From Wenyingzhuangia fucanilytica (lineage in GTDB: Bacteria > Bacteroidota > Bacteroidia > Flavobacteriales > Flavobacteriaceae): DNA of 64,000 bases. The notes beneath the pieces were generated by a model, which was given only the letters and a program-made list of their open reading frames with translations, did no database searches and was not told the DNA's origin. The position numbers were made by a program, and so were the translations under genes. Positions 1 to 64,000 of the stretch are shown here, piece after piece; position 1 is the first letter of the stretch; every line of letters starts with the position of its first letter. The stretch is from contig NZ_CP014224.1 of the NCBI RefSeq assembly GCF_001697185.1, forward strand, positions 2,836,501 through 2,900,500, given 5' to 3'.

Positions 1-1257
1 AATACAGCTTTATGGTTTTTGCTTACTTTTGGATTGGCTATTATAGGTGGTTTATTAGTTTTTATTCCCGATTATAAATTATTAGGTCCAGCAGGAATTA
101 AAAACAACGGAATTTTTCAACATAGCGCAACCAACAGAGGAATTATTGGTTTTATAACTGCATTCTTTTTTATTGGTTTCTACATCTTTTTATACTTTTT
201 CCCTAATTACCTTGTCAACCCTATTTTAGCAGTAAACGGTATTAGTAAATCTTTAAGCGGAAATCCAGCTAGTCAGTGGTTTTTATACGGATTTATGTAC
301 TGTTCTGTAATGACTGTTTTTGCGGTAAGAATGTTTATTAAATATCGTCACAACAAATATCAAATGATAAGAACAGCTGTTGTTTTGTTCTTTCAAATTG
401 CCTTTGCTTTTTTAATCCCTGAAATCTTAGTGGCTTTTAACAAACCTTGGTTTGATTTTAAAAATGCATGGCCCTTAAACTATTCTTTCTTTTTTGATTG
501 GAATATCAATCAATTAATAAACAGTGGAAATCTTGGGATATTTATGTTTGTTTGGGGTGTTATATTAACTTTAGTAGTTGTTCCTGTAATGGTCTATTTT
601 TACGGAAAAAGATGGTACTGCTCATGGGTTTGTGGATGCGGTGGTTTGGCCGAAACTTTAGGAGATCCTTATAGACAATTATCAAATAAATCTTTGTTTT
701 CATGGAAAGTAGAACGTTGGTTAATACATGGTGTATTACTTTTTGCCACTATCATGACAGGATTGACTTTATATGTATACTTTGCCGAAATCCCTAGTTG
801 GAAACAACTATTTTTGGGAATTTCTGTTTATGATGTGCAAACCTGGTACGGATTTTTTATTGGTTCTATATTTTCTGGGGTTATTGGTACAGGTTTTTAC
901 CCAATTATGGGGAACAGAGTTTGGTGTAGATTTGGTTGCCCACTAGCCGCTTATTTGGGATTTGTACAACGTTTTAAATCTAGATTTAGAATTACCACCA
1001 ATGGAGGTCAATGTATTTCTTGTGGAAATTGCTCAACTTATTGTGAACAAGGAATTGATGTACGTTCTTATGCTCAAAAAGGGCAAAACATTGTACGTTC
1101 TTCTTGTGTAGGTTGTGGTATTTGTTCTGCTGTTTGTCCTAGAGGAGTCTTAAAATTAGAAAATGGTTCTGACACTGGAACTAGTAGAACCAAAACAAAC
1201 GATATTCTACTAGGAAATGATATAGATTTACTGAGTATGACTAATAAACATGACTAA
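1..1257 (+). CDS. NapH/NosR-like membrane polyferredoxin (5' partial)
   Basis: The reading frame is open to the first base of the window, so the true start lies outside; the TTG at 19 is only an internal codon. The product is an integral membrane protein with several hydrophobic helices, then a CxxxCxC cluster (CSWVCGCG, about residue 210), a CRFGCP motif, and two C-terminal 4Fe-4S ferredoxin motifs, CISCGNCSTYC and CVGCGICSAVCP. This arrangement is typical of NapH/NosR/CcoG-like proteins that pass electrons across or along the cytoplasmic membrane. Its redox partner is not visible here. Its last codons overlap the start of the next gene by 8 bp. The family call is firm, the precise role is not. 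Confidence 0.85.
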   Translation, partial: NTALWFLLTFGLAIIGGLLVFIPDYKLLGPAGIKNNGIFQHSATNRGIIGFITAFFFIGFYIFLYFFPNYLVNPILAVNGISKSLSGNPASQWFLYGFMYCSVMTVFAVRMFIKYRHNKYQMIRTAVVLFFQIAFAFLIPEILVAFNKPWFDFKNAWPLNYSFFFDWNINQLINSGNLGIFMFVWGVILTLVVVPVMVYFYGKRWYCSWVCGCGGLAETLGDPYRQLSNKSLFSWKVERWLIHGVLLFATIMTGLTLYVYFAEIPSWKQLFLGISVYDVQTWYGFFIGSIFSGVIGTGFYPIMGNRVWCRFGCPLAAYLGFVQRFKSRFRITTNGGQCISCGNCSTYCEQGIDVRSYAQKGQNIVRSSCVGCGICSAVCPRGVLKLENGSDTGTSRTKTNDILLGNDIDLLSMTNKHD

Positions 1258-2116
1258 ACTTTTTAGCTATATTTTTTTGCTATTAACTTTTTGTATGCTA
1301 GGACAACAAAAAGAAGTCTTACATCAAAAATATTTTGAGAATGGCGAACTACAACATGAATGGTATACGTTAAATAATCATCCTATAAAATATTGGAAAA
1401 CTTTTTATTTAGATAGTACAAAACACTATCAAAGAAACTATAATCATTTAGGCAAAGTAATTTCAGAAGGTTGGTATCAAAGCAATTTAAAAGATGGATA
1501 CACAATAGAATCTCCTAACGACAGTTGTACTTCTAATGGATATTATCTAAACAATTTAAAAGAAAAAACTTGGAGATATTACACTCATCATCATTTAGAT
1601 TCTTTAGGAGATTATCATCTTAATCAGCCAACCAAAAACTGGTTTTATTATCAAAACAATCAATTGATTTGTGAAAAACAATATTTAAATAGTCCTAAAA
1701 ACTTTTTAATAAAACAATTTTATAAAAATGGAACGTTAAAGTCTGAGGGAACTTATCTAAATCATCAAAAAAATGGTTATTGGAAATACTATTCAAATCA
1801 ACAAATTTTAACTTCCTGTGGAACCTATAAAAATAATTTAAAAGAAGGATATTGGCATTTTTATTCTAACCAAGGAATTTTATTAAAACAAGGTGATTTT
1901 ACAGAAAATAAAAAAACTAAATGGTGGTCTTTTTATAATAAAAACGGAACTTTGTCGCACAAATGTGAATTAAAAAACAACCTATTAAATGGTTACTGTA
2001 TTTATTATTCAAACAATAAAATTGTGAAAGGTAAATACTTTAAAAAAGGAGTAAAAACCAATGAATGGAAAGACTGGAATTCTTTTAAAAAAGACTACAA
2101 CAAACTAAATGAGTAA
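1250..2116 (+). CDS. YwqK-family (MORN-like) repeat protein, secreted
   Basis: A 288-residue protein with a short hydrophobic signal peptide (FSYIFLLLTFCMLGQQ) and at least seven degenerate repeats of the form YYxNGxLxxEGxYxNxxKxGxWxxY. This is the pattern of proteins annotated as 'toxin-antitoxin system YwqK family antitoxin', a misleading name: the repeats are MORN-like beta hairpins and no toxin is nearby. It overlaps the polyferredoxin upstream by 8 bp and the glycosyltransferase downstream by 8 bp, so it is probably co-transcribed with both. Its function is unknown. Confidence 0.75.
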   Translation: MTKLFSYIFLLLTFCMLGQQKEVLHQKYFENGELQHEWYTLNNHPIKYWKTFYLDSTKHYQRNYNHLGKVISEGWYQSNLKDGYTIESPNDSCTSNGYYLNNLKEKTWRYYTHHHLDSLGDYHLNQPTKNWFYYQNNQLICEKQYLNSPKNFLIKQFYKNGTLKSEGTYLNHQKNGYWKYYSNQQILTSCGTYKNNLKEGYWHFYSNQGILLKQGDFTENKKTKWWSFYNKNGTLSHKCELKNNLLNGYCIYYSNNKIVKGKYFKKGVKTNEWKDWNSFKKDYNKLNE

Positions 2117-2801
2117 CATTACTGTCATTATTCCTGCTTATAACGAAGAACAATCTATTGCTCACGTTGTTAACGACATTCCTAAAAACATTGTAAAACA
2201 CATTATTGTTGTTAACAATAATTCTACTGATAATACTGCCTCAAAAGCAAGTGATGCCGGTGCTATTGTCTTATTAGAAAAACGAATGGGTTATGGATAT
2301 GCTTGTTTAAAAGGAATGGAATACATTGCTAAGCAAAAATTAGATCCAGAGATTATTGTTTTTATAGACGGTGATTATTCCGACTACCCAGAACAAATTA
2401 CAGAACTTATATCCCCTATTCTAAATCAAAATTATGATTTTGTTATTGGATCAAGAAACAACCCTGAACTAGAAAAAGGAGCCATGACCCCACAACAAGT
2501 TTTTGGTAATTGGCTAGCAACTAGCTTAATGAAAATAATGTTTAAGGCAAGTTTTACCGACTTAGGTCCTTTTAGAGCTATTAAATACAGTTCCTTATTA
2601 GCTTTAAATATGCAAGACAAAACTTATGGTTGGACGGTAGAAATGCAACTAAAAGCGCTTAAAGCAAATTTAAAATATACTGAAATACCTGTTAAATACA
2701 GAAAAAGAATTGGTGTTTCAAAAGTTTCAGGTACGATAAAAGGAACTATCTTTGCTGGAATTAAAATATTAAGTTGGATTTTTAAATATAGTTTCAAGTA
2801 A
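2109..2801 (+). CDS. Family 2 glycosyltransferase, DPM1/polyprenyl-phosphate sugar transferase-like
   Basis: 230 residues with a GT-A fold. It starts directly in the nucleotide-binding strand (VIIPAYNEEQSI), has the DGDYSD metal/acceptor motif near residue 90 and a GSR motif after it. There are no strong C-terminal membrane helices, so it is the short DPM1-like form that loads a sugar from a nucleotide onto a polyprenyl phosphate at the inner face of the membrane. It overlaps its upstream neighbour by 8 bp and its downstream neighbour by 1 bp (TAATG), indicating translational coupling. The sugar cannot be read from the sequence. Confidence 0.85.
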   Translation: MSNITVIIPAYNEEQSIAHVVNDIPKNIVKHIIVVNNNSTDNTASKASDAGAIVLLEKRMGYGYACLKGMEYIAKQKLDPEIIVFIDGDYSDYPEQITELISPILNQNYDFVIGSRNNPELEKGAMTPQQVFGNWLATSLMKIMFKASFTDLGPFRAIKYSSLLALNMQDKTYGWTVEMQLKALKANLKYTEIPVKYRKRIGVSKVSGTIKGTIFAGIKILSWIFKYSFK

Positions 2802-4423
2802 TGTTATACGGTTTACTATTTACCCTTATAAAATCTACAAACGACACCTTATACATTATCAGTAGCATACTTTTAATAATATACATTGTCTCGTTGGTAA
2901 TGGTTTTCTTTTATTCATTGGCACAGTTAAACTTGCTGTTTAATTACCTTAAGGCAAAAAAAAATGAAAAGAAAGGATTAGACAATTCTCCTAAATTTGA
3001 TTTAAACAACCCCGACGAGGTTCCTTACGTTACAATTCAGTTACCTGTTTTTAACGAAAAATATGTAATGAAACGATTGTTAAAAAACATCGCTTTATTA
3101 GACTACCCTAGAGAAAAACTTGAAATTCAGGTTTTAGATGACTCTACAGATGAAACTGTAATCAAAACAAAAGAAAGAGTTGAAAAACTTGCTGATACAG
3201 GATTAGATATTGTTCATATTACAAGAACAAATAGACAAGGGTTTAAAGCTGGTGCTTTAAAAGAAGGACTAGCAATAGCTAAAGGAGAGTTAATCGCTAT
3301 TTTTGATTCTGACTTTTTACCAGATCCAGATTGGTTACACAAAACCATTCCTTATTTTAAGGATGAAAAAATTGGAGTAGTACAAACTCGATGGAGCCAT
3401 ATCAACAGAAATTATTCTTTGTTAACCAAAATTCAAGCCTTTGCTTTAGATGCACATTTTATTCTAGAACAAATGGGTAGAAATTCTAAAGGACATTTTA
3501 TCAATTTTAATGGAACTGCTGGAGTTTGGAGAAAAGAATGTATTTATGATGCTGGAAACTGGGAAGGTGATACTTTAACCGAAGATTTAGATTTAAGTTA
3601 TAGAGCACAATTAAAAGGTTGGCAGTTTAAATATTTGGTTGATGTAGAAACTCCTGCAGAATTACCTGTAGTGATTAGTGCTGCAAGATCTCAACAATTT
3701 AGATGGAACAAGGGAGGTGCAGAGAACTTCCAAAAAATGTTCAAAAAAATTATCCATTCAGATTTATCTTTTAAAACAAAAGCTCATTGTGTACTGCATT
3801 TGCTTAACAGCACCATGTTTTTAAATGTATTTATTGTTGGGGTATTAAGTGTACCTATGCTATACATTAAAAATTATTTTGATGACTTTAAAGGTTATTT
3901 TATAGCAATGAGCTTTTTTGGAATTAGTACATTAATCTTTTTTATTTGCTACTGGTACATGTATAAGCATGTACAAAAAAAATCAGGTTTTAAAGCTTTT
4001 GTTCAATACATCAGAACCTTTTTCACATTTTTTAGCGTTGCCATGGGATTATCTCTAAACAACTCTGGAGCAGTAATAGAAGGACACAGACGTAAACGCA
4101 GTGAATTTGTTAGAACTCCAAAGTTTAACATAAAATCTATTGATGGTTGGAAAAAGAACAAATACATCCGTAAAAAACCTTCTAAAAATGTAGTTTACGA
4201 AGGTTTCTTATGTCTTTACTTTTTATTTGGAATTGCAAGTGCCTGGTTTGTTAGATATATTGGGCAAAATAAACTAAAATCATACGATAAAGACTGCTTC
4301 TTTGGCTTAGCTCCTTGCGATGCTTGGTACATTCCTTTTGATAGCGGACTTATCATATTTCATTTGATGTTGTTTTTAGGTTTCGGATTTATTTTCTACA
4401 CCTCTGTATTTAGAAAAGTGTAA
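2801..4423 (+). CDS. Processive-type family 2 glycosyltransferase, membrane protein
   Basis: 540 residues. Order: an N-terminal membrane helix (about 15-45), a cytoplasmic GT2 domain with QLPVFNE, a DDSTD motif, FDSDFLP, TEDLDLSYR and the QQFRWNKG (QxxRW) signature, then about four C-terminal membrane helices. The QxxRW motif and flanking helices are those of cellulose-synthase-like and glucomannan-synthase-like enzymes, which polymerise or transfer single sugars onto lipids. The gene is the fourth of a tightly packed set (1-bp overlap upstream). Flavobacteria carry close relatives beside DPM1-like and mannosyltransferase-like genes, as here. Polymer unknown. Confidence 0.85.
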   Translation: MLYGLLFTLIKSTNDTLYIISSILLIIYIVSLVMVFFYSLAQLNLLFNYLKAKKNEKKGLDNSPKFDLNNPDEVPYVTIQLPVFNEKYVMKRLLKNIALLDYPREKLEIQVLDDSTDETVIKTKERVEKLADTGLDIVHITRTNRQGFKAGALKEGLAIAKGELIAIFDSDFLPDPDWLHKTIPYFKDEKIGVVQTRWSHINRNYSLLTKIQAFALDAHFILEQMGRNSKGHFINFNGTAGVWRKECIYDAGNWEGDTLTEDLDLSYRAQLKGWQFKYLVDVETPAELPVVISAARSQQFRWNKGGAENFQKMFKKIIHSDLSFKTKAHCVLHLLNSTMFLNVFIVGVLSVPMLYIKNYFDDFKGYFIAMSFFGISTLIFFICYWYMYKHVQKKSGFKAFVQYIRTFFTFFSVAMGLSLNNSGAVIEGHRRKRSEFVRTPKFNIKSIDGWKKNKYIRKKPSKNVVYEGFLCLYFLFGIASAWFVRYIGQNKLKSYDKDCFFGLAPCDAWYIPFDSGLIIFHLMLFLGFGFIFYTSVFRKV

Positions 4424-4471
4424 TGTAAATAAGCTAGTGTGATTTCGACAAAACTTTCATAACAAGGTCTA

Positions 4472-5824
4472 ATGAAACAATTTATAAAATCTTTTAAAAT
4501 GACTAACAAACACGCTTTGTTAGTCATTTTACTTTCTGCTATAGCCTATTATTTATTTGCTTATACTACCGCTAGAACAGATTTTAATAAAGTTTTTACT
4601 TATTATTCCATCCTTTTTATTGCCTTTGTACTTTTATATAAATACAGTAAGCTATCAACCAAATGGCTTATTGTATCAGGAATTCTTTTAAGGCTCATTT
4701 TTTTATTTGCCATTCCTAATCTTTCAGATGACTTTTACAGATTTATTTGGGATGGTAGAGCCATAGCCAACGGAATCAATCCTTATTTAATATTACCTCA
4801 AAACAACCCTAATCTTATTTCTAACGGAATAGAACTTTACAAGGGCATGGGAAGCATGAATGGTAGCCATTTTACCTGCTATCCTCCTTTAAATCAATTT
4901 GCATTTACCATTCCTGCTATTATTTCAGAAAACGGAATTCTTATTAGTACAATAATGATGAGATTAACTTTAATAATCTCTGATATTATTGCTCTTTACT
5001 TTGGTCTTAAAATTTTAGAACACTTAAATATTGAGAAAAGAAAAATCCTATTGTACTTTATCAATCCTTTTATCATTATTGAACTAACGGGAAACTTACA
5101 TTACGAAGGTATGATGATCGCATTTTTAAGTGCTAGTATTTATTATTTACTTAAAAACAAAAATCATTTATCGGCTATCCTTTGGGCTTTCGCTGTTTCT
5201 ATTAAATTAATTCCGCTACTTTTTATTCCACTATTTTACAAAAAATTGGGATTAAAAAAACTGTTGATTTATGGAACACTTGTGTTGATTGTAAATGCAA
5301 TTTTATTCCTTCCTTTTATCGATAAAGAATTGATTCAAAATTTTTCATCTAGTATTGAACTTTATTTCCAAAACTTTGAATTCAATGCAAGTATTTATTA
5401 TATCGTTAGAGAAATTGGTTTTTGGATTAAAGGCTATAACATTATTGGCATAGTAGGTAAAATAACTCCTTTTATAATTATTAGCATCGCTGCACTTATT
5501 TCACTCATCAGAAAAAACAATAAAATTGATATCCTTTTTACCAGCATGCTATTTTTAATTGTTTGTTATTATATATTGGCAAGCGTGGTTCATCCATGGT
5601 ACATAGCTATACCATTATTTTTAAGTGTATTTACAAAATATAAATTTCCTGTAATTTGGAGTTTCACCATCATCTTTAGTTATAGTGCATACGTAAACCA
5701 CAACTACAAAGAAAATCTTTGGTTGGTCTTTTTAGAATATTTAATTGTAATAATCTTCTTTATAATAGAAATAATACAAACTACATCCCCCTCTGAAACA
5801 AAGCATAATAAATTGCCATTGTAA
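4472..5824 (+). CDS. Polytopic mannosyltransferase-like protein (polyprenyl-phosphate-sugar dependent)
   Basis: 450 residues with about eleven hydrophobic segments. An acidic loop motif after the second to third helix (LSDDFYRFIWDGR, about residues 86-98) and the following GINPY are typical of GT-C enzymes of the GT87/MptA-like group, which use a polyprenyl-phosphate sugar as donor on the outer face of the membrane. The DPM1-like gene at 2109 could make that donor. The gene lies 48 bp after the processive glycosyltransferase on the same strand, so it is probably in the same transcript. Acceptor and sugar are unknown. Confidence 0.75.
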   Translation: MKQFIKSFKMTNKHALLVILLSAIAYYLFAYTTARTDFNKVFTYYSILFIAFVLLYKYSKLSTKWLIVSGILLRLIFLFAIPNLSDDFYRFIWDGRAIANGINPYLILPQNNPNLISNGIELYKGMGSMNGSHFTCYPPLNQFAFTIPAIISENGILISTIMMRLTLIISDIIALYFGLKILEHLNIEKRKILLYFINPFIIIELTGNLHYEGMMIAFLSASIYYLLKNKNHLSAILWAFAVSIKLIPLLFIPLFYKKLGLKKLLIYGTLVLIVNAILFLPFIDKELIQNFSSSIELYFQNFEFNASIYYIVREIGFWIKGYNIIGIVGKITPFIIISIAALISLIRKNNKIDILFTSMLFLIVCYYILASVVHPWYIAIPLFLSVFTKYKFPVIWSFTIIFSYSAYVNHNYKENLWLVFLEYLIVIIFFIIEIIQTTSPSETKHNKLPL

Positions 5825-5987
5825 AGAAAAAGATTACCAAAGAGAAGTAGATGGATATAATTATTCTCTGAATAGTATTTAAAACTTTTATCTGATTTAA
5901 AACATCTTTAGAAATAGCACAGATAGTATCTATAAACAGATGATACTTGGCATTTAGTCCATCGGAAGTAAAAATAGAGTTACTCAT
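5781..5987 (-). CDS. Possible small single-pass membrane protein
   Basis: A 68-codon frame beginning MSNSIFTSDG, with a hydrophilic first half rich in D and K and one hydrophobic helix near the C-terminus (IIISIYFSLVIFFFTMAIYY). Most of it (5825-5987) lies outside any other gene; its last 44 bp overlap the end of the convergent mannosyltransferase-like gene. A longer start at 6038 exists, but the extra 17 residues look unlike a protein N-terminus. No family is recognised. An intact frame with a plausible helix in an AT-rich gap is suggestive, not proof. Confidence 0.4.
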   Translation of the reverse strand: MSNSIFTSDGLNAKYHLFIDTICAISKDVLNQIKVLNTIQRIIISIYFSLVIFFFTMAIYYALFQRGM

Positions 5988-6138
5988 GGTTAAAACAGTT
6001 TTAGTGAAACAAAACATGAAAGGGGTTCGTATCGCCATGAATCATCTTAAATTTAAACATTAAAAACATAAAACACTAATTTTAAACTGATTAAATTTAT
6101 AAACATGAATGATTATTATAAATAACTTCTAAAAATTC

Positions 6139-6167
6139 TTTGAAAAAAAAATAGTTATTTATCTTTG
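6139..6167 (+). promoter_or_regulatory. Bacteroidota-type promoter of superoxide dismutase
   Basis: TTTG at 6139-6142 and TATCTTTG at 6160-6167, separated by 17 bp. This matches the -33/-7 pair TTTG and TAnnTTTG recognised by the Bacteroidota primary sigma factor. Transcription would start near 6173, giving a leader of about 23 nt before the ATG at 6196. Confidence 0.7.
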
Positions 6168-6195
6168 AGTACGAAACAATAAAAATCATAACAAA

Positions 6196-6804
6196 ATGGC
6201 TTTTGAATTACCAAAATTACCTTATGCATACGATGCATTAGAACCAAATGTAGATGCTAGAACTATGGAAATACACCACAGTAAGCACCACAATGGATAT
6301 ACTACAAACTTAAACGCTGCAATTGCTGGTACAGACTTAGAAGGAAAGTCTATTGAAGAGATATTAAACGGATTAGATATGGAAAACAAAGCTGTTAGAA
6401 ATAACGGTGGAGGTTTCTACAATCACTCATTATTTTGGAACGTAATGTCTCCAAACGGTGGTGGTCAACCTACAGGTGCTTTAGCTGCTGCTATTGATGC
6501 TGCTTTTGGATCTTTTGAAGCTTTTAAAGATGCTTTTTCTAAAGCTGCTGCTACTCAATTTGGATCTGGATGGGCATGGTTATGTGTTGCTAAAGGAGGA
6601 GCTGTAAACGTTTGTTCTACGCCAAACCAAGACAACCCATTAATGCCAGGTGTTACTTGTGGTAACCAACCAATTTTAGGTGTAGATGTATGGGAACATG
6701 CTTATTACTTAAATTACCAAAACAGAAGACCAGATTATATTAATGCATTTTTTAATGTAATTAACTGGGATGCTGTTTCTGCAAACTACGAAGCTGCTAA
6801 ATAA
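6196..6804 (+). CDS. sodA: Superoxide dismutase, Mn/Fe family
   Basis: 202 residues, full length for the family. It converts superoxide to hydrogen peroxide and oxygen in the cytoplasm; there is no signal peptide. The four metal ligands are visible: His27, His77 (in NHSLFW), Asp164 and His168 (DVWEHAYY). The GGGFYNHS context and the glutamine near residue 145 resemble the Mn-type rather than the Fe-type active site, but cambialistic use cannot be excluded. It is a single-gene unit with its own promoter (6139-6167) and terminator (6824-6862). The codon choice looks that of a highly expressed gene. Confidence 0.97.
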
Positions 6805-6823
6805 TTAGTAACTAACATAATTT

Positions 6824-6862
6824 AAAAATCCCAAATCTTAATTGATTTGGGATTTTTTTTTG
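6824..6862 (+). terminator. Rho-independent terminator of superoxide dismutase
   Basis: A 12-bp perfect stem, AAATCCCAAATC with GATTTGGGATTT, a 6-nt loop, and a run of T on the + strand. Confidence 0.85.
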
Positions 6863-7024
6863 TTACAATATTTATTTTCTAATTCTTTAAACAACCTATT
6901 CGATTTCTATAAAATCAACACTTTATTAAAACTGAACTATAATAAATTTACTTTAGACAATTCAACAATAAGTTCAATATCATTATATTTCTATTTTTAA
7001 ATAGAAATTGAATATGTTATCATA

Positions 7025-7054
7025 AAAAAAGCACCTCTAATGAGGTGCTTTTTT
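7025..7054 (-). terminator. Terminator of enolase
   Basis: AAAAAAGCACCTC, a TAAT loop and GAGGTGCTTTTTT: a 13-bp stem flanked by A and T runs, so it can act in both directions. It lies 20 bp after the enolase stop. The stretch between this and the superoxide dismutase terminator (6863-7024) holds nothing I can recognise. Confidence 0.85.
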
Positions 7055-7073
7055 ATTATTTATTTAAAGCTAA

Positions 7074-8381
<1,308 letters not shown>

Positions 8382-8492
8382 TTATTATAATTTTTATGTT
8401 GCGCAAGATACACAACAATTGGATTGAAAAATACAACAAAATTAATAAGTTTCGAAAACCTATTCGTTAAAATTTCATCATATAAATACAAT

Positions 8493-8523
8493 AAAAAAGC
8501 AGTGCTTTAGGCACTGCTTTTTT
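8493..8523 (-). terminator. Terminator of the exbB-exbD operon
   Basis: AAAAAGCAGTGC and GCACTGCTTTTTT around a short loop, directly after the stop of the last exbD gene, which is read on the minus strand. Confidence 0.85.
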
Positions 8524-8524
8524 A

Positions 8525-8998
8525 TTATTTAAAATTATTAGACACATCGCCTGTACTAGACGAGTAGCTAATTTTTAAAGCCTTAATGGATCTTAATTCA
8601 TGCTTGATATCTGAAATAGTTCCAACATTGGTTTTTAAATCTGCTTTGATTGAAGTTACCATTGCTTTTTGCTCTTCAGCATCATGCTTATCTCTTTCAG
8701 AGTAGATAAAATTTACAACATCATTTACTGAAGAAATCTTATCGTTTAACTGAATTTTATCTCCAGTTCCCTCCGAAGGGTTAACTGCTTTACCTACATA
8801 TATGGTACTTACCAAACTCTTGTGCTCCAACTTTTTTACCTCTGTTGCACTTGGCAATTTTGGTTTTTTAATTAATAAAGATGTTTCACGCATAGTAGTG
8901 GATACCATAAAGAAAAACAAAAGCATAAATACAATATCCGGTAATGCTGCAGTATTCACTGCTGGCACTTCTTTTTTCTTTTTTCCAAACTTTGACAT
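8525..8998 (-). CDS. exbD: ExbD/TolR-type biopolymer transport protein (second copy)
   Basis: 157 residues. One N-terminal membrane helix (about 18-38, NTAALPDIVFMLLFFFMVST) carries the conserved aspartate of ExbD/TolR that takes part in proton flow, followed by a periplasmic domain. It is the last gene of exbB / membrane protein / exbD / exbD, with 8 bp between the two exbD genes. The complex uses proton-motive force to drive TonB-type transport at the outer membrane. Paired, dissimilar ExbD proteins are usual in Bacteroidota. Confidence 0.93.
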   Translation of the reverse strand: MSKFGKKKKEVPAVNTAALPDIVFMLLFFFMVSTTMRETSLLIKKPKLPSATEVKKLEHKSLVSTIYVGKAVNPSEGTGDKIQLNDKISSVNDVVNFIYSERDKHDAEEQKAMVTSIKADLKTNVGTISDIKHELRSIKALKISYSSSTGDVSNNFK

Positions 8999-9006
8999 AA
9001 TGCTTA

Positions 9007-9627
9007 TTATTTTATTGGTTCAGCATCTGATAATATTTCAGGATATGCTTTTTTAATTTGAGTGATTGCAGCATCCAAATCAGGGTTTTCTGTTTCTCCT
9101 TTTTGAAGTTTCATCAAATCAGAATATGAAAGACCTTGATATTTTCCTTGTAAATATTTTCTTGCGTATCTATTTCTTAACTCTGTATAAGCTGCTAACA
9201 ACTCATTCTGAACTGAAATATACATTCCATACGAAGTTGTTTGAGCAGTTTGTACCGAAATAATTGCCTTTGCAGGATGTTCAGAAGATGATTCTGATTT
9301 TTCTCCTTCACAATAATTACATGGTTGACCTTCTGCACTTTTACCAGCTCCATTATCAATAAAATCAATAGCCAATTGTCTTACATCTCCAATTTCTACT
9401 TCTTCATCTTCAATTAATAATTGGTCAAAACGGTTGATGTTTACTTCAAGTATGTTTCTCTTTTTAACTGGTGGAGCTTCAACATCTTCTGGTTGTTCTT
9501 CTGGTAACTTTCTAAGGATACCAGAATCGGTATCCATAGTTGTTGTTACCAAGAAAAAGATAAGCAGCAAGAAAGCAATATCTGCCATTGAACCTGCATT
9601 AATTTCACTATTTTCTCTTCTTGCCAT
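9007..9627 (-). CDS. exbD: ExbD/TolR-type biopolymer transport protein (first copy)
   Basis: 206 residues. The membrane helix at about 13-33 has the conserved Asp (GSMADIAFLLLIFFLVTTTM). The periplasmic part is longer than in the other copy and contains a CNYCEGEKSES insert with two cysteines, then an alpha/beta domain ending with KKAYPEILSDAEPIK. It sits 9 bp after the small membrane protein gene and 8 bp before the second exbD. Same role as its partner: proton-driven energisation of TonB. Confidence 0.93.
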   Translation of the reverse strand: MARRENSEINAGSMADIAFLLLIFFLVTTTMDTDSGILRKLPEEQPEDVEAPPVKKRNILEVNINRFDQLLIEDEEVEIGDVRQLAIDFIDNGAGKSAEGQPCNYCEGEKSESSSEHPAKAIISVQTAQTTSYGMYISVQNELLAAYTELRNRYARKYLQGKYQGLSYSDLMKLQKGETENPDLDAAITQIKKAYPEILSDAEPIK

Positions 9628-9636
9628 AAATCAGAT

Positions 9637-10077
9637 TTATTTAATTGCTGTTTTAGCGGTACCTAAACCAACAGCTGCAATTGCAATTACCCCTAAGTAT
9701 ACACTAAAGTTAATAATTGTACTGATTAATTTTGATACTGCACCAGCTTCACCACCTTCTAACACTTGTCCTTGAACATCTAATACAGCAGCATCTGATG
9801 CTGTAAAATATGCTATAAAGTATACAACTGCTAAAATGGCTAAATTGATTACTATCTTTTTTATCTCCTCTGGGTGTTTAAATATATTCACCACTGAGAA
9901 TATTACTGTTATAGCCAATGTAACGTATAATAACCATGCTGAGAATTCAACCAAAGGATTAACCTTAGCATATAATTCATCTTCTTCAGCAATAAACACA
10001 TTAATAAACAATACGGCAGCAATAACAGCAATAACAAAAATTACAGCGGTTAATATTTTTGATAATTTACTACTCAT
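9637..10077 (-). CDS. Four-helix membrane protein of the ExbB/ExbD operon
   Basis: 146 residues with about four hydrophobic helices and no charged catalytic motif that I recognise. A gene of this kind stands between exbB and the exbD pair in many flavobacterial genomes, so it is probably an accessory subunit, but I know of no assigned function. Spacings of 8-9 bp on both sides support one operon. Confidence 0.7.
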   Translation of the reverse strand: MSSKLSKILTAVIFVIAVIAAVLFINVFIAEEDELYAKVNPLVEFSAWLLYVTLAITVIFSVVNIFKHPEEIKKIVINLAILAVVYFIAYFTASDAAVLDVQGQVLEGGEAGAVSKLISTIINFSVYLGVIAIAAVGLGTAKTAIK

Positions 10078-10085
10078 AATGAATA

Positions 10086-10904
10086 TTATTTTTTGTATTT
10101 AACTAATAAGTCGATTAAAGAGATAGAAGCATCTTCCATCTTGTTAACAATACTATCAACTTTTGCAACGATAATATTGTAAAAAACTTGTAATATAATT
10201 GCTACTACTAATCCAAATACAGTTGTTAATAAGGCTACTTTAATACCTCCTGCAACTACTGCTGGGTTAATATCTCCTGCTACCTGAATTGCATCAAAGG
10301 CATCAATCATACCAATTACAGTTCCCATAAATCCTAACATCGGTGCTAAGGCAATAAATAAAGATAACCAAGAGATGTTTTTCTCTAATAATCCCATTTG
10401 TACACCTCCGTAACCAACAACAGCTTTCTCGGCAGCATCGATTCCTTCAGAAGATCTATCTAAACCTTGGTAAAAAATAGAGGCAACAGGTCCTTTTGTA
10501 TCTCTACAAATTTCTTTTGCAGCATCTACACCACCTGAAGCTAAAGCCTCATCAATTTTAGCAACTAATTTCTTAGTATTTGTAGTAGCCATGTTTAAAT
10601 AAATAATTCTTTCGATTGCAATTGCTAATCCTAAAATCAACGCAACTAATACAATCCCCATAAATTCAGCACCACCTTCAATAAAACGTTGCTTTAATAT
10701 TTGGTGAAAAGTTGGTTCAGCTTTTGGAGTTGACTCTTCAGGAGTTGATACTTCTGGAGTAGCTACGACCTCTTCCTTTGCAACATCTTCAGTTGCTGCT
10801 ACATTTGTAGAATCTACAGTAGCTCCTTCTTCTTGTGCAAATGCATTTGAAGTTCCTAAAAACAATAATCCTGCAATAGCTAGGATACTAAAAACTTTTT
10901 TCAT
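10086..10904 (-). CDS. exbB: MotA/TolQ/ExbB proton-channel family protein
   Basis: The start is placed at the ATG at 10904, which gives a good signal peptide (MKKVFSILAIAGLLFLG...NAFAQ); a longer frame from 10952 would bury it. After the signal comes a linker rich in E, T, P and V (about 25-65), then three membrane helices with the typical ExbB core AGGIKVALLTTVFGLVVAI and a G-rich SLFIALAPMLGFMGTVIGM helix. The periplasmic extension before the first helix is common in Bacteroidota. First gene of the exbB-exbD operon. Confidence 0.92.
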   Translation of the reverse strand: MKKVFSILAIAGLLFLGTSNAFAQEEGATVDSTNVAATEDVAKEEVVATPEVSTPEESTPKAEPTFHQILKQRFIEGGAEFMGIVLVALILGLAIAIERIIYLNMATTNTKKLVAKIDEALASGGVDAAKEICRDTKGPVASIFYQGLDRSSEGIDAAEKAVVGYGGVQMGLLEKNISWLSLFIALAPMLGFMGTVIGMIDAFDAIQVAGDINPAVVAGGIKVALLTTVFGLVVAIILQVFYNIIVAKVDSIVNKMEDASISLIDLLVKYKK

Positions 10905-11011
10905 TTCTATTTTAATTAATACTATTAATGATAATTGATAAACGATGAGCAAGTAACAAAAAAATGTTTACTTTAAAAAATATTATAATGTTAAATATTA
11001 TTAACATTTTT

Positions 11012-11965
11012 CTATTCACCACGAATAGAATTCTCAAAGTTTAACCTAAATTCTTGAATATTTAATTTTTTTTCGATCAAGGACATTAATTTCCCTACTA
11101 TCGCCTCTTTAGTCATACTTCCACCATTTAAAAAGCCTAATGATGAGATATTTAGACTAGTTTCGTACCTCCCTATTTCTAGGCCTCCATACATACATTG
11201 TGAGGTCACAACAACCTTTAAACCTTGATTAATTCGATGTTTAAAAAGTTGTTTTAGCTCTTCAGAAAAATCTGGAATGTTACCAGAACCGAAAATTTCT
11301 AATATGATTGCGTTAATATTTTTATCATTTAATAATGCAAACAATACATTCTCTTCATCAAACGGCGTTATTTTAAGTATAGAAATATTCGCTGAAACTT
11401 CTGTTATAATTCCAAATTCTTCATTTAAATTAACTGAATAATTAGGGTTATCAGTCGATTTAAAAGCATCAAAATCTTTTGAATGAATTTTAGTTACAGA
11501 AACTGCTCTATGCCATTTCTCTGAAAAATAAACTCCTACCTCGTTGAAAAACTTATTTTCTACCAAACCTAAAACTGCCTCTTTAAGGTTGTTTACACTA
11601 TCCGAACCTTCTTCGTATAAAGTTTTTTGCCCACCCGTAAACAAAATAGGTTTTGATAAACCGCTAGTACAAAAGCTTAGCAAAGCACTTATATAGGCCA
11701 TAGTATCGGTACCCATTAAAACCAAAAAAGCATCGTATAATGAATAATTTTCTTTGATAAGCGTACTTAACTCTGAATAATATTTTTTATTAAAGTTAGA
11801 AGAATCAAGAGCTTTATTTGTTGATTTAACTTTACAATAAGTCATTAAACCTTCTTCTAAAAGAAATTGTTCAATTCCTTTAATGCTCCCTGGTTTTAGA
11901 GCTCCGGAAGTTACATCTTTAACCATACCTATGGTTCCACCTGTGTAAATAACTAATGTTTTCAT
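11012..11965 (-). CDS. ansA: Type I (cytoplasmic) L-asparaginase
   Basis: 317 residues without a signal peptide. It hydrolyses asparagine to aspartate and ammonia. Both catalytic motifs are present: TGGTIGM with nucleophilic Thr11, and MGTDTMAY with Thr86-Asp87. The C-terminal part has the EIFGSGNIPD and SQCMYGG segments of AnsA-type enzymes. A 107-bp gap separates it from exbB, so it may or may not share a transcript with it. Confidence 0.9.
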   Translation of the reverse strand: MKTLVIYTGGTIGMVKDVTSGALKPGSIKGIEQFLLEEGLMTYCKVKSTNKALDSSNFNKKYYSELSTLIKENYSLYDAFLVLMGTDTMAYISALLSFCTSGLSKPILFTGGQKTLYEEGSDSVNNLKEAVLGLVENKFFNEVGVYFSEKWHRAVSVTKIHSKDFDAFKSTDNPNYSVNLNEEFGIITEVSANISILKITPFDEENVLFALLNDKNINAIILEIFGSGNIPDFSEELKQLFKHRINQGLKVVVTSQCMYGGLEIGRYETSLNISSLGFLNGGSMTKEAIVGKLMSLIEKKLNIQEFRLNFENSIRGE

Positions 11966-11987
11966 TAGAATAAATTTACATAAAAAT

Positions 11988-12017
11988 AAAAGAGAGCGCT
12001 TAAAAGCGCTCTCTTTT
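11988..12017 (-). terminator. Terminator of the acc/fabH operon
   Basis: AAAAGAGAGCGCT, TAAA loop and AGCGCTCTCTTTTT: a 13-bp stem just after the accC stop, followed by T on the minus strand. Confidence 0.88.
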
Positions 12018-12036
12018 TAATCTATAAAAAATATAT

Positions 12037-13383
12037 TTATACAGTTTTTTCAATTACAAAGTCTTCCATAAACTTAGTAGTGTAATTACCTGCAACATAA
12101 TCTGGATGATCCATTAATTGACGGTGGAAAGGAATAGTTGTTTTGATTCCTTCAATAATAAACTCATCTAAAGCACGTTTCATTTTTCCGATAGCTTCTT
12201 CACGAGTTTGCGCCGTACAAATTAACTTTGCAATCATTGAATCGTAGTTTGGTGGAATAGTATACCCAGCATAAACGTGAGTATCTAAACGAACACCATG
12301 ACCACCTGGTGCATGGAAAGAAGTAATTTTTCCAGCAGCTGGTCTAAAATTAGCAAAAGGATCTTCTGCATTAATTCTACACTCTATAGAATGTAACTTT
12401 GGATAGTAGTTTCTTCCTGAAATTGGAATTCCAGCAGCTACAGAAATTTGCTCACGAATTAAATCGTAATCTACAACCTCTTCTGTAATAGGGTGCTCTA
12501 CTTGGATACGAGTATTCATCTCCATAAAGTAGAAGTTTCTATGCTTATCTACTAAGAATTCAACAGTTCCTGCTCCTTCGTACTTAATATACTCTGCAGC
12601 AGCAACAGCAGCTTTCCCCATAGCTTCTCTCAACTCATCTGTCATGAATGGAGAAGGAGTTTCTTCTGTTAACTTTTGGTGACGTCTTTGTACCGAACAG
12701 TCTCTTTCTGATAAGTGACAAGCTTTTCCATATGAATCTCCAACAATTTGAATTTCAATATGACGTGGCTCTTCAATTAACTTTTCCATGTACATATCAT
12801 CGTTCCCAAAAGCAGCTTTTGATTCATGACGAGCAGAATCCCATGCGTCTTTTAAGTCCTCAGCTTTCCAAACAGCACGCATACCTTTACCTCCACCACC
12901 GGCAGAAGCTTTAAGCATTACAGGGTAACCTGTTTCTATCGCTAATTTTTCACATTGAGCAAAGTCTTTGATAACCCCTTCACTACCTGGTACACAAGGT
13001 ACACCAGCAGCAATCATAGTAGATTTTGCATTTGCTTTATCTCCCATACGGTTAATCATCTCTGGACTAGCTCCGATAAATTTAATATCGTGATCCTGAC
13101 ATAATTTAGAGAATCTTGCATTTTCAGACAAGAATCCATATCCTGGGTGAATTGCATCAGCATTTGTGATTTCTGCTGCTGCAATAATATTTACCATTTT
13201 TAAATAAGACTCTGAACTTGGAGCAGGTCCAATACAAACCGCCTCATCTGCAAAACGTACATGTAAACTATCTTGATCTGCAGTTGAATAAACAGCAACT
13301 GTTTTGATCCCCATTTCTCTACATGTTCTAATCACACGTAAAGCAATCTCACCACGGTTGGCTATTAATATTTTTTTAAACAT
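12037..13383 (-). CDS. accC: Biotin carboxylase subunit of acetyl-CoA carboxylase
   Basis: 448 residues, full length. It carboxylates biotin on BCCP with ATP and bicarbonate, the first step of fatty-acid synthesis. Seen: the N-terminal domain ([13 protein letters not shown]), the ATP-grasp glycine loop [12 protein letters not shown] (about 160-171), the [11 protein letters not shown] stretch, and [17 protein letters not shown] with the catalytic Glu and Arg. It lies 51 bp after accB and ends the operon. Confidence 0.98.
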
Positions 13384-13434
13384 TTTGTTTCTTTTAGTAG
13401 TTAGTACTTAAATCTTTAAAATCTATCTTATTAA

Positions 13435-13917
13435 TTATGATGGATCTACTAAAAATAATGGTTGTCCAAATTCAACTGGAGTACTATCTTCTACTAATAC
13501 TTTTACGATTTTACCTGATACTTCTGATTCAATTTCGTTAAATAACTTCATTGCTTCAATTACACATACTACAGAGTCTTCTTGAACAGAATCTCCTACT
13601 TCTACAAACAAAGGCTTATCTGGAGATGGTTTTCTGTAAAAAGTACCAATCATTGGAGAAGTAATTGTAATATATTTTGAATCTTCATCAGCCGCTGGAG
13701 CCTCTGGAGCTGCTGCTGCAGGTGCTGCTGGAGCAGGTGCCGCTTGAGCAACTGGAGCTGCCATAGATAATGGTGCTGCTTGTTGTAAAATTGTAGTTTC
13801 GGTTTTACCCTCTCCTGTTCTAATGGTGATTTTAATATCTTCCATTTCTAATTTTACTTCGTTCGCTCCTGATCTTGCAACAAATTTAATTAAATTCTGA
13901 ATGTCCTTTAATTCCAT
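13435..13917 (-). CDS. accB: Biotin carboxyl carrier protein of acetyl-CoA carboxylase
   Basis: 160 residues: an N-terminal domain (1-50), an Ala/Pro-rich flexible linker (about 54-76) and the C-terminal biotinyl domain with the EAMKLFNE motif; Lys124 is the biotinylated residue. It carries the carboxyl group between AccC and the carboxyltransferase. The gene sits between fabH and accC. Confidence 0.97.
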   Translation of the reverse strand: MELKDIQNLIKFVARSGANEVKLEMEDIKITIRTGEGKTETTILQQAAPLSMAAPVAQAAPAPAAPAAAAPEAPAADEDSKYITITSPMIGTFYRKPSPDKPLFVEVGDSVQEDSVVCVIEAMKLFNEIESEVSGKIVKVLVEDSTPVEFGQPLFLVDPS

Positions 13918-13967
13918 AATAGTTTATATTAAGTGCGTATTCTTTATATCGTTAATTTTCTTTATTT

Positions 13968-14963
13968 CTAAGAGTTATAAGCCCACTTTAAGTACGTAGC
14001 TCCCCATGTAAATCCACCACCAAAAGCGGCAAAAATAACATTGTCTCCTTTTTTAAGTTGTTTTTCATAATCTGCTAACAACAAAGGTAGTGTACCCGAG
14101 GTAGTATTTCCGTAATTCTGAATATTCATCATTACTTTATCTTTATCTAACTCAATTCTCTTGGCTGTAGCCTCAATAATTCTTGTGTTTGCTTGATGTG
14201 CTGCTAACCAATCTACATCATCGTTGGTCAAATTATTTCTTTCTAAAACTTTTACTGCAGCGTCGGCCATATTTGATACTGCATATTTAAATACAGTTCT
14301 TCCTTCTTGCCTTATGTAATGTTGTTTGTTGTCTACTGTTTCGTGAGAAGCAGGATTTAAAGATCCTCCAGCTTCCATTTTAAGGAATTCTCTTCCAATT
14401 CCATCACTTCTTAAATATTCATCTTGTAATCCTAAACCTTCAGTATTTGGTTCAAACAAAGCAGCTCCTGCTCCATCACCAAAAATAATACAAGTTGTTC
14501 TGTCTTCATAATCTATGATAGAAGACATTTTATCAGCACCAATAATTAATACTTTTTTATATCTACCAGATTCTATATATGCTGCTGCTGTAGACATTGC
14601 ATATAAAAAACTAGAACAGGCAGCTTGTAAGTCGTAACCAAAAGCGTTTACAGCTCCAATTTGAGTTGCTACGTATACTGCTGTAGAGGCTACATTCATA
14701 TCAGGTGTAGCTGTTCCGACTAAAACTAAATCAATCTCCTTTGGATCTAATCCTTTTTTTTGAATTAAATCTTCGGCAGCTTTAATTGCCAAATAAGAAG
14801 TAGGTTTATCTTTATCCTTTAAGATTCTCCTTTCCTTGATCCCTGTACGAGAGGTTATCCACTCGTCATTTGTCTCTACTATCTTCTCTAACTCTTTGTT
14901 CGTTAATATATAATCAGGAACATATTTTCCAACAGCTGTGATAGCAGCATTAATCTTTGCCAT
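13968..14963 (-). CDS. fabH: 3-oxoacyl-ACP synthase III
   Basis: 331 residues. It condenses acetyl-CoA with malonyl-ACP to start fatty-acid synthesis. The Cys-His-Asn triad is visible as Cys116 (QAACSSF), His256 (HQANTRI) and Asn286 (NYGNTTSG). It is 50 bp upstream of accB. The 166-bp gap to rpmF upstream contains the 17-bp inverted repeat at 15073-15109. Confidence 0.97.
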   Translation of the reverse strand: MAKINAAITAVGKYVPDYILTNKELEKIVETNDEWITSRTGIKERRILKDKDKPTSYLAIKAAEDLIQKKGLDPKEIDLVLVGTATPDMNVASTAVYVATQIGAVNAFGYDLQAACSSFLYAMSTAAAYIESGRYKKVLIIGADKMSSIIDYEDRTTCIIFGDGAGAALFEPNTEGLGLQDEYLRSDGIGREFLKMEAGGSLNPASHETVDNKQHYIRQEGRTVFKYAVSNMADAAVKVLERNNLTNDDVDWLAAHQANTRIIEATAKRIELDKDKVMMNIQNYGNTTSGTLPLLLADYEKQLKKGDNVIFAAFGGGFTWGATYLKWAYNS

Positions 14964-15072
14964 AAATTGATTGTTAAGAAATCTTTAAACAATATGAAAA
15001 GCCAAAGTAATAAAATTTATTTCTAAAAATTAATTAAAATGACTCCTTTTTTTGTTAAAATTCGTTTAATTT

Positions 15073-15109
15073 AACAAAGAAACCCTCATAAAATGAGGGT
15101 TTCTTTGTT
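15073..15109 (-). terminator. Perfect 17-bp hairpin between rpmF and fabH
   Basis: AACAAAGAAACCCTCAT, an AAA loop and the exact complement. It lies 20 bp after the L32 stop, inside what is otherwise a continuous operon, and has no long T tract on the minus strand beyond the stem. It may be a partial terminator or a 3'-end stabiliser that lets L32 be made in excess over FabH. Confidence 0.65.
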
Positions 15110-15129
15110 AATCTATGTAAATCGATTAA

Positions 15130-15324
15130 CTATGCTTCAGCTTCAGTTGAGTCAATAACAACTTGACCTCTGTAATATAATTTTCCTTCGTTCCAGTGAG
15201 CTCTATGGTATAAGTGCGCTTCTCCAGTAGTTGGATCTACAGCAACTTGTGGAGCTACAGCTTTGTAATGAGTTCTTCTTTTATCTCTTCTTGTTTTTGA
15301 GATTTTTCTCTTTGGATGTGCCAT
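15130..15324 (-). CDS. rpmF: 50S ribosomal protein L32
   Basis: 64 residues, starting [20 protein letters not shown], the basic N-terminus of L32. The zinc-binding cysteines of the C+ form are absent; HLYHRAHW takes that position, which is common in Bacteroidota. It lies 12 bp after the DUF177 gene, the widely conserved yceD-rpmF pair. Confidence 0.97.
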
Positions 15325-15336
15325 TGCTATAAATTT

Positions 15337-15861
15337 TTATTTTTTATCTAATAATTGTTTTAACTGATCCCATCTTGGATCTAATTGTTCTTTTTGTTCT
15401 TCTTTTTTCTTTAACTGCTTTTCTAATTCTTCTGCATCCTTTATCCCTTTACGAGATACTCCAGGCTTTACTCTTTTTTGAGGTACTGACAATACAATTA
15501 ACTCGTATATATATTGTTGTACTTCTAACTGATATGCTTCATGAGGCAAAATCAACAAGTTTTCATTATCATCATTATAAGCTTCTCCAAACTTAACGAT
15601 TAATGAAAAATCTCCATTAACTTCTAAATCAAAATCTTCTCCTGTTACATCACATGGAACTTTTACAGTACCATTAGCAACAAAATCTAATTCCATTAAA
15701 GTTGTTTTTTTATTTAGCTCTAAACTAATTTTAAAATCAACTTCCTCAAATTCATCATATTCAAAAGCATCAAAGAACTTTCTATCAATTTGAAAATCAA
15801 ACTGGTGTTTTCCTTCCTTCAACCCTACAAAAGGTATCCTAAATTCACTAAGTGTTTTCAT
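15337..15861 (-). CDS. yceD: YceD family protein (DUF177)
   Basis: 174 residues. The C-terminal half has the YELIVLSVPQKRVKPG segment and a lysine/glutamate-rich tail (DAEELEKQLKKKEEQKEQLDP). The protein is associated with 23S rRNA accumulation and nearly always precedes rpmF, as here. No enzyme activity is known. Confidence 0.92.
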   Translation of the reverse strand: MKTLSEFRIPFVGLKEGKHQFDFQIDRKFFDAFEYDEFEEVDFKISLELNKKTTLMELDFVANGTVKVPCDVTGEDFDLEVNGDFSLIVKFGEAYNDDNENLLILPHEAYQLEVQQYIYELIVLSVPQKRVKPGVSRKGIKDAEELEKQLKKKEEQKEQLDPRWDQLKQLLDKK

Positions 15862-15933
15862 ATAAAAACATCAATTTGAGCCGGCAAAGATATAAAAACA
15901 TTTTGTTGATTCAAAAACTAAATCATTAATTTC

Positions 15934-16971
15934 TTACTTTTTAGTTTTTAAAGTGTTAGCTGTTAAATTTTGATACTCTTTTCTCTTTTTAATTATAGAA
16001 ATTCCTTTGTACAAAGCTTCTTGAAAAGATGATGTATTTGCCACTCCTTTACCAGCAACATCAAAGGCTGTTCCATGATCAGGCGAAACTCTCACCTTAG
16101 ATAAACCTGCCGTAAAGTTTACTCCCTCTCCAAAAGAAATCGCTTTAAAACCAACCAATCCTTGATCGTGATACATTGAAATAACTGCGTCAAATTTTAA
16201 ATAAGATCGATTTCCAAAGAAACCATCTGCTGCATAAGGACCATAAACTAGCTTTCCGCCTTCTTGATATTCTTCTAAAATTGGACGAATTAACTCATCA
16301 TCTTCTTTACCTATCACCCCGTGATCTCCACAGTGTGGATTTAATCCTAAAACTGCAATTTTTGGTTTAGAAACCCCAAAATCTTGTAATAATGATTGAT
16401 ACATGATATCAATTTTTTTACAAATTAAATCTTTATTCAAAGTTTTAGAGACCTCTGTTACTGGAATATGCCCTGTAACTAATCCAACTTTAATATCGTT
16501 AGACATTAGAATCATTAAACTCTCTCCATCAATTTTAGACTCTAAATACTCTGTATGCCCTGGAAAACTAAATTCCTCTGACTGAATATTATCTTTACTG
16601 ATAGGTGCTGTTAAAAGCACATCTATCTCATCTTTATTTAAAGATTCTGTAGCTGCAGCTAGAGACTCAAATGCTTTTTGACCTGAAATTTGTGTTGGTG
16701 TTCCTGGCTGTAACTCAACCATTTCTTCCCACACTTTTATCACATTCAACTTTCCTTCTTCTATACCTTCTGCATTTGCAATAAAGTTTATTGGGTAATT
16801 AAACTTTAATTGTTTTTTATAAAAGGATATCACTTTATCAGACGCATATACAACAGGAGTACATAAGTCGTACATCCTTTTATCTTCAAATGTTTTTAAA
16901 ATCAACTCTATTCCTACACCATTCAAATCACCAACAGAGATTCCTACTCTTATTATACGATTATCACTCAT
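15934..16971 (-). CDS. pdxA: 4-hydroxythreonine-4-phosphate dehydrogenase
   Basis: 345 residues. It oxidises 4-phosphohydroxy-L-threonine in the DXP-dependent pyridoxal phosphate pathway. The three divalent-metal histidines are in PGHTEYL, NPHCGDHG and MYHDQGL. N-terminal GDLNGVGIELI is the family signature. It is followed by yceD after 72 bp and faces riboflavin synthase across a 50-bp divergent gap. Confidence 0.96.
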   Translation of the reverse strand: MSDNRIIRVGISVGDLNGVGIELILKTFEDKRMYDLCTPVVYASDKVISFYKKQLKFNYPINFIANAEGIEEGKLNVIKVWEEMVELQPGTPTQISGQKAFESLAAATESLNKDEIDVLLTAPISKDNIQSEEFSFPGHTEYLESKIDGESLMILMSNDIKVGLVTGHIPVTEVSKTLNKDLICKKIDIMYQSLLQDFGVSKPKIAVLGLNPHCGDHGVIGKEDDELIRPILEEYQEGGKLVYGPYAADGFFGNRSYLKFDAVISMYHDQGLVGFKAISFGEGVNFTAGLSKVRVSPDHGTAFDVAGKGVANTSSFQEALYKGISIIKKRKEYQNLTANTLKTKK

Positions 16972-17021
16972 TATATATTACTTTTGGAGTACGAAATTAG
17001 TCATTTAAAATCATATACATC

Positions 17022-17612
17022 ATGTTTACAGGAATTATTGAAACCTCCGGTGTTGTTAAAAATTTAGTCCGTAGTAATAGTAATTTAGACATCACGATAT
17101 CTTCAAATATTACTAACGAACTTAAAATTGATCAAAGTGTTGCCCATAATGGAGTTTGCTTAACGGTGGTTAAAATAAATAAGGACGAATATACTGTTAC
17201 TGCTATTGCAGAAACCCTTGAAAAAACAAATTTAGATAGTCTAAAAGTTAATGATGTAGTAAACCTAGAGAGAGCCATGAAGCTTGGAGATAGGTTGGAT
17301 GGACATATTGTACAGGGACACGTAGATCAAATTGGTGTTTGTACCAATATTGAAAATAAGGATGGTAGTTGGCAGTTTAGTTTTGAATATGACAAAGCAC
17401 TAGGGAACTTAACTATAGAGAAAGGATCCATCACCATAGACGGAACAAGTTTAACTGTTGTAAATTCTGGAGAAAACACCTTTAGTGTTGCCATTATACC
17501 TTACACTTATGAACACACTAGGTTTAAATACTATAAAATAAGTACTAAAGTTAATTTAGAGTTTGATGTACTTGGGAAGTACGTAAAAAAGATATCTCAA
17601 TATAGCAACTAA
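17022..17612 (+). CDS. ribE: Riboflavin synthase alpha chain
   Basis: 196 residues made of two lumazine-binding repeats (about 1-95 and 96-190). The N-terminal MFTGIIE signature is present, with a VAHNGVCLTV segment in repeat 1 and KGSITIDGTSLTV in repeat 2. It dismutates two 6,7-dimethyl-8-ribityllumazine to give riboflavin. A -7-like element TACTTTTG (16979-16986) lies upstream, without a matching TTTG at -33. Confidence 0.96.
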   Translation: MFTGIIETSGVVKNLVRSNSNLDITISSNITNELKIDQSVAHNGVCLTVVKINKDEYTVTAIAETLEKTNLDSLKVNDVVNLERAMKLGDRLDGHIVQGHVDQIGVCTNIENKDGSWQFSFEYDKALGNLTIEKGSITIDGTSLTVVNSGENTFSVAIIPYTYEHTRFKYYKISTKVNLEFDVLGKYVKKISQYSN

Positions 17613-17631
17613 CAAAACCTTATTACAAAAT

Positions 17632-17660
17632 AAAAAGCCACTCATTGAGTGGCTTTTTTT
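17632..17660 (+). terminator. Terminator of riboflavin synthase
   Basis: AAAAAGCCACTC, ATT loop, GAGTGGCTTTTTTT. It is also close to the 3' end of the convergent mini-protein gene and may serve both. Confidence 0.85.
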
Positions 17661-17672
17661 ATATTCTACTTT

Positions 17673-17858
17673 CTATAAAGTTTGCTTTTTTAATTTGACA
17701 ACCCCTAAACCTAGTGCTGCTAATATTAACACACCAACTCCCATATCAATAGGTAATCCTGGTGGCGGCGGTGGCGGTGGCGGACCTGGTGCCGCATTTG
17801 CTACAAGTACCACCCCTAAAAGGAGTAGAATTAATATTTTATAACTTCTAGCTTTCAT
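17673..17858 (-). CDS. PID-CTERM mini-protein (signal peptide, polyproline, sorting tail)
   Basis: 61 residues: a signal peptide (KILILLLLGVVLVANA), GPPPPPPPPG (encoded by a GC-rich stretch in an AT-rich region), then the PID motif (LPIDMG), a hydrophobic helix and a basic tail KLKK. This is the layout of the flavobacterial PID-CTERM sorting family. Almost nothing lies between signal and tail, so a mature protein would be tiny. Two promoters point at it: a canonical one at 17910-17940 and a distant one carrying the shared repeat motif at 18082-18148. The adjacent exopolysaccharide locus recalls the known link of PEP-CTERM sorting with polysaccharide genes. Confidence 0.8.
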   Translation of the reverse strand: MKARSYKILILLLLGVVLVANAAPGPPPPPPPPGLPIDMGVGVLILAALGLGVVKLKKQTL

Positions 17859-17909
17859 AATTGTTAGTTATTAAAAATTGATATTTATCAATCATTTAAT
17901 TTTGGGTCA

Positions 17910-17940
17910 CAAAATTAGTTGTTTATTTATTCTTAACAAA
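17910..17940 (-). promoter_or_regulatory. Canonical promoter of the PID-CTERM gene
   Basis: On the minus strand TTTG (17937-17940), exactly 19 bp, then TAATTTTG (17910-17917). This is a full match to the Bacteroidota consensus. Transcription would start near 17904, about 46 nt before the ATG. Confidence 0.75.
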
Positions 17941-18081
17941 CTGATTTATGTTAATATTCTTAATTTACTTAAATTATTTAACATTGGTTAACAATAGTCA
18001 ATTTATTACAGGCCTCAACCAGCCTTTGTTATTTAATTTACGAAAAAAACAATAATTAGTTCATTAATTTTATTGATACTT

Positions 18082-18148
18082 CAAAAATACTAACTCCCTT
18101 AACCTTTATTACAGATAATTAGTTTAAATGCTATTTAGTGTCGATGAA
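18082..18148 (-). promoter_or_regulatory. LytTR-type repeat site A with -7 element
   Basis: On the + strand TTAGTTTAA (18119-18127), 12 bp, GTCGATGAA (18140-18148). Read on the minus strand there is a TATTTTTG element at 18082-18089, 29 bp beyond the inner half-site. No TTTG is present at -33, as expected for an activator-dependent promoter. The transcript would run toward the PID-CTERM gene with a leader of about 220 nt. The rest of 17941-18217 contains no gene I can support. Confidence 0.65.
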
Positions 18149-18217
18149 TGGTGAAAAACACCTGTTAAGCTTATTATCAATATTCATTACGACTCTCAAT
18201 TTTAATCTTAACAACTA

Positions 18218-18967
18218 TTAACTACTTAGAGCGCTAGTAATATTGTATGAAAACCAGATTGAAAGTAACATATAAGGAATTTGCACAGCATCTTTTACTC
18301 CCAATTTAGAATCATCTACATGTACCCATTTGGTTAAAGGTTGTTCATAAATCTTATTCATAATCACTTTGCTTCCGTAATATTTTTTTAGTCTGATAAA
18401 AATTTCCACATCAAACAACCAACGAGTTAAGAATTTATCTTTATAAGCAACATTAATAATTTCTTTCTTAAATACTTTTGCTCCACATTGTGTATCTTCA
18501 ATAGGTAAACCTAAAATCATCAAAACTATCATTTTTACCATTTTAGAAAAAACATTTCTAAAAAAACTTCTTTCTATTTGTCCTTCTCCTTTTCCTCTAG
18601 ATCCATAAACAAAAGTCAATTCATCTCTAAACTTTAGAGTTCTAACCAATTTTTTAAAATCATTAAAATCTGTTGACAAATCAGCATCCATAAATCCAAT
18701 GTATGAGATATCTTCCATTCTATTTAAATACTTAACTCCTGTTCTTACAGCAGCAGCTTTTCCTGCATTTATTTTTACATCAATAACAGTGATGTTATTT
18801 GGCGATTTTGTTTGAAGATTTTCTAAAACCTCTAAAGTATTATCTTTGCTACCATCATTTACAAAACATAAATGATAGTTTTTATTTTCTTTAGCAAAAC
18901 GGATGAATTCGTTTACATTTAATCTATTTGCTTCGTTATAACAAGGGATGATAATTCCAGTTTTCAT
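18218..18967 (-). CDS. Family 2 glycosyltransferase, ALG5/DPM1-like
   Basis: 249 residues from the ATG at 18967. A longer frame from 19009 is ruled out because the -7 element at 18993-19000 lies inside it. The protein begins in the nucleotide-binding strand (MKTGIIIPCYNEANRL), has VNDGSKDNT, MDADLSTD (metal site), GSRGKGEG and DTQCGAKVF, typical of dolichyl-phosphate glucosyltransferase-like enzymes. It probably loads a sugar onto a polyprenyl phosphate for the membrane enzyme encoded divergently at 19146. It is preceded by repeat site B. Confidence 0.88.
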   Translation of the reverse strand: MKTGIIIPCYNEANRLNVNEFIRFAKENKNYHLCFVNDGSKDNTLEVLENLQTKSPNNITVIDVKINAGKAAAVRTGVKYLNRMEDISYIGFMDADLSTDFNDFKKLVRTLKFRDELTFVYGSRGKGEGQIERSFFRNVFSKMVKMIVLMILGLPIEDTQCGAKVFKKEIINVAYKDKFLTRWLFDVEIFIRLKKYYGSKVIMNKIYEQPLTKWVHVDDSKLGVKDAVQIPYMLLSIWFSYNITSALSS

Positions 18968-18992
18968 AATCGTTTGTTTTTTAATTATACAC

Positions 18993-19059
18993 CAAAAGTA
19001 CTCACACATCAGAGCTTAATTTGACATAATTAGTTTAACGGAGCCTTACTGTCGGTGAA
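18993..19059 (-). promoter_or_regulatory. LytTR-type repeat site B with -7 element
   Basis: On the + strand TTAGTTTAA (19030-19038), 12 bp, GTCGGTGAA (19051-19059). On the minus strand TACTTTTG (18993-19000) follows the inner half-site after exactly 29 bp, the same as in site A. The gene starts 25 nt after the -7 element. The leader sequence is about 75% identical to that of the GT4 gene behind site C. Confidence 0.75.
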
Positions 19060-19145
19060 TGAAAAAAAACATAAGTCCACAACCATTTAACTTCACAAAA
19101 CTTTACCCTATATTTATGATAAAAACTCAACGTACTTATATATAA

Positions 19146-22100
19146 ATGAAACAAAGCACCAACAAATACCTGATTACTGCTTTATTAATAGGACTTGTTT
19201 TTCATGGCACTGCCATGTTTTTTACATTAGAGACTACTTATGATGCTTTGATACATTTATTTTTTGCCGATCATTATGCTAATAGTTGGTTTGAACCTTG
19301 GAACTTTAAATGGTATACTGGGTTTACCGTAATGAGTTACCCTCCTTTGGTTCATCAAACCATTGCATTGTTTTCTTTAATAGGAGGTTTAAAATTTGGG
19401 CTTTTTAGCACAGCACTTATCGCTGTAGTCTTATTTATTACAGGTACTTATAGATTTTCTTTACTAATCACCTCTAACAGAAGTGCAGCAGGTTATGCAG
19501 CTATACTAGCCACACTATCTTCTACTTTTATAGAAACATTACATATTTTTGGTCAACTACCTAGTATTGTTGGAGTATCGGTTCTTTTACATGCCATGCC
19601 AGAAATTTACCTGTGGATTAAAGAGGGAAAACTAAAATATTTATTCACCTCTCTTTCTTTAATATCTGTTACAGTAACCTCGCATCATGTAACTCCAATT
19701 TTTGGAATGGTATTTTTTATATCCCCTTTGATTGGAACCGCTATCATGGATACTGCAACTCAAAAAGCAAAGGGACTAAAAAAAGTAACTATTAAAATAT
19801 TTTTAATAACCTTTAAACAGCTTAGCAAACGTGTTTTTTTATTTGTAGGATTAGCATTAACCATTATAATAAGCTGCTTAATTCCGTATTGGATTAACAG
19901 TAAAAACAATCCTATTACCCAAGTCCCAATTCCGCATGGTTCTAGGGACAATTTTACAGAAGTTACCTCATCTGGTTTGGTATTCTTTTTAATTCCTTGG
20001 GGAGTTGTTTTGTTTATACTACCTTATATTTTTTATAGATTTTACCACAAACGATATATCTTTTTTGGGATATCATTATCTATGCTAACTTTATTAGGAA
20101 CCGGGGGAACCACTCCCTTACCTAAAATGATTCTAGGAGAAAACGCTTTTAATATTTTAACTCTAGATCGATTTACTTTATGGGCAGCTATTATGTCTAT
20201 TCCAATGGTGGGAGAATTTGCCCTTAGATTTTCTGAAGGGGATTTAAAACAGCTTATACAAAAAAGATTTTCTCCAATTTATCACAGACTATCAGGTGGG
20301 TTTTTAGCATTCTCATTTTTATTTATGAGTGTTTTTACCATAAGCTTAGGATATTTTAGGCCTTCACAACCTCAAAAAATAAAAATACTACCCATTGTTA
20401 ACTTTCTTAATCAAGATCAACATGACCAATGGAGATACCTAACTCTAGGGTTTGGCGATCAAATGGCCTGGCTTTCTGCCAATACTAAAGCCATGACTGT
20501 TGATGGAAATTATCACTCAGCAAGAAGACTACCCGAGCTTACTACTAGAGCGGTAGAACGTTTAGAAAATTCAAAATTTCAAGGAATTGAAGGAATTGGT
20601 TCTTTACAGCAATTTTTAACTGTGCCAGAAAAATATAATTTGAAGTACATTTTTTCTAACGATAAGTTTTATGATCCTATTTTATATTTCTGTGGATGGC
20701 AAAGATTACGACAATTAGAAAACGGAATTATGGTATGGGAAAAATTAAACGTACCTCCTATTAGTGTTATTTTACCTCGGGTAGATGTAGCTACTTGGCA
20801 AAAAATACATTGGGGAACCATTCCTTTACTTACAGTAATTCTAGCTTTTTTAATTAACGCCAGAAGCTTGTTAACACGTACCTTAAAAACCAAAAAAGAT
20901 TACAGTATTGCATACATCAAAGAAAGTTATCTTTATAAAAAATTCCCTTGGAAACTTGTACTCTTTTTACATGCTTGGGTTTTATTTATTTTAATAATTG
21001 TAGCAGTTACCTGCTATTCATTTTATATTAAAAACGATTCACAAAACTCCCCAGAAAATGCCATTTTAACTTATTATGATGCTTTAGATTTTAAACGTTT
21101 TGAAAAAGCTCATAGCTTAATCAATCCAGAAAGTAATATTTCTATTGCACAATACATGCTGCAAGTTTCAGTTACTGATGGCCTTCTAAGTTCTTATGCA
21201 AAACTGGATGAAATCAATATTGATATTACTGAAAAAACAGATACAAGCGCTATTGCCTTTGTAAAAACATCTTGGATTACCGCTTTAAAAAAAGTAAACG
21301 ATAGTTGTGTTAAAACATTGGTTAAGAAAAATGGAAATTGGTTTATAAATCCTGATAACATTAACAAAGACCTACCTCCAGACCAACTGTCTGTAGAAAA
21401 CAAACCCATCTATTTTAACCAAGGGAGAAGAAGAATTACTACTGAGCAAACCTACCACGAGGATGTTTTAAAACAGCCTGTATTGGAAATTCTTAACGCT
21501 AAACTTATTAAAACAAATCATCGATATGCTATTATTGGGGAAGTTCAAAACATAGACAATGTACCGGCAGATGTTGTTTTAAAAGGAACTTTATACAACG
21601 AACAAAACAAACTTTTAGCAACCTATAATGCTAAAAACCAAGTAAAACATAAGTTACTGCCTAAAGAAATTACCTCTTTTAAAATAGATTTTGAAGGAAT
21701 TGCCTGGCTTAACTCCAATGAGAAATCTCCCAAAACCTTTGATCCAGATGAATTTACAGAAGTTAATTTAAGCGACATCCCTACAAAATTTGACTTGCAA
21801 ATAGCTGGAAATGTATCAGGGTCAGATTTATATAAAAAAGTAGCAATTTCTGATTTAAACATCACCTCATCAGAAATAAATGGATTACTCTTTAATAGTG
21901 GTACAGCACAATCAACCATACCACAATTAATTTTCACTTTTTACAACCAAGAAAAAGAACCTATTTATGTAGACGATGTTTATGTTATTGAAGGAATTAG
22001 ACAACAACGAAAACATTTTTTTGAATATAAAATTCCTCAAAATTCTACCAAAATCATCAATAGCAGCATGGAAAATTGTTTTGTAAACGGACTTCCAAAC

Positions 22101-22229
22101 CAATCTATTGCTAATAAAATTACTGAACAACGTAAGGGAAACATCCATAACCCTTTGATAAAAATAGACCATCCCCATTTCTCCTATATTAAAATAGAAA
22201 TCAACAACTATACTGGTGTTCCATATTAA
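19146..22229 (+). CDS. Large polytopic membrane protein (PTPS-related/GT-C-like) with periplasmic domains
   Basis: 1027 residues. Residues 1-400 carry about ten membrane helices, and an acidic loop (TYDALIHLFFADHY, about 30-43) sits between helices 1 and 2 as in GT-C enzymes and the '6-pyruvoyl-tetrahydropterin synthase-related' membrane family. A soluble part follows, then two more helices (about 555 and 610). After them comes an NTF2-like segment (about 635-735), an FxLYD-like beta domain (about 775-860) and a second beta domain to the end. It probably uses a polyprenyl-linked sugar outside the membrane. The next gene starts directly after its stop codon. Confidence 0.6.
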   Translation: MKQSTNKYLITALLIGLVFHGTAMFFTLETTYDALIHLFFADHYANSWFEPWNFKWYTGFTVMSYPPLVHQTIALFSLIGGLKFGLFSTALIAVVLFITGTYRFSLLITSNRSAAGYAAILATLSSTFIETLHIFGQLPSIVGVSVLLHAMPEIYLWIKEGKLKYLFTSLSLISVTVTSHHVTPIFGMVFFISPLIGTAIMDTATQKAKGLKKVTIKIFLITFKQLSKRVFLFVGLALTIIISCLIPYWINSKNNPITQVPIPHGSRDNFTEVTSSGLVFFLIPWGVVLFILPYIFYRFYHKRYIFFGISLSMLTLLGTGGTTPLPKMILGENAFNILTLDRFTLWAAIMSIPMVGEFALRFSEGDLKQLIQKRFSPIYHRLSGGFLAFSFLFMSVFTISLGYFRPSQPQKIKILPIVNFLNQDQHDQWRYLTLGFGDQMAWLSANTKAMTVDGNYHSARRLPELTTRAVERLENSKFQGIEGIGSLQQFLTVPEKYNLKYIFSNDKFYDPILYFCGWQRLRQLENGIMVWEKLNVPPISVILPRVDVATWQKIHWGTIPLLTVILAFLINARSLLTRTLKTKKDYSIAYIKESYLYKKFPWKLVLFLHAWVLFILIIVAVTCYSFYIKNDSQNSPENAILTYYDALDFKRFEKAHSLINPESNISIAQYMLQVSVTDGLLSSYAKLDEINIDITEKTDTSAIAFVKTSWITALKKVNDSCVKTLVKKNGNWFINPDNINKDLPPDQLSVENKPIYFNQGRRRITTEQTYHEDVLKQPVLEILNAKLIKTNHRYAIIGEVQNIDNVPADVVLKGTLYNEQNKLLATYNAKNQVKHKLLPKEITSFKIDFEGIAWLNSNEKSPKTFDPDEFTEVNLSDIPTKFDLQIAGNVSGSDLYKKVAISDLNITSSEINGLLFNSGTAQSTIPQLIFTFYNQEKEPIYVDDVYVIEGIRQQRKHFFEYKIPQNSTKIINSSMENCFVNGLPNQSIANKITEQRKGNIHNPLIKIDHPHFSYIKIEINNYTGVPY

Positions 22230-23417
22230 ATGAAAAAACTTTTTTTACATATTATATTTCTACTAGCCATTTGTTCCTATGCACAAAAGAGCAACATGCA
22301 ACTGCTAAATAAAAAGCTTGACTTTATTGCTGGTAGCCCTATCAATCTTGTTTTTAATAAAACAACAGACAGTATACCTAATTTATATTGTAGCAGTAGT
22401 TATGGAAATATTTTAATTAGTCCCACAATAAAAAACAATGAATTGCAGTACTTAATTCCTGATTTTATCAGTCAAAAATCTGGATATGTTTATTGGCAAC
22501 TTACTCAAGAATTTCATCACCTTAAAGGAAGCTTTTATATACACCCTACCAACAAGATTAACAATATAGAAACTTATTTAGGACCACCTAGCATTGAAGC
22601 TGGAGAAGTAGATTACGCGATGTTGGTTACCATTCCGCTAGACAACTACAATAATCCTGTTGCCAAGAATACTCCTGTTATTATTAACACAAAACACCTA
22701 AGTAATACCCAACAAAAAACTATTCCTTTTGATGGCATGATTGCTTATCAAAAAATATACAGCAATAAAACTGCAGGAAGAAGTTTTATTAGCACTAACT
22801 GTTTAAATCAGACCTCTAAAGAATATACTTTAGAAATTGTCCCTGCAAGTCCTACAAATTTTAACATTGATTCAAAAAGAGTTCATGATTTTGGAGATGG
22901 AAATCAGGTTACTCAATTTTACACCTCAAAAATTAAAGACAGATATAATAATATTGTTGCCGATGGGACTTCTGTTACTTTTAGAATAGAAAATGATAAA
23001 AAAATGTACTTGCAAACTTTTGGCACCACTATTAACGGAATTGCCACTGCAAAAATGGTTCACCCAGACCATTCAGACACCTGGAATATTCAAGCTTTTG
23101 TAGATGGTTTTGCTGTTAGCAACACTATATCTTTAACCTATAAAAATGCTGTTAAAGATTTTAATATTGAGTTTAAAAAAGACTCTAAACATTTGGTGGT
23201 CGGTCCTTTTAAAAGCTTTATGCAACAAACTCTTCCTGATGGATTAATGGTAAAAATCTCTTTATTTGAGAATGAAAAAATAATCCAGAAAATCAATTCT
23301 CAAACCGAAGATGGATTTTCCATTTTTGACTTACACACGTTTCTTAAAAAGAATAAGAATTATAACGTAAAAATTGAAGCAGCACAAATAAGTAAACAAC
23401 TAGAAATTAAACTCTAA
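22230..23417 (+). CDS. Secreted Ig-like domain protein of the exopolysaccharide locus
   Basis: 395 residues with a signal peptide (KKLFLHIIFLLAICSYAQ). The body is beta-rich; residues 110-310 look like two bacterial Ig-like (invasin/Big-type) domains, with the recurring phrase DNYNNPVAKNTPV and DRYNNIVADGTSV. No catalytic motif is visible. The ATG follows the previous stop without a gap, and the stop overlaps the next ATG by 1 bp, so the three genes are translated as a unit. Probably an envelope partner of the enzymes either side; I do not recognise a named family. Confidence 0.65.
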   Translation: MKKLFLHIIFLLAICSYAQKSNMQLLNKKLDFIAGSPINLVFNKTTDSIPNLYCSSSYGNILISPTIKNNELQYLIPDFISQKSGYVYWQLTQEFHHLKGSFYIHPTNKINNIETYLGPPSIEAGEVDYAMLVTIPLDNYNNPVAKNTPVIINTKHLSNTQQKTIPFDGMIAYQKIYSNKTAGRSFISTNCLNQTSKEYTLEIVPASPTNFNIDSKRVHDFGDGNQVTQFYTSKIKDRYNNIVADGTSVTFRIENDKKMYLQTFGTTINGIATAKMVHPDHSDTWNIQAFVDGFAVSNTISLTYKNAVKDFNIEFKKDSKHLVVGPFKSFMQQTLPDGLMVKISLFENEKIIQKINSQTEDGFSIFDLHTFLKKNKNYNVKIEAAQISKQLEIKL

Positions 23418-24937
23418 TGACTTTAAGTATTCATAAAAACATATTAAAAATATCATTATTTGTTATTTATATCACTGTAACATTACTTGTAGTATTTGGA
23501 CTTAGTGCTGTGTTTACCTATTTAAACACAGGAGCTGATAGAAATTTAATACTTCATAATAAAATACACGAAACCGTACATTACCAACCCCAAATTAATT
23601 GGGATTTATCTAACACAGAAGGGAGACAAGTTAGCAACACCACTATACAAAACTTAGAAAAAGATTATCTAAACGCATGGTATGTTAAACAAGTGGCTTT
23701 TGAAAAAAACACCAATAAAGGATTAAAAGATTATTACACAAAAAGTAGTTTAAAAAACATTTTAACCTCTATAGAAAACAATACAAAAAACAATGTACAC
23801 ATTAAAGGAACTACTTTAAACCACAATCCTTCTTTAGATTTTTTTAGTGAAGATGGTCAGCTAATTGTAATTACCGACAAAAATGTAAAAGAATACAAAA
23901 GACTATATAAAAACAATATTTTACAATTAGAAACTACAGAAGTTAACAGCTATAAAATACTCCTGTTGCTAGAAGATGGTTTTTGGAGGATTAGACAAAT
24001 TTTAAGAATTAATCCTACTAACAACAACACTTCGCAAACTCCTTTCATCAATTTAGAACAAGATATTAAAGGAATTAACTATTATCCACAAAACACCGCA
24101 TGGGATATGTTTGGTGATGATTTTGACACTCAAATTATAGACAAGGATTTTAAAATTATTAAAGATGCAGGATTAAATACCATTCGAGTTTTTATTCAGT
24201 ATGAAGATTTTGGTAAATCGGAAGTAAAACAAAATAAATTAGAAAAACTTACAAAAACATTAAACCTAGCTAGTAAAAACAACCTAAAAGTAATCATTAC
24301 GCTGTTTGATTTTTATGGAGATTACCAAGTGTTAGATTGGACTTTAAACAACAAACACGCAACTACCATTGTCAACCATTGTAAAGAACACCCTGCTTTG
24401 TTGGCTTGGGATATTAAAAACGAACCCAATTTAGATTTTGATTCTAGAGGAAAACAAAATGTTTTAGCTTGGTTAAAACAAATGATTTACCATGTAAAAA
24501 CCACAGATAGACATCATCCTGTAACCATAGGATGGTCTAATACAAAAAGTGCCACTTATTTAAGTGATATGGTTGATTTTGTAAGTTTTCATTATTACGA
24601 AGATTTAAATCAACTAGAAAAAGCTTATCAACAATTAAAGAAAGAGATTCCTACAAAAGAGATTGTGTTAGGAGAATACGGAATGTCTTCTTACCGAGGA
24701 CTTTGGAGTCCTTTTGGAAATTCTGAAAAAGATCAAGCTGAATATCATCAGCAATTTCAAGAAATAGCCCACAAAAACAAGATTCCTTTTGTTTCTTGGA
24801 CTTTGTATGATTTTAAAAAAATCCCCAAAGAAGTTGTTGGACAACTTCCTTGGAGAAAATATAATCAAAAGCATTTTGGTTTTATAAATCAATCTGGGAA
24901 AAGAAAAGCATCCTTCCAATATATTGCTAAGCCGTAA
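23417..24937 (+). CDS. Membrane-anchored GH5-like glycoside hydrolase
   Basis: 506 residues. One N-terminal membrane anchor (about 10-38), a region of about 150 residues similar in style to NTF2-like domains, then a (beta/alpha)8 domain from about 215. Its markers are GINYYPQNTAWDMF, NTIRVFIQYEDFG, the WDIKNEPN acid/base Glu, VSFHYYED and the nucleophile-type Glu in IVLGEYGMSSYRG. This is the layout of clan A cellulase-like hydrolases. Its place in a polysaccharide synthesis locus recalls the cellulase BcsZ, which trims nascent polymer. Its 3' end overlaps the convergent GT4 gene by 11 bp. Confidence 0.78.
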   Translation: MTLSIHKNILKISLFVIYITVTLLVVFGLSAVFTYLNTGADRNLILHNKIHETVHYQPQINWDLSNTEGRQVSNTTIQNLEKDYLNAWYVKQVAFEKNTNKGLKDYYTKSSLKNILTSIENNTKNNVHIKGTTLNHNPSLDFFSEDGQLIVITDKNVKEYKRLYKNNILQLETTEVNSYKILLLLEDGFWRIRQILRINPTNNNTSQTPFINLEQDIKGINYYPQNTAWDMFGDDFDTQIIDKDFKIIKDAGLNTIRVFIQYEDFGKSEVKQNKLEKLTKTLNLASKNNLKVIITLFDFYGDYQVLDWTLNNKHATTIVNHCKEHPALLAWDIKNEPNLDFDSRGKQNVLAWLKQMIYHVKTTDRHHPVTIGWSNTKSATYLSDMVDFVSFHYYEDLNQLEKAYQQLKKEIPTKEIVLGEYGMSSYRGLWSPFGNSEKDQAEYHQQFQEIAHKNKIPFVSWTLYDFKKIPKEVVGQLPWRKYNQKHFGFINQSGKRKASFQYIAKP

Positions 24938-26126
24938 TCGCTTGTGGAGCTTTTCTTGCAAAGATTGATTCAAAGTTGTTAATATACATATCTGCAATAG
25001 TACTCATTGGAAATGCTGTTGCAGCTCTGTAATTTGCTTGTCCTAAAGAAGTTCTGTAAGCTTCATTTACCACTATATTTTCTATAGCTGTAGCCAAACT
25101 ATCTACACAAGTAGGATTAAAAAACTCTCCTTTATATCCTTCATCTTGTACTAACAAAGCCAAATCTCCTAAGTCTGGCATTACAACTGCTTTACCATAA
25201 CTACCTGCTTGGTGTAATACTCCTGAACTACCTGTTGTTGCTGTGTATGGAAATACTACTACTGCACTATTTTGAAACAATGGAGCTACTTCTTCTTCTT
25301 CTACATATCCTGTAAAACGCACACCAGAAACATGCTTATATTGCTCTTGTACTCCTGCTAAATATCCTGGCACATTTGGGTTGTCTGTTCCTGCAATTAC
25401 AACTTCTAAATCTAATCCTGTGTTAGTTCTTACTTTTTCTACAGCCTCTATCATAGACTCTACTTTTTTGTAAGTTCCAAACTTTCCAAAAGTCATAATT
25501 TGTAAAGGTCCTTCTTTTGTTTTAAAACTTGGTCTTTCAGACACCTCAAAAGTACCATGTGGAATTAATACTACATTTTTTGCGTTGTATTTAGATTCTA
25601 AAATATCAACATATTTTTGCATGGTTACCGCTACAGTATCTGCTTGTAAAATTAATTTTGTTAAACTAGATCCTATAAAACTATATAATTTTTGCATCAG
25701 TTTGTTTGAGGTAAATCCGGCAGTACCTAAATCTACTTCTTCTAAAATATTGTGTAATAAAACTACCGTAGGAATTCTTTTAATTCTACAAATTAACGGC
25801 AACATTAATCCAAGAGCCGCTGCAACTTTTTTATCTCCAAACTTCATAAATTGTAAGTTGAATAATACTGCATCTGGTTTTACTTCATTAATAGCGCTAG
25901 TTACGTTTACAATATTTGTATAGCTATTAAATTTCCAACATTCTTTTACAGTAATTTTACATCCTTGCTCTTCAAAATTTAAATCTTTAGCCTCTGGAGT
26001 TTCATCTGTTAATAAAATGATTTCTGATATTTCTTGTTTTTGTCTAAAGTTTTTAACCAAGTGATATGCATACTCATTTAAAGTTACTTTACTTGGTGGA
26101 TACGATGTTACGATTGCTAATTTCAT
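24927..26126 (-). CDS. GT4-type glycosyltransferase
   Basis: The start is the ATG at 26126 (MKLAIVTSYPPSKVTLNEYA); a frame from 26165 would begin upstream of the -7 element at 26152. About 399 residues with GT-B fold: an N-terminal acceptor domain, then LIPHGTF, MTFGKFGTYKKVE (Gly-rich phosphate loop), VRFTGYVEEEEV and FPYTATTGSSGVLHQAGSYGKAVV, the E-x7-E-type donor loop region. It adds a sugar in the cytoplasm to a lipid-linked intermediate. It is preceded by repeat site C. Confidence 0.88.
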   Translation of the reverse strand: MKLAIVTSYPPSKVTLNEYAYHLVKNFRQKQEISEIILLTDETPEAKDLNFEEQGCKITVKECWKFNSYTNIVNVTSAINEVKPDAVLFNLQFMKFGDKKVAAALGLMLPLICRIKRIPTVVLLHNILEEVDLGTAGFTSNKLMQKLYSFIGSSLTKLILQADTVAVTMQKYVDILESKYNAKNVVLIPHGTFEVSERPSFKTKEGPLQIMTFGKFGTYKKVESMIEAVEKVRTNTGLDLEVVIAGTDNPNVPGYLAGVQEQYKHVSGVRFTGYVEEEEVAPLFQNSAVVVFPYTATTGSSGVLHQAGSYGKAVVMPDLGDLALLVQDEGYKGEFFNPTCVDSLATAIENIVVNEAYRTSLGQANYRAATAFPMSTIADMYINNFESIFARKAPQAITA

Positions 26127-26151
26127 AATGCTTTGTGTTTTAATTATGATG

Positions 26152-26218
26152 TAAAATTGCAACATAATCAGAGTTAAACTCTAGCATTTTAGGCTGTTAG
26201 CGGGTTCCTTTAGATGAA
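26152..26218 (-). promoter_or_regulatory. LytTR-type repeat site C with degenerate -7 element
   Basis: On the + strand TTAGGCTGT (26189-26197), 12 bp, TTAGATGAA (26210-26218). The inner half is degenerate, the outer half and its TGG extension are good. On the minus strand CAATTTTA (26152-26159) sits exactly 29 bp away and matches TAnnTTTG at four of its six fixed positions. The weakest of the six sites, supported mainly by its geometry and by a leader similar to that of site B. Confidence 0.5.
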
Positions 26219-26230
26219 TGGAAAGAGGAT

Positions 26231-27499
26231 TTATTTTTTACCATTCATCGATACTTTCTTAGTATCGATGAAAAAGAAAATAACTTGGGTGAATAGTAAA
26301 AACACCATTGCAAACATTTGTACATGCACCACTTGAGCCAAAGAAGTATGATAAAAAACTACCAACAAAACTTGTAACGCTCCAAAAACAGCAGAAACCA
26401 AAACTGGCACATACTTATCTAAAGACAAAAAGTAATAAGCAAAAATATTTGCGACTGCAAAAACTCCTGTTGCAAAAGCGTATTTCCATAATAATGGAGC
26501 AATATGCAAATAATCACCTCCAAATAATATCTGTACAATAAATGTTGGGAACATAGCACAAGCCAAAACTATAGCACTCGCAATAACAGCAATGTAAGAA
26601 ACGTATTTCATCAATACTTTTGTTGTGTCTTTTCCTTCTTTTTTAAGCTGAACCACTGTTGGTAATAATAACATCACAAACATCCAAGCTACAAAGTATA
26701 CAATACGACCTATTAAAGCTAATGAAGCATACAACCCAGCGTTATAAGCATCAAAATAATGTTTTACCAATAAGATATCACTATTATTAATGATGATTTG
26801 TGACAATTCATAAAAAGCAGTAATCACAAAAAACTTTTTTACAAGTGATAAATCTTTTTTAGGTAGCACCTCCTTGCTTGTAAACTGTGATTTGTTAAAA
26901 TTTAAAGGAAACAACCCTACTATTAAAGAAACCAAAACTCCTACTGCTATAACTACCGAAGATTGTGAGTGAAACAATAAAACCAAAATTAAGGTAAGCC
27001 CTAACCTTGTAAACATTTCTGCCTGATAAGTAATAGACAACAGCTTAAATTGTTTTTTCCCTTGAAAAAAACCTCTGTTTACACTCATTAAAAAATACAA
27101 TGGAACCCCAATTCCAAAAATGGTAAACATGGTAGAAGAAGAGGTGTGAAAAATTTCTTGTAAATCTTTAGCAAACACCACTACCATGGCTCCAAAAAAG
27201 ATTCCTACCACTACAGCGTTTTTGTAAATCTTTTTTACAAAAGCACCAAAAACAGTATCTGGCAAAGTAACCGTGAATTTCGCAGCAGCTAACTGAAAAG
27301 TCATAGCTACAAAAGACAACACCAACAACATTGTGATTAAGATTGCTGCATCAGAAAATTGCTCTGGCCCTAAAATTCGTCCCAATAAAAGATTGTATAA
27401 ATAATTTCCTCCATTAACCGTTAACACGCTTAACATAAATAACTGCTCTTGAGATAGTATTGGTTTTTTAGTGATAGAAATTGACAACATAGCTTTCAT
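26231..27499 (-). CDS. Wzx-like oligosaccharide flippase
   Basis: 422 residues from the ATG at 27499 (MKAMLSISITKK); the longer frame from 27550 would start before the -7 element at 27541-27548. About twelve hydrophobic helices, with the Wzx/MATE-type N-terminus NGGNYLYNLLLGRILGPEQFSDAA. It should move lipid-linked repeat units across the inner membrane. It lies 104 bp upstream of the GT4 gene on the same strand, and repeat sites precede each. An 11-bp inverted repeat (26244-26254 with 26262-26272) lies within its last codons. Confidence 0.85.
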   Translation of the reverse strand: MKAMLSISITKKPILSQEQLFMLSVLTVNGGNYLYNLLLGRILGPEQFSDAAILITMLLVLSFVAMTFQLAAAKFTVTLPDTVFGAFVKKIYKNAVVVGIFFGAMVVVFAKDLQEIFHTSSSTMFTIFGIGVPLYFLMSVNRGFFQGKKQFKLLSITYQAEMFTRLGLTLILVLLFHSQSSVVIAVGVLVSLIVGLFPLNFNKSQFTSKEVLPKKDLSLVKKFFVITAFYELSQIIINNSDILLVKHYFDAYNAGLYASLALIGRIVYFVAWMFVMLLLPTVVQLKKEGKDTTKVLMKYVSYIAVIASAIVLACAMFPTFIVQILFGGDYLHIAPLLWKYAFATGVFAVANIFAYYFLSLDKYVPVLVSAVFGALQVLLVVFYHTSLAQVVHVQMFAMVFLLFTQVIFFFIDTKKVSMNGKK

Positions 27500-27540
27500 A
27501 TTTTGGGTTAAAATTTGGTAGTGACTCATTAAATCTGATA

Positions 27541-27607
27541 CAAATTTCACCTAAACCTCTTCCAAACTAAGCTATATTTCGTTGAATTGCATTTTGCTAT
27601 CGGTGAA
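27541..27607 (-). promoter_or_regulatory. LytTR-type repeat site D with -7 element
   Basis: On the + strand TTCGTTGAA (27578-27586), 12 bp, ATCGGTGAA (27599-27607). On the minus strand GAAATTTG (27541-27548) is placed 29 bp from the inner half, matching TAnnTTTG except the first base. It should drive the flippase gene. I could not find an equally placed element for the divergent exporter gene at 27656. Confidence 0.65.
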
Positions 27608-27655
27608 TAAACGACCTAATATCATTAACTTGTAATCATCAAAAAAAAGCTACTA

Positions 27656-29716
27656 ATGAAGAAATTTATCATACTATTCACATTCTTATTTTCTCTCCAT
27701 TTCTATTCTCAAGAAATGCAAAAAGGATTTAGCTATCTGGAAACAGGAGATTATAAAAAAGCAGAAACTTTTTTTGAAAAAACTTTAAAAGAATACCCTA
27801 ACAACAAAACCGCCAAATTATGTTATGGTAGAGCCGTAGGACTAAATGGAAAACCTGCACAAGCCGTAACTATTTTTACTGAATTACTAGAAGCTTACCC
27901 TAACGATTTTGAAATTCAGTTAAACTATGCAGAGTCTTTATTATGGAGTAAAAAATTTAACCAAGCAAAAGAATATTACATCAACCTAACCTCTACCAAT
28001 CCTAAAAGCTTCCCTGCTTTATTAGGATATGCCAACACATTGTCTAATTTAAAAGAGTACCATAGCGCTTTAGAATATGTTAACAAAGCTTTAGAGGTAT
28101 TACCTAACAATGCTAATGCAATGGTTTCTAAAAAATACATATACTTAGGATTGGCCAACCAACAACAACAAAATCAACAATACGGAAAAGCTATTGCTAC
28201 TTTAAAAACCAATTTAAAACTGTTCCCTAAAGACAAAGACATCTATTTAAATTTAGCCAACACTTATATTATTGCCAAAAAACATCAAGAAGCAGAAGCT
28301 TTGTTTGTAGAAATGCAAAAAGATCCAAATCTATATTTTCATGCTAAAAACGGTTTATCTTTAAACGCTCATTTACAAGAAAAAGACAAAAAAGCACTTG
28401 AAATAAGTACCAAAACTCTTGCTGAAATTGACAATAAAACATCACAAAAAGATATAAAAAGCACACAAGAAAGATATGCTCAAGCATTAATTTGGAATAG
28501 AAAATTTGGTGCTGCAAAAAAATACATTGATCAAATTTCTAAAGGCAGAGAAAAAGAAAATTGGATATTAGGACTAAAAGCAACACTATACACCTACACA
28601 GGAGATTTTAATAAAAGTTTAAATACCTACAATGCCATTTTATCAAATGATGAAACCTCTTTTGATGGAAATTTAGGAAAAGCCAATGCCTTAAAAGCAA
28701 ACGGACAAATTGATAATGCGTATTTGGCTGCCAAACAAACTTTGGTACATTTTCCCAATCAAAAAGATGCACTAAACTTTATTAAAACTTTAAACAGTGC
28801 TTATATTCCAACTTTTGAAACAGATGCAAGATATAGTTATGATAATGGTGATAGTGAGGCTTACACCTCCACTTCTCGTGTTATTTTTCCAATGAGTACA
28901 AAACTCACCCTGTCTACTCAATATCAATACAAAAGAGCTATCAATGAGGTTACAGATAACAACAGTACTTCTAATTTAATAGGAGCTGGATTAGGATATC
29001 AATTACATCCAAAAATAAATTTTCTTGGAACTGTTGGTATTAATAAAATTAACGGAAACATCAGTAGTTACGATCAGTTTTACACTGATATTCTTTTTAA
29101 AACCAAACCTTTTAAATTACAAAGTTTGGATTTTGGTTATAAAAGAGAACTACAAAATTTTAATGCCGAATTGTTAAACAGAGAAATTATTCAGAATAAT
29201 TTTTACGGAAATTACAACCTAAGCACAAACTTTAATTTAGGATGGTTTACACAATATTACTACACCACACAAAATGATGACAACACAAGAAATTTATTAT
29301 TCACATCGTTATATTATAATCTTTTGCCCAAACCGGCTTTAAAAACAGGTATTAATTTTCAATACATCACTTTTAAAAATCAAGTACCTACTATTTATTT
29401 TAGCCCTGCAGAATTTAAAGCTGTTGAAATTTTTGTAAACCTTATTAAAGAGCAAGGAATAGCCAAAACTCACAATTGGTATTATGGCTTAACCGCCGCT
29501 ATAGGATATCAATACATTGAACAACAAGCAAAACAAAGTACTTATAGAATTCAAAGTAATGTAGGGTATAAATTTACCGATAGGTGTTATTTAGAAGCTT
29601 TTGCCAATCACAGTAATATAGCTTCGGCAGCAGCTAGTGGATTTACTTTTACAGAATTTGGTGTAAAATTTACTTGGCATTTTCTTAAAAAACCAATTTT
29701 TAAAACACCTTTATAA
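27656..29716 (+). CDS. TPR protein with C-terminal outer-membrane beta-barrel (polysaccharide exporter-like)
   Basis: 686 residues: signal peptide (KKFIILFTFLFSLHFYSQ), about ten tetratricopeptide repeats (25-380), then a barrel of about 300 residues (YaiO-like) made of alternating aromatic strands and ending in TEFGVKFTWHF. The combination resembles BcsC, PgaA and AlgK/AlgE, which guide exopolysaccharide through the periplasm and outer membrane. It is the only export candidate in the locus. Its last 6 bp overlap the end of the convergent LytTR regulator gene. Confidence 0.75.
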   Translation: MKKFIILFTFLFSLHFYSQEMQKGFSYLETGDYKKAETFFEKTLKEYPNNKTAKLCYGRAVGLNGKPAQAVTIFTELLEAYPNDFEIQLNYAESLLWSKKFNQAKEYYINLTSTNPKSFPALLGYANTLSNLKEYHSALEYVNKALEVLPNNANAMVSKKYIYLGLANQQQQNQQYGKAIATLKTNLKLFPKDKDIYLNLANTYIIAKKHQEAEALFVEMQKDPNLYFHAKNGLSLNAHLQEKDKKALEISTKTLAEIDNKTSQKDIKSTQERYAQALIWNRKFGAAKKYIDQISKGREKENWILGLKATLYTYTGDFNKSLNTYNAILSNDETSFDGNLGKANALKANGQIDNAYLAAKQTLVHFPNQKDALNFIKTLNSAYIPTFETDARYSYDNGDSEAYTSTSRVIFPMSTKLTLSTQYQYKRAINEVTDNNSTSNLIGAGLGYQLHPKINFLGTVGINKINGNISSYDQFYTDILFKTKPFKLQSLDFGYKRELQNFNAELLNREIIQNNFYGNYNLSTNFNLGWFTQYYYTTQNDDNTRNLLFTSLYYNLLPKPALKTGINFQYITFKNQVPTIYFSPAEFKAVEIFVNLIKEQGIAKTHNWYYGLTAAIGYQYIEQQAKQSTYRIQSNVGYKFTDRCYLEAFANHSNIASAAASGFTFTEFGVKFTWHFLKKPIFKTPL

Positions 29717-30445
29717 AAGATTTAATCTTTTCATTAACTCTGGTCTGTTAGACCTACTAACAGGAACCACATCTTTTTTAATCAACACGCTATTATCTTC
29801 AATATCGATAATCATTTTGGTATTGATTACATAAGATCTATGTGTTTTTAAGAAGATATCTTTTGGAAGTTTCTCTTCAATCTTTTTTAAAGTAGAGTGA
29901 ACCACATAGTTTTTAGTTTCGGTTTTAATTTGAATATAATCTCCTTTGGCTTCGATTAAATAGATATCTGGAATATTTATTTTCACTAATCTTCTATCAA
30001 TATTTACATATAAATCTTTACCCGGAGAAGCAGTGGTTGGTTTTTCTTGGCTATTTTCTTGTGGCGCTTCAACCTTAGTAGGACCACTTGACAACATTGC
30101 ATTTTCTACCTTTTTAACAGCCTTTAAAAAACGAGGTAACGCAATAGGCTTCACCATATAATCCACAATACAATCATACTCAAACGCATCAATCGCAAAT
30201 TGAGTATCCGAAGTAATTAATACTATTTTAGGTGGATTTTTTAAAGTTTGTATAAAATCAAAGCCTGTAAAATCGGGCATATGTATATCTAAAAATATCA
30301 AATCAACATCGTGTTGGTTTAAATATTTTATAGCTAAAATAGCATTTTCAAATTCTCCATCTATCTGAAGACCTCCTGCTTGACTACATAATTGGTTAAT
30401 CACCATTCTTGAAGTAGCCTCATCATCAACAATAATACAGTTCAT
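29711..30445 (-). CDS. LytTR-type response regulator
   Basis: 244 residues. Receiver domain 1-115 with acidic pocket Asp7-Asp8, phospho-acceptor Asp53 (FLDIHMPD) and Lys99 (VKPIALP); a linker rich in P, T and E; LytTR DNA-binding domain about 145-244, with the typical LIEAKGDYIQIKT and KTHRSYVIN segments. LytTR domains bind paired 9-bp direct repeats with about 12 bp between them, which is the layout found at six promoters here. It is the last gene of the sensor operon and its only DNA-binding protein, so it is the natural output. Confidence 0.95.
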   Translation of the reverse strand: MNCIIVDDEATSRMVINQLCSQAGGLQIDGEFENAILAIKYLNQHDVDLIFLDIHMPDFTGFDFIQTLKNPPKIVLITSDTQFAIDAFEYDCIVDYMVKPIALPRFLKAVKKVENAMLSSGPTKVEAPQENSQEKPTTASPGKDLYVNIDRRLVKINIPDIYLIEAKGDYIQIKTETKNYVVHSTLKKIEEKLPKDIFLKTHRSYVINTKMIIDIEDNSVLIKKDVVPVSRSNRPELMKRLNLL

Positions 30446-30455
30446 ACATACAATT

Positions 30456-30773
30456 TTAACGAGATGCTAAAAACTGGGTCATTACAGATAGGGTTTCTTT
30501 GAATTCATTTTCCAAATCTGAATTACCCGCCCTAAGGTTATTTTCATAATCTACCGCAGTTTCATAACTCTTTTTCAAACCCAAAATACTAATTTTATGC
30601 TTAAGTTTGTGAACTATTTCTACAATTGATTTCTGATCACTCATAATCAGACTATTAAAATACGTTTCTTTTTCTTTAGGAAACTCAGTTAGCATAATTT
30701 CCATCAGTTTTTTCTCAAATTCTTCATCTCCTCCAGAGAGTTCTTTGATATAATCTAAGTTAGGCTTTTCCAT
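30456..30773 (-). CDS. Stand-alone Hpt phosphotransfer protein
   Basis: 105 residues, all-helical in character. The phospho-accepting histidine is His55 in IVHKLKHK, preceded by the acidic/aromatic helix (FEKKLMEIMLTEFPKEKETYF) seen in Hpt domains. It lies 1 bp after the upstream kinase gene and 10 bp before the LytTR regulator. It probably relays phosphate between the receiver proteins at the two ends of the operon. In H-NOX/NosP circuits of other bacteria an Hpt has the same hub position. Confidence 0.88.
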   Translation of the reverse strand: MEKPNLDYIKELSGGDEEFEKKLMEIMLTEFPKEKETYFNSLIMSDQKSIVEIVHKLKHKISILGLKKSYETAVDYENNLRAGNSDLENEFKETLSVMTQFLASR

Positions 30774-30774
30774 T

Positions 30775-31827
30775 CTATTTATTTTTTAACAAAAAATTAA
30801 ATGTAGTCCCGTTGTTAACCTCTGATTCTACCCAAATTTTTCCATGATAAATTTCCACAATTTTTTTTACGATTGAAAGTCCTATACCTATTGATTGTTG
30901 AGTGTTTTCTAGCTTAAAAAAAGCTTTAAAAACTTTATCAAAATAATCTTTTTCAATTCCTTTACCATTGTCTTTTACATAGAAATGAAACAAATCTCCA
31001 CCAGGTAAATAACCTACCTCTACCCATCCTTTTTCTTTATCGTTATAAGCTACAGCATTTACTATCAAATTTTGAAAAAGTTGCTGTAATCTATGTTTAT
31101 CACCATTTATAACTGGCAATTCTCCTTTGACCCTTACCTCTATATGATTTGGTATATCAATATATTCAATAATCTCATTTACCAATAAATTTAAATCTAC
31201 AGGGTAAATAACCTCTTCTTTTTTACCTAGAGTAGAATACTCTAAAATACCTGTTACCAAGGCATCCATTTTTTCTACATTAGCCCTTATCAACTTTATT
31301 GTTTGTTGACCAGGGTCATCAATCACCTCACCGTAGTCTTCTTTTAACCATGCTGTTAACGCATCTATACTTCTTAAAGGTGATTTTAAATCGTGAGAAA
31401 CCATGTGAGCATATTCACTAAGTTCATTATTTTGATATTCGAGCTCTTTTAACATTTTTTCTCTTTGCTTGTTCATCTCCACAATTTCTTGTGTTTTTAA
31501 ACTCATCAAATCAATAAACTTTTTGCTTTCTTTTTTTACTTCTTTAGCAACTACCTCATCAAGTTTTTCATTCCCCCTTAAATTATCAACAACATTTTTA
31601 AGTTGAGCAATAATTTCTTGTTGTCTATCTGTATCTTTTTTTAACAATTCATTAGCTTCAAACAGCTCATCAGAACTAATTTTCATGGCACGTTGTAACA
31701 TTAAAAATTGTTCATCATAATTATCATAAGACCTATCAATGGCGTCCAAAAACACATTTATATCTGGATGATCTATTAACTCTTGGGATAAGTATTTTCT
31801 AATTTGTCTTTGCAGTAATGAATTCAT
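30775..31827 (-). CDS. Histidine kinase paired with the FIST sensor
   Basis: 350 residues without membrane helices or a PAS domain. The N-terminal segment (LQRQIRKYLSQELI...FLDAIDRSYDNYDEQFLMLQRAM; about 5-48) resembles the start of kinases that accompany FIST/NosP proteins. A coiled coil (50-140) leads to the HisKA domain with His145 (YAHMVSHDLKSPLRS) and a HATPase domain (NLIVNAVAYND, DNGKGIE, GIGLSIVKKI). The start overlaps the FIST stop by 1 bp (ATGA/TAATG type), so the two are translationally coupled. Confidence 0.92.
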   Translation of the reverse strand: MNSLLQRQIRKYLSQELIDHPDINVFLDAIDRSYDNYDEQFLMLQRAMKISSDELFEANELLKKDTDRQQEIIAQLKNVVDNLRGNEKLDEVVAKEVKKESKKFIDLMSLKTQEIVEMNKQREKMLKELEYQNNELSEYAHMVSHDLKSPLRSIDALTAWLKEDYGEVIDDPGQQTIKLIRANVEKMDALVTGILEYSTLGKKEEVIYPVDLNLLVNEIIEYIDIPNHIEVRVKGELPVINGDKHRLQQLFQNLIVNAVAYNDKEKGWVEVGYLPGGDLFHFYVKDNGKGIEKDYFDKVFKAFFKLENTQQSIGIGLSIVKKIVEIYHGKIWVESEVNNGTTFNFLLKNK

Positions 31828-32960
31828 TATTCGCTAATTAATGTTACTGTAATAGTTTGGTTGTGTAATCTACAGGTATTTTCTCCATTAAAAGGAGCAA
31901 TTTCACCATATGAGTAAAACCCACTAATGGTAGGAATGTCTCCAATAACATTTACAATCTCCTCTACCTCTTCTTCAACTCTTTGATCTAACACTAATTT
32001 ACGCCCTATACAACTTACAAACAGAGCTAATTCTGAGTCTTTAATCCTATTTTTAGTAGCTCCTTTTACCGCCATTTCTGATGCATTGGCAATATTATCT
32101 ATATTGGTCATCATCAGTTGAACCTTAGCTCCTTTTGGAATATCTCCTGCCAAAATCATGGCATTTTTTTCATCATCTATATTTAAAATAGTTCTTACTA
32201 TAGACTGCTCTTCCCCTTCTATTTTTACATTTAAAGGATATAGTAGTGCTGCACTAGGTAATTCTTTTGATTTTTCTCCTAAGTATTGTTTATACAAATC
32301 CAAAGCAGGTTTGTTGTCTAACTCAAACAAAACATTTCCTTCTGATTGAGTTACAATTCTTTCTGGTCCAAAAGGAGTCCATCCTCCAAATATTGAAAAA
32401 GAAACTTCTAAACTTTCACCATATAAACCAATTGCAATAATTTCTCCTTCTTTAGGCTCCTCGTTATAGCCTGCAATTGTTCTTTCAAATCTTTCGGAAT
32501 CTCCACATAGACCTCCTGTAATTAGAACATTATCAGGGGCTACACTTTTCATTCCATCGGTTAATTTACTTCCATTAATAAAACTCCCCTCTGAAACTAC
32601 AAATACAAACTTTAAGTTCTCTAAAGGAAACTGTTCTATAAGTTCTTTTCCTGTTTTAAAACTATCTAAATCTGTATTTAAAACATTACTAGTTTTAATT
32701 AAATACTCACTTTTTTCAAAATCTATAGCAGTAGCTGTAACACTATTATCTTCTACATATTTAGAAGTTACATTTCCACAACTTGAGCCAATAACAATAT
32801 GAGCGTTTTCGAAAATTTCTTTGATCTCTTCGTAAACCGGAATGGATTCTAGAACCAATCTATTCCCAAAAACCAATACTAACGGTTTTTTTAAGGGTTG
32901 ATTTTCACCAATAAAATCCCATTCTCCTTTGTCATTTCTTGTTAATTGTACTCTTTTCAT
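31827..32960 (-). CDS. FIST-domain sensor protein (NosP-like)
   Basis: 377 residues, soluble. FIST N domain about 25-220 (VLVFGNRLVLE, VIGSSCGNV, ITGGLCGDSERF), FIST C domain about 225-365 (PALDLYKQYLG, GFYSYGEIAPF). FIST proteins beside kinases include NosP, a haem-based nitric oxide sensor controlling biofilms in several proteobacteria. Whether this one binds haem cannot be read from the sequence; other FIST proteins may bind small ligands such as amino acids. It is coupled to a kinase on each side: 2 bp from the PAS kinase and 1-bp overlap with the next. Confidence 0.88.
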   Translation of the reverse strand: MKRVQLTRNDKGEWDFIGENQPLKKPLVLVFGNRLVLESIPVYEEIKEIFENAHIVIGSSCGNVTSKYVEDNSVTATAIDFEKSEYLIKTSNVLNTDLDSFKTGKELIEQFPLENLKFVFVVSEGSFINGSKLTDGMKSVAPDNVLITGGLCGDSERFERTIAGYNEEPKEGEIIAIGLYGESLEVSFSIFGGWTPFGPERIVTQSEGNVLFELDNKPALDLYKQYLGEKSKELPSAALLYPLNVKIEGEEQSIVRTILNIDDEKNAMILAGDIPKGAKVQLMMTNIDNIANASEMAVKGATKNRIKDSELALFVSCIGRKLVLDQRVEEEVEEIVNVIGDIPTISGFYSYGEIAPFNGENTCRLHNQTITVTLISE

Positions 32961-32962
32961 AG

Positions 32963-34561
32963 CTATTTTTCTTTTTTAATGGTAAAGTAAAATGTGGTTC
33001 CTTTTCCTGTTTCACTTTCTAACCAAATATTTCCATGATGAAGTTCTACAATTTTTTTCACAATTGAAAGTCCAATACCCGAAGAATCTTTTCTCTTGTT
33101 TAGTGAGTGAAATATTTTAAAAATTTTATCGAAATATTCTTTCTCTATTCCCATACCATTATCAGAAACTGAGAACTGATAATGAGTAGTCATTTCTGTA
33201 CAAGAAACAATAATCTTTCCTATTTCTTTATCAGAAAACTTGATAGCATTGCTTAATAAATTCTGAAAAAGCTGTTGTAACTTTACCTTATCTCCCATCA
33301 CTATTGGCAAATTTTCTTCTATAGAAATATGGATGTTTTCTGGAACATATATAATTTCTACTAGCTCTTTAACCAAGTGATGAACATCTACATTTTGATT
33401 TAAATTTAAATTGGCACCTACACTAGAATATTCTAAAACATCAGAAATTAAATCCTCCATTTTTTCTAATGTTTTTTCAATCAGCACTAAGTTTTGAACA
33501 CTCATTTCATCCAAGTTCTCAATATTATCTTCTTTAATCCATGCCACTAAAGCATTAATACTTCTTAATGGCGATTTTAAATCATGCGAAACAATATGGG
33601 CGTACTCCTGTAAGCTTTCATTACTTTTTGCCAAGTCTTTAAGCAGTTCTTCTTTTTGTTGCTCTAATTTTTTAAGATTGGTAATATCTAAATGAATCCC
33701 TATAGATCCTGAAACCTCTCCATTTAAATTATAATTAGGGGCTCCACTAATTAACCAGTAACGAGTATCTCCTGTTTTTGTATGTACCTGTATTTCATAA
33801 GAATTAGAATCTCCTTTTTTTCTATTTTCAGATTCGATTGCCAACTTTGGCTTGTATTCATTTTTTAAAAAAACATCAGCAGCCTTGTTCCCTAATAAAT
33901 CCTTATTAGAAAAACCGGACATTTCTAAAAAACTGTGATTAGCAAAAAGAATTTTATCATCATTATCAACTTCAAGTAAACCAAGATTCATATTAGCGAT
34001 GATATTGCTATACTTTTGCTTTTCTGCCTCTAACCTTTTTTCGTATTTTTTACTTAATGTAATATCTCTTAAAATTCCTTGAGCAGCAATAGGTGTATTA
34101 TTTTCATCGTAGATGATACTTGCATTCACCTCAACTAATTTTACCTCAGAAGTACTCGTTAATATATTTATATAGAAGTTTGAAATCCTTCCTGTATCCA
34201 TCAATACTTTAAATGATTCTGATACATAATCAAGATCTTTGGGCTGAGTTAATTTCATTAAATTAAATCCACCATCAGACAAACGGTACCCTATTAACTT
34301 TTCAGCGGCTTCGTTCATTTTAATCGCATACCCTGATAAATTCATCATGATATATGGATCTACTAAGTTTTCGTAAAACCCTTTTAACTCAGAGTTTTTT
34401 ACTTTTAATAAAGCCTCTAGTTTTTCTTTATTCTTTTTATCTTTTTGTGATAATGAAAAAAGCTCATCAGATTTTTTTTCTAAAATTTGCTCTGCTTGTT
34501 TTCTTGCTATACGTTCCCTAGCTAAAGCCCTTTGTAATATTTCTATTTCTTTTTGACTCAT
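32963..34561 (-). CDS. PAS-containing histidine kinase paired with the H-NOX sensor
   Basis: 532 residues, soluble. An N-terminal coiled coil (ALARERIARKQAEQILEKKS, about 12-31) of the sort found in H-NOX-associated kinases, two PAS domains (about 62-170 and 184-296), HisKA with His326 (YAHIVSHDLKSPLRS), and HATPase (NLLSNAIKFSD, DNGMGIE, GIGLSIVKKI). The kinase core is nearly the same as in the second kinase (30775-31827), suggesting duplication. It overlaps the H-NOX gene by 4 bp (ATGA). Confidence 0.93.
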   Translation of the reverse strand: MSQKEIEILQRALARERIARKQAEQILEKKSDELFSLSQKDKKNKEKLEALLKVKNSELKGFYENLVDPYIMMNLSGYAIKMNEAAEKLIGYRLSDGGFNLMKLTQPKDLDYVSESFKVLMDTGRISNFYINILTSTSEVKLVEVNASIIYDENNTPIAAQGILRDITLSKKYEKRLEAEKQKYSNIIANMNLGLLEVDNDDKILFANHSFLEMSGFSNKDLLGNKAADVFLKNEYKPKLAIESENRKKGDSNSYEIQVHTKTGDTRYWLISGAPNYNLNGEVSGSIGIHLDITNLKKLEQQKEELLKDLAKSNESLQEYAHIVSHDLKSPLRSINALVAWIKEDNIENLDEMSVQNLVLIEKTLEKMEDLISDVLEYSSVGANLNLNQNVDVHHLVKELVEIIYVPENIHISIEENLPIVMGDKVKLQQLFQNLLSNAIKFSDKEIGKIIVSCTEMTTHYQFSVSDNGMGIEKEYFDKIFKIFHSLNKRKDSSGIGLSIVKKIVELHHGNIWLESETGKGTTFYFTIKKEK

Positions 34562-35100
34562 ACAACTCTAGCAATCGTAAACTTTACTTCGGTTCCATCT
34601 TCTTTAAGTTTTTCGTACTCTATAATGGCATGCTCTCCAAACAATTTAAAAACTTGCTCCATTAAACCTTTACCTAAAATGTATAAAGCTTTATCAGATT
34701 TATAAATCATGACCAACTTATCGTCTTTATGTTCTATTAATTCAAAAGTAGGTAACTGAGCATCCATGTATATTTTCTGAACCTCAAAGTGAATATGATT
34801 TTCTATTGAAGCCAGCAAATCCATTGGATTCTTATAATGTTCAACCAAATTAGGATGTGACTTGATTAGTGTATTAAAAAAATGTTCGGCAAAAACCATT
34901 AAAAGATCATCTACCGACACAGAAGTATTAAGACTTAAATTAGAAATTAACTGAAGCATTTCGGAAAAATCATAAGTTCCTATAGAAGTATAAGCTCCAC
35001 CTGAATTTAATTCTGATTGACTAATAATATTATCAACCATTTCTAATCCATATTTTTCTTCAACCAACTCTAAAAAGTCAGTAAAAACTATTCCTTTCAT
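34558..35100 (-). CDS. H-NOX (HNOB) haem domain protein with a YxSxK motif
   Basis: 180 residues, full-length stand-alone H-NOX. It starts MKGIVF as many bacterial H-NOX do. The proximal haem ligand is His104 (ENHIHFEV), in register with His103 of the Shewanella type and with the spacing to the later LPTF preserved. The haem-propionate motif is YxSxR in the family; here it is Tyr133-Lys-Ser135-Asp-Lys137, so the arginine is replaced by lysine. H-NOX proteins sense NO (or oxygen) and inhibit or stimulate an adjacent kinase. Coupled to the PAS kinase by a 4-bp overlap. Confidence 0.9.
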   Translation of the reverse strand: MKGIVFTDFLELVEEKYGLEMVDNIISQSELNSGGAYTSIGTYDFSEMLQLISNLSLNTSVSVDDLLMVFAEHFFNTLIKSHPNLVEHYKNPMDLLASIENHIHFEVQKIYMDAQLPTFELIEHKDDKLVMIYKSDKALYILGKGLMEQVFKLFGEHAIIEYEKLKEDGTEVKFTIARVV

Positions 35101-35514
35101 CTATAAAGTAATTAACTGGTTAACACTCCAATAAGCTAATAACTTTTCTATTTTAGATACATACTCCTCATATTTCAAAGGTTTTAACACATAACCTGAT
35201 ATCCCTAACTTATAACATTCTAATAAATCTTTTTGATTGTTAGAAGTACTTAAGATGATTGTTGGAATATGTCTTAAATTTGGATTGTTTTTTAAAATAG
35301 TTAAAAACTCAATACCATTTATTTTAGGCATGTTTAAGTCTAATAAAATGATATTTGGCAACCTATCTTTTTGTTCCAAAATTTTTAACCCTTCTTCTCC
35401 ATTAATAGCATTCACCATTTTATGAGATAAATTTAACGAAGAAATGGCTCTGTTAAATTTCATCACTTCAATAGCGTCATCTTCAATCAACAATATTTTT
35501 AAGGATGTGTTCAT
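35101..35514 (-). CDS. Receiver-only response regulator
   Basis: 137 residues, one receiver domain and no output domain. Acidic pocket Glu11-Asp12-Asp13, phospho-acceptor Asp59 (ILLDLNMPKING), the Ser/Thr of IILSTS and Lys of LKPLKYEE are all present. It is the first gene of the seven-gene operon and is preceded by repeat site E. The likely job is as phosphate carrier between the kinases and the Hpt protein or as a sink, since it cannot bind DNA. Confidence 0.93.
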   Translation of the reverse strand: MNTSLKILLIEDDAIEVMKFNRAISSLNLSHKMVNAINGEEGLKILEQKDRLPNIILLDLNMPKINGIEFLTILKNNPNLRHIPTIILSTSNNQKDLLECYKLGISGYVLKPLKYEEYVSKIEKLLAYWSVNQLITL

Positions 35515-35536
35515 TAGTTACTATTTTGTATCTATA

Positions 35537-35603
35537 TAAAATTAATCATTTAATAGGAGCAACTTTTTTTATATCGTTAAAATAGCAATTATCTATCGAC
35601 GAA
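35537..35603 (-). promoter_or_regulatory. LytTR-type repeat site E upstream of the sensor operon
   Basis: Outer half ATCGACGAA (35595-35603) with the TGG extension; the inner half is TCGTTAAAA at 12 bp (35574-35582) or, one base over, ATCGTTAAA at 13 bp. On the minus strand TAATTTTA (35537-35544) stands 50 bp from the outer half, exactly as in sites A to D. The first gene starts 22 nt after the -7 element. An overlapping inverted copy of the outer half (35613-35621) lacks a partner. Confidence 0.6.
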
Positions 35604-35670
35604 TGGCAAATATTCATCGATAAATGTATTTTTATTTAAAAAAGCATTGTTAAACTATAAACGATAACTA

Positions 35671-35736
35671 TTCATCTACATTAAAAAATCATTCAACTAA
35701 TTTTTTGAAAATAAGCTCATACACGCCATAATTTTG
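35671..35736 (+). promoter_or_regulatory. LytTR-type repeat site F and promoter of the 51-residue gene
   Basis: On the minus strand TTAGTTGAA (35692-35700), 12 bp, GTAGATGAA (35671-35679). On the + strand the -7 element TAATTTTG (35729-35736) follows after 28 bp. A TTTG at 35704-35707 is 21 bp from the -7 element, a little longer than usual. The orientation of site to promoter is the same as at the other five. The start codon is 29 nt further on. Confidence 0.72.
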
Positions 35737-35765
35737 GAATATACAAACCATTAAAACCAACTATT

Positions 35766-35921
35766 ATGAGAGCTGCTACACAAAAATTAAATTACTTTGA
35801 ATTTATTAATAGAATTAAGAGCGATCCATATTTATACACCTCGGTATATAATGACGCGAAGAAAAATCTAACTCCCGAAGAGTTTAAAAGATTACAACAA
35901 AAATTATCTATGGGTAAATAA
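35766..35921 (+). CDS. Small 51-residue protein under site F
   Basis: ATG at 35766, stop TAA at 35919-35921. The product starts MRAATQKLNYFEFINRI and ends FKRLQQKLSMGK; it is hydrophilic, has no signal peptide or membrane helix, and its LTPEEFKRLQQKL stretch should be helical. A good promoter with a repeat site precedes it and a hairpin terminator follows at 35934, so the unit is complete. No family is recognised. It may be a small effector or adaptor of the same circuit. Confidence 0.7.
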   Translation: MRAATQKLNYFEFINRIKSDPYLYTSVYNDAKKNLTPEEFKRLQQKLSMGK

Positions 35922-35933
35922 CGTTTTAAAACA

Positions 35934-35962
35934 AAAAAACCACCTCGGACTGAGATGGTTTT
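35934..35962 (+). terminator. Terminator of the 51-residue gene
   Basis: AAAACCACCTC and GAGATGGTTTT form a stem with one mismatch around a short loop, ending in T; it starts 12 bp after the stop codon. Confidence 0.65.
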
Positions 35963-35975
35963 GGGCTTTAAGTAG

Positions 35976-36049
35976 TGGTCCCACATGGGCTCGAACCATG
36001 GACCCCCTGATTATGAGTCAGGTGCTCTAACCAGCTGAGCTATGAGACC
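35976..36049 (-). tRNA. tRNA-Met (CAT anticodon)
   Basis: The cloverleaf is complete: acceptor GGTCTCA with TGGGACC, D arm GCTC...GAGC, anticodon stem CCTGA/TCAGG around the loop CTCATAA, T arm with GGTTCGAGC. The CAT anticodon fits elongator Met or the lysidine-modified Ile2; the D-arm and variable-loop sequence resemble elongator Met. No CCA is encoded. Confidence 0.9.
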
Positions 36050-36110
36050 TAAAGCGGTGGCAAATTTAATATATTTTTATATTCTCGCAAATAAAAACGA
36101 AGTTTATATT

Positions 36111-37082
36111 TTAGACTTTTCTCCCCATTAAATAATGTCCAAAAGCAATTAAGTTCTCTTTGGTTGATTCTGAAATAGATACGTCTTTTAATACATCAAA
36201 CGCTTTTTGAGTATAATCTTTAATTTCTTGTTGTATTCTATTTACAGCTAAAGATTTTATAAATAACTCTTTAGCAATTTTAACCTTTAATTCTAAATCA
36301 TCTTGGGGCTTTGTAAACAAACTTAACAACTGCTCTTGATCGTCTCCCTCAAGATTCTCTAACGCTTTTAAGTATAGAAAAGTTTTTTTATTTTCTATAA
36401 TATCCCCACCTACTTGTTTTCCAAAAGTTTCAGGATCTCCAAAAGCATCTAAATAATCATCTTGTAGTTGAAATGCCAATCCTAAATTTAGACCGTATTG
36501 GTACATCGCCTCGGCATCTTGTTCTGAAGCATCGGCTATAATAGCTCCCATTTTTAATGCTGCAGCCACCAAAACTGATGTTTTTAATCTAATCATTTCA
36601 ATATATTCTGATATAGAAACATCATTTCTATTTTCAAAATCCATATCGTGTTGCTGTCCCTCACAAACCTCTAATGCTGTTTGCTGAAACAATTTCATCA
36701 GTTTTTTATATGTATCTCCTTCATAAACCTCTAAATACTGATTGGCTAAAATCATCATGGCATCACCAGAAAGAATAGCTGTATTTACATCCCATTTTTC
36801 ATGAACTGTTGCTTTTCCTCTTCTTAAAGGAGCATCATCCATAATATCATCATGCAATAAGGTAAAGTTATGAAAAACCTCAACAGCCAAAGCAGCGTTT
36901 AATCCCTGCTTATAATCTTTACCAAAAGCATCAACACTCATTAATGTTAATAATGGCCTAATGCGCTTTCCACCCAGTTCTAATATATAATGAATAGGGT
37001 TATATAAAGTTGCTGGTTCTTTAAAAGTAGCTTTTTCTTTTAAAAAAGAAAGGAACGAATTTCTATATACTGTTAAATCCAA
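36111..37082 (-). CDS. Polyprenyl (farnesyl/geranylgeranyl-type) diphosphate synthase
   Basis: 323 residues, all-helical isoprenyl synthase. First Asp-rich motif DDIMD at 78-82 (LLHDDIMDDAPLRRG), second DDYLD at 208-212, and the GGKRIRP substrate lysine/arginine segment (38-43). It condenses isopentenyl diphosphate onto allylic diphosphates. Phe73 five residues before the first motif is the kind of bulky residue that limits chain length, so a short product is likely, but that is inference. A single gene, read toward the tRNA. Confidence 0.93.
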   Translation of the reverse strand: MDLTVYRNSFLSFLKEKATFKEPATLYNPIHYILELGGKRIRPLLTLMSVDAFGKDYKQGLNAALAVEVFHNFTLLHDDIMDDAPLRRGKATVHEKWDVNTAILSGDAMMILANQYLEVYEGDTYKKLMKLFQQTALEVCEGQQHDMDFENRNDVSISEYIEMIRLKTSVLVAAALKMGAIIADASEQDAEAMYQYGLNLGLAFQLQDDYLDAFGDPETFGKQVGGDIIENKKTFLYLKALENLEGDDQEQLLSLFTKPQDDLELKVKIAKELFIKSLAVNRIQQEIKDYTQKAFDVLKDVSISESTKENLIAFGHYLMGRKV

Positions 37083-37166
37083 TGAATATTTTTTTTGTAA
37101 AAGTAATACAATGGTTGACTTTACAAAAACCTAATATTAACAAATATTTATATTTACTTAAACTCA

Positions 37167-37207
37167 GGAAACTTTTTTGGTTCCTAGAGTTTCCCTACGT
37201 ATATTTG
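37167..37207 (+). promoter_or_regulatory. Promoter and possible operator of the TetR/RND operon
   Basis: TTTG (37176-37179), 20 bp, TATATTTG (37200-37207). An inverted pair GGAAAC (37167-37172) and GTTTCC (37189-37194) brackets the -33 element and could be the operator of the TetR regulator itself. The operator part is a guess from position. Confidence 0.55.
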
Positions 37208-37226
37208 CAATGAAAAATTAATAAAA

Positions 37227-37832
37227 ATGAAATGTAAAATACTTGAAAAAGCATCAGAAATGTTTTTAAGCCTTGGGTTTAAAAGCGTTACTATGGATGA
37301 TATTTCTAACGAATTAGCCATTTCTAAAAAAACATTATATACTCATTTTTCTACCAAAAAGAAATTAGTAGAATCTGTTTCTTTATACATGTTTGATATC
37401 ATAGATAATGGTATTCAAGGAATTTGTAAGAAAAAACAAAATCCTATTGAAGAACTTTTTGACATTAAAAGGTTTGTAAATAATATCTTAAAAAAAGAAG
37501 ATACTTCTCCTCAATATCAACTCCAAAAATTTTATCCTGATATTTTTGAAAGCCTAAGTAAAAAGCAATTTAACACCATGCTTATTTGCGTAAAGAACAA
37601 CCTAGAGAGAGGAATTAAAGATGGACTTTATAGAAGTGATTTAAATGTTGATTTTATTTCTCGTATTTATTTTACAGGTATGAGTGGAATTAAAAATGAA
37701 GATATTTACTCAAAAGAACAATTCAATCAAATGTGGCTAATAGATAGTTATTTAGAATATCATTTAAGAGCCATAACAACCGAAAAAGGACTAAACACAC
37801 TAACCCAAATACTTAACAACAATAAAGATTAA
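37227..37832 (+). CDS. TetR/AcrR family regulator
   Basis: 201 residues. N-terminal helix-turn-helix at about 18-50 (VTMDDISNELAISKKTLYTHF), followed by a variable ligand-binding helical domain. It begins an operon with tolC-, hlyD- and RND-type genes (3 bp to the next gene), so it most likely represses this pump and responds to a compound that the pump exports. The ATG at 37210 opens only a three-codon frame and was not used. Confidence 0.92.
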   Translation: MKCKILEKASEMFLSLGFKSVTMDDISNELAISKKTLYTHFSTKKKLVESVSLYMFDIIDNGIQGICKKKQNPIEELFDIKRFVNNILKKEDTSPQYQLQKFYPDIFESLSKKQFNTMLICVKNNLERGIKDGLYRSDLNVDFISRIYFTGMSGIKNEDIYSKEQFNQMWLIDSYLEYHLRAITTEKGLNTLTQILNNNKD

Positions 37833-37835
37833 TTT

Positions 37836-39176
37836 ATGAAAAAGAACTTTATTATTTACTTATGTTTTTTAGCATACTTAATAGTTCCCGCTCAAGAAAA
37901 AGTACAAACAAAGGTACAAGACAGTATCAAAACCAATTTTTCTTTACAGGAGGCCATTGAATTTGCTTTAGTAAACAACAGGAATTCTCAGAATGCAACT
38001 CATGATATTGAAGCTGCAAAACAACAAAAATGGGAAACCATTGCTATTGGATTACCTCAACTTAACGGGAAGATTGAATATAAAAATTATGTAAAATATC
38101 CTATTCCAGGAAATCAAACTGCAGGGGATTCTTTTATTAATTTTATTTTTCCAAAGCAAAGTCTTACACCGAGTGTTACTTTAAGTCAACTTATTTTTGA
38201 TGGTTCTTATATTGTAGGACTACAGTCTGCAAAAGTGTTTTTAGATATTTCTAAAAATGCAAAAGCCAAAACTGATCAAGAAATTACAAAAGGAGTTACT
38301 AGTGCTTATAGTAATGTTTTATTAACCGAAGAAAGTATCAAACTGATTCATAAAAACATTAAAAGTATAGAAGACAATCTACACGAATCTAAAGCAATGT
38401 TAGAAAACGGTTTTGCCGAAGAAGAAGACATAGAACAGCTTCAAATTACTTTAAACAACCTAAATAATAATTTAGAAAGTTTAGAAAGAATACATAATAT
38501 TTCTTTAAAAATGTTGAGGTTAACTTTAGGATTTATTGATGATGTAAACCTTACTCTTACAGAAGATTTACAAACTTTAATTACCCAAACCAAAGAACAG
38601 CCAACTGCTTTTAATGATTTTTCTGTATTCAATAATATAGATTACAAAATTGCCGAAAACGAAACCACCTCTAAAAAATTATTATACAAATTAGAGCAAG
38701 CTAAGTTATTACCGAGTATTAGTAGTTTCTTATCTGCAAATTATATTGGTAACAGTCACGATTTTACTTTTTTTGACAAAGACCAAACATGGTTATCAAC
38801 AGCTTTATTTGGAGTAAGTATTGACATTCCAATCTTTTCATCTTTTGCAAGTACAGCAAAACGTAAAAGAGCCAAAATAGAATGGTTAAAATCTCAAAAT
38901 AAATTAATTGATACTGAGGAACAAATACAAATCAACTACCAAACCATACAGTCCGATTTAGATTTGGCAATCAACACTCTTGATAACAAAAAACGAAATC
39001 TTAAATTGGCAGAACGCATAGAAAACAAAAACAATATTAAATACAAAGAAGGAATTGCAAGTAGTTTTGAATTAAGACAAGCACAAATGCAATTATACAG
39101 TAGTCAACAAGAATATTTACAAGCTATGGTTGATGTTATCAACAAAAAAGCAGAATTAAATGCATTACAAAACTAA
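37836..39176 (+). CDS. TolC-family outer-membrane efflux protein
   Basis: 446 residues with a signal peptide (NFIIYLCFLAYLIVPAQ). Two long TolC-type coiled-coil repeats; the SLQEAIEFALVNN start of the first (about 36-48) and the SSFELRQAQMQLYSSQQEYLQA segment near the end are typical. It forms the exit channel for the RND pump encoded next. The 3' end overlaps the longest frame of the adaptor gene, but not its likely start. Confidence 0.92.
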   Translation: MKKNFIIYLCFLAYLIVPAQEKVQTKVQDSIKTNFSLQEAIEFALVNNRNSQNATHDIEAAKQQKWETIAIGLPQLNGKIEYKNYVKYPIPGNQTAGDSFINFIFPKQSLTPSVTLSQLIFDGSYIVGLQSAKVFLDISKNAKAKTDQEITKGVTSAYSNVLLTEESIKLIHKNIKSIEDNLHESKAMLENGFAEEEDIEQLQITLNNLNNNLESLERIHNISLKMLRLTLGFIDDVNLTLTEDLQTLITQTKEQPTAFNDFSVFNNIDYKIAENETTSKKLLYKLEQAKLLPSISSFLSANYIGNSHDFTFFDKDQTWLSTALFGVSIDIPIFSSFASTAKRKRAKIEWLKSQNKLIDTEEQIQINYQTIQSDLDLAINTLDNKKRNLKLAERIENKNNIKYKEGIASSFELRQAQMQLYSSQQEYLQAMVDVINKKAELNALQN

Positions 39177-39198
39177 AATCGCTCTCAAAAATAGAATT

Positions 39199-40332
39199 AT
39201 GAAAAAATTATTATTCGCCATAGCTGCAACTACCATGATTGCGTGTGGATCTAAAAAAGAACAAACAATTGCAGATATTATTGCAACTAAAAATATAAAA
39301 GAAATTAAAGCCAAAAGAGCTCTACTTCTTACGGATGTAAAACAATTAGATCTTGCTATATCAGAATTAGATACTGTTAAAAAAACTACATTAGTTTCAA
39401 CTTTATTAACATCTACCACAGATTTTTATCACTATGTAGAAGTACAAGGAAATGTAGAAACCAAACAAAACTTAATTCTTTACCCAGAAATTAACGGTAC
39501 TTTAAAATCTGTATTAGTTAAAGAAGGGCAACAAGTTAGTAAAGGACAAACTATTGCTATTATAGACGATTCTGGTTTAAACGACCAATTGGCTCAATTA
39601 GAAGCAGATGCCGAGTTAGCAAAAACTACTTTTGAAAGACAAGAGCGTTTGTGGAATCAAAAAATAGGTTCTGAAATTCAGTTCTTACAAGCTAAAACAG
39701 CATATGCTGCTAAATCTAAAGCTGTTGACAATCTAAAAGCACAAATTGCAAAAACACAATTAAAAGCACCTTTTAGCGGAATTGTAGATGATATTATTAC
39801 CGATGCAGGATCATTTGTTATGCCTGGTCAATCTCCAATTATACGTTTGGTTAATTTAAGCAATATGACCATTAGCGCAGAAATTCCTGAAACTTTTATC
39901 AAATATGTTAAAAAAGGAAAAAAAGTAGATTTATACATTCCTGTGTTAAATGCACAAGCAGAAACTACTATTACACAAGCAGGAAATTACATCAATCCAA
40001 ACAACAGAAAGTTTAAGGTAGAAATGAACATCCCAAGTAATATTGCAGCAAAGCCAAACATGTCGGTACACTTGAATATTAATGATTATCACAACGAAGC
40101 GGCTATTTTAATTCCACAAAGCATTATTTCAGAAAACGAAAACAATAAAGAATACATCTTTACTGTGGCTAAAAAAGGGAACTCATACATCGCTCAAAGA
40201 ACATTTATTGAGTTAGGTAGAACTAACAAAAATGATGTTGAGGTAATCAAAGGGTTAGAACCAAACACTATGATTATTATAGAAGGAGCAAGATCTGTAA
40301 AAGAAGGTCAAGAAGTAACTATTTCAAAATAA
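39199..40332 (+). CDS. RND periplasmic adaptor (HlyD/AcrA-type lipoprotein)
   Basis: The start is placed at the ATG at 39199, which gives a lipoprotein signal (MKKLLFAIAATTMIAC, cleavage before Cys16); the frame from 39160 would hide it. 377 residues: coiled-coil start (25-60), lipoyl/barrel-sandwich halves (VEVQGNVETKQ... and KAPFSGIVDDI) around a helical hairpin (about 130-190), beta-barrel and membrane-proximal domains. Links the RND transporter to the TolC channel. Confidence 0.92.
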   Translation: MKKLLFAIAATTMIACGSKKEQTIADIIATKNIKEIKAKRALLLTDVKQLDLAISELDTVKKTTLVSTLLTSTTDFYHYVEVQGNVETKQNLILYPEINGTLKSVLVKEGQQVSKGQTIAIIDDSGLNDQLAQLEADAELAKTTFERQERLWNQKIGSEIQFLQAKTAYAAKSKAVDNLKAQIAKTQLKAPFSGIVDDIITDAGSFVMPGQSPIIRLVNLSNMTISAEIPETFIKYVKKGKKVDLYIPVLNAQAETTITQAGNYINPNNRKFKVEMNIPSNIAAKPNMSVHLNINDYHNEAAILIPQSIISENENNKEYIFTVAKKGNSYIAQRTFIELGRTNKNDVEVIKGLEPNTMIIIEGARSVKEGQEVTISK

Positions 40333-40339
40333 GTTTATC

Positions 40340-43300
40340 ATGTCCGAAAACAAAAAAACAAATAAAGAATTCGCATGGTCGTCGTGGGCTATAAACAATA
40401 AAACCACCATGTATGTATTGGCTGCCTTAGCACTAATACTAGGAATATCAGCCTATAACAACCTACCTCGTGAAAGTTTTCCCGAAGTTAAAGAAACTAA
40501 AATATACATAAGCGCTCCTTATCCTGGAAACACAGCAGAAGATATAGAACGTTTAATTGTAGATCCTTTAGAAGATCAACTAGAAAATGTTAGTAATGTT
40601 ACAGAAATCACTTCAACTTCTCAAGAAGATTACGGGATTATTGTAATTGAGTTTGATGAAAAAATTACTGTAGAAGCTGCAAAGCAAAAAGTAAAAGATG
40701 AGGTAGATGGTGTTAAAGCTGGAGAAGACTGGCCTACTTTTAACGGTGCCAAGGTAGACCCTGCTGTTTTTGACCTAAACATTTCTGAGGAAATGCCAAT
40801 CTTAAACATCAACTTAACTGGTGATTATACAGTAGAAAAACTAAAATCTTTTGCAGAACTTTTAGAAGATGAAATTGAAGGACTTTCTGAAATCAAAAAA
40901 GTTGACATCAGAGGAGCACAGGAGCAAGAAGTAGAAATTGCTGTTGATGTTTTTAAAATGTCTGCTGCTCAAGTTAGCTTTGATGATATTATTAATGCTA
41001 TCAAACAAGAAAACATCACCATGTCTGCCGGTAACCTTATTACTAGCGGACAACGTAGAACTATTAGAATTTTAGGAGAAGTAGAAAATCCTAATGAGCT
41101 AAAAGACTTTGTAATTAAAAGACAAGGTGGGGTTATTTATTTAAGAGATGTTGCTCAAGTATTTTTCCACGAAAAAGAAAAAACAACCTATGCTCGTGAA
41201 TGGGGTAAAACCGTAGTAATGCTAGACGTTAAAAAACGTGCTGGTAAGAACATGGTAGAAGCTGCGAATAAAATAAAAGAAATTATTAAAAATGCAGAAG
41301 CAAATTATTTACCAGGAGATTTACACGTAACCATTAGTAACGATCAATCTTCTAACACACTAAACCAAGTTGATGACTTAGTAAACAACATCATATTTGG
41401 TATTTTATTAGTGGTAATGGTATTGATGTTCTTCTTAGGTTTTAGAAATGCATTGTTTGTTGGTTTTGCCATTCCTATGTCTATGTTTATGTCCTTTTGG
41501 ATCATAGAATTATTAGGCTACACCATGAACACCATGATTCTTTTTGGATTAATTATGGGATTAGGAATGTTGGTAGACAACGGTATTGTGGTTGTAGAAA
41601 ACGTATTCCGTTTGATGGATGAAGAAGGAATGACCAGAAAAGAAGCTGCCAAAAAAGGAATTGGTGAAATTGCTTTCCCTATTATTATTTCTACAGCAAC
41701 AACTGTAGCTGCTTTTATTCCGCTTGGACTATGGCCAGGTATTATGGGGCAGTTTATGAAATACTTCCCTATTACTTTATCTATCGTATTAGGTTCATCA
41801 TTATTTGTAGCTATTTTCTTTAACTCTGTATTGGTTTCTCAATTTATGACCGTTGGAGAGAAAAAACTTACTTATAAGCAATTAACCAGATTGACCATTA
41901 TTTTATGTGGATTTGGTATTCCAATCATGTTATTTGGAGGTGCTGTTCACGGATTTGGAAGTTTAATGGTAGTTACCTGTATTTTATTTTGGTTATACAG
42001 ATTGTTTATTAAAAACGGAGCTATTTTCTTTCAAGAAAGAATTTTAACATCATTTGAAAATGGTTACGAAAAAGTACTTCGTTTTTCTTTAAGTAGCTGG
42101 AGACCTTATGTGTTTTTAGGAGGGACTTTTGTATTGTTAATAGCTTCTTTTATGGTGTTTGGAGGATCTGTTGCTTCTGGAAAAACTCAAGTTGAATTTT
42201 TCCCAGACAACAAGCCTAATCAGATTATTGTATATCTAGAATACCCACAAGGAACAGATATCGAAAAAACAAATGCCATTACTAAAGAAATAGAAAACCG
42301 TGTTTTTAATATTTTAAATGGTGATGAATACACAGACAACGGATACAACTTTTTAGTTGAATCAGCAGTCTCTCAAGTAGGAATGGGTGCAGGGAACCCA
42401 AATACTGATGGTAACGATTCTGAAATGCCTCACAAAGGTAAAATTACTGCTACCATGAGAGAGTACAAATACCGTAGAGGAGCAGATTCAGAATTATTAA
42501 GACAAAAAGTTCAAGAAGACTTAAAAGATCGTTATCCTGGTCTTGCTATTTCTGTAGAAAAAGATGCTGCTGGACCTCCTGCTGGATATCCAATTAACAT
42601 AGAAATTCAAGGAAATGACTACGATGAATTGGTTTCGGTTGCTGCAAGAATGCAAAAATTTATATCAGCTCGTAACATTCCTGGTATTGATGAGTTAAAA
42701 ATTGACGTAAACAAAGCAAAACCTTCTATGGAAGTTTATGTTGATAGAAAAAAAGCTGGAGCTTTAGGAGTACCAGTAGTTATGGTTGCCAACCAACTTA
42801 GACGTTCTATTTTTGGAGAAAAAGCTAGTGTTTATAAAGAAGATGGTGAAGATTACGACATTTATGTTCGTTTTAAAAAGGAAGATAGAACCAACACTAG
42901 TTTGTTGTTTAATCAAAACGTAATTTTCCGTGATCAAAATGATGGACAAATTAAGGAAGTGCCTATTTCTGCTTTAATTTCTCGTAGAAACACTTCATCT
43001 TTTAGTGCTATTAAGCATAAAAACGGAGTTCGTACGGTGGTTGTTTACTCTGCATTGGCTCCAGGTTATAAAGATGCTGCTGCTGTGGTAAAACAAATTG
43101 AATTAGAAATGGCTGATTTTGAATCTCCAAAAAACATCTCATTTGATTTTACAGGACAAATAGAAGAGCAAAACAAACAAATGAGTTTCTTAATGGGAGC
43201 TTTAATGACTGGTTTAGGATTGATTATGTTTATTCTAGTTTTCCAATTTAACTCTATAACAAAACCAGCTATTATTATGGTGGCAATCTTCTTAAGTTTT

Positions 43301-43789
43301 ACAGGAGTATTCTTTGGAATCATTGGTATGGGAATGAGTTTTGTGATTATGATGACCATGATGGGAATTATTTCTCTAGCCGGAATTGTGGTAAATAACG
43401 GAGTGGTATTATTAGACTACACCCAACTGTTATTTGATAGAAAAGCAGAAGAGTTAAATCTTCCTGAAGACGAAGTAATTTCTATTGAACACGCTTTTGA
43501 AGCCATAGTACAAGGAGGTAAAGCACGTTTAAGACCCGTAATTTTAACAGCTATCACCACTGTTTTAGGATTAATTCCTTTGGCTATTGGATTTAACATT
43601 GATTTCTTTGCCTTGTTTAACACAGGAAACCCAAATATTTATATGGGAGGAGATAATGTTATTTTCTGGGGACCATTAGCATGGACAGTTATTTTTGGAT
43701 TGACCTTTGCTACTTTCCTTACCTTGATTATTGTGCCAGTAATGTTTTATTTACTACACAGAATTAAAGTAAAAGTGAAAAATAAATAA
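40340..43789 (+). CDS. RND efflux transporter, inner-membrane subunit
   Basis: 1149 residues, longer than the usual ~1040 because of loops around the second periplasmic section and between helices. Twelve membrane helices in two halves; TM4-type motif GLGMLVDNGIVVVENVF with the proton-relay aspartate, and its partner GIVVNNGVVLLDY in the second half. The porter-domain starts (LPRESFPEVKETKIYISAPYP) are standard. Proton-driven export of drugs, fatty acids or similar compounds. Substrate unknown. Ends the TetR operon. Confidence 0.95.
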   Translation: MSENKKTNKEFAWSSWAINNKTTMYVLAALALILGISAYNNLPRESFPEVKETKIYISAPYPGNTAEDIERLIVDPLEDQLENVSNVTEITSTSQEDYGIIVIEFDEKITVEAAKQKVKDEVDGVKAGEDWPTFNGAKVDPAVFDLNISEEMPILNINLTGDYTVEKLKSFAELLEDEIEGLSEIKKVDIRGAQEQEVEIAVDVFKMSAAQVSFDDIINAIKQENITMSAGNLITSGQRRTIRILGEVENPNELKDFVIKRQGGVIYLRDVAQVFFHEKEKTTYAREWGKTVVMLDVKKRAGKNMVEAANKIKEIIKNAEANYLPGDLHVTISNDQSSNTLNQVDDLVNNIIFGILLVVMVLMFFLGFRNALFVGFAIPMSMFMSFWIIELLGYTMNTMILFGLIMGLGMLVDNGIVVVENVFRLMDEEGMTRKEAAKKGIGEIAFPIIISTATTVAAFIPLGLWPGIMGQFMKYFPITLSIVLGSSLFVAIFFNSVLVSQFMTVGEKKLTYKQLTRLTIILCGFGIPIMLFGGAVHGFGSLMVVTCILFWLYRLFIKNGAIFFQERILTSFENGYEKVLRFSLSSWRPYVFLGGTFVLLIASFMVFGGSVASGKTQVEFFPDNKPNQIIVYLEYPQGTDIEKTNAITKEIENRVFNILNGDEYTDNGYNFLVESAVSQVGMGAGNPNTDGNDSEMPHKGKITATMREYKYRRGADSELLRQKVQEDLKDRYPGLAISVEKDAAGPPAGYPINIEIQGNDYDELVSVAARMQKFISARNIPGIDELKIDVNKAKPSMEVYVDRKKAGALGVPVVMVANQLRRSIFGEKASVYKEDGEDYDIYVRFKKEDRTNTSLLFNQNVIFRDQNDGQIKEVPISALISRRNTSSFSAIKHKNGVRTVVVYSALAPGYKDAAAVVKQIELEMADFESPKNISFDFTGQIEEQNKQMSFLMGALMTGLGLIMFILVFQFNSITKPAIIMVAIFLSFTGVFFGIIGMGMSFVIMMTMMGIISLAGIVVNNGVVLLDYTQLLFDRKAEELNLPEDEVISIEHAFEAIVQGGKARLRPVILTAITTVLGLIPLAIGFNIDFFALFNTGNPNIYMGGDNVIFWGPLAWTVIFGLTFATFLTLIIVPVMFYLLHRIKVKVKNK

Positions 43790-43809
43790 AAAAAATCTAT
43801 TATATAAAG

Positions 43810-43843
43810 AAAAAAGGACTGTGTATAAACACAGTCCTTTTTT
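43810..43843 (+). terminator. Terminator of the RND operon
   Basis: AAAAAAGGACTGTGT, ATAA loop, ACACAGTCCTTTTTT: a perfect 15-bp stem. Confidence 0.9.
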
Positions 43844-43898
43844 CCTTTTATCTAATCATTAATTAACATTTGAAGGGAACAAAAAACTCTTATTTTAG

Positions 43899-43906
43899 TA
43901 TTTTTG
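43899..43906 (+). promoter_or_regulatory. -7 element placed for a leaderless mRNA
   Basis: TATTTTTG ends four bases before the ATG at 43911. Since initiation is expected about 5-7 bases after this element, the mRNA would start at or next to the ATG. No TTTG at the proper -33 spacing. Confidence 0.5.
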
Positions 43907-43910
43907 CGGC

Positions 43911-44501
43911 ATGAAAAAATTGTTATTGATTGCTTTATTAGTACTAGGTACAAATTTTGCAAAAGCTCAAGAAGACAAAACCAGTATTTCTGCTGGATAC
44001 ACATCGGTTAAATTAAAAATTAAACTAGACATCCCTGATCATGATGTAAGCGAAACTGAATCAATGAATGCTACTGGTTTTTTTATTGGCTTGATGAGAG
44101 AAATTCAAATCAACTCTAAATACAGTTTTAAACCAGGAGTAATATATACAAACCTGTCTTCTGATGAAGGAAATAATGATGATAAAATAGAATATATTCA
44201 AATTCCATTTTTATTTAACTATTATCCAAACGAAAAAGTATTTTTATCAGCTGGACCAAAGGTTGACTATCTTATAGAAGATCAAACCGAAGATGGGTTT
44301 CATAAAATCTCATTAGCTCTAGGTTTAGGAATAGGATTTGAACTATCTAAAAAATTAGATATTATTGCAAATTATTCTATCCAGTTGTCTGATAGTTTAG
44401 GTGATGAATATGATGATAATTTATCTAGTGATGCTAATACAGATATAAACACATCATTAAAACAAAACTTTTTTAATATAGGATTAGCGTACAACTTTTA
44501 A
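43911..44501 (+). CDS. PorT-like outer-membrane beta-barrel protein
   Basis: 196 residues with a signal peptide (KKLLLIALLVLGTNFAKAQ) and about eight amphipathic strands, closing with FFNIGLAYNF, the aromatic C-terminus of outer-membrane barrels. An acidic loop (YDDNLSSDANTD) faces outwards. The general family (outer membrane beta-barrel, PorT/OmpA-like) is clear, the function is not. A single-gene unit with its own terminator. Confidence 0.75.
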   Translation: MKKLLLIALLVLGTNFAKAQEDKTSISAGYTSVKLKIKLDIPDHDVSETESMNATGFFIGLMREIQINSKYSFKPGVIYTNLSSDEGNNDDKIEYIQIPFLFNYYPNEKVFLSAGPKVDYLIEDQTEDGFHKISLALGLGIGFELSKKLDIIANYSIQLSDSLGDEYDDNLSSDANTDINTSLKQNFFNIGLAYNF

Positions 44502-44523
44502 ACTCAACATATAAATATTATAG

Positions 44524-44556
44524 AAAGCCTCGAATCTTTAAAAGATTCGAGGCTTT
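44524..44556 (+). terminator. Terminator after the barrel protein gene
   Basis: AAAGCCTCGAATCTT and its complement around TAA; a 15-bp stem followed by TATTTTTATTTT. The recX gene begins 17 bp later. Confidence 0.88.
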
Positions 44557-44573
44557 ATTTTTATTTTAGCTTT

Positions 44574-45050
44574 ATGCAAAACAAAAAAACATACACTGTA
44601 GAAGAAGCCAAAAGAGCTTTAGAAAATTATTGTGTATACCAAGATAGATGTCATAAAGAGGTAGAAGAAAAATTAGCTAAAATGGGCATGATTCCTCAAG
44701 CCTGTGAAGTAATCATTTTGCATTTAATGGAACATAACTTTTTAAACGAAGAACGCTTTTCTAAAAGTTTTGCCAGAGGTAAATTCAGAATAAAAAAATA
44801 TGGAAAAGTAAGAATTACTCAAGAACTTAAATTCAGAAATATTTCAGACTATAATATCAAAACAGCACTAAAAGAAATTGATGAAAACGAATATATAGAA
44901 ACACTTTACAACTTGTCTTCTCAAAAATGGGAAAGCACCAAAGAATCTAACTTCTATAAAAAGAAAAAAAAGGTTGCTGATTTTTTACTTAGAAAAGGAT
45001 ATGAATCTAGCTTGATTTATGAAGCATTATCTGAATACAATCAATCATAA
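44574..45050 (+). CDS. recX: RecX family regulator of recombination
   Basis: 158 residues, all-helical with three repeated three-helix units; LENYCVYQDRCHKEVEEKL, LNEERFSKSFARGKFRIKKYGKVRI and KVADFLLRKGYESSLIYEAL are characteristic of RecX. It modulates RecA filaments. recA is not in the window. An isolated gene with a terminator directly upstream. Confidence 0.93.
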   Translation: MQNKKTYTVEEAKRALENYCVYQDRCHKEVEEKLAKMGMIPQACEVIILHLMEHNFLNEERFSKSFARGKFRIKKYGKVRITQELKFRNISDYNIKTALKEIDENEYIETLYNLSSQKWESTKESNFYKKKKKVADFLLRKGYESSLIYEALSEYNQS

Positions 45051-45059
45051 ACAATAAAA

Positions 45060-45614
45060 CTACTCAATAGAATCTAACTTAGAAAAAAAGAAATCTTCTT
45101 CTATTAATTCTTTTTCAAAATCATTTTGCTCATATATCGCATTGATTTTGGTGTTAATCATTCTAAAAATAGTAAAAAGCCCTTGGGTTTGTTTAATAAT
45201 TTCATCAACAGTAATCGCAGGAATATCTTTCATTTCTTGCAACCTTAATGCTTGGTTAAACAAAACATTCATTCTTGCTCTCATCCCTCTTTCATCTAAT
45301 ACTTTTACGGTAATAGAATCTCGCATCAATTCAACATCTTTAACCAATTCTTCTGCTGCATTTAATGCCTCATTAGGAGTAGTTTCTTTTAATCCCTCTA
45401 AAGCCTTGGTTACTTTAAAATATCCTTTCCAATCTACAATAGAATCTTTATAAATGATTTTTATAGGAGCTATAGAATCAAAAACAATAGTTTCGTCTTT
45501 GGTATTTAAATACTTTTCATTTTTAGCTGTTTCCTTAACAGACTTTTGTGTTTTCTTTTGCTCACAAGCAATAAAAACAGTGCAGAAAATTACAAATAGG
45601 GCGATGTATTTCAT
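45060..45614 (-). CDS. Hypothetical lipoprotein
   Basis: Start at the ATG at 45614 (MKYIALFVIFCTVFIAC), giving a lipoprotein signal with the lipid-modified Cys17; the first ATG two codons earlier is possible. 184 residues, helical and acidic, with the two helices LNAAEELVKDVELMRDSITV and RGMRARMNVLFNQALRLQEM. No family recognised. Convergent with recX, 9 bp between their ends. Confidence 0.7.
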   Translation of the reverse strand: MKYIALFVIFCTVFIACEQKKTQKSVKETAKNEKYLNTKDETIVFDSIAPIKIIYKDSIVDWKGYFKVTKALEGLKETTPNEALNAAEELVKDVELMRDSITVKVLDERGMRARMNVLFNQALRLQEMKDIPAITVDEIIKQTQGLFTIFRMINTKINAIYEQNDFEKELIEEDFFFSKLDSIE

Positions 45615-45765
45615 ATACACAAATATATAAGAATCTTATTGATGATGATGTTATGGTTTTAAGATTTCTATAAATCTAATCGGTTTAAAATCAAATTTAA
45701 ATAAATAAAAAAATAAACGATTATTTTATGGATTGCTAATATATTTGCAATAAACAAAATCATTT

Positions 45766-46242
45766 ATGTTAGTAGATTTTAATCAGCTTGAAAACACCGC
45801 CAAAGTTTTTTTATATCCTAGCAATAAAAAGTTCCATCCCGAACTACTTTCAGAAATTGAGGCTAAAGTAAACGATTTTGTATCTCAATGGTGTGATAAA
45901 AATGATATTGAAGCAGGTTTTGATATTAAATACCAACGCTTTATTATTATTGCCATTAACAACACCAAACCAATTACAACAACCATTATTGATGAATTGG
46001 TTAGTTTTATTTTTAAACTTCAGCTAGAACACGAAATTGAATTGTTAGACAAATTAAATGTTTGCTTTAAACAGGGAGAATTTGTGCAATACAAAGATGT
46101 TAAGGAGTTTAAAAAACTAATCAAAAACAAAAGTGTAAATAAAAACACCATTGTTTTTGATAATTTAATTAACACCAAAGAAGAACTAGAATCTGACTGG
46201 GAATTACCCGCAGAAGATACTTGGTACTCTAGGATGTTTTAA
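45766..46242 (+). CDS. Small Bacteroidota protein annotated elsewhere as 'ABC transporter ATPase'
   Basis: 158 residues of a conserved Bacteroidota family: an N-terminal VFLYPSN..FHPELLSEIEAKVNDFVSQW block, IKYQRFIIIAINN strand, and the ending VFDNLINTKEELESDWELPAEDTWYSRMF (D, N, W and E positions conserved). It contains no Walker A, Walker B or LSGGQ motif, so the database name is wrong. Function unknown. A TATATTTG element at 45740-45747 gives a leader of about 12 nt. Confidence 0.75.
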   Translation: MLVDFNQLENTAKVFLYPSNKKFHPELLSEIEAKVNDFVSQWCDKNDIEAGFDIKYQRFIIIAINNTKPITTTIIDELVSFIFKLQLEHEIELLDKLNVCFKQGEFVQYKDVKEFKKLIKNKSVNKNTIVFDNLINTKEELESDWELPAEDTWYSRMF

Positions 46243-46244
46243 AG

Positions 46245-47564
46245 TTACTTTTGACTAAAAACAATAGGTAAGCTAAACAACAAATTCACAAACTTTCCGC
46301 TTTCTGGCAAACAAGCAGGAATAAGCACAGGTAGTTTACTCAATGCTTTTTCTACTTGATGTTGTACTAAAATACTTTTTGAAGCAGATTTCACTTTAAC
46401 CTCAGAAATCTCCCCAAAAACATCTACCTTAAACATCACATATATTTTATATTTCTCGTCTTTGGTTACAGGAAAATACTTTGCAAACTCTTTTACATCA
46501 ACATACTCTTTAACACTCTCGTTTACAGCTACCGAAAAATCTAACTTATGTTGAGATCCCTCATCTTCATCTCTATTTTTCATTAACATTACAGCAATAG
46601 TCTTTTGCCCTTTAACAATACGACTGTTGAATCCGTTTTTATCAGCAGAAAAAACCTTTCTCTTTTCTATTTTCTTCTTAGAATTTAAGGTATGCGTAAT
46701 GAAAGTATATTTTTTCTTTTTTGAACTCCAGTTTTTCCATTTTCCAAACGGAAACCCTTCTTTGTTTACCCCTTCACAAACTAACTTTCCTTTATTACTA
46801 TAAATTGTATGCGCTCCATCAGGAATTCCATTCTTATAATAAGCTTTGTCTCTAATAGAGTATTTTCCATCTAATACATCATCCAAATATATGGTTTGTA
46901 ACAATCCGTCTCCTCCATTCATTTGAGAGGCAAGTAAAACATTACCATTTATATCATAAATATCTGAGATATAAATCAATCGTTCGTTCTCATATGCTCT
47001 CTCCTCTAACAATTGACCATTTGGATAAAAAAGTTTAACCTTTTCTTTAATGGAATCAGTTCTTATCACTTCTTTTTTAAGTCCTAAACCAATTTCTTCT
47101 TTACTATAATTTACTTTGTTAATAGGATCATAAGAGTAATATTCTACAAGCTCGTTTTTATTATTGTACCTAAGAATACTATCTAACCTACCTTTATCAT
47201 TATAATATTCCTTAGAACTTAAAACGTCTTTTTTAAACGAATACCAAAGTCCCACCTTTTTTCCTTCGTGAAAAGTTCCTTTTTGAAGATAGTTTTCTTC
47301 TGGATCTTTATAAATCCATTCTCCTTCCTTTTGATCGTGTTTATAACGACCACTAACCACAACATCTCTTTTAAAAAATTCTTTATAGTAGCCGTGTTTT
47401 AAAGAATATCCATGCTTTGGATCTATACCGTTATCAATTACCTGATATTCTCTTTTAGTATTTGAAACTCCTTTTAATTTTTCTTTAACAACTTTTATTT
47501 TAACATTTTGGGCAATACTAAAATTCATGACAAGGCTCATCATGAACAAGGCAATTAATCTCAT
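46245..47564 (-). CDS. YwqK/MORN-repeat protein with TonB-like C-terminal domain
   Basis: 439 residues: signal peptide (LIALFMMSLVMNFSIAQ), about nine MORN-like repeats (GYYKEFFKRDVVVSGRY, GIPDGAHTIYSNKGKLVCEG and others, 50-290), a basic linker, then a TonB-C-like domain (about 350-435; YKIYVMFKVDVFGEISEVKV followed by VEKALSKLP). Such combinations occur in Bacteroidota envelope proteins of unknown role. It is a relative of the protein at 1250-2116 by its repeats but not by domain order. Confidence 0.72.
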   Translation of the reverse strand: MRLIALFMMSLVMNFSIAQNVKIKVVKEKLKGVSNTKREYQVIDNGIDPKHGYSLKHGYYKEFFKRDVVVSGRYKHDQKEGEWIYKDPEENYLQKGTFHEGKKVGLWYSFKKDVLSSKEYYNDKGRLDSILRYNNKNELVEYYSYDPINKVNYSKEEIGLGLKKEVIRTDSIKEKVKLFYPNGQLLEERAYENERLIYISDIYDINGNVLLASQMNGGDGLLQTIYLDDVLDGKYSIRDKAYYKNGIPDGAHTIYSNKGKLVCEGVNKEGFPFGKWKNWSSKKKKYTFITHTLNSKKKIEKRKVFSADKNGFNSRIVKGQKTIAVMLMKNRDEDEGSQHKLDFSVAVNESVKEYVDVKEFAKYFPVTKDEKYKIYVMFKVDVFGEISEVKVKSASKSILVQHQVEKALSKLPVLIPACLPESGKFVNLLFSLPIVFSQK

Positions 47565-47600
47565 AGTTTTTTTTCTAAAAATAGATAAAATAGACCAATA

Positions 47601-47635
47601 AAAAAGAGGGATGTTAAATAAACATCCCTCTTTTT
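47601..47635 (-). terminator. Terminator of the ftsX-truB operon
   Basis: AAAAAGAGGGATGTT and AACATCCCTCTTTTT around a 5-nt loop, 20 bp after the truB stop. Confidence 0.9.
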
Positions 47636-47654
47636 AAACTTTTATATTTTTTGA

Positions 47655-48365
47655 TTAATTATCCACAATGGGTTCCAAACCAAAGTCTTTTAAAAATTGT
47701 TGAACACTAATTGCTTTGTCTACATTAAAATCTCCAATTTTGGTTCTTCTTAATGCCGATAAATGCGAACCTGTTTGTAAGGCTTTACCAAAATCATAAG
47801 CTAAGGAACGAATATAAGTTCCCTTACTACAAGCCACTCTAAAATGAATATTAGGAAAATCTATTTCGGTAATTTCAAACTCCGAAATGGTTATTTTTCT
47901 TGATTTTATTTCAGTAGTTTTTCCTTCTCTAGCCAATTCATACAAACGTTTCCCTTCCTTTTTAATGGCAGAAAAAATAGGTGGTTTTTGATCTATTTCT
48001 CCCACAAATTGTTTTGTGGCTTCATAAATCATTTCTGATGTTATATGATCTGTAGGAAAAGTTTCATCAATCTCCGTTTCTAAATCGTAACTAGGTGTGG
48101 TTGCTCCTAAAACAATAGTACCTGTGTATTCTTTGTGTTGAGCTTGATAAGTTTCAATTTTCTTAGTAAACTTTCCTGTGCACAAAATTAATAAACCTGT
48201 AGCCAAAGGATCTAAAGTTCCTGCATGACCCACTTTTATGTTTTTAAGACCAAAGTGTTGTTTTATTACCCATCGCAATTTATTAACCACCTGAAAAGAT
48301 GTCCAATGTAACGGTTTATCTATCAACAAAACCTGACCTTCTTTATACTCCTCTAATGTTTTCAT
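47655..48365 (-). CDS. truB: tRNA pseudouridine(55) synthase
   Basis: 236 residues. Catalytic aspartate Asp52 in GHAGTLDPLATGLL; PLHWTSFQVVNKLR at the start and SKGTYIRSLAYDFG near residue 190 complete the TruB signature. It makes pseudouridine 55 in the T loop of tRNAs. The C-terminal PUA domain is short. The gene abuts uppP (stop and start adjacent) and ends the operon. Confidence 0.97.
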   Translation of the reverse strand: MKTLEEYKEGQVLLIDKPLHWTSFQVVNKLRWVIKQHFGLKNIKVGHAGTLDPLATGLLILCTGKFTKKIETYQAQHKEYTGTIVLGATTPSYDLETEIDETFPTDHITSEMIYEATKQFVGEIDQKPPIFSAIKKEGKRLYELAREGKTTEIKSRKITISEFEITEIDFPNIHFRVACSKGTYIRSLAYDFGKALQTGSHLSALRRTKIGDFNVDKAISVQQFLKDFGLEPIVDN

Positions 48366-49160
48366 TTACGATAAAAATGTATAAGTAATAGCAATTAATC
48401 CTACCACTGCGCAGTAAATAGAAAAATAAATCAACTTGCTTTTTTTAACCAAAGCAATCATCCACTGACAAGCAATTAATCCTGCAATAAATGCAGCAGC
48501 AAAACCAGCTCCCATAGGAATCATTTCTTGAGAAGAAATATGGATATCACCTCCTAAAAGATCTTTGGCAATTTTTCCTAAGATTAAAGGCACTACCATT
48601 AAAAATGAAAATCTTGCTGCTTTATTTCTATCCACTCCTAAAATTACAGAAGTAGAAATTGTTGCACCAGATCTAGAAATACCAGGCAACATAGCAATCG
48701 CTTGAGAAATTCCTATAATAATTGATCCTACTACAGACACATCTTTATTAGTTGTTTTGGCTCTATCTGCCAACAATAAAAGTACCGCTGTTACCAACAA
48801 CATGGCTCCAACAAAAAGAATTTTTCCTCCAAAAAAAGACTCCAGTTCTTTTTCAAACAGCAAACCAATTGTTACTGCAGGAATCATAGACAAGACTATT
48901 TTTAAAGAAAACATAAACTCATCGTTTACCTTAAACTGAAACAATCCTTTTAAGATTTGAAACACTTCTTTTCTAAAAATAACAATGGTGCTTAATGCAG
49001 TAGCAAAATGTAAAATAACTGTATAGGTTAAACTTTCTTCGGGTACAGAATTGTCTCCCAATATAAACTTTGCTATTTCTAAATGCCCACTAGACGATAC
49101 TGGTAAAAATTCTGTTAATCCTTGAATTATACCTAAAATAATTGCTTCTAAAATTCCCAT
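48366..49160 (-). CDS. uppP: Undecaprenyl-diphosphatase
   Basis: 264 residues, about eight membrane helices. The two active-site regions are visible: GLTEFLPVSSSGHLE (15-28, with Glu17 and His26) and PGISRSGATIS (about 158-168, with the arginine). It recycles the lipid carrier for peptidoglycan and exported polysaccharides. One base separates it from the DUF3098 gene upstream. Confidence 0.96.
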   Translation of the reverse strand: MGILEAIILGIIQGLTEFLPVSSSGHLEIAKFILGDNSVPEESLTYTVILHFATALSTIVIFRKEVFQILKGLFQFKVNDEFMFSLKIVLSMIPAVTIGLLFEKELESFFGGKILFVGAMLLVTAVLLLLADRAKTTNKDVSVVGSIIIGISQAIAMLPGISRSGATISTSVILGVDRNKAARFSFLMVVPLILGKIAKDLLGGDIHISSQEMIPMGAGFAAAFIAGLIACQWMIALVKKSKLIYFSIYCAVVGLIAITYTFLS

Positions 49161-49161
49161 G

Positions 49162-49401
49162 TTATTTTTTTGATGGTTTTGCTAGAATGGCCCAAATTTC
49201 AATTCCAAAACCAATTAACACCAAAGTAGGTGCTAGTCTAATTCTTCTAAAATTATATATCGCTTCGTTAAATACTTCTGGGTTTTCAGAACCTCCACCA
49301 GACATTAAAATAAAACCAAGGGCAATACATGCCAAGCCTATCAACATCAGTTGATAATTTCTTTTCCCAAACACAAAGTCTGATGCAAATTTTTGTTTCA
49401 T
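49162..49401 (-). CDS. DUF3098 membrane protein
   Basis: 79 residues, two membrane helices (LMLIGLACIALGFILMSGG and TLVLIGFGIEIWAILAK) joined by the conserved loop GSENPEVFNEAIYNFRRIRLAP. The DUF3098 family lies between ftsX and uppP across Flavobacteriia, as here. Possibly a partner of FtsX; function unknown. Confidence 0.9.
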   Translation of the reverse strand: MKQKFASDFVFGKRNYQLMLIGLACIALGFILMSGGGSENPEVFNEAIYNFRRIRLAPTLVLIGFGIEIWAILAKPSKK

Positions 49402-49404
49402 AAC

Positions 49405-50283
49405 TTAAAAATAAAGTTGATCTGTTTTTAAACGTAAAAATCTTTGCGTAGCCATAAAAGCACTCGCTGCGGTAATAATAATTGCTGATGCAAAAATACC
49501 TCCAACCACTAAAGCCAAAACTTTTACATCTTCTAACAACGCTAAAGCAGGTAATTTATGGTTTATTTTATAACATATTATCAATAAAATAGAAGATGCA
49601 AAAAATGCTCCTGCCAAACCTAAACGCACGCTTCCTAAGATAAATGGTTTGCGAATAAAAGCTTTGGTAGCCCCAACCATTTGCATGGTTTTGATGGTAA
49701 ATCTTTTTGAATAAATAGATAATCTAATAGAACTGTTTAATAACAATACAGATATAAATGCCAATACCGATGCTCCAACAATTAACCAAAACCCTATGGT
49801 TTTAATATTTTTAGTTAACAAATCTACCAAAGGAGCATCGTAAGCTGCTTCTTCTATAAACTCATTTTTTTCTAATTCTTTTTTGATATACACCAACTGT
49901 GCAGGACTAACAAAATCTGCCTTTAACCTAATTTCGTAATAACTTTTTAAAGGATTATCTCCCAAAAAGCTTAAAAAATCTTCACCAATATCTTTACTAA
50001 ATTCTTCTGCAGCTTGCTTTTTAGAAACAAACCTTATTCTATTAGTATAATCTTTATCCGTTAAAAACTTCTTTAAAGCAATTTGTTGTTTGTCTGATAT
50101 ATTGTTTTTTAAATACAAGGTAATACTAACCTTTTCTTTAAAATAACCACTTAAATTACGGTATTTTAAAACTGTTAATCCTAAAAAACCAACCATTAAT
50201 AAAACCATTGTAATACTTAACACTACAGATAAGTAAGAGGCTTGTAAACGTCTTTTTTGATACTTTTCAAAAGATTTTGACAT
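49405..50283 (-). CDS. ftsX: Cell division protein FtsX
   Basis: 292 residues: N-terminal helix (SYLSVVLSITMVLLMVGFLG), a periplasmic domain (about 45-160) that activates peptidoglycan hydrolases, then three helices in the ABC permease pattern with the conserved RLSIYSKRFTIKTMQMVGAT coupling region (about 188-207). It works with the ATPase FtsE, which is not encoded nearby. First gene of ftsX-DUF3098-uppP-truB. Confidence 0.95.
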   Translation of the reverse strand: MSKSFEKYQKRRLQASYLSVVLSITMVLLMVGFLGLTVLKYRNLSGYFKEKVSITLYLKNNISDKQQIALKKFLTDKDYTNRIRFVSKKQAAEEFSKDIGEDFLSFLGDNPLKSYYEIRLKADFVSPAQLVYIKKELEKNEFIEEAAYDAPLVDLLTKNIKTIGFWLIVGASVLAFISVLLLNSSIRLSIYSKRFTIKTMQMVGATKAFIRKPFILGSVRLGLAGAFFASSILLIICYKINHKLPALALLEDVKVLALVVGGIFASAIIITAASAFMATQRFLRLKTDQLYF

Positions 50284-50344
50284 GGTGTAATTTCAATAAT
50301 TTGTCTGCAAGGTACTATCAAAAAATGATTATTAAAAATTTTGT

Positions 50345-50432
50345 TATCAGTATAAAGTATTAAGTATTGAGTATTAAGTTTATTCCCTAAATAATTCTTA
50401 ATTCGTAATTGTAAAATCGTAATTCATAATCG
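50345..50432. repeat. Degenerate AT-rich repeat tract upstream of rbfA
   Basis: Three copies of the phrase AGTATTAAGT/AGTATTGAGT (50356-50380), then AATTCGTAATTGTAAAATCGTAATTCATAATCG-like short repeats. The first phrase recurs in both orientations at 52058-52084 and 52321-52341, so this and the later element belong to the same repeat family, bracketing rbfA and the permease gene. Confidence 0.55.
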
Positions 50433-50440
50433 TATCTTTG
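50433..50440 (+). promoter_or_regulatory. -7 element of rbfA, leaderless configuration
   Basis: TATCTTTG ends four bases before the ATG at 50445, just as at 43899-43906. No -33 partner is visible because the region is repeat sequence. Confidence 0.5.
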
Positions 50441-50444
50441 CTGC

Positions 50445-50840
50445 ATGGAAGAAACAAATAGACAAAAGAAAATAGCAGGGGTTATTCAAAAAGATTTAGC
50501 CGAAGTTTTACAAGCTGATGCAAGAAATGGTTTACGTGGTGTAATTATTTCTGTATCAAAAGTAAGTGTTACTGCAGATTTAGGACAAGCTAAAGCTTAT
50601 TTAAGTGTATTTCCATCTGAAAAAAGAGAGGAAATTATTAAAGCTGTAAATGCCAATGTAGTAGGAATTCGTCATGAATTGGCGCAACGTACCAAACACC
50701 AACTAAGACGTATGCCTAACTTATTATTTTTTGGAGATGATTCTTTAGATTACATTGAAAACATTGATGATTCTTTAAAAGGAAAAGATGTAAACCCTAT
50801 TTACAATCCTGAAATTTTAGACAAAAGAAAAAAATCTTAA
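50445..50840 (+). CDS. rbfA: Ribosome-binding factor A
   Basis: 131 residues, KH-type fold: start with RQKKIAGVIQKDLAEVLQ, middle VSVTADLGQAKAYLSVFP and end RTKHQLRRMPNLLFFGDDSLDY. It matures the 30S subunit and 16S rRNA. The next gene starts 4 bp on. The gene is surrounded by repeat tracts. Confidence 0.96.
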   Translation: MEETNRQKKIAGVIQKDLAEVLQADARNGLRGVIISVSKVSVTADLGQAKAYLSVFPSEKREEIIKAVNANVVGIRHELAQRTKHQLRRMPNLLFFGDDSLDYIENIDDSLKGKDVNPIYNPEILDKRKKS

Positions 50841-50844
50841 GCTT

Positions 50845-52044
50845 TTGAGGTTTCCACTATACATTGCCCAACGCTATTTAAAATCTAAAAGTGGTAACAA
50901 TATCATCAATCTTGTTACCATTTTGGCTTGTATGGGTGTAATTGCTGGAACCACAGCCCTATTTATAGTTCTTTCTGTTTTTTCCGGAATAAAAGACTAT
51001 AGTTTAAGTATTTTAGATGTAGATACTCCTGATATCCGCATCAGTCCTAATCAAGGAAAAACTTTTTTGGTTGATCACAATTTCATCCAAAAATTACAAA
51101 ACACACCAGATTCTATTTTTTATACCAAAACTATAGAAGAACGTGCCTTTTTTAAAAATAAAGACAAAGAAGAAATTGCTTATATCAAAGGGGTTGATAG
51201 TCTTTTTAACAAAGTAACTCCTTTAGATTCTTTGGTCATGGTTGGAGAGTGGTTTGCTGCTACTAGCACCAATGCCTGTATTACAGATTATCAATTAACC
51301 AGAAAACTAGATTTAAACGTTTATACCGATTTACTTCAAGTTTATGTACCCAAAACAGGAAAAGGATACATCACCAATCCTAGCAATGCTTTTACTACCA
51401 TAAAACCTCAAGTTGTTGGGGTAATTTCTAATCAAAACCAGGAAGAGAATAAGTTTGTATATGTTCCTTTAAGTTTGGCGCAACAACTTTTAAGTAAAGC
51501 TTCTAATGAAGTTAGTTATATTGATATAGCTTTTAAAAACAAAACAAACCCAAACAATACGATTAAGTATTTAAAGGAAAACTTTCCGAGTTATAAAATT
51601 TCTAAACGAGAAGAAATTAACGGTTCTTTTTATAAAATTTTAAATTCCGAAAAACTAATTGCTTATTTGGTTTCTTTGTTGGTTGTAGTGATGGTTTTAT
51701 CTAACACTAGCGGAACTATTATTATGGTGATTGTAGATAAGAAAAATGACATCAAAACCCTATTAAATATAGGAGCTCCATTAAAAAAAGTAAGACGTAT
51801 TTTTGGTATCTACGGATTCTTATTAAATGTAGTAGGAATGCTTATTGGATTGGCTATTGGAGTTATTGTTGTATTTGCACAACTGCACTACGAACTAGTA
51901 ATGATTACTCCTACCATTGCTTACCCTATTTCTTTTCAATGGGAAAACATTTGGGTAGTTTGTATTACAATAATTGTTTTTGGAGCCTTAGCAAGCTTAT
52001 TGGCTAGCGGTAGAATTTCAGAAAGATTTGTAAAAAGAAGATAA
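50845..52044 (+). CDS. LolC/LolE-type ABC permease
   Basis: 399 residues from a TTG start at 50845; no ATG is available before residue 31 and the TTG leads into the family's normal RFPLYIAQRYLKSKSGNNIINLVT beginning. Four membrane helices with a large periplasmic domain (about 55-260), FtsX-like core (SLLVVVMVLSNTSGTIIMVIVDKKNDIKTLLNIGA). It should work with an ABC ATPase in lipoprotein release toward the outer membrane. The ATPase is not encoded here. Confidence 0.9.
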   Translation: MRFPLYIAQRYLKSKSGNNIINLVTILACMGVIAGTTALFIVLSVFSGIKDYSLSILDVDTPDIRISPNQGKTFLVDHNFIQKLQNTPDSIFYTKTIEERAFFKNKDKEEIAYIKGVDSLFNKVTPLDSLVMVGEWFAATSTNACITDYQLTRKLDLNVYTDLLQVYVPKTGKGYITNPSNAFTTIKPQVVGVISNQNQEENKFVYVPLSLAQQLLSKASNEVSYIDIAFKNKTNPNNTIKYLKENFPSYKISKREEINGSFYKILNSEKLIAYLVSLLVVVMVLSNTSGTIIMVIVDKKNDIKTLLNIGAPLKKVRRIFGIYGFLLNVVGMLIGLAIGVIVVFAQLHYELVMITPTIAYPISFQWENIWVVCITIIVFGALASLLASGRISERFVKRR

Positions 52045-52052
52045 CTCTAGAT

Positions 52053-52344
52053 AATACTAAGTACTGAGTATTGAGTATTGAGTAGTTAGTGGATTTGTTC
52101 TCGACTTCGCTCGAACACCTAATAAAATTATCTAGTAAAATATCAAGTTTGATATTGAAAAACCAACAATTAGCCTTTAAAAAGGTTATTCTCAAAAGAC
52201 TCATATACCGATTAGGTCATCGAGCGGAGTCGAGATGATATTTTTTTAAACAAACACATTGGTTTAAAGAAGTTTATTTAGAAAACCAACATCTAATTAC
52301 GAACTATTGCGCTGTGCTTTGTACTCAATACTTAATACTAAGCA
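52053..52344. repeat. ~290-bp MITE-like element with inverted ends
   Basis: The ends are imperfect inverted repeats: at the left CTAAGTACTGAGTATTGAG (52058 on) and at the right TACTCAATACTTAATACTAAG (52322-52342). Inside is a second inverted pair, TCTCGACTTCGCTCGA (52100-52115) and TCGAGCGGAGTCGAGA (52219-52234), 15 of 16 complementary. No gene. It fills the whole gap between the permease gene and dusB. The inner palindrome resembles dispersed repeats known from flavobacterial genomes. Confidence 0.6.
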
Positions 52345-53355
52345 TTACTTCTGCATCAATTTTTCTTGAGCAATATTTCCAAACCTATCTAAAACTTCGT
52401 TCATCACATCGTACACTCCTTGTGCTGTGTCTTCGGTCACCAATCGGATTCTGTAGTCTTTAAAATCTCTAATTCCTTTAAAGTAATTTGCATAATGTCT
52501 ACGAGTTTCCATCACGGCTTGAACTTCATTTTCTTTCCAAGCAATTTCCATTTCTAAATGTCTACGAGCAACCTCAACCCTATCCTCTATAGAAGCCATT
52601 GGTAAATGCTCTCCTGTAGCCATAAAATGTTTAACTTCTTTAAAAAACCAAGGATTTCCAATAGCAGCACGACCAATCATACAACCATCTAAACCGTAAT
52701 CATCTCTCATTTCAATAGCACGTTCTGGAGAAGTAACATCACCATTTCCAAAAACAGGAATATGCATACGCTGATTATTTTTTACCGCTGCAATTCTTGT
52801 CCAATCTGCATCTCCCTTATACATTTGAGCACGAGTACGTCCATGAATAGAAATGGCCGCACAACCTACGTCTTGTAAACGTTCTGCAACTTCTTCTATC
52901 ATAATAGAATTCTCATCCCACCCTAAACGTGTTTTTACTGTTACAGGTAACTTGGTATGTTTTACCATTTCTTTGGTTAAAGAAACCATCAAATCGATAT
53001 CTTTTAAAATACCTGCCCCAGCACCTTTACTTACCACTTTTTTTACAGGACATCCAAAATTGATATCAATAATATCTGGTTTAGATTGCTCTACAATTTC
53101 CACCGTACGTAGCATAGATTCTAAGTTAGCACCAAAAATTTGTATTCCAACCGGACGTTCTTTTTCGTAAATATCCAGTTTTTTTACACTTTTTGCGGCA
53201 TCTCTAATCAATCCTTCGGATGATATAAATTCAGTATACACCAAATCTGCACCTTGTTCTTTACATAAAGCTCTAAACGGAGGATCACTAACATCTTCCA
53301 TAGGAGCTAACAACAAAGGAAAGTCGCATAATTCTATATCACCTATTTTTACCAT
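52345..53355 (-). CDS. dusB: tRNA-dihydrouridine synthase
   Basis: 336 residues, TIM barrel with FMN. Visible signatures: LLLAPMEDVSDPPFR (start of the barrel), INFGCPVKKVVSKGAGAG with the catalytic Cys, SIHGRTRAQMYKGDADW and VFGNGDVTSPE, followed by GRAAIGNPWFF. It reduces uridine in the tRNA D loop. Belongs to the DusB group. Confidence 0.95.
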   Translation of the reverse strand: MVKIGDIELCDFPLLLAPMEDVSDPPFRALCKEQGADLVYTEFISSEGLIRDAAKSVKKLDIYEKERPVGIQIFGANLESMLRTVEIVEQSKPDIIDINFGCPVKKVVSKGAGAGILKDIDLMVSLTKEMVKHTKLPVTVKTRLGWDENSIMIEEVAERLQDVGCAAISIHGRTRAQMYKGDADWTRIAAVKNNQRMHIPVFGNGDVTSPERAIEMRDDYGLDGCMIGRAAIGNPWFFKEVKHFMATGEHLPMASIEDRVEVARRHLEMEIAWKENEVQAVMETRRHYANYFKGIRDFKDYRIRLVTEDTAQGVYDVMNEVLDRFGNIAQEKLMQK

Positions 53356-53470
53356 AACGTACTGATTTTAAAGTTCCCAAAAAATTGGATGGCAAAGATA
53401 CAATATAAGATTTATCAATCTACAATAACAATTCAAGAATTTTTACTTACTGTAAATCAACCATCTAAAA

Positions 53471-53507
53471 ACAAAAACCCTGTAATAAAATTATCACAGG
53501 GGTTTTG
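53471..53507. terminator. Hairpin next to the first cassette repeat
   Basis: ACAAAAACCCTGT and ACAGGGGTTTTGT pair with one bulge around an AT-rich loop. Probably the terminator for the leftward gene pair (53662-54700), which is read toward it; the dusB start is on its other side, so 53356-53661 holds this hairpin and the first direct repeat and no gene. Confidence 0.55.
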
Positions 53508-53521
53508 TTTTCGTTTGAGTC

Positions 53522-53635
53522 CTTGTGGGACAACAAACAAATTTCAGGTACTTAAGTAAATAATAGTCCTTTTTATTACTAATACTTTTTCTTTCCCGAT
53601 ATTTTCCCGAGAACTATAACGTGTCGCTATTGTAC
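53522..53635. repeat. Direct repeat, copy 1 (cassette-like boundary)
   Basis: 114 bp downstream of the beta-flower gene. It begins with CTTGTGGGACAAC (53522-53534) and ends with a 55-bp block (53581-53635) that is 53/55 identical to 54187-54241. Between them lies an unrelated AT-rich segment. The 55-bp block contains TTTCCCGATATTTTCCCGA and CTATAACGTGTCGC. Confidence 0.8.
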
Positions 53636-53661
53636 GTTAAATAGAATTTAATAGTGTTTTT

Positions 53662-54099
53662 TTAATCATCAATACCTTGTAAAAGAAACAACTTAAAATT
53701 CATTGATCCCCATGAGCTACTTAGGTACGGTTTGTATGGAGCATATTCTCTGTAGCTTTTATATGGCTTATATTCTTTATATCCTTTATATGGTTCGTAG
53801 TTAGTGTACATACTTGTAGCTTCTTTTGTTACACCCATAGCATTGCCATCATGGTTTCTTACAATACCATTAATGAACCAACCTAAATGAACTCCGTTAA
53901 AGCCATAAACATGAAATTCTCCATTGTTCTTATATAAGTAAGCAACTGGTTTTCCTCCCCATAAATAAATAGTTAAATCCTCATCATCTGTACTGATATA
54001 AGCCGTTGCATCTCCTTTAGAATTAAATAAAGATATATCTCCTTGAGCTAAAGCGGTTAAATTAAATATCAGTACTAATAAAATTATAATTTTTCTCAT
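53662..54099 (-). CDS. Secreted 4-fold beta-flower-like protein
   Basis: 145 residues: signal peptide (KIIILLVLIFNLTALAQG), then the beta-flower pattern with four short hairpins (DISLFNSKGDATAYIS, TIYLWGGKPVAYLY, HVYGFNGVHLGWF, RNHDGNAMGV). A low-complexity tail (about 101-131) repeats Y-K/E-P-Y-K units. The name matches the bacterial 4-fold beta-flower family as I know it; function unknown. It is enclosed between the two copies of a 115-bp direct repeat, so it is a unit that could be exchanged or mobilised. Confidence 0.7.
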   Translation of the reverse strand: MRKIIILLVLIFNLTALAQGDISLFNSKGDATAYISTDDEDLTIYLWGGKPVAYLYKNNGEFHVYGFNGVHLGWFINGIVRNHDGNAMGVTKEATSMYTNYEPYKGYKEYKPYKSYREYAPYKPYLSSSWGSMNFKLFLLQGIDD

Positions 54100-54126
54100 G
54101 GTCTTATATTTTCTAATACTCTAAAT

Positions 54127-54241
54127 CTTGTGGGACAACTTATAAGTTTTAAGCCCCTAGCAAACGCTAGTTTTTTTTTTGCTATTAATACTTTTTATTT
54201 CCCGATATTTTCCCGACAACTATAACGTGTCGCTATTGTAC
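54127..54241. repeat. Direct repeat, copy 2 (cassette-like boundary)
   Basis: 115 bp downstream of the membrane-protein gene. Same outer block CTTGTGGGACAAC (54127-54139) and same 55-bp block (54187-54241) as copy 1, with a different middle that contains a small hairpin (CTAGCAAACGCTAG). Conserved ends with a variable centre of equal length are the hallmark of recombination sites. Confidence 0.8.
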
Positions 54242-54253
54242 AAAAAATACATC

Positions 54254-54700
54254 CTAATATCTTTTATATGTTTTTTCGGTAAAATTTTCATCTATGTATT
54301 CTGTAAAAACAACCAACACTATCAAAGAAACCACTATTACAGTCAGCCAATACAATAAATTAACATATCTATTTATAGACACCAATAATCTTTCTTTAGA
54401 AGACAAATTATCATCTTCTTTATTTGTTTTTTTGTGTAATATTTTATGTATAAAAGTAGGCTTATCATTCTCTTTTTTATTAAAATAAAAACCATACTTG
54501 TACCAGTTCTCATGTAGAAATGTGTACGTCAAAACATAACCAAAAGACATAAAAGGAATAATCACAAGTATATGCACAACTAAATCTTCTCCATCTGGAC
54601 CTTCTAATAAATCAGACAAACCTCCAGTTGATATATAAATCACCAACAACACAAAAAGAGCTAATACCGAAACTACACGGGTAAAATTAAATAACTTCAT
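54254..54700 (-). CDS. Four-helix membrane protein, possible cassette gene
   Basis: 148 residues with about four hydrophobic helices: FTRVVSVLALFVLLVIYIS, HILVIIPFMSFGYVLTYTF, then a charged cytoplasmic part (KKENDKPTFIHKILHKKTNKEDDN) and LLYWLTVIVVSLIVLVVF near the end. No family is recognised. Upstream (54701-54779) there is no repeat copy, so it is the first or only neighbour of the beta-flower unit. Confidence 0.6.
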   Translation of the reverse strand: MKLFNFTRVVSVLALFVLLVIYISTGGLSDLLEGPDGEDLVVHILVIIPFMSFGYVLTYTFLHENWYKYGFYFNKKENDKPTFIHKILHKKTNKEDDNLSSKERLLVSINRYVNLLYWLTVIVVSLIVLVVFTEYIDENFTEKTYKRY

Positions 54701-54779
54701 TTTTTATGATTTTTAACAACTCTAACTTTTTGAATAAATAGATAATATCGTTAAACTATGATATTCAAATATATCACAA

Positions 54780-54818
54780 AAAAAAGCAAAACGAAGAACT
54801 ATCCTTGTTTTGCTTTTA
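54780..54818 (-). terminator. Terminator of the fucP operon
   Basis: AAAAGCAAAAC and GTTTTGCTTTT around a 14-nt loop, 28 bp after the mutarotase stop. Confidence 0.7.
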
Positions 54819-54845
54819 CTATTAAAAAGGACTCTTTTACCTTTT

Positions 54846-55181
54846 TTACAACTGAAATACTTTCTCCATTTCAATCCATTTTTCACCTGGCTTAGCCCAC
54901 GGCAATCCTTGTTGATATTTCCACATTAATTGTTCCCATTCTTGCACTTTTGGGTTATTAGCATCCATTTCTGCTTTTTTTACAGGATCAAAAGTTTCAT
55001 CGCATTCCATAATCATAAACATTCTATTACCTGATAAGTAAATTTGCATGTCTACAATTCCAGCCTCTTTTATACTTGTAATAATTTCTGGCCAAACACT
55101 TTTATGATATTCTTTATATTCTGCAATTAATGCTTCATCATCTTTTAAATCACAAGTAAGGCAATATCTTTTTGTACTCAT
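54846..55181 (-). CDS. L-rhamnose/L-fucose mutarotase family protein (RhaM-like)
   Basis: 111 residues, the normal length of the RhaM dimeric alpha-beta fold. RYCLTCDLKDDEALIAEYKEYHKSVWPEI contains the conserved Tyr and His of the active site, and IYLSGNRMFMIMEC the central strand. It interconverts sugar anomers; given the neighbouring fucose permease and the lactonase-type amidohydrolase, L-fucose is the likelier substrate. It begins directly after the permease stop. Confidence 0.85.
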   Translation of the reverse strand: MSTKRYCLTCDLKDDEALIAEYKEYHKSVWPEIITSIKEAGIVDMQIYLSGNRMFMIMECDETFDPVKKAEMDANNPKVQEWEQLMWKYQQGLPWAKPGEKWIEMEKVFQL

Positions 55182-56516
55182 TTATATTGATTTTTTATAC
55201 GTTCTATATCCATACAAGGTTACCACCATCAAACAAATTAAAGGCAAAACAAACGAGAAGTTAACTTCTGGAATATATCCTAATATTTTTACATCAGCAA
55301 AACCTGAACCTCCCCAGTCTAAAATACTACCTTGTAACACTGGCATTAAAGCCCCACCTACAATAGCCATTACCAATCCTGCAGACCCAATTTTTGCTTC
55401 ATCACCCATATCTTTTAAAGCAATTCCATAAATTGTTGGGAACATAATAGACATAAACATAGAAACACCAACTAATGAGTATAAACCAATTGTTCCTGGT
55501 AACAAAATAGCTCCACTACAACAAATTACCCCTCCAACACCAAACATCATTAACACTCTTGATGGATTCATGGTTCTCATTAAAGCAGTACCAATCCATC
55601 TACCTGATAAAAAGATAATCATAGCAGCAACATTGTACCAAGTTGCTGTTAAAGTTTCACTTTCTGATAAACCTGTATTGATATTATCTACATATTGAAA
55701 AATAAATGTCCAACACATAATTTGTGCACCAACATAAAATGATTGTGCTACAACTCCTTCTACATAATTTTTATTTGCAAATAACTTTTTAAAAGAAGCT
55801 CCTAACTCCATTTTATCTTTTTCTTCTGTTTTAGGAATTTTAGTAGCAAAAATAATAACCATAATTACCAATACCACCAATCCTAAAATGATATATGGTA
55901 CACTAATTACTCCCAAATCATTTTCTCGAACAGCTGCTTTTGCAGTCTCAGACAAAGTATCATAAACCAAAGCTCCTGTTTCATCTTTATCATCAGATCT
56001 TAATGCAGAAATCACAAATTGCTGAGCAACTATCATTCCCATTAAAGATCCAACAGGATTAAATGCTTGTGCTAAATTTAAACGTTGTGTAGCGGTTTCT
56101 GAATCTCCTAAAGCTAAGATTAATGGATTAGAAGTAGTTTCTAAAAATGCCAAACCACAAGTAATTACCCATAAGGACACCAAAAAGTAATTAAACTCCT
56201 GAAAAGCTGCTGCTGGATAAAACAAAAAAGCACCAATAGCATACAAACAAAGTCCTAATATAATTCCTGATTTATAACTAAATTTTCTGATAAATAAAGC
56301 TGCTGGTAAAGCCATGAAAAAATATCCAAAATAAAAAGCAAATTGCACTAAAGACGCTTGCATATTAGACAATTCTGGCATTACTTTTTTAAAGGCAGAA
56401 ACCATTGGATTGGTTAAATCGTTTGCAATTCCCCAAAGGGCAAACAAAGAAGTAATAATGATAAAAGGAAATAATAATTCCTTACTTACTATTGGTTTTT
56501 TAATACTTTGACTCAT
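55182..56516 (-). CDS. fucP: L-fucose:H+ symporter-type permease
   Basis: 444 residues, twelve helices of the MFS fold. The N-terminal helix carries FALWGIANDLTNPMVSAFK (about 20-38) and the conserved LVQFAFYFGYFFMALPAA, typical of FucP. Helix 4-5 motif CGLAFLETTSNPLILALGD also matches. It imports fucose or a similar deoxysugar with protons. Second gene of amidohydrolase-permease-mutarotase. Confidence 0.9.
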   Translation of the reverse strand: MSQSIKKPIVSKELLFPFIIITSLFALWGIANDLTNPMVSAFKKVMPELSNMQASLVQFAFYFGYFFMALPAALFIRKFSYKSGIILGLCLYAIGAFLFYPAAAFQEFNYFLVSLWVITCGLAFLETTSNPLILALGDSETATQRLNLAQAFNPVGSLMGMIVAQQFVISALRSDDKDETGALVYDTLSETAKAAVRENDLGVISVPYIILGLVVLVIMVIIFATKIPKTEEKDKMELGASFKKLFANKNYVEGVVAQSFYVGAQIMCWTFIFQYVDNINTGLSESETLTATWYNVAAMIIFLSGRWIGTALMRTMNPSRVLMMFGVGGVICCSGAILLPGTIGLYSLVGVSMFMSIMFPTIYGIALKDMGDEAKIGSAGLVMAIVGGALMPVLQGSILDWGGSGFADVKILGYIPEVNFSFVLPLICLMVVTLYGYRTYKKSI

Positions 56517-56592
56517 TTATTGTTTTTTATAATAGGTTATTTAAAACTCTAATTTATTCTTAATGGCAGTTGTTTTAAAGGCTATAAATTTC

Positions 56593-57429
56593 TTATAAAC
56601 TATAAAACTTAGCTGCATTATTTCCCATAATAGCTGCTTGCTCCTGAGAACTTAATTTTGATATAAACTTTGTAATGCTATTTTTTACTTGTGCATAATT
56701 TCCTGCAACCAAACACACTGGCCAATCGGAACCAAACATTAATTTATTAGCACCAAATGCTTTTAAAACCAATTCCATATAAGGCTCTAATTGCTCATCT
56801 GTCCAGTTTTTGTAATCTGCTTCAGTAATCAAACCAGAAAGTTTACAATACACATTTGGGCATTTTCCAATTTCTGTCATTAAAACTGCCCAGCCATCAT
56901 AAAAACCATCTTTAATATAAGGTTTTGCAATATGATCTATCACAAAATTGATATTCGGAAATTGTTTTACAAATTCTAAAACTGCTCCTAGTTGATGTGG
57001 AAACACCAAAATATCATAAGTAAAATTGTATTTTTCTAACTTAGAAATTCCATTGATAAAATCAGGTCTTAATAAAAAATTGGGGTCTGACTCTCCTTGT
57101 ACAATATGACGAAATCCCTTTACTACTTTATGTTGACTATAGTGTTTTAAAACCTCATCAATATCATCGGCTCTAAAATCTACCCAACCTACAACTCCTT
57201 TGATAAAATTGTTTTGAGTAGCCAAATCAATTAAAAAGTTGGTTTCTTCAATAGTTTGATCGGCTTGTACTGCTACACAACCATCAATATTATTTTCTTG
57301 ATAAACTGCTTTTAAATCGGTAGGCAAAAAATCTTTTCTAATGATGGCCATTTCATCATCTATCCAACTGTGATTTTCGGTGCCGTACTTCCAAAAATGC
57401 TGATGTGAATCTATTACTAAATCTTTCAT
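56593..57429 (-). CDS. Amidohydrolase 2 family, L-fuconolactonase-like
   Basis: 278 residues, TIM barrel with the metal motif HQHFW at the start (IDSHQHFWKYG, residues 6-16), VQADQTIEETNFLIDLA, FVIDHIAKP with a His, and the FGSDWPVC ending with the catalytic Asp. This pattern is that of lactonases such as L-fucono-1,5-lactonase. With FucP and the mutarotase next to it, the fucose-oxidation route is likely. Between it and eda (57430-57757) there is a terminator and about 200 bp of plain AT-rich DNA. Confidence 0.82.
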   Translation of the reverse strand: MKDLVIDSHQHFWKYGTENHSWIDDEMAIIRKDFLPTDLKAVYQENNIDGCVAVQADQTIEETNFLIDLATQNNFIKGVVGWVDFRADDIDEVLKHYSQHKVVKGFRHIVQGESDPNFLLRPDFINGISKLEKYNFTYDILVFPHQLGAVLEFVKQFPNINFVIDHIAKPYIKDGFYDGWAVLMTEIGKCPNVYCKLSGLITEADYKNWTDEQLEPYMELVLKAFGANKLMFGSDWPVCLVAGNYAQVKNSITKFISKLSSQEQAAIMGNNAAKFYSL

Positions 57430-57640
57430 TGTTAACTACAAACATATTAATGTTAGACTTTCTATACGTCTAGTAAATTATCTAAATTCCTAACTTTTAA
57501 AACTAAACATATAACAAACTTATTTATGATACTTTTTTTATAATATATGATAAATATTATACATTTATTGGTAAATAAATACATTATTTATAAAATTCTG
57601 AATTTATTCCATAAAAACAACATGATAATATAAATACAAA

Positions 57641-57673
57641 AAGGCTCTTAATCTAAACAATTAAGAGCCTTTA
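57641..57673 (-). terminator. Terminator of the kdgK-eda unit
   Basis: AAAGGCTCTTAAT and ATTAAGAGCCTTT around a 7-nt loop, some 85 bp after the eda stop. It separates kdgK-eda from the amidohydrolase-fucP-mutarotase unit, so the two probably have separate promoters. The remainder of 57430-57757 shows no other feature. Confidence 0.8.
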
Positions 57674-57757
57674 TTATTTGAATATAGTCGTGCTTAGTAA
57701 AATCTTGTCAACTTACTTTCAACACTATTTTTTAAGCTACATAAGTAACTTATGGTT

Positions 57758-58426
57758 TTAACTTCTTACTTTTTTGATAGTTTCTAAAGCTTTAGCTACA
57801 GTCTTTTTTAATCCTTCAAAATCTCTATCAGCCAATACTTTTTTACTGATTAATTGAGATCCCATTCCAACACAAACAACACCAGCATCAAACCATCCTT
57901 TTAAGTTTTCTTCTTCAGTAGTTACTCCTCCAGTTGGCATGATAGAAGTCCATGGTTGTGGCCCAACAATTCCTTTTACAAAATTAGGCCCGTATAAATT
58001 TCCAGGGAATAATTTTACTATTTCGCACCCTAACTCCTCTGCTCTAGCAATTTCCGTTAAAGTACCACATCCTGGGTTCCATGCAACTTTACGTCTGTTA
58101 CAAGCAATTGCAATATCTTCTCTAAAAACTGGAGTAACAATAAAGTTTGCACCTAAAGACATGTATAATGAAGCTGCAGCAGCATCTGTAATAGAACCTA
58201 CTCCCATAATCATTCCTGGTAATTCAGCAATAGCATATTTTGTTAATGCAGCAAAAACCTCGTGAGCAAAATCTCCTCTAGCAGTAAATTCTAACAAACG
58301 CGCTCCACCATCGTAACAAGCTTTTAATACTTTTTTACCTAATTCTATATCTGGGTGATAAAATAAAGGAACCATTCCTGTTTCTTTCATCACTTGTGCT
58401 ACTTCTATTCTTGAAAATTGTGCCAT
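57758..58426 (-). CDS. eda: KDPG/KHG aldolase
   Basis: 222 residues. The Schiff-base lysine is Lys138 in CEIVKLFPGNLYGP, Glu46 and Arg50 are in LLEFTARG, and GVGSITDAAAA gives the phosphate loop. It splits 2-keto-3-deoxy-6-phosphogluconate to pyruvate and glyceraldehyde-3-phosphate. It follows kdgK by 84 bp. Together they complete catabolism of 2-keto-3-deoxygluconate from uronic acid sugars such as alginate or pectin. Confidence 0.95.
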   Translation of the reverse strand: MAQFSRIEVAQVMKETGMVPLFYHPDIELGKKVLKACYDGGARLLEFTARGDFAHEVFAALTKYAIAELPGMIMGVGSITDAAAASLYMSLGANFIVTPVFREDIAIACNRRKVAWNPGCGTLTEIARAEELGCEIVKLFPGNLYGPNFVKGIVGPQPWTSIMPTGGVTTEEENLKGWFDAGVVCVGMGSQLISKKVLADRDFEGLKKTVAKALETIKKVRS

Positions 58427-58510
58427 CTTTTTAAAATTTTAATCGTTTAGTTATTTGTTTGTTTAATTGTGTATGTGATTAACTGTTTTTTTTGCTTAAA
58501 CAGCTAACCA

Positions 58511-59545
58511 TTACCTATCTACCAATGCAGATCCGTCACTTTCCATAAAGTCAACAACTTCTTGCTTAGAAGCTCTATTTACATCTCCAAAAATAGTGTG
58601 CTTAATTACACATGCAGATGTAGCAAAAGCTACTGCTTTTTGTAAATCGTCTTTATATTCTATTAAACCATAAAGCAAACCACCCATAAATGCATCTCCT
58701 GTTCCTACTCTATCTACCACAGGTGATATTTCGTTAATTCTTGCTCTATATAATTGATTGTCTTTATACAATAAACCTCCTATTCTTTGATGAGAGGCAT
58801 TTACAGAGTTTCTAAAGGTCATACCAATGGTATGCACGTTTGGTAACAACTCTATAATTTTATCAAACAACATTTTAACCTCATCGTCTTTGCTATAATC
58901 AGGATTGATTTTAGCTTTTCCTAGCATAAACATAGCGGTATCTACATCTGCTAAAATAACATTGCTATACTTTAACAACTCAGGCATAATTTCTTTAGGT
59001 TGTTTTCCGTATTTCCACAACTTGCTTCGGTAATTTAAGTCTGTAGAAATAGTTAACCCCCTTTCAGCAGCAGCTTTAACAGCTTCTAAACAAGTATCTG
59101 CTGCAGATTGTGATAAAGCTGGTGTTATACCACTCCAATGGAACCAAGTAGCTCCTTTAAAGATCATATCCCAATCAAATTGACCAGGTTTTACTTCGGA
59201 CATTGCAGAATTTGCTCTATCGTACACAACAGCACTGTTTCTACCAGAAGCTCCGTGTTCTAGAAAATACAAGCCTAATCTATTTCCTTGTCTTAAAATA
59301 TATTTAGCTCCTACGTTTCTACTCCTAATACTTTGAAGTACACAATCTCCAATAGCATTGTCTGGAACAGCTGAAATAAACTGAGCTCTAATTCCGTAGT
59401 TAGCTAAAGAAGCCGCTACATTAAACTCTCCACCTCCATAGATAACCTCTAAAGAGCTGGCTTGACTAAACCTTAGGTGATTGGGAGGAGATAATCTTCC
59501 CAGAATCTCACCAAAGGTGATCACTTTATGTTTTTTTGAAAACAT
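58511..59545 (-). CDS. kdgK: 2-keto-3-deoxygluconate kinase (PfkB family)
   Basis: 344 residues, ribokinase-like fold. GGGEFNVAASLANYG (substrate side), DLNYRSKLWKYG, and the PfkB signature 2 VGTGDAFMGGLLYGL with catalytic Asp284. It phosphorylates KDG before the aldolase. Upstream is the dehydrogenase remnant; the gap of 40 bp fits a common transcript from the LacI-controlled promoter. Confidence 0.93.
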   Translation of the reverse strand: MFSKKHKVITFGEILGRLSPPNHLRFSQASSLEVIYGGGEFNVAASLANYGIRAQFISAVPDNAIGDCVLQSIRSRNVGAKYILRQGNRLGLYFLEHGASGRNSAVVYDRANSAMSEVKPGQFDWDMIFKGATWFHWSGITPALSQSAADTCLEAVKAAAERGLTISTDLNYRSKLWKYGKQPKEIMPELLKYSNVILADVDTAMFMLGKAKINPDYSKDDEVKMLFDKIIELLPNVHTIGMTFRNSVNASHQRIGGLLYKDNQLYRARINEISPVVDRVGTGDAFMGGLLYGLIEYKDDLQKAVAFATSACVIKHTIFGDVNRASKQEVVDFMESDGSALVDR

Positions 59546-59585
59546 GATTATTATTATTTTTAGTTTCGTTTTGGTTAATCTTTTT

Positions 59586-59792
59586 TTAGCTAAAATCTAC
59601 AGTTGCCTTAATTACTCCCGTAGCTGGTTTTGTCCAACTATCAAAGTTTTCTATCATTTCTGTAGCATGTAAATCTGTTCCACAGATTCCTACTTTTTTC
59701 ACTCTTAATAAGGCTTCTTTCTCTTTACGAACAGGAGCTTCTTTTTCCTTTAATAAAAACTTTCCTGGCTCTTCACAAACTATATATTTCAT
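59586..59792 (-). pseudogene. Remnant of a zinc-type alcohol dehydrogenase (internal deletion)
   Basis: A 68-codon frame. Residues 1-43 (MKYIVCEEPGKFLLKEKEAP... VKKVGICGTDLHA) are the normal N-terminus of medium-chain zinc dehydrogenases, up to the catalytic zinc Cys (GICGTDLHA). The following 23 residues (MIENFDSWTKPATGVIKATV and on) look like the C-terminus of the same family. The middle, about 270 residues with the second zinc site and NAD fold, is missing in frame. It is first in the LacI-controlled operon. The product cannot be an active enzyme. Confidence 0.82.
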
Positions 59793-59815
59793 CTTATTTT
59801 TTAGATTTATATCTG

Positions 59816-59835
59816 TTGTTCAAACGTTTGAACAA
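59816..59835. promoter_or_regulatory. LacI-type operator O1
   Basis: TTGTTCAAACGTTTGAACAA, a perfect 20-bp palindrome with the CG centre typical of LacI/GalR proteins. It lies 24 bp upstream of the dehydrogenase remnant, between that gene and the divergent regulator. Confidence 0.85.
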
Positions 59836-59940
59836 ACGGACTAAAAAAATTAACAATCGAAAAAACATCAATTATTAATTTTACAATTTTAGCACATTAA
59901 ATACCCTATATATTGAATAAAACAATTAGAATAATTACAT

Positions 59941-59960
59941 TTGTTCAAACGATTGACCAA
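59941..59960. promoter_or_regulatory. LacI-type operator O2
   Basis: TTGTTCAAACGATTGACCAA, the same palindrome with two changes, just before the lacI-family gene. Its centre is 125 bp from that of O1, close to twelve helical turns. The region between (59836-59940) is plain AT-rich DNA. Confidence 0.8.
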
Positions 59961-59974
59961 ATATAAGTAATATT

Positions 59975-61006
59975 TTGAAAAATAAAAGAAAAACTACCAT
60001 AAAAGATATTGCTAATGTTTTAAAAATCACACCCTCAGCAGTTTCAAGAGCTTTAAATAATCACCCAAGAATAAGTGATAAAACCAAAGAAGCTGTTAAA
60101 AAGGTGGCCTTAGAACTAGAGTATCAACCCAACCAATTAGCCTCTGCTTTAAGAAGTGGAAAAAGTAATTTGGTAGGTGTAATTGTTCCTAAAACAAATA
60201 GTTATTTCTTTTCTACAGTTGTAGAGAGTATAGAAAATGAATTAAATAAAGAAGGTTATAATCTAATCATTACTCAATCTAACGAGTCCTACGAAAAAGA
60301 ATGTAGAAATATTCAAACCTTATTACAAACACAGGTTGATGGAATTATTGCTTCCTTAACTAATGAAACGGTTGATTTTAGTCATTATGAAAAAATAAAA
60401 TCGAAAGGAATTCCATTAATCTTATACGACAGAGGAGAAAACGACATTGGCGTAGATTATGTTGGGATTGACGACTACGAAAGTAGTGGACTAGTGGTAA
60501 AACATCTTGTTGAACAAGGCTGCAAAAGAATTGCGCACTTAGCCGGATTGAGTCAGACAAGAATTTACAAAAACAGAATTAGAGGTTATGTTGATGCTTT
60601 GGCTAATCACAATTTACCTTTAGATAAAGATTTGATTAAAGAAAGTAGTTTAACTATTGAGAACGGTAGAGAAATTACCCAAGAATTACTAAAACTAAAT
60701 AACAGACCTGATGCTATTTATGCAGCTGGAGATTATGCTGCACTTGGAGCGCTCCAAGTTTTACAAGAACACAATATTAAAGTTCCTCAAGAAATAGCCT
60801 TGGTAGGATTTAACAACGAACCTTTTACTTCTTTAGTAAAACCAAGCATCACAAGTATTTCTCAACACAACAAAAAAATTGGAAAACTAGTTGCCAAACA
60901 GTTTTTAAAACGAGTAAACGACAAAAATTGGAAACCTGTTTTAACCAAAAACATCTTAAATGCTGAGCTGATTATTAGAGATTCCTCTAATAGAAAGGAA
61001 GCTTAA
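59975..61006 (+). CDS. LacI/GalR family transcriptional regulator
   Basis: 343 residues from a TTG start at 59975 (MKNKRKTTIKDIANVLKITPSAVSRALNNH); no ATG is available near. Helix-turn-helix at about 8-27, hinge helix (LEYQPNQLASALRSGKS, about 47-63), then a periplasmic-binding-protein-like ligand domain. It should bind the two palindromes in the intergenic region and repress the divergent kdgK operon and itself until a sugar-derived inducer such as KDG is present. The inducer is inference. Confidence 0.93.
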   Translation: MKNKRKTTIKDIANVLKITPSAVSRALNNHPRISDKTKEAVKKVALELEYQPNQLASALRSGKSNLVGVIVPKTNSYFFSTVVESIENELNKEGYNLIITQSNESYEKECRNIQTLLQTQVDGIIASLTNETVDFSHYEKIKSKGIPLILYDRGENDIGVDYVGIDDYESSGLVVKHLVEQGCKRIAHLAGLSQTRIYKNRIRGYVDALANHNLPLDKDLIKESSLTIENGREITQELLKLNNRPDAIYAAGDYAALGALQVLQEHNIKVPQEIALVGFNNEPFTSLVKPSITSISQHNKKIGKLVAKQFLKRVNDKNWKPVLTKNILNAELIIRDSSNRKEA

Positions 61007-61093
61007 AACCTAAATCTTAACTAAAGTTTTGAGAAACGAAACCTATTAAAAACAAAAAAGACCTGAAAATCAAATGATTAACAAGTCTTTATG

Positions 61094-61167
<74 letters not shown>

Positions 61168-61385
61168 TAGTATTTTTAAATCTATTTTTTTTATGAACTA
61201 AGTAAAAAAGAACAACAACTTGTTTTCCTTTACGGGATGCAAATATATAACTTCTATTAATATATTTAAAAATAAAATTGACTTTTTTTTCACATTTAAT
61301 TTAAATGAGAAATTCAACAAAAAACCATACTTGTAAATACTTTTTTAACAATCTCAAAACCAACAAATTCTCTACCAGTGATTGT

Positions 61386-63035
61386 CTAAGTAAAATAAAT
61401 ATAGATAAGTACAACTAACCCACAAATACCACCTCCGGCAAGCTTTGCATATTTCCATGGAGTAATGTCTACTTGTTTGGTATAAAGCTGAACGTAATCT
61501 TCTTCTCTTGGTTTTAATTTACCCACAATTAACATGGTGACAACTATAATTACAAAGATCAATCCCATAATATGTAAAAAGTGTGGAAAGGCTTCCATTT
61601 TAATAACCGCTAAAGCTTTTTCATCAATAATTCCAGACATCGCTGCTTCGGTCAAAGCAGCACTAATCATCATCGGCTTAATTAAGTACAACGAAATTAA
61701 ATACACTCCTACCCCAAAAACAATTGCAACGTTTGCAGCAATTTTAGGTACTCTTTTAGTAAAATACCCAATTAATATAATTGCAAGAATTGGCACACTA
61801 TAAGAACCATTTAACTCTTGTAAATAATTAAAAATTCCTCCTTCTACTCCATACAACAAAGGAGCAATTGTCATAGACAACAAGGCTAGTACCATTCCGA
61901 ATGTTTTCCCTGCTCTAACAACTTTTATTTCATTTGCATCCTTATTGATATATTCTTTATAAACATCCAACCCAAACAAAGTAACAGAACTATTTAAAGC
62001 ACTGTTAAATGAACTTAAAATAGCTCCAAACAATACTGCTGCAAAAAAACCAATCATAGAAACCGGCAATACCTTTTTAACCAACATTGGATATGCCTGA
62101 TCTGCATTCCCTAAATCTCCATTAAAAATTTGAAAAGCAATAATCCCTGGTAAGACTACAATAAACGGCCCTAATATTTTAATAAAAGCAGCCAAACACA
62201 ATCCTTTTTGCCCTTCCACCAAATTTTTGGCTCCCAAAGCACGCTGAATAATTGCTTGATTGGTACCCCAATAATAAAAATTAACAATTAACATCCCTGT
62301 AAATAATGTTGCAAAGGGTACAGATGAAAATTCTCCTCCTATGATCTTAAACTTTTCAGGTAAATTAGTTGTTAAAGTATTCATCCCCTCAAAAACACTC
62401 CCATCTCCTACATACAAAAGTCCAAAAATCGGAATTAAAGAACCTCCTATAATCAATCCTACAGCATTAATCGAATCTGAAACCGCTACTGCTTTAAGAC
62501 CTCCAAAAATGGCATAAATACTACCAATAATTCCTATTCCCCAAACAGTAACCCATAAAGCAGATTCATCACTCATATTTATCATCTGAGGAATATCAAA
62601 CATCGTATTGATAGCCAATGCCCCTGAATACAGCACTGTTGGTAGCATTGAAATTGCATATCCAAATAAAAACAAAACTGAAACTAATGCTCTAGTAGAC
62701 TTACCATATCTTGTTTCTAAAAACTGAGGTATGGTAGCAATTCCTCCTTTTAAATACCTAGGCAACAAAACCAAAGCTGTAAAAACAATAGCAATGGCAG
62801 CCAATACTTCATAAGCCATAATAAGAATTCCTTCGCTAAAAGCAATTCCATTCATACCAACAATTTGTTCTGTTGATAAATTGGTAAGCAACAAAGACCC
62901 AGCAATTACAGGACCTGTTAAACTTCGTCCACCAAGAAAATACCCCTCTGATGATGTTTCATCGGTTTTTCTTGTAGACCAATATGAAATAACCGCCACC
63001 AATAACGTAAATGCAGCGAAAGACATAATTCCCAT
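61386..63035 (-). CDS. Sodium:solute symporter (SSS/SLC5 family), sugar transporter-like
   Basis: 549 residues, 13-14 helices. FFLGGRSLTGPVIAGSLLLTNLSTEQIVGMNG (starting with YFLGGR at about 31) is the SSS signature region, with the Na-site serines/threonines in the FNSALNSSVTLFGLDVYKEY segment. It probably imports a sugar or sugar acid with sodium, which would fit the neighbouring KDG locus. A single gene; no promoter seen. Confidence 0.87.
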   Translation of the reverse strand: MGIMSFAAFTLLVAVISYWSTRKTDETSSEGYFLGGRSLTGPVIAGSLLLTNLSTEQIVGMNGIAFSEGILIMAYEVLAAIAIVFTALVLLPRYLKGGIATIPQFLETRYGKSTRALVSVLFLFGYAISMLPTVLYSGALAINTMFDIPQMINMSDESALWVTVWGIGIIGSIYAIFGGLKAVAVSDSINAVGLIIGGSLIPIFGLLYVGDGSVFEGMNTLTTNLPEKFKIIGGEFSSVPFATLFTGMLIVNFYYWGTNQAIIQRALGAKNLVEGQKGLCLAAFIKILGPFIVVLPGIIAFQIFNGDLGNADQAYPMLVKKVLPVSMIGFFAAVLFGAILSSFNSALNSSVTLFGLDVYKEYINKDANEIKVVRAGKTFGMVLALLSMTIAPLLYGVEGGIFNYLQELNGSYSVPILAIILIGYFTKRVPKIAANVAIVFGVGVYLISLYLIKPMMISAALTEAAMSGIIDEKALAVIKMEAFPHFLHIMGLIFVIIVVTMLIVGKLKPREEDYVQLYTKQVDITPWKYAKLAGGGICGLVVLIYIYFT

Positions 63036-63348
63036 AATTATAGTTTATTTTGGATTTGTATTTAAACAGGTAATTTACAAACTTCTTGTGATTACACTAT
63101 ACTAAATTTAAAAGTTGTGTCCGATTTACTTCCTTACTAGCCTTTATAAACAATAAATTTCTATGTTTATTTACTACAACTTATTGTTTTCTACCCTAAT
63201 GACTCCTTTCAATATCTAAACAAATGCAAAACTAAAAAATCACTTTCTTAAATTACTCTATAAAATTTAGCTTATTTATATTTAATTTTATCTTCATCAT
63301 TTTTGAAGTATTTTATTTTATTTCATCTCATTTAATTCAACCCCTATT
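63036..63348. other. AT-rich divergent intergenic region
   Basis: 313 bp between the symporter gene and the phosphoesterase gene. It contains several short A/T runs, but I see no repeat, hairpin with a T run, canonical promoter pair or copy of the LytTR or LacI motifs. Confidence 0.5.
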
Positions 63349-64000
63349 ATGAAAAACATCATTTTACTCTTTATCATTTCTATTACTTTATCAGCCTGTA
63401 AATCTACAGGAGAAGTAAAAAATAAAAAAGCAGATAATATTGCCATTACAAGTACAGGAGAAAAACCTTTGTTGTTACGTCAACCCTATTTACAAATGGT
63501 TAGACCTACTACAACTACCATTACATGGAAAACCAATGACTTAGCAGATAATTGTTTAGTAGTATTTAATCAAATCGATAAACAAAACAAAAAAGTTGTT
63601 AAAGGTAGCTTGGTAAATCACGAAGGAAATAAATTTAACGAAGTGGTCTTAACCAATCTAAAACCATCAACTACCTATACTTATAGCATATACTCTAACG
63701 GACACTTATTAGCTAGTGGTAAGGATTATCATTTTACAACTGCTCCAAATCATAAAAACAAGGCGTTTACTTTTTATGCTTTAGGTGATATTGGTGCTAA
63801 AGAAGGACAAAGTTTTGCTATAGAACCAGCAACAAGAATTACTGAATTAAACCAAAAACCTGACTTTGGATTAGGATTGGGTGATATTGTATATCCAAAA
63901 GGTGAAAGTAAAAATTATGACAATCACTTATTTAAACCCTTTCAAGAAGTTTTTAAAAACATTCCTTTCTACCCGGTAGCAGGAAACCACGATTGGTTGT
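63349..64000 (+). CDS. Lipoprotein metallophosphoesterase, purple acid phosphatase-like (3' partial)
   Basis: ATG at 63349; the frame is open to the end of the window (217 codons). Lipoprotein signal with the lipobox LSAC (MKNIILLFIISITLSAC). Residues 45-130 resemble the fibronectin-like N-terminal domain of purple acid phosphatases (LRQPYLQMVRPTTTTITWKT). Then metal ligands of the calcineurin-type core appear: FYALGDIGAKEG, GLGDIVYPKG and the beginning of AGNHDW. The remaining motifs lie outside. An exported phosphoesterase is likely. Confidence 0.88.
   Translation, partial: MKNIILLFIISITLSACKSTGEVKNKKADNIAITSTGEKPLLLRQPYLQMVRPTTTTITWKTNDLADNCLVVFNQIDKQNKKVVKGSLVNHEGNKFNEVVLTNLKPSTTYTYSIYSNGHLLASGKDYHFTTAPNHKNKAFTFYALGDIGAKEGQSFAIEPATRITELNQKPDFGLGLGDIVYPKGESKNYDNHLFKPFQEVFKNIPFYPVAGNHDWL

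Follow-up and report, generated by a model that had tools for sequence, protein, structure and literature searches.

Six paired 9-bp direct repeats (sites A to F) in a 64,000-nucleotide stretch of the Wenyingzhuangia fucanilytica genome, the window, are very probably the operators of one LytTR regulon, in which gas sensors would act through a phosphorelay on a LytTR response regulator that activates its targets. Judged by sequence comparison, a single repeated DNA signal appears to be kept before the same genes in many related bacteria belonging to many genera. In the proposed mechanism, which draws on protein families and operon membership, H-NOX and FIST-domain (NosP-type) proteins would respond to a diatomic gas, with nitric oxide as the likeliest candidate, and thereby govern the flow of phosphate to the LytTR regulator encoded at 29711-30445, with two histidine kinases, a stand-alone receiver (REC) and an Hpt protein as intermediates. 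This regulator would bind the direct half-sites, which lie 21 bp apart on one face of the helix and cover roughly -41 to -71, a position read directly next to promoters with a TAnnTTTG box and no visible -33 element, and from there would activate them. Within the window it is predicted to control the sensor operon to which it belongs, three genes of a surface-polysaccharide cluster (flippase, GT4 and GT2), a 51-residue gene and possibly a PID-CTERM gene (Table 1); elsewhere, its targets would comprise a secreted DUF6923 protein and two small structured RNAs.

Table 1. Predicted operators and associated genes in the window.
Feature	Position	Strand	Halves (promoter orientation)	Elements or family evidence	Remark
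Site A	18082..18148	-	TTCATCGAC-N12-TTAAACTAA	outer 18140-18148, inner 18119-18127, -7 TATTTTTG 18082-18089	33.8 bits (R1)
Site B	18993..19059	-	TTCACCGAC-N12-TTAAACTAA	outer 19051-19059, inner 19030-19038, -7 TACTTTTG 18993-19000	22 bits (R1); before GT2
Site C	26152..26218	-	TTCATCTAA-N12-ACAGCCTAA	outer 26210-26218, inner 26189-26197, -7 CAATTTTA 26152-26159	19.3 bits (R1); before GT4
Site D	27541..27607	-	TTCACCGAT-N12-TTCAACGAA	outer 27599-27607, inner 27578-27586, -7 GAAATTTG 27541-27548	38 bits (R1); before flippase
Site E	35537..35624	-	TTCGTCGAT-N12-TTTTAACGA	third 35616-35624, outer 35595-35603, inner 35574-35582, -7 TAATTTTA 35537-35544	17.7 bits (R1); before sensor operon
Site F	35671..35736	+	TTCATCTAC-N12-TTCAACTAA	outer 35671-35679, inner 35692-35700, -7 TAATTTTG 35729-35736	25.2 bits (R1); before 51-residue gene
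PID-CTERM gene, 61 aa	17673..17858	-		NF046080 23.5 bits (below cut-off of 26) on 60-aa piece	ORF
GT2 glycosyltransferase	18218..18967	-		PF00535 6.7e-22	
GT4 glycosyltransferase	24927..26126	-		PF13692 7e-18	
Polysaccharide flippase	26231..27499	-		PF13440 3.1e-12	start set at ATG downstream of site D
LytTR response regulator	29711..30445	-		PF00072 + PF04397	proposed binder of sites
Hpt phosphotransfer protein	30456..30773	-		PF01627 19.8 bits (below cut-off of 24.6)	matches C-terminal part of BarA model
Histidine kinase, 350 aa	30775..31827	-		PF00512, PF02518	
FIST-domain protein (NosP-type)	31827..32960	-		PF08495 2.2e-39, PF10442 5.4e-34	
PAS histidine kinase, 532 aa	32963..34561	-		PAS, HisKA, HATPase_c	
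H-NOX heme gas sensor	34558..35100	-		PF07700 1.7e-34; 6bdd 8.6e-67	
Stand-alone receiver (REC)	35101..35514	-		PF00072 1.1e-20	first gene of operon
51-residue gene behind site F	35766..35921	+		ORF	relatives in L031, L032, L034, L040

The original prediction had placed six paired repeats with a 12-bp spacer at the positions listed in Table 1, and direct reading of the sequence bears this out, as it does the constant distance from the inner half to the start of a -7-like octamer (29 nt at A to E, 28 nt at F), the octamers at C, D and E departing from TAnnTTTG. The expected scarcity of -33 elements also held: none is visible, every column from the end of the inner half up to position 57 staying at or below 0.3 bit across 53 hand-collected sites. 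Site E carries an extra, third half-site (TTTATCGAT) 21 bp further out, which likewise occurs at six REC promoters (L033, L037, L038, L039, L041 and L049). Assuming a transcript start 5 nt past the box, the leaders of sites B to F would be about 18-37 nt long. The genes proposed to lie downstream stand for GT2, GT4, the flippase, the 51-residue gene (with no Pfam or NCBIfam family at E ≤ 0.001) and the sensor operon, while the assignment of site A to the PID-CTERM gene is doubtful because 219 nt separate the site from the ATG. A promoter-like sequence at 17910-17940 may by itself be enough for the PID-CTERM gene. That these operators instead repress, or that the phosphorylated regulator lets go of them, so that gas sensing switches the polysaccharide genes off, is unlikely: the sites lie upstream of the -7 box rather than over it, in fixed helical phase and without a -33 element, which is the usual layout of activator-dependent promoters. 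What speaks for such a reversal is that NO-bound H-NOX inhibits its kinase in Vibrio and Shewanella (PMC6769237), so that the response here may have either sign.

The preferred reading, operators of one LytTR regulon, rests on a motif that can be recovered with sequences from other genomes. The model R1 comprises 30 sites from outside the W. fucanilytica genome and G001/G003, hand-picked on account of a clear -7 box from the matches of a matrix made from A to F, and it is thus independent in sequence, yet not blind. With R1, sites A to F are the best six matches in the window (E from 1.2e-10 to 2.7e-4, the following match at 0.06) and rank 1, 2, 4, 5, 6 and 8 in the genome, where 150 of 6332 candidates were scored and site D came first. 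Leave-one-out ranks in the window with a matrix of the six sites are A 1, B 3, D 6, F 3, C 27 and E 32; sites C and E are weak on their own. Many equally good hits before unrelated genes, which the original prediction had named as evidence against itself, did not appear in this genome-wide scan: among the 150 scored candidates there are 37 matches at E ≤ 10 and, besides A to F, full-length ones lie only at two probable small-RNA promoters and one secreted-protein gene. A binomial value for the clustering of genome hits was set aside since the stretch had been picked from the sites, and matches in L092 were discarded as terminator-rich repeats.

Conservation was read in the best 80 of 577 loci found by LytTR similarity, referred to here as the named loci, three of which (L170, L175, L205) contain 4 of the 30 R1 sites verbatim. 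At a score of at least 16, the matrix gives 253 matches in these loci versus 0 on the same DNA reversed, and the merged matches amount to 222 promoters in 75 of the 80. Exact TAnnTTTG boxes follow 79 times within 60 nt behind these promoters, 52 of them 28-29 nt away and another 21 one 21-bp repeat beyond, at a distance of 49-51 nt. Within the named loci, a site is present no more than 450 nt before REC, and thus the sensor operon, in 64 of 75 cases, before the flippase in 28 of 31 (5 directly upstream, 21 with a small STAS-like ORF of 91-103 aa in between) and before GT4 in 27 of 33, GT2 being preceded by one in just 1 of 9; the neighbouring TPR gene has a site in 0 of 37 and the LytTR gene itself in 0 of 80. 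Equivalents of site A are found in L031 and L032, of site F in L031, L032 and L040, and GT2 sites like site B also in L031, L032, G025 and G011.

Orthologs of the LytTR regulator (E ≤ 1e-60) occur in 29 of 98 relatives. When 82 candidates were scored per genome, 18 of the 21 ortholog-bearing genomes had an R1 match at E ≤ 1e-3, versus 1 of the 39 lacking the ortholog (Fisher 2.5e-11, own genome counted); with the genomes that fed the model left out, the figures are 8 of 11 versus 1 of 39 (2.6e-6). G009 has a match (2.7e-4) though it lacks the ortholog, and in G002, G006 and G082, which have it, no match at 1e-3 was seen among the 82 candidates; the loci of G002 and G006, of the same genus, keep LytTR and Hpt, lack the H-NOX operon and have no site. 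The proposal that the repeats are LytTR operators is supported by this co-occurrence and by the neighbourhood of a cognate LytTR gene, by the presence of the motif before orthologous genes in many genera, by an AlgR-like half-site and by agreement with the published layout of a pair of imperfect direct repeats separated by about 12 bp (PMC4064291). The genome encodes three further LytTR-domain proteins, four in total, so that another of them, or several jointly, could bind the sites with the linked regulator as a bystander, a view also favoured by G009 and by the AlgR-like half-site, which shows that a similar core can be common to quite different LytTR proteins (PMC4064291); it is quite unlikely given the co-occurrence of motif and linked regulator, the sites before that regulator's own operon in most named loci, and their absence from the same-genus loci of G002 and G006, which lack the H-NOX operon. 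Chance, or a regulator-independent sequence constraint (common promoter composition or repeats, for instance), draws on the AT-rich genome and the poor leave-one-out ranks of C and E but is highly improbable and was rejected on the R1 ranking in the window, the empty reversed DNA, cross-genus conservation before the same genes and co-occurrence with the regulator.

As regards the input of the LytTR regulon favoured here, the operon combines H-NOX, a NosP-type FIST protein, two kinases, Hpt, a receiver and LytTR, and nitric oxide is thus its likely signal. The FIST protein has both the FIST N and FIST C domains, which we take to denote NosP; a sequence search found no relative of solved structure. 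The H-NOX protein contains the NHIH segment, and its heme motif reads YKSDK instead of YxSxR, a variant shared by 4 of the 21 other loci, each from the same genus; a pattern search of 63 H-NOX proteins in the named loci (best 80 of 577) returned YxSxR in 60, YxSxK in 2 and neither in 1. A relative of the Hpt protein is present in 79 of the 80 named loci.

The DUF6923 gene and the small RNAs are new candidate targets, beyond those originally proposed. In the R1 genome scan (150 of 6332 candidates scored), rank 9 precedes the secreted DUF6923 protein, whose relatives stand behind a site in 34 of the 80 named loci, 35 of 36 such sites lying under 2 kb behind LytTR; in W. fucanilytica the gene is away from the LytTR locus and has retained its site. 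Ranks 3 and 7 of the same scan precede two structured, apparently non-coding stretches, conserved together with their sites in two same-genus species, and are probably the promoters of two small RNAs. The predicted RNAs would be about 174 and 146 nt long and carry a repeated UAGCAA motif. A model of them has six matches at E ≤ 2.1e-4, a pair in each of G000, G001 and G003 (next 0.025; 99 genomes, 39 candidates scored per genome). Rfam returned 6 matches, every one below the gathering score, and RNAalifold gave 8 pairs for the six RNAs, none with both sides changed, hence no covariation support on that alignment. RbpB/FopS-like and Hfq-dependent small RNAs were rejected, as neither RRM (PF00076; matched in 2 of 14 control genomes, including Bacteroides) nor Hfq (PF17209; matched in 5 of 14) was found in the genome.

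A search for long antisense targets of the small-RNA 5' end (19-mer, ≤3 mismatches) retrieved both RNAs and 4 other places versus 5 for a control pattern, and the 12-mer TAGCTATGAAAA with 1 mismatch gave 71 places versus 65 for its control and hence shows no enrichment across the genome. Its exact matches number 4, the FIST start among them. By pairing energy the FIST start comes first of the genes examined in both G003 and G001, and second of 53 window genes in G000 (a set in which PID-CTERM was entered with a wrong start), behind the start of the 532-aa kinase (-19.0), which does not stand out in G003 and G001. Of all 70-nt stretches in the G003 and G001 loci, 0.9% and 2.6% respectively pair as well as FIST, and the FIST start does not stand out in G004 and G005, in which no such RNA was found. 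Feedback through pairing of a small RNA with the FIST start is a lead, not a result. An 18-nt match to the RNA 5' end in G002, at the start of a PID-CTERM-like gene, was dropped as chance.

Accounts of H-NOX/NosP gas sensing centre on c-di-GMP enzymes, kinases and the quorum circuits of Vibrio (PMC6769237). The operators described here predict a direct transcriptional route from gas sensors to polysaccharide genes across Flavobacteriaceae; no publication on such a gas-sensor LytTR regulon was found in the literature searched. The sharpness of the motif allows the regulon to be predicted from sequence in these genomes, and the same motif leads to candidate small RNAs without a known RNA partner. 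In a comparable arrangement, the response regulator GacA drives the twin small RNAs RsmY/RsmZ; their repeated motif is GGA, whereas that of the paired small RNAs predicted here is UAGCAA. AlgR is not known to be connected with H-NOX or FIST sensors. AlgR of Pseudomonas aeruginosa is nevertheless of the same LytTR family and regulates alginate/exopolysaccharide genes, and its half-site core, CCGTTCGTC, is close to the consensus here, CCATTCRTCKAC, without being the same core (PMC4064291). This likeness would reflect a similar binding mode rather than membership of an AlgR regulon. For AlgR, direct repeats with a 12-bp spacer are not a requirement, and some of its sites lie hundreds of bp from the start (PMC4064291). 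The sites here, by contrast, are paired, as searched for, and keep a fixed distance from the -7 box. The half-site of AgrA/PlnC-type operators differs from the present one. They follow the same plan, a pair of imperfect direct repeats with about 12 bp between them (PMC4064291). The system described here combines a Bacteroidota promoter with a probable Hpt-containing phosphorelay. In Vibrio, the heme NO sensors H-NOX/NosP act through kinases on LuxU, LuxO and the Qrr small RNAs, with effects on biofilm (PMC6769237), whereas here H-NOX and the FIST protein share one operon, the output is LytTR rather than LuxO, and the predicted targets include polysaccharide genes directly.

The six paired 9-bp direct repeats of the original prediction, sites A–F, are read directly in the window sequence where it had placed them, and the layout claimed for them is also present: in promoter orientation, each site consists of an outer half, 12 bp, an inner half, 28–29 nt and a TAnnTTTG-like box. 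As a start-site study of F. psychrophilum (PMC9723704) puts this box at -12 to -5, the predicted positions are about -41 to -50 for the inner half and about -62 to -71 for the outer half. Direct repeats with a spacing of about 12 bp are what LytTR regulators bind (PMC4064291), and the repeat behaves as a putative LytTR operator. A separate inverted repeat (ATTCATCGATAC...GTATCGATGAA), close to where the flippase gene ends, has arms resembling the half-site and a matrix score of 16.5, above that of site E, but lacks the standard arrangement relative to a -7 box.

Coordinates of the features discussed (window positions unless a locus or the genome is named)
Feature	Position	Strand	Remark
Site A	18119-18148		before PID-CTERM gene (doubtful)
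Site B	19030-19059		before GT2
Site C	26189-26218		before GT4
Site D	27578-27607		directly before flippase
Site E	35574-35603		before sensor operon
Site F	35671-35700		before 51-residue gene
Promoter-like TTTG-N19-TAATTTTG	17910-17940		directly upstream of PID-CTERM gene
Three genes beside polysaccharide genes	19146-24937	plus	1027-aa, 395-aa, 506-aa glycoside-hydrolase-like
Inverted repeat	26241-26274		
LytTR gene	29711-30445		
H-NOX gene	34558-35100		
DUF6923 gene	genome, ~2234.6 kb		865 aa
Promoters in series	L238, 3350-4420	minus	Flavobacterium beibuense
Array of ~157-bp units	L092, ~2115-2660		

A matrix built from A–F is circular when scored on A–F, and in leave-one-out ranking within the window it places A, B, D and F at 1, 3, 6 and 3 and C and E only at 27 and 32; relatives therefore supplied the sites for a separate model. 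Of 98 relatives, 29 carry an ortholog of the LytTR regulator (E <= 1e-60); the surrounding DNA, up to 20 kb for each, formed the search set, with the flippase, GT4 and TPR genes inside the fetched stretch in at least 14 of the 29. The six-site matrix yields 72 matches at >=14.5 in these regions, including sites before REC (the stand-alone receiver opening the sensor operon), flippase, GT4, GT2 and the 51-residue gene. Forty-seven of them, picked by hand and viewed together with A–F, make up 53 sites with the consensus CCATTCRTCKACAS (inner half TYYAnCKAA); leaving out 12 sites of the same-genus genomes G001 and G003, the six of the window and five REC sites with no evident -7 box gives the 30-site alignment behind the model, which is sequence-independent of the window, yet whose sites were found by likeness to A–F and selected for a -7 box. 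With this model, A–F are the top six matches in the window and, in the genome scan (one contig, 3.43 Mb, the window being positions 2836501-2900500; 150 of 6332 first-look candidates scored), rank 1, 2, 4, 5, 6 and 8. The promoters of two candidate small RNAs take ranks 3 and 7, rank 9 (E 0.075) lies before a secreted-protein gene and, among the matches listed, those from rank 10 onward begin at model position 7 or later.

The motif accompanies this LytTR regulator, one of four LytTR-domain proteins in the genome. Across 60 genomes including its own, under stricter filters and with 82 candidates scored per genome, the model finds matches at E <= 1e-3 in 18 of the 21 genomes with an ortholog versus 1 of the 39 without (Fisher 2.5e-11), and in 8/11 versus 1/39 (2.6e-6) once the ten genomes that fed the alignment are removed. 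At this threshold G002, G006 and G082 have the ortholog and no match, and G009 has a match though the ortholog is absent. The fetched 20-kb loci of the same-genus genomes G002 and G006 (L035, L036) contain Hpt and LytTR, and neither the H-NOX operon nor a site (best matrix scores 1.4 and 5.1). PID-CTERM-like genes stand behind LytTR in L035.

In 80 loci around LytTR, the best of 577 relatives and mostly titled Flavobacteriaceae, the model has 196 matches at E <= 0.05, and the alignment matrix has 253 at >=16 and none on the reversed DNA of the same loci. Four of the 30 aligned sites occur verbatim in L170, L175 and L205, which are thus not independent of the model. Rescanning with a wider spacing range and merging gives 222 promoters in 75 of the 80, of which 217 share the direction of the LytTR gene; exact TAnnTTTG boxes follow at 28 nt (28 cases), 29 nt (24), 30 nt (2), 49–51 nt (21) and elsewhere (4), the 49–51-nt group matching one extra 21-bp repeat. 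A site on the gene's strand, at a distance of at most 450 nt, precedes 64/75 REC, 28/31 flippase, 27/33 GT4 and 1/1 51-residue genes, only 1/9 GT2 genes, and none of 37 TPR genes, one MP1027 gene or the 80 LytTR genes themselves; as these loci were collected via the regulator, such counts are silent on regulator-less genomes, unlike the 60-genome comparison. GT2 sites are present in this genus, G025 and G011. The 28 flippase cases comprise 5 direct ones, 21 with an intervening ORF of 91–103 aa and 2 of neither kind; one such ORF encodes a STAS-domain protein, relatives of which stand behind 28 promoters. The three plus-strand genes of the table are kept beside polysaccharide genes in relatives, and in the window none of them has a site. 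In L238, the first two of three LytTR-type promoters in series lead into non-coding stretches of ~130–150 nt with terminators, the third towards a receiver-like ORF.

Relatives (26–48% identity) of a DUF6923 protein with a type IX sorting tail stand behind 36 promoters in 34 of these 80 loci, and 35 of the 36 sites begin less than 2 kb behind LytTR. In the present genome the gene is distant from LytTR and retains site and box, which argues that the site is tied to the DUF6923 gene rather than to the LytTR neighbourhood. The assignment of site A is less secure: the site stands, while its link to the PID-CTERM gene is doubtful, since it lies 219 nt from the gene start (L031: 254 nt; L032: 263 nt) and the gene has a separate promoter-like sequence of its own. 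Site A may thus serve a separate transcript.

Both putative small-RNA promoters lie in one intergenic region (L090). In each predicted RNA, ACUUUUUCAUAGC (18 and 16 nt past the -7 start) is followed by a structured stretch ending in a terminator, with longest sense ORFs of 13 and 12 codons and folding z-scores of -8.7 and -6.5; a minus-strand ORF of 71 codons overlaps the first promoter. Both also occur in G001 and G003 beside the same respective flanking genes, at two separate loci there versus one region here. A normally spaced site accompanies each of the six (scores 16–42; on reversed DNA ~0.03% of 400-nt stretches score >=12). ACUUUUUCAUAGC is identical in all of them, UAGCAA is repeated in or near the second loop, and z runs from -4.4 to -7.3; one of G003 contains a TTG-started ORF of 34 codons. 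Of 99 genomes, the 96 besides these three give no clear match to a model built from four of the six. Among the 222 promoters of the 80 best loci, a script finds 12 where a terminator follows closely and no longer ORF intervenes; nine, on our own reading, have no ORF of 40 codons there, and for the seven of these just behind LytTR the terminator may just belong to the sensor operon. In L092 near-identical units form an array, every one containing a TACTTTTG box and a terminator that is strong and symmetrical.

In all three species with the predicted RNA, its 5' end can pair across the FIST start codon (GCUAUGAAAA), and putative small-RNA feedback on this start is a lead. Pairing there is poor in G004 and G005, and equally good pairing occurs in 0.9% (G003 locus) and 2.6% (G001 locus) of 70-nt stretches. 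The same short word has no genome-wide enrichment, covariation is absent from an automatic alignment of the predicted RNAs, and neither an Hfq nor an RRM protein was found in the genome.

The sensor operon runs REC, H-NOX, PAS kinase, FIST protein, kinase, Hpt and LytTR. Its H-NOX is close to the solved structure 6bdd, described in PMC7356049 as that of Kordia algicida. In the window and the four same-genus loci covered, the heme motif YxSxR is replaced by YKSDK; the other 17 loci have R. Among the 80 best loci, some of them cut by contig ends, 63 have H-NOX, 50 FIST, 43 both and 10 neither. The NO sensor NosP is a FIST protein, and from the two families we infer that nitric oxide (NO) would be the signal.

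A search by title and abstract, with most subscription journals outside the literature covered, found no paper on H-NOX or FIST control of a LytTR regulon. The AlgR half-site core, CCGTTCGTC in PMC4064291, is similar but not identical to the consensus CCATTCRTCKACAS here, and membership of the AlgR regulon is not claimed for these sites. The kind of system is known, and the combination of a LytTR regulon with H-NOX/FIST control appears new.
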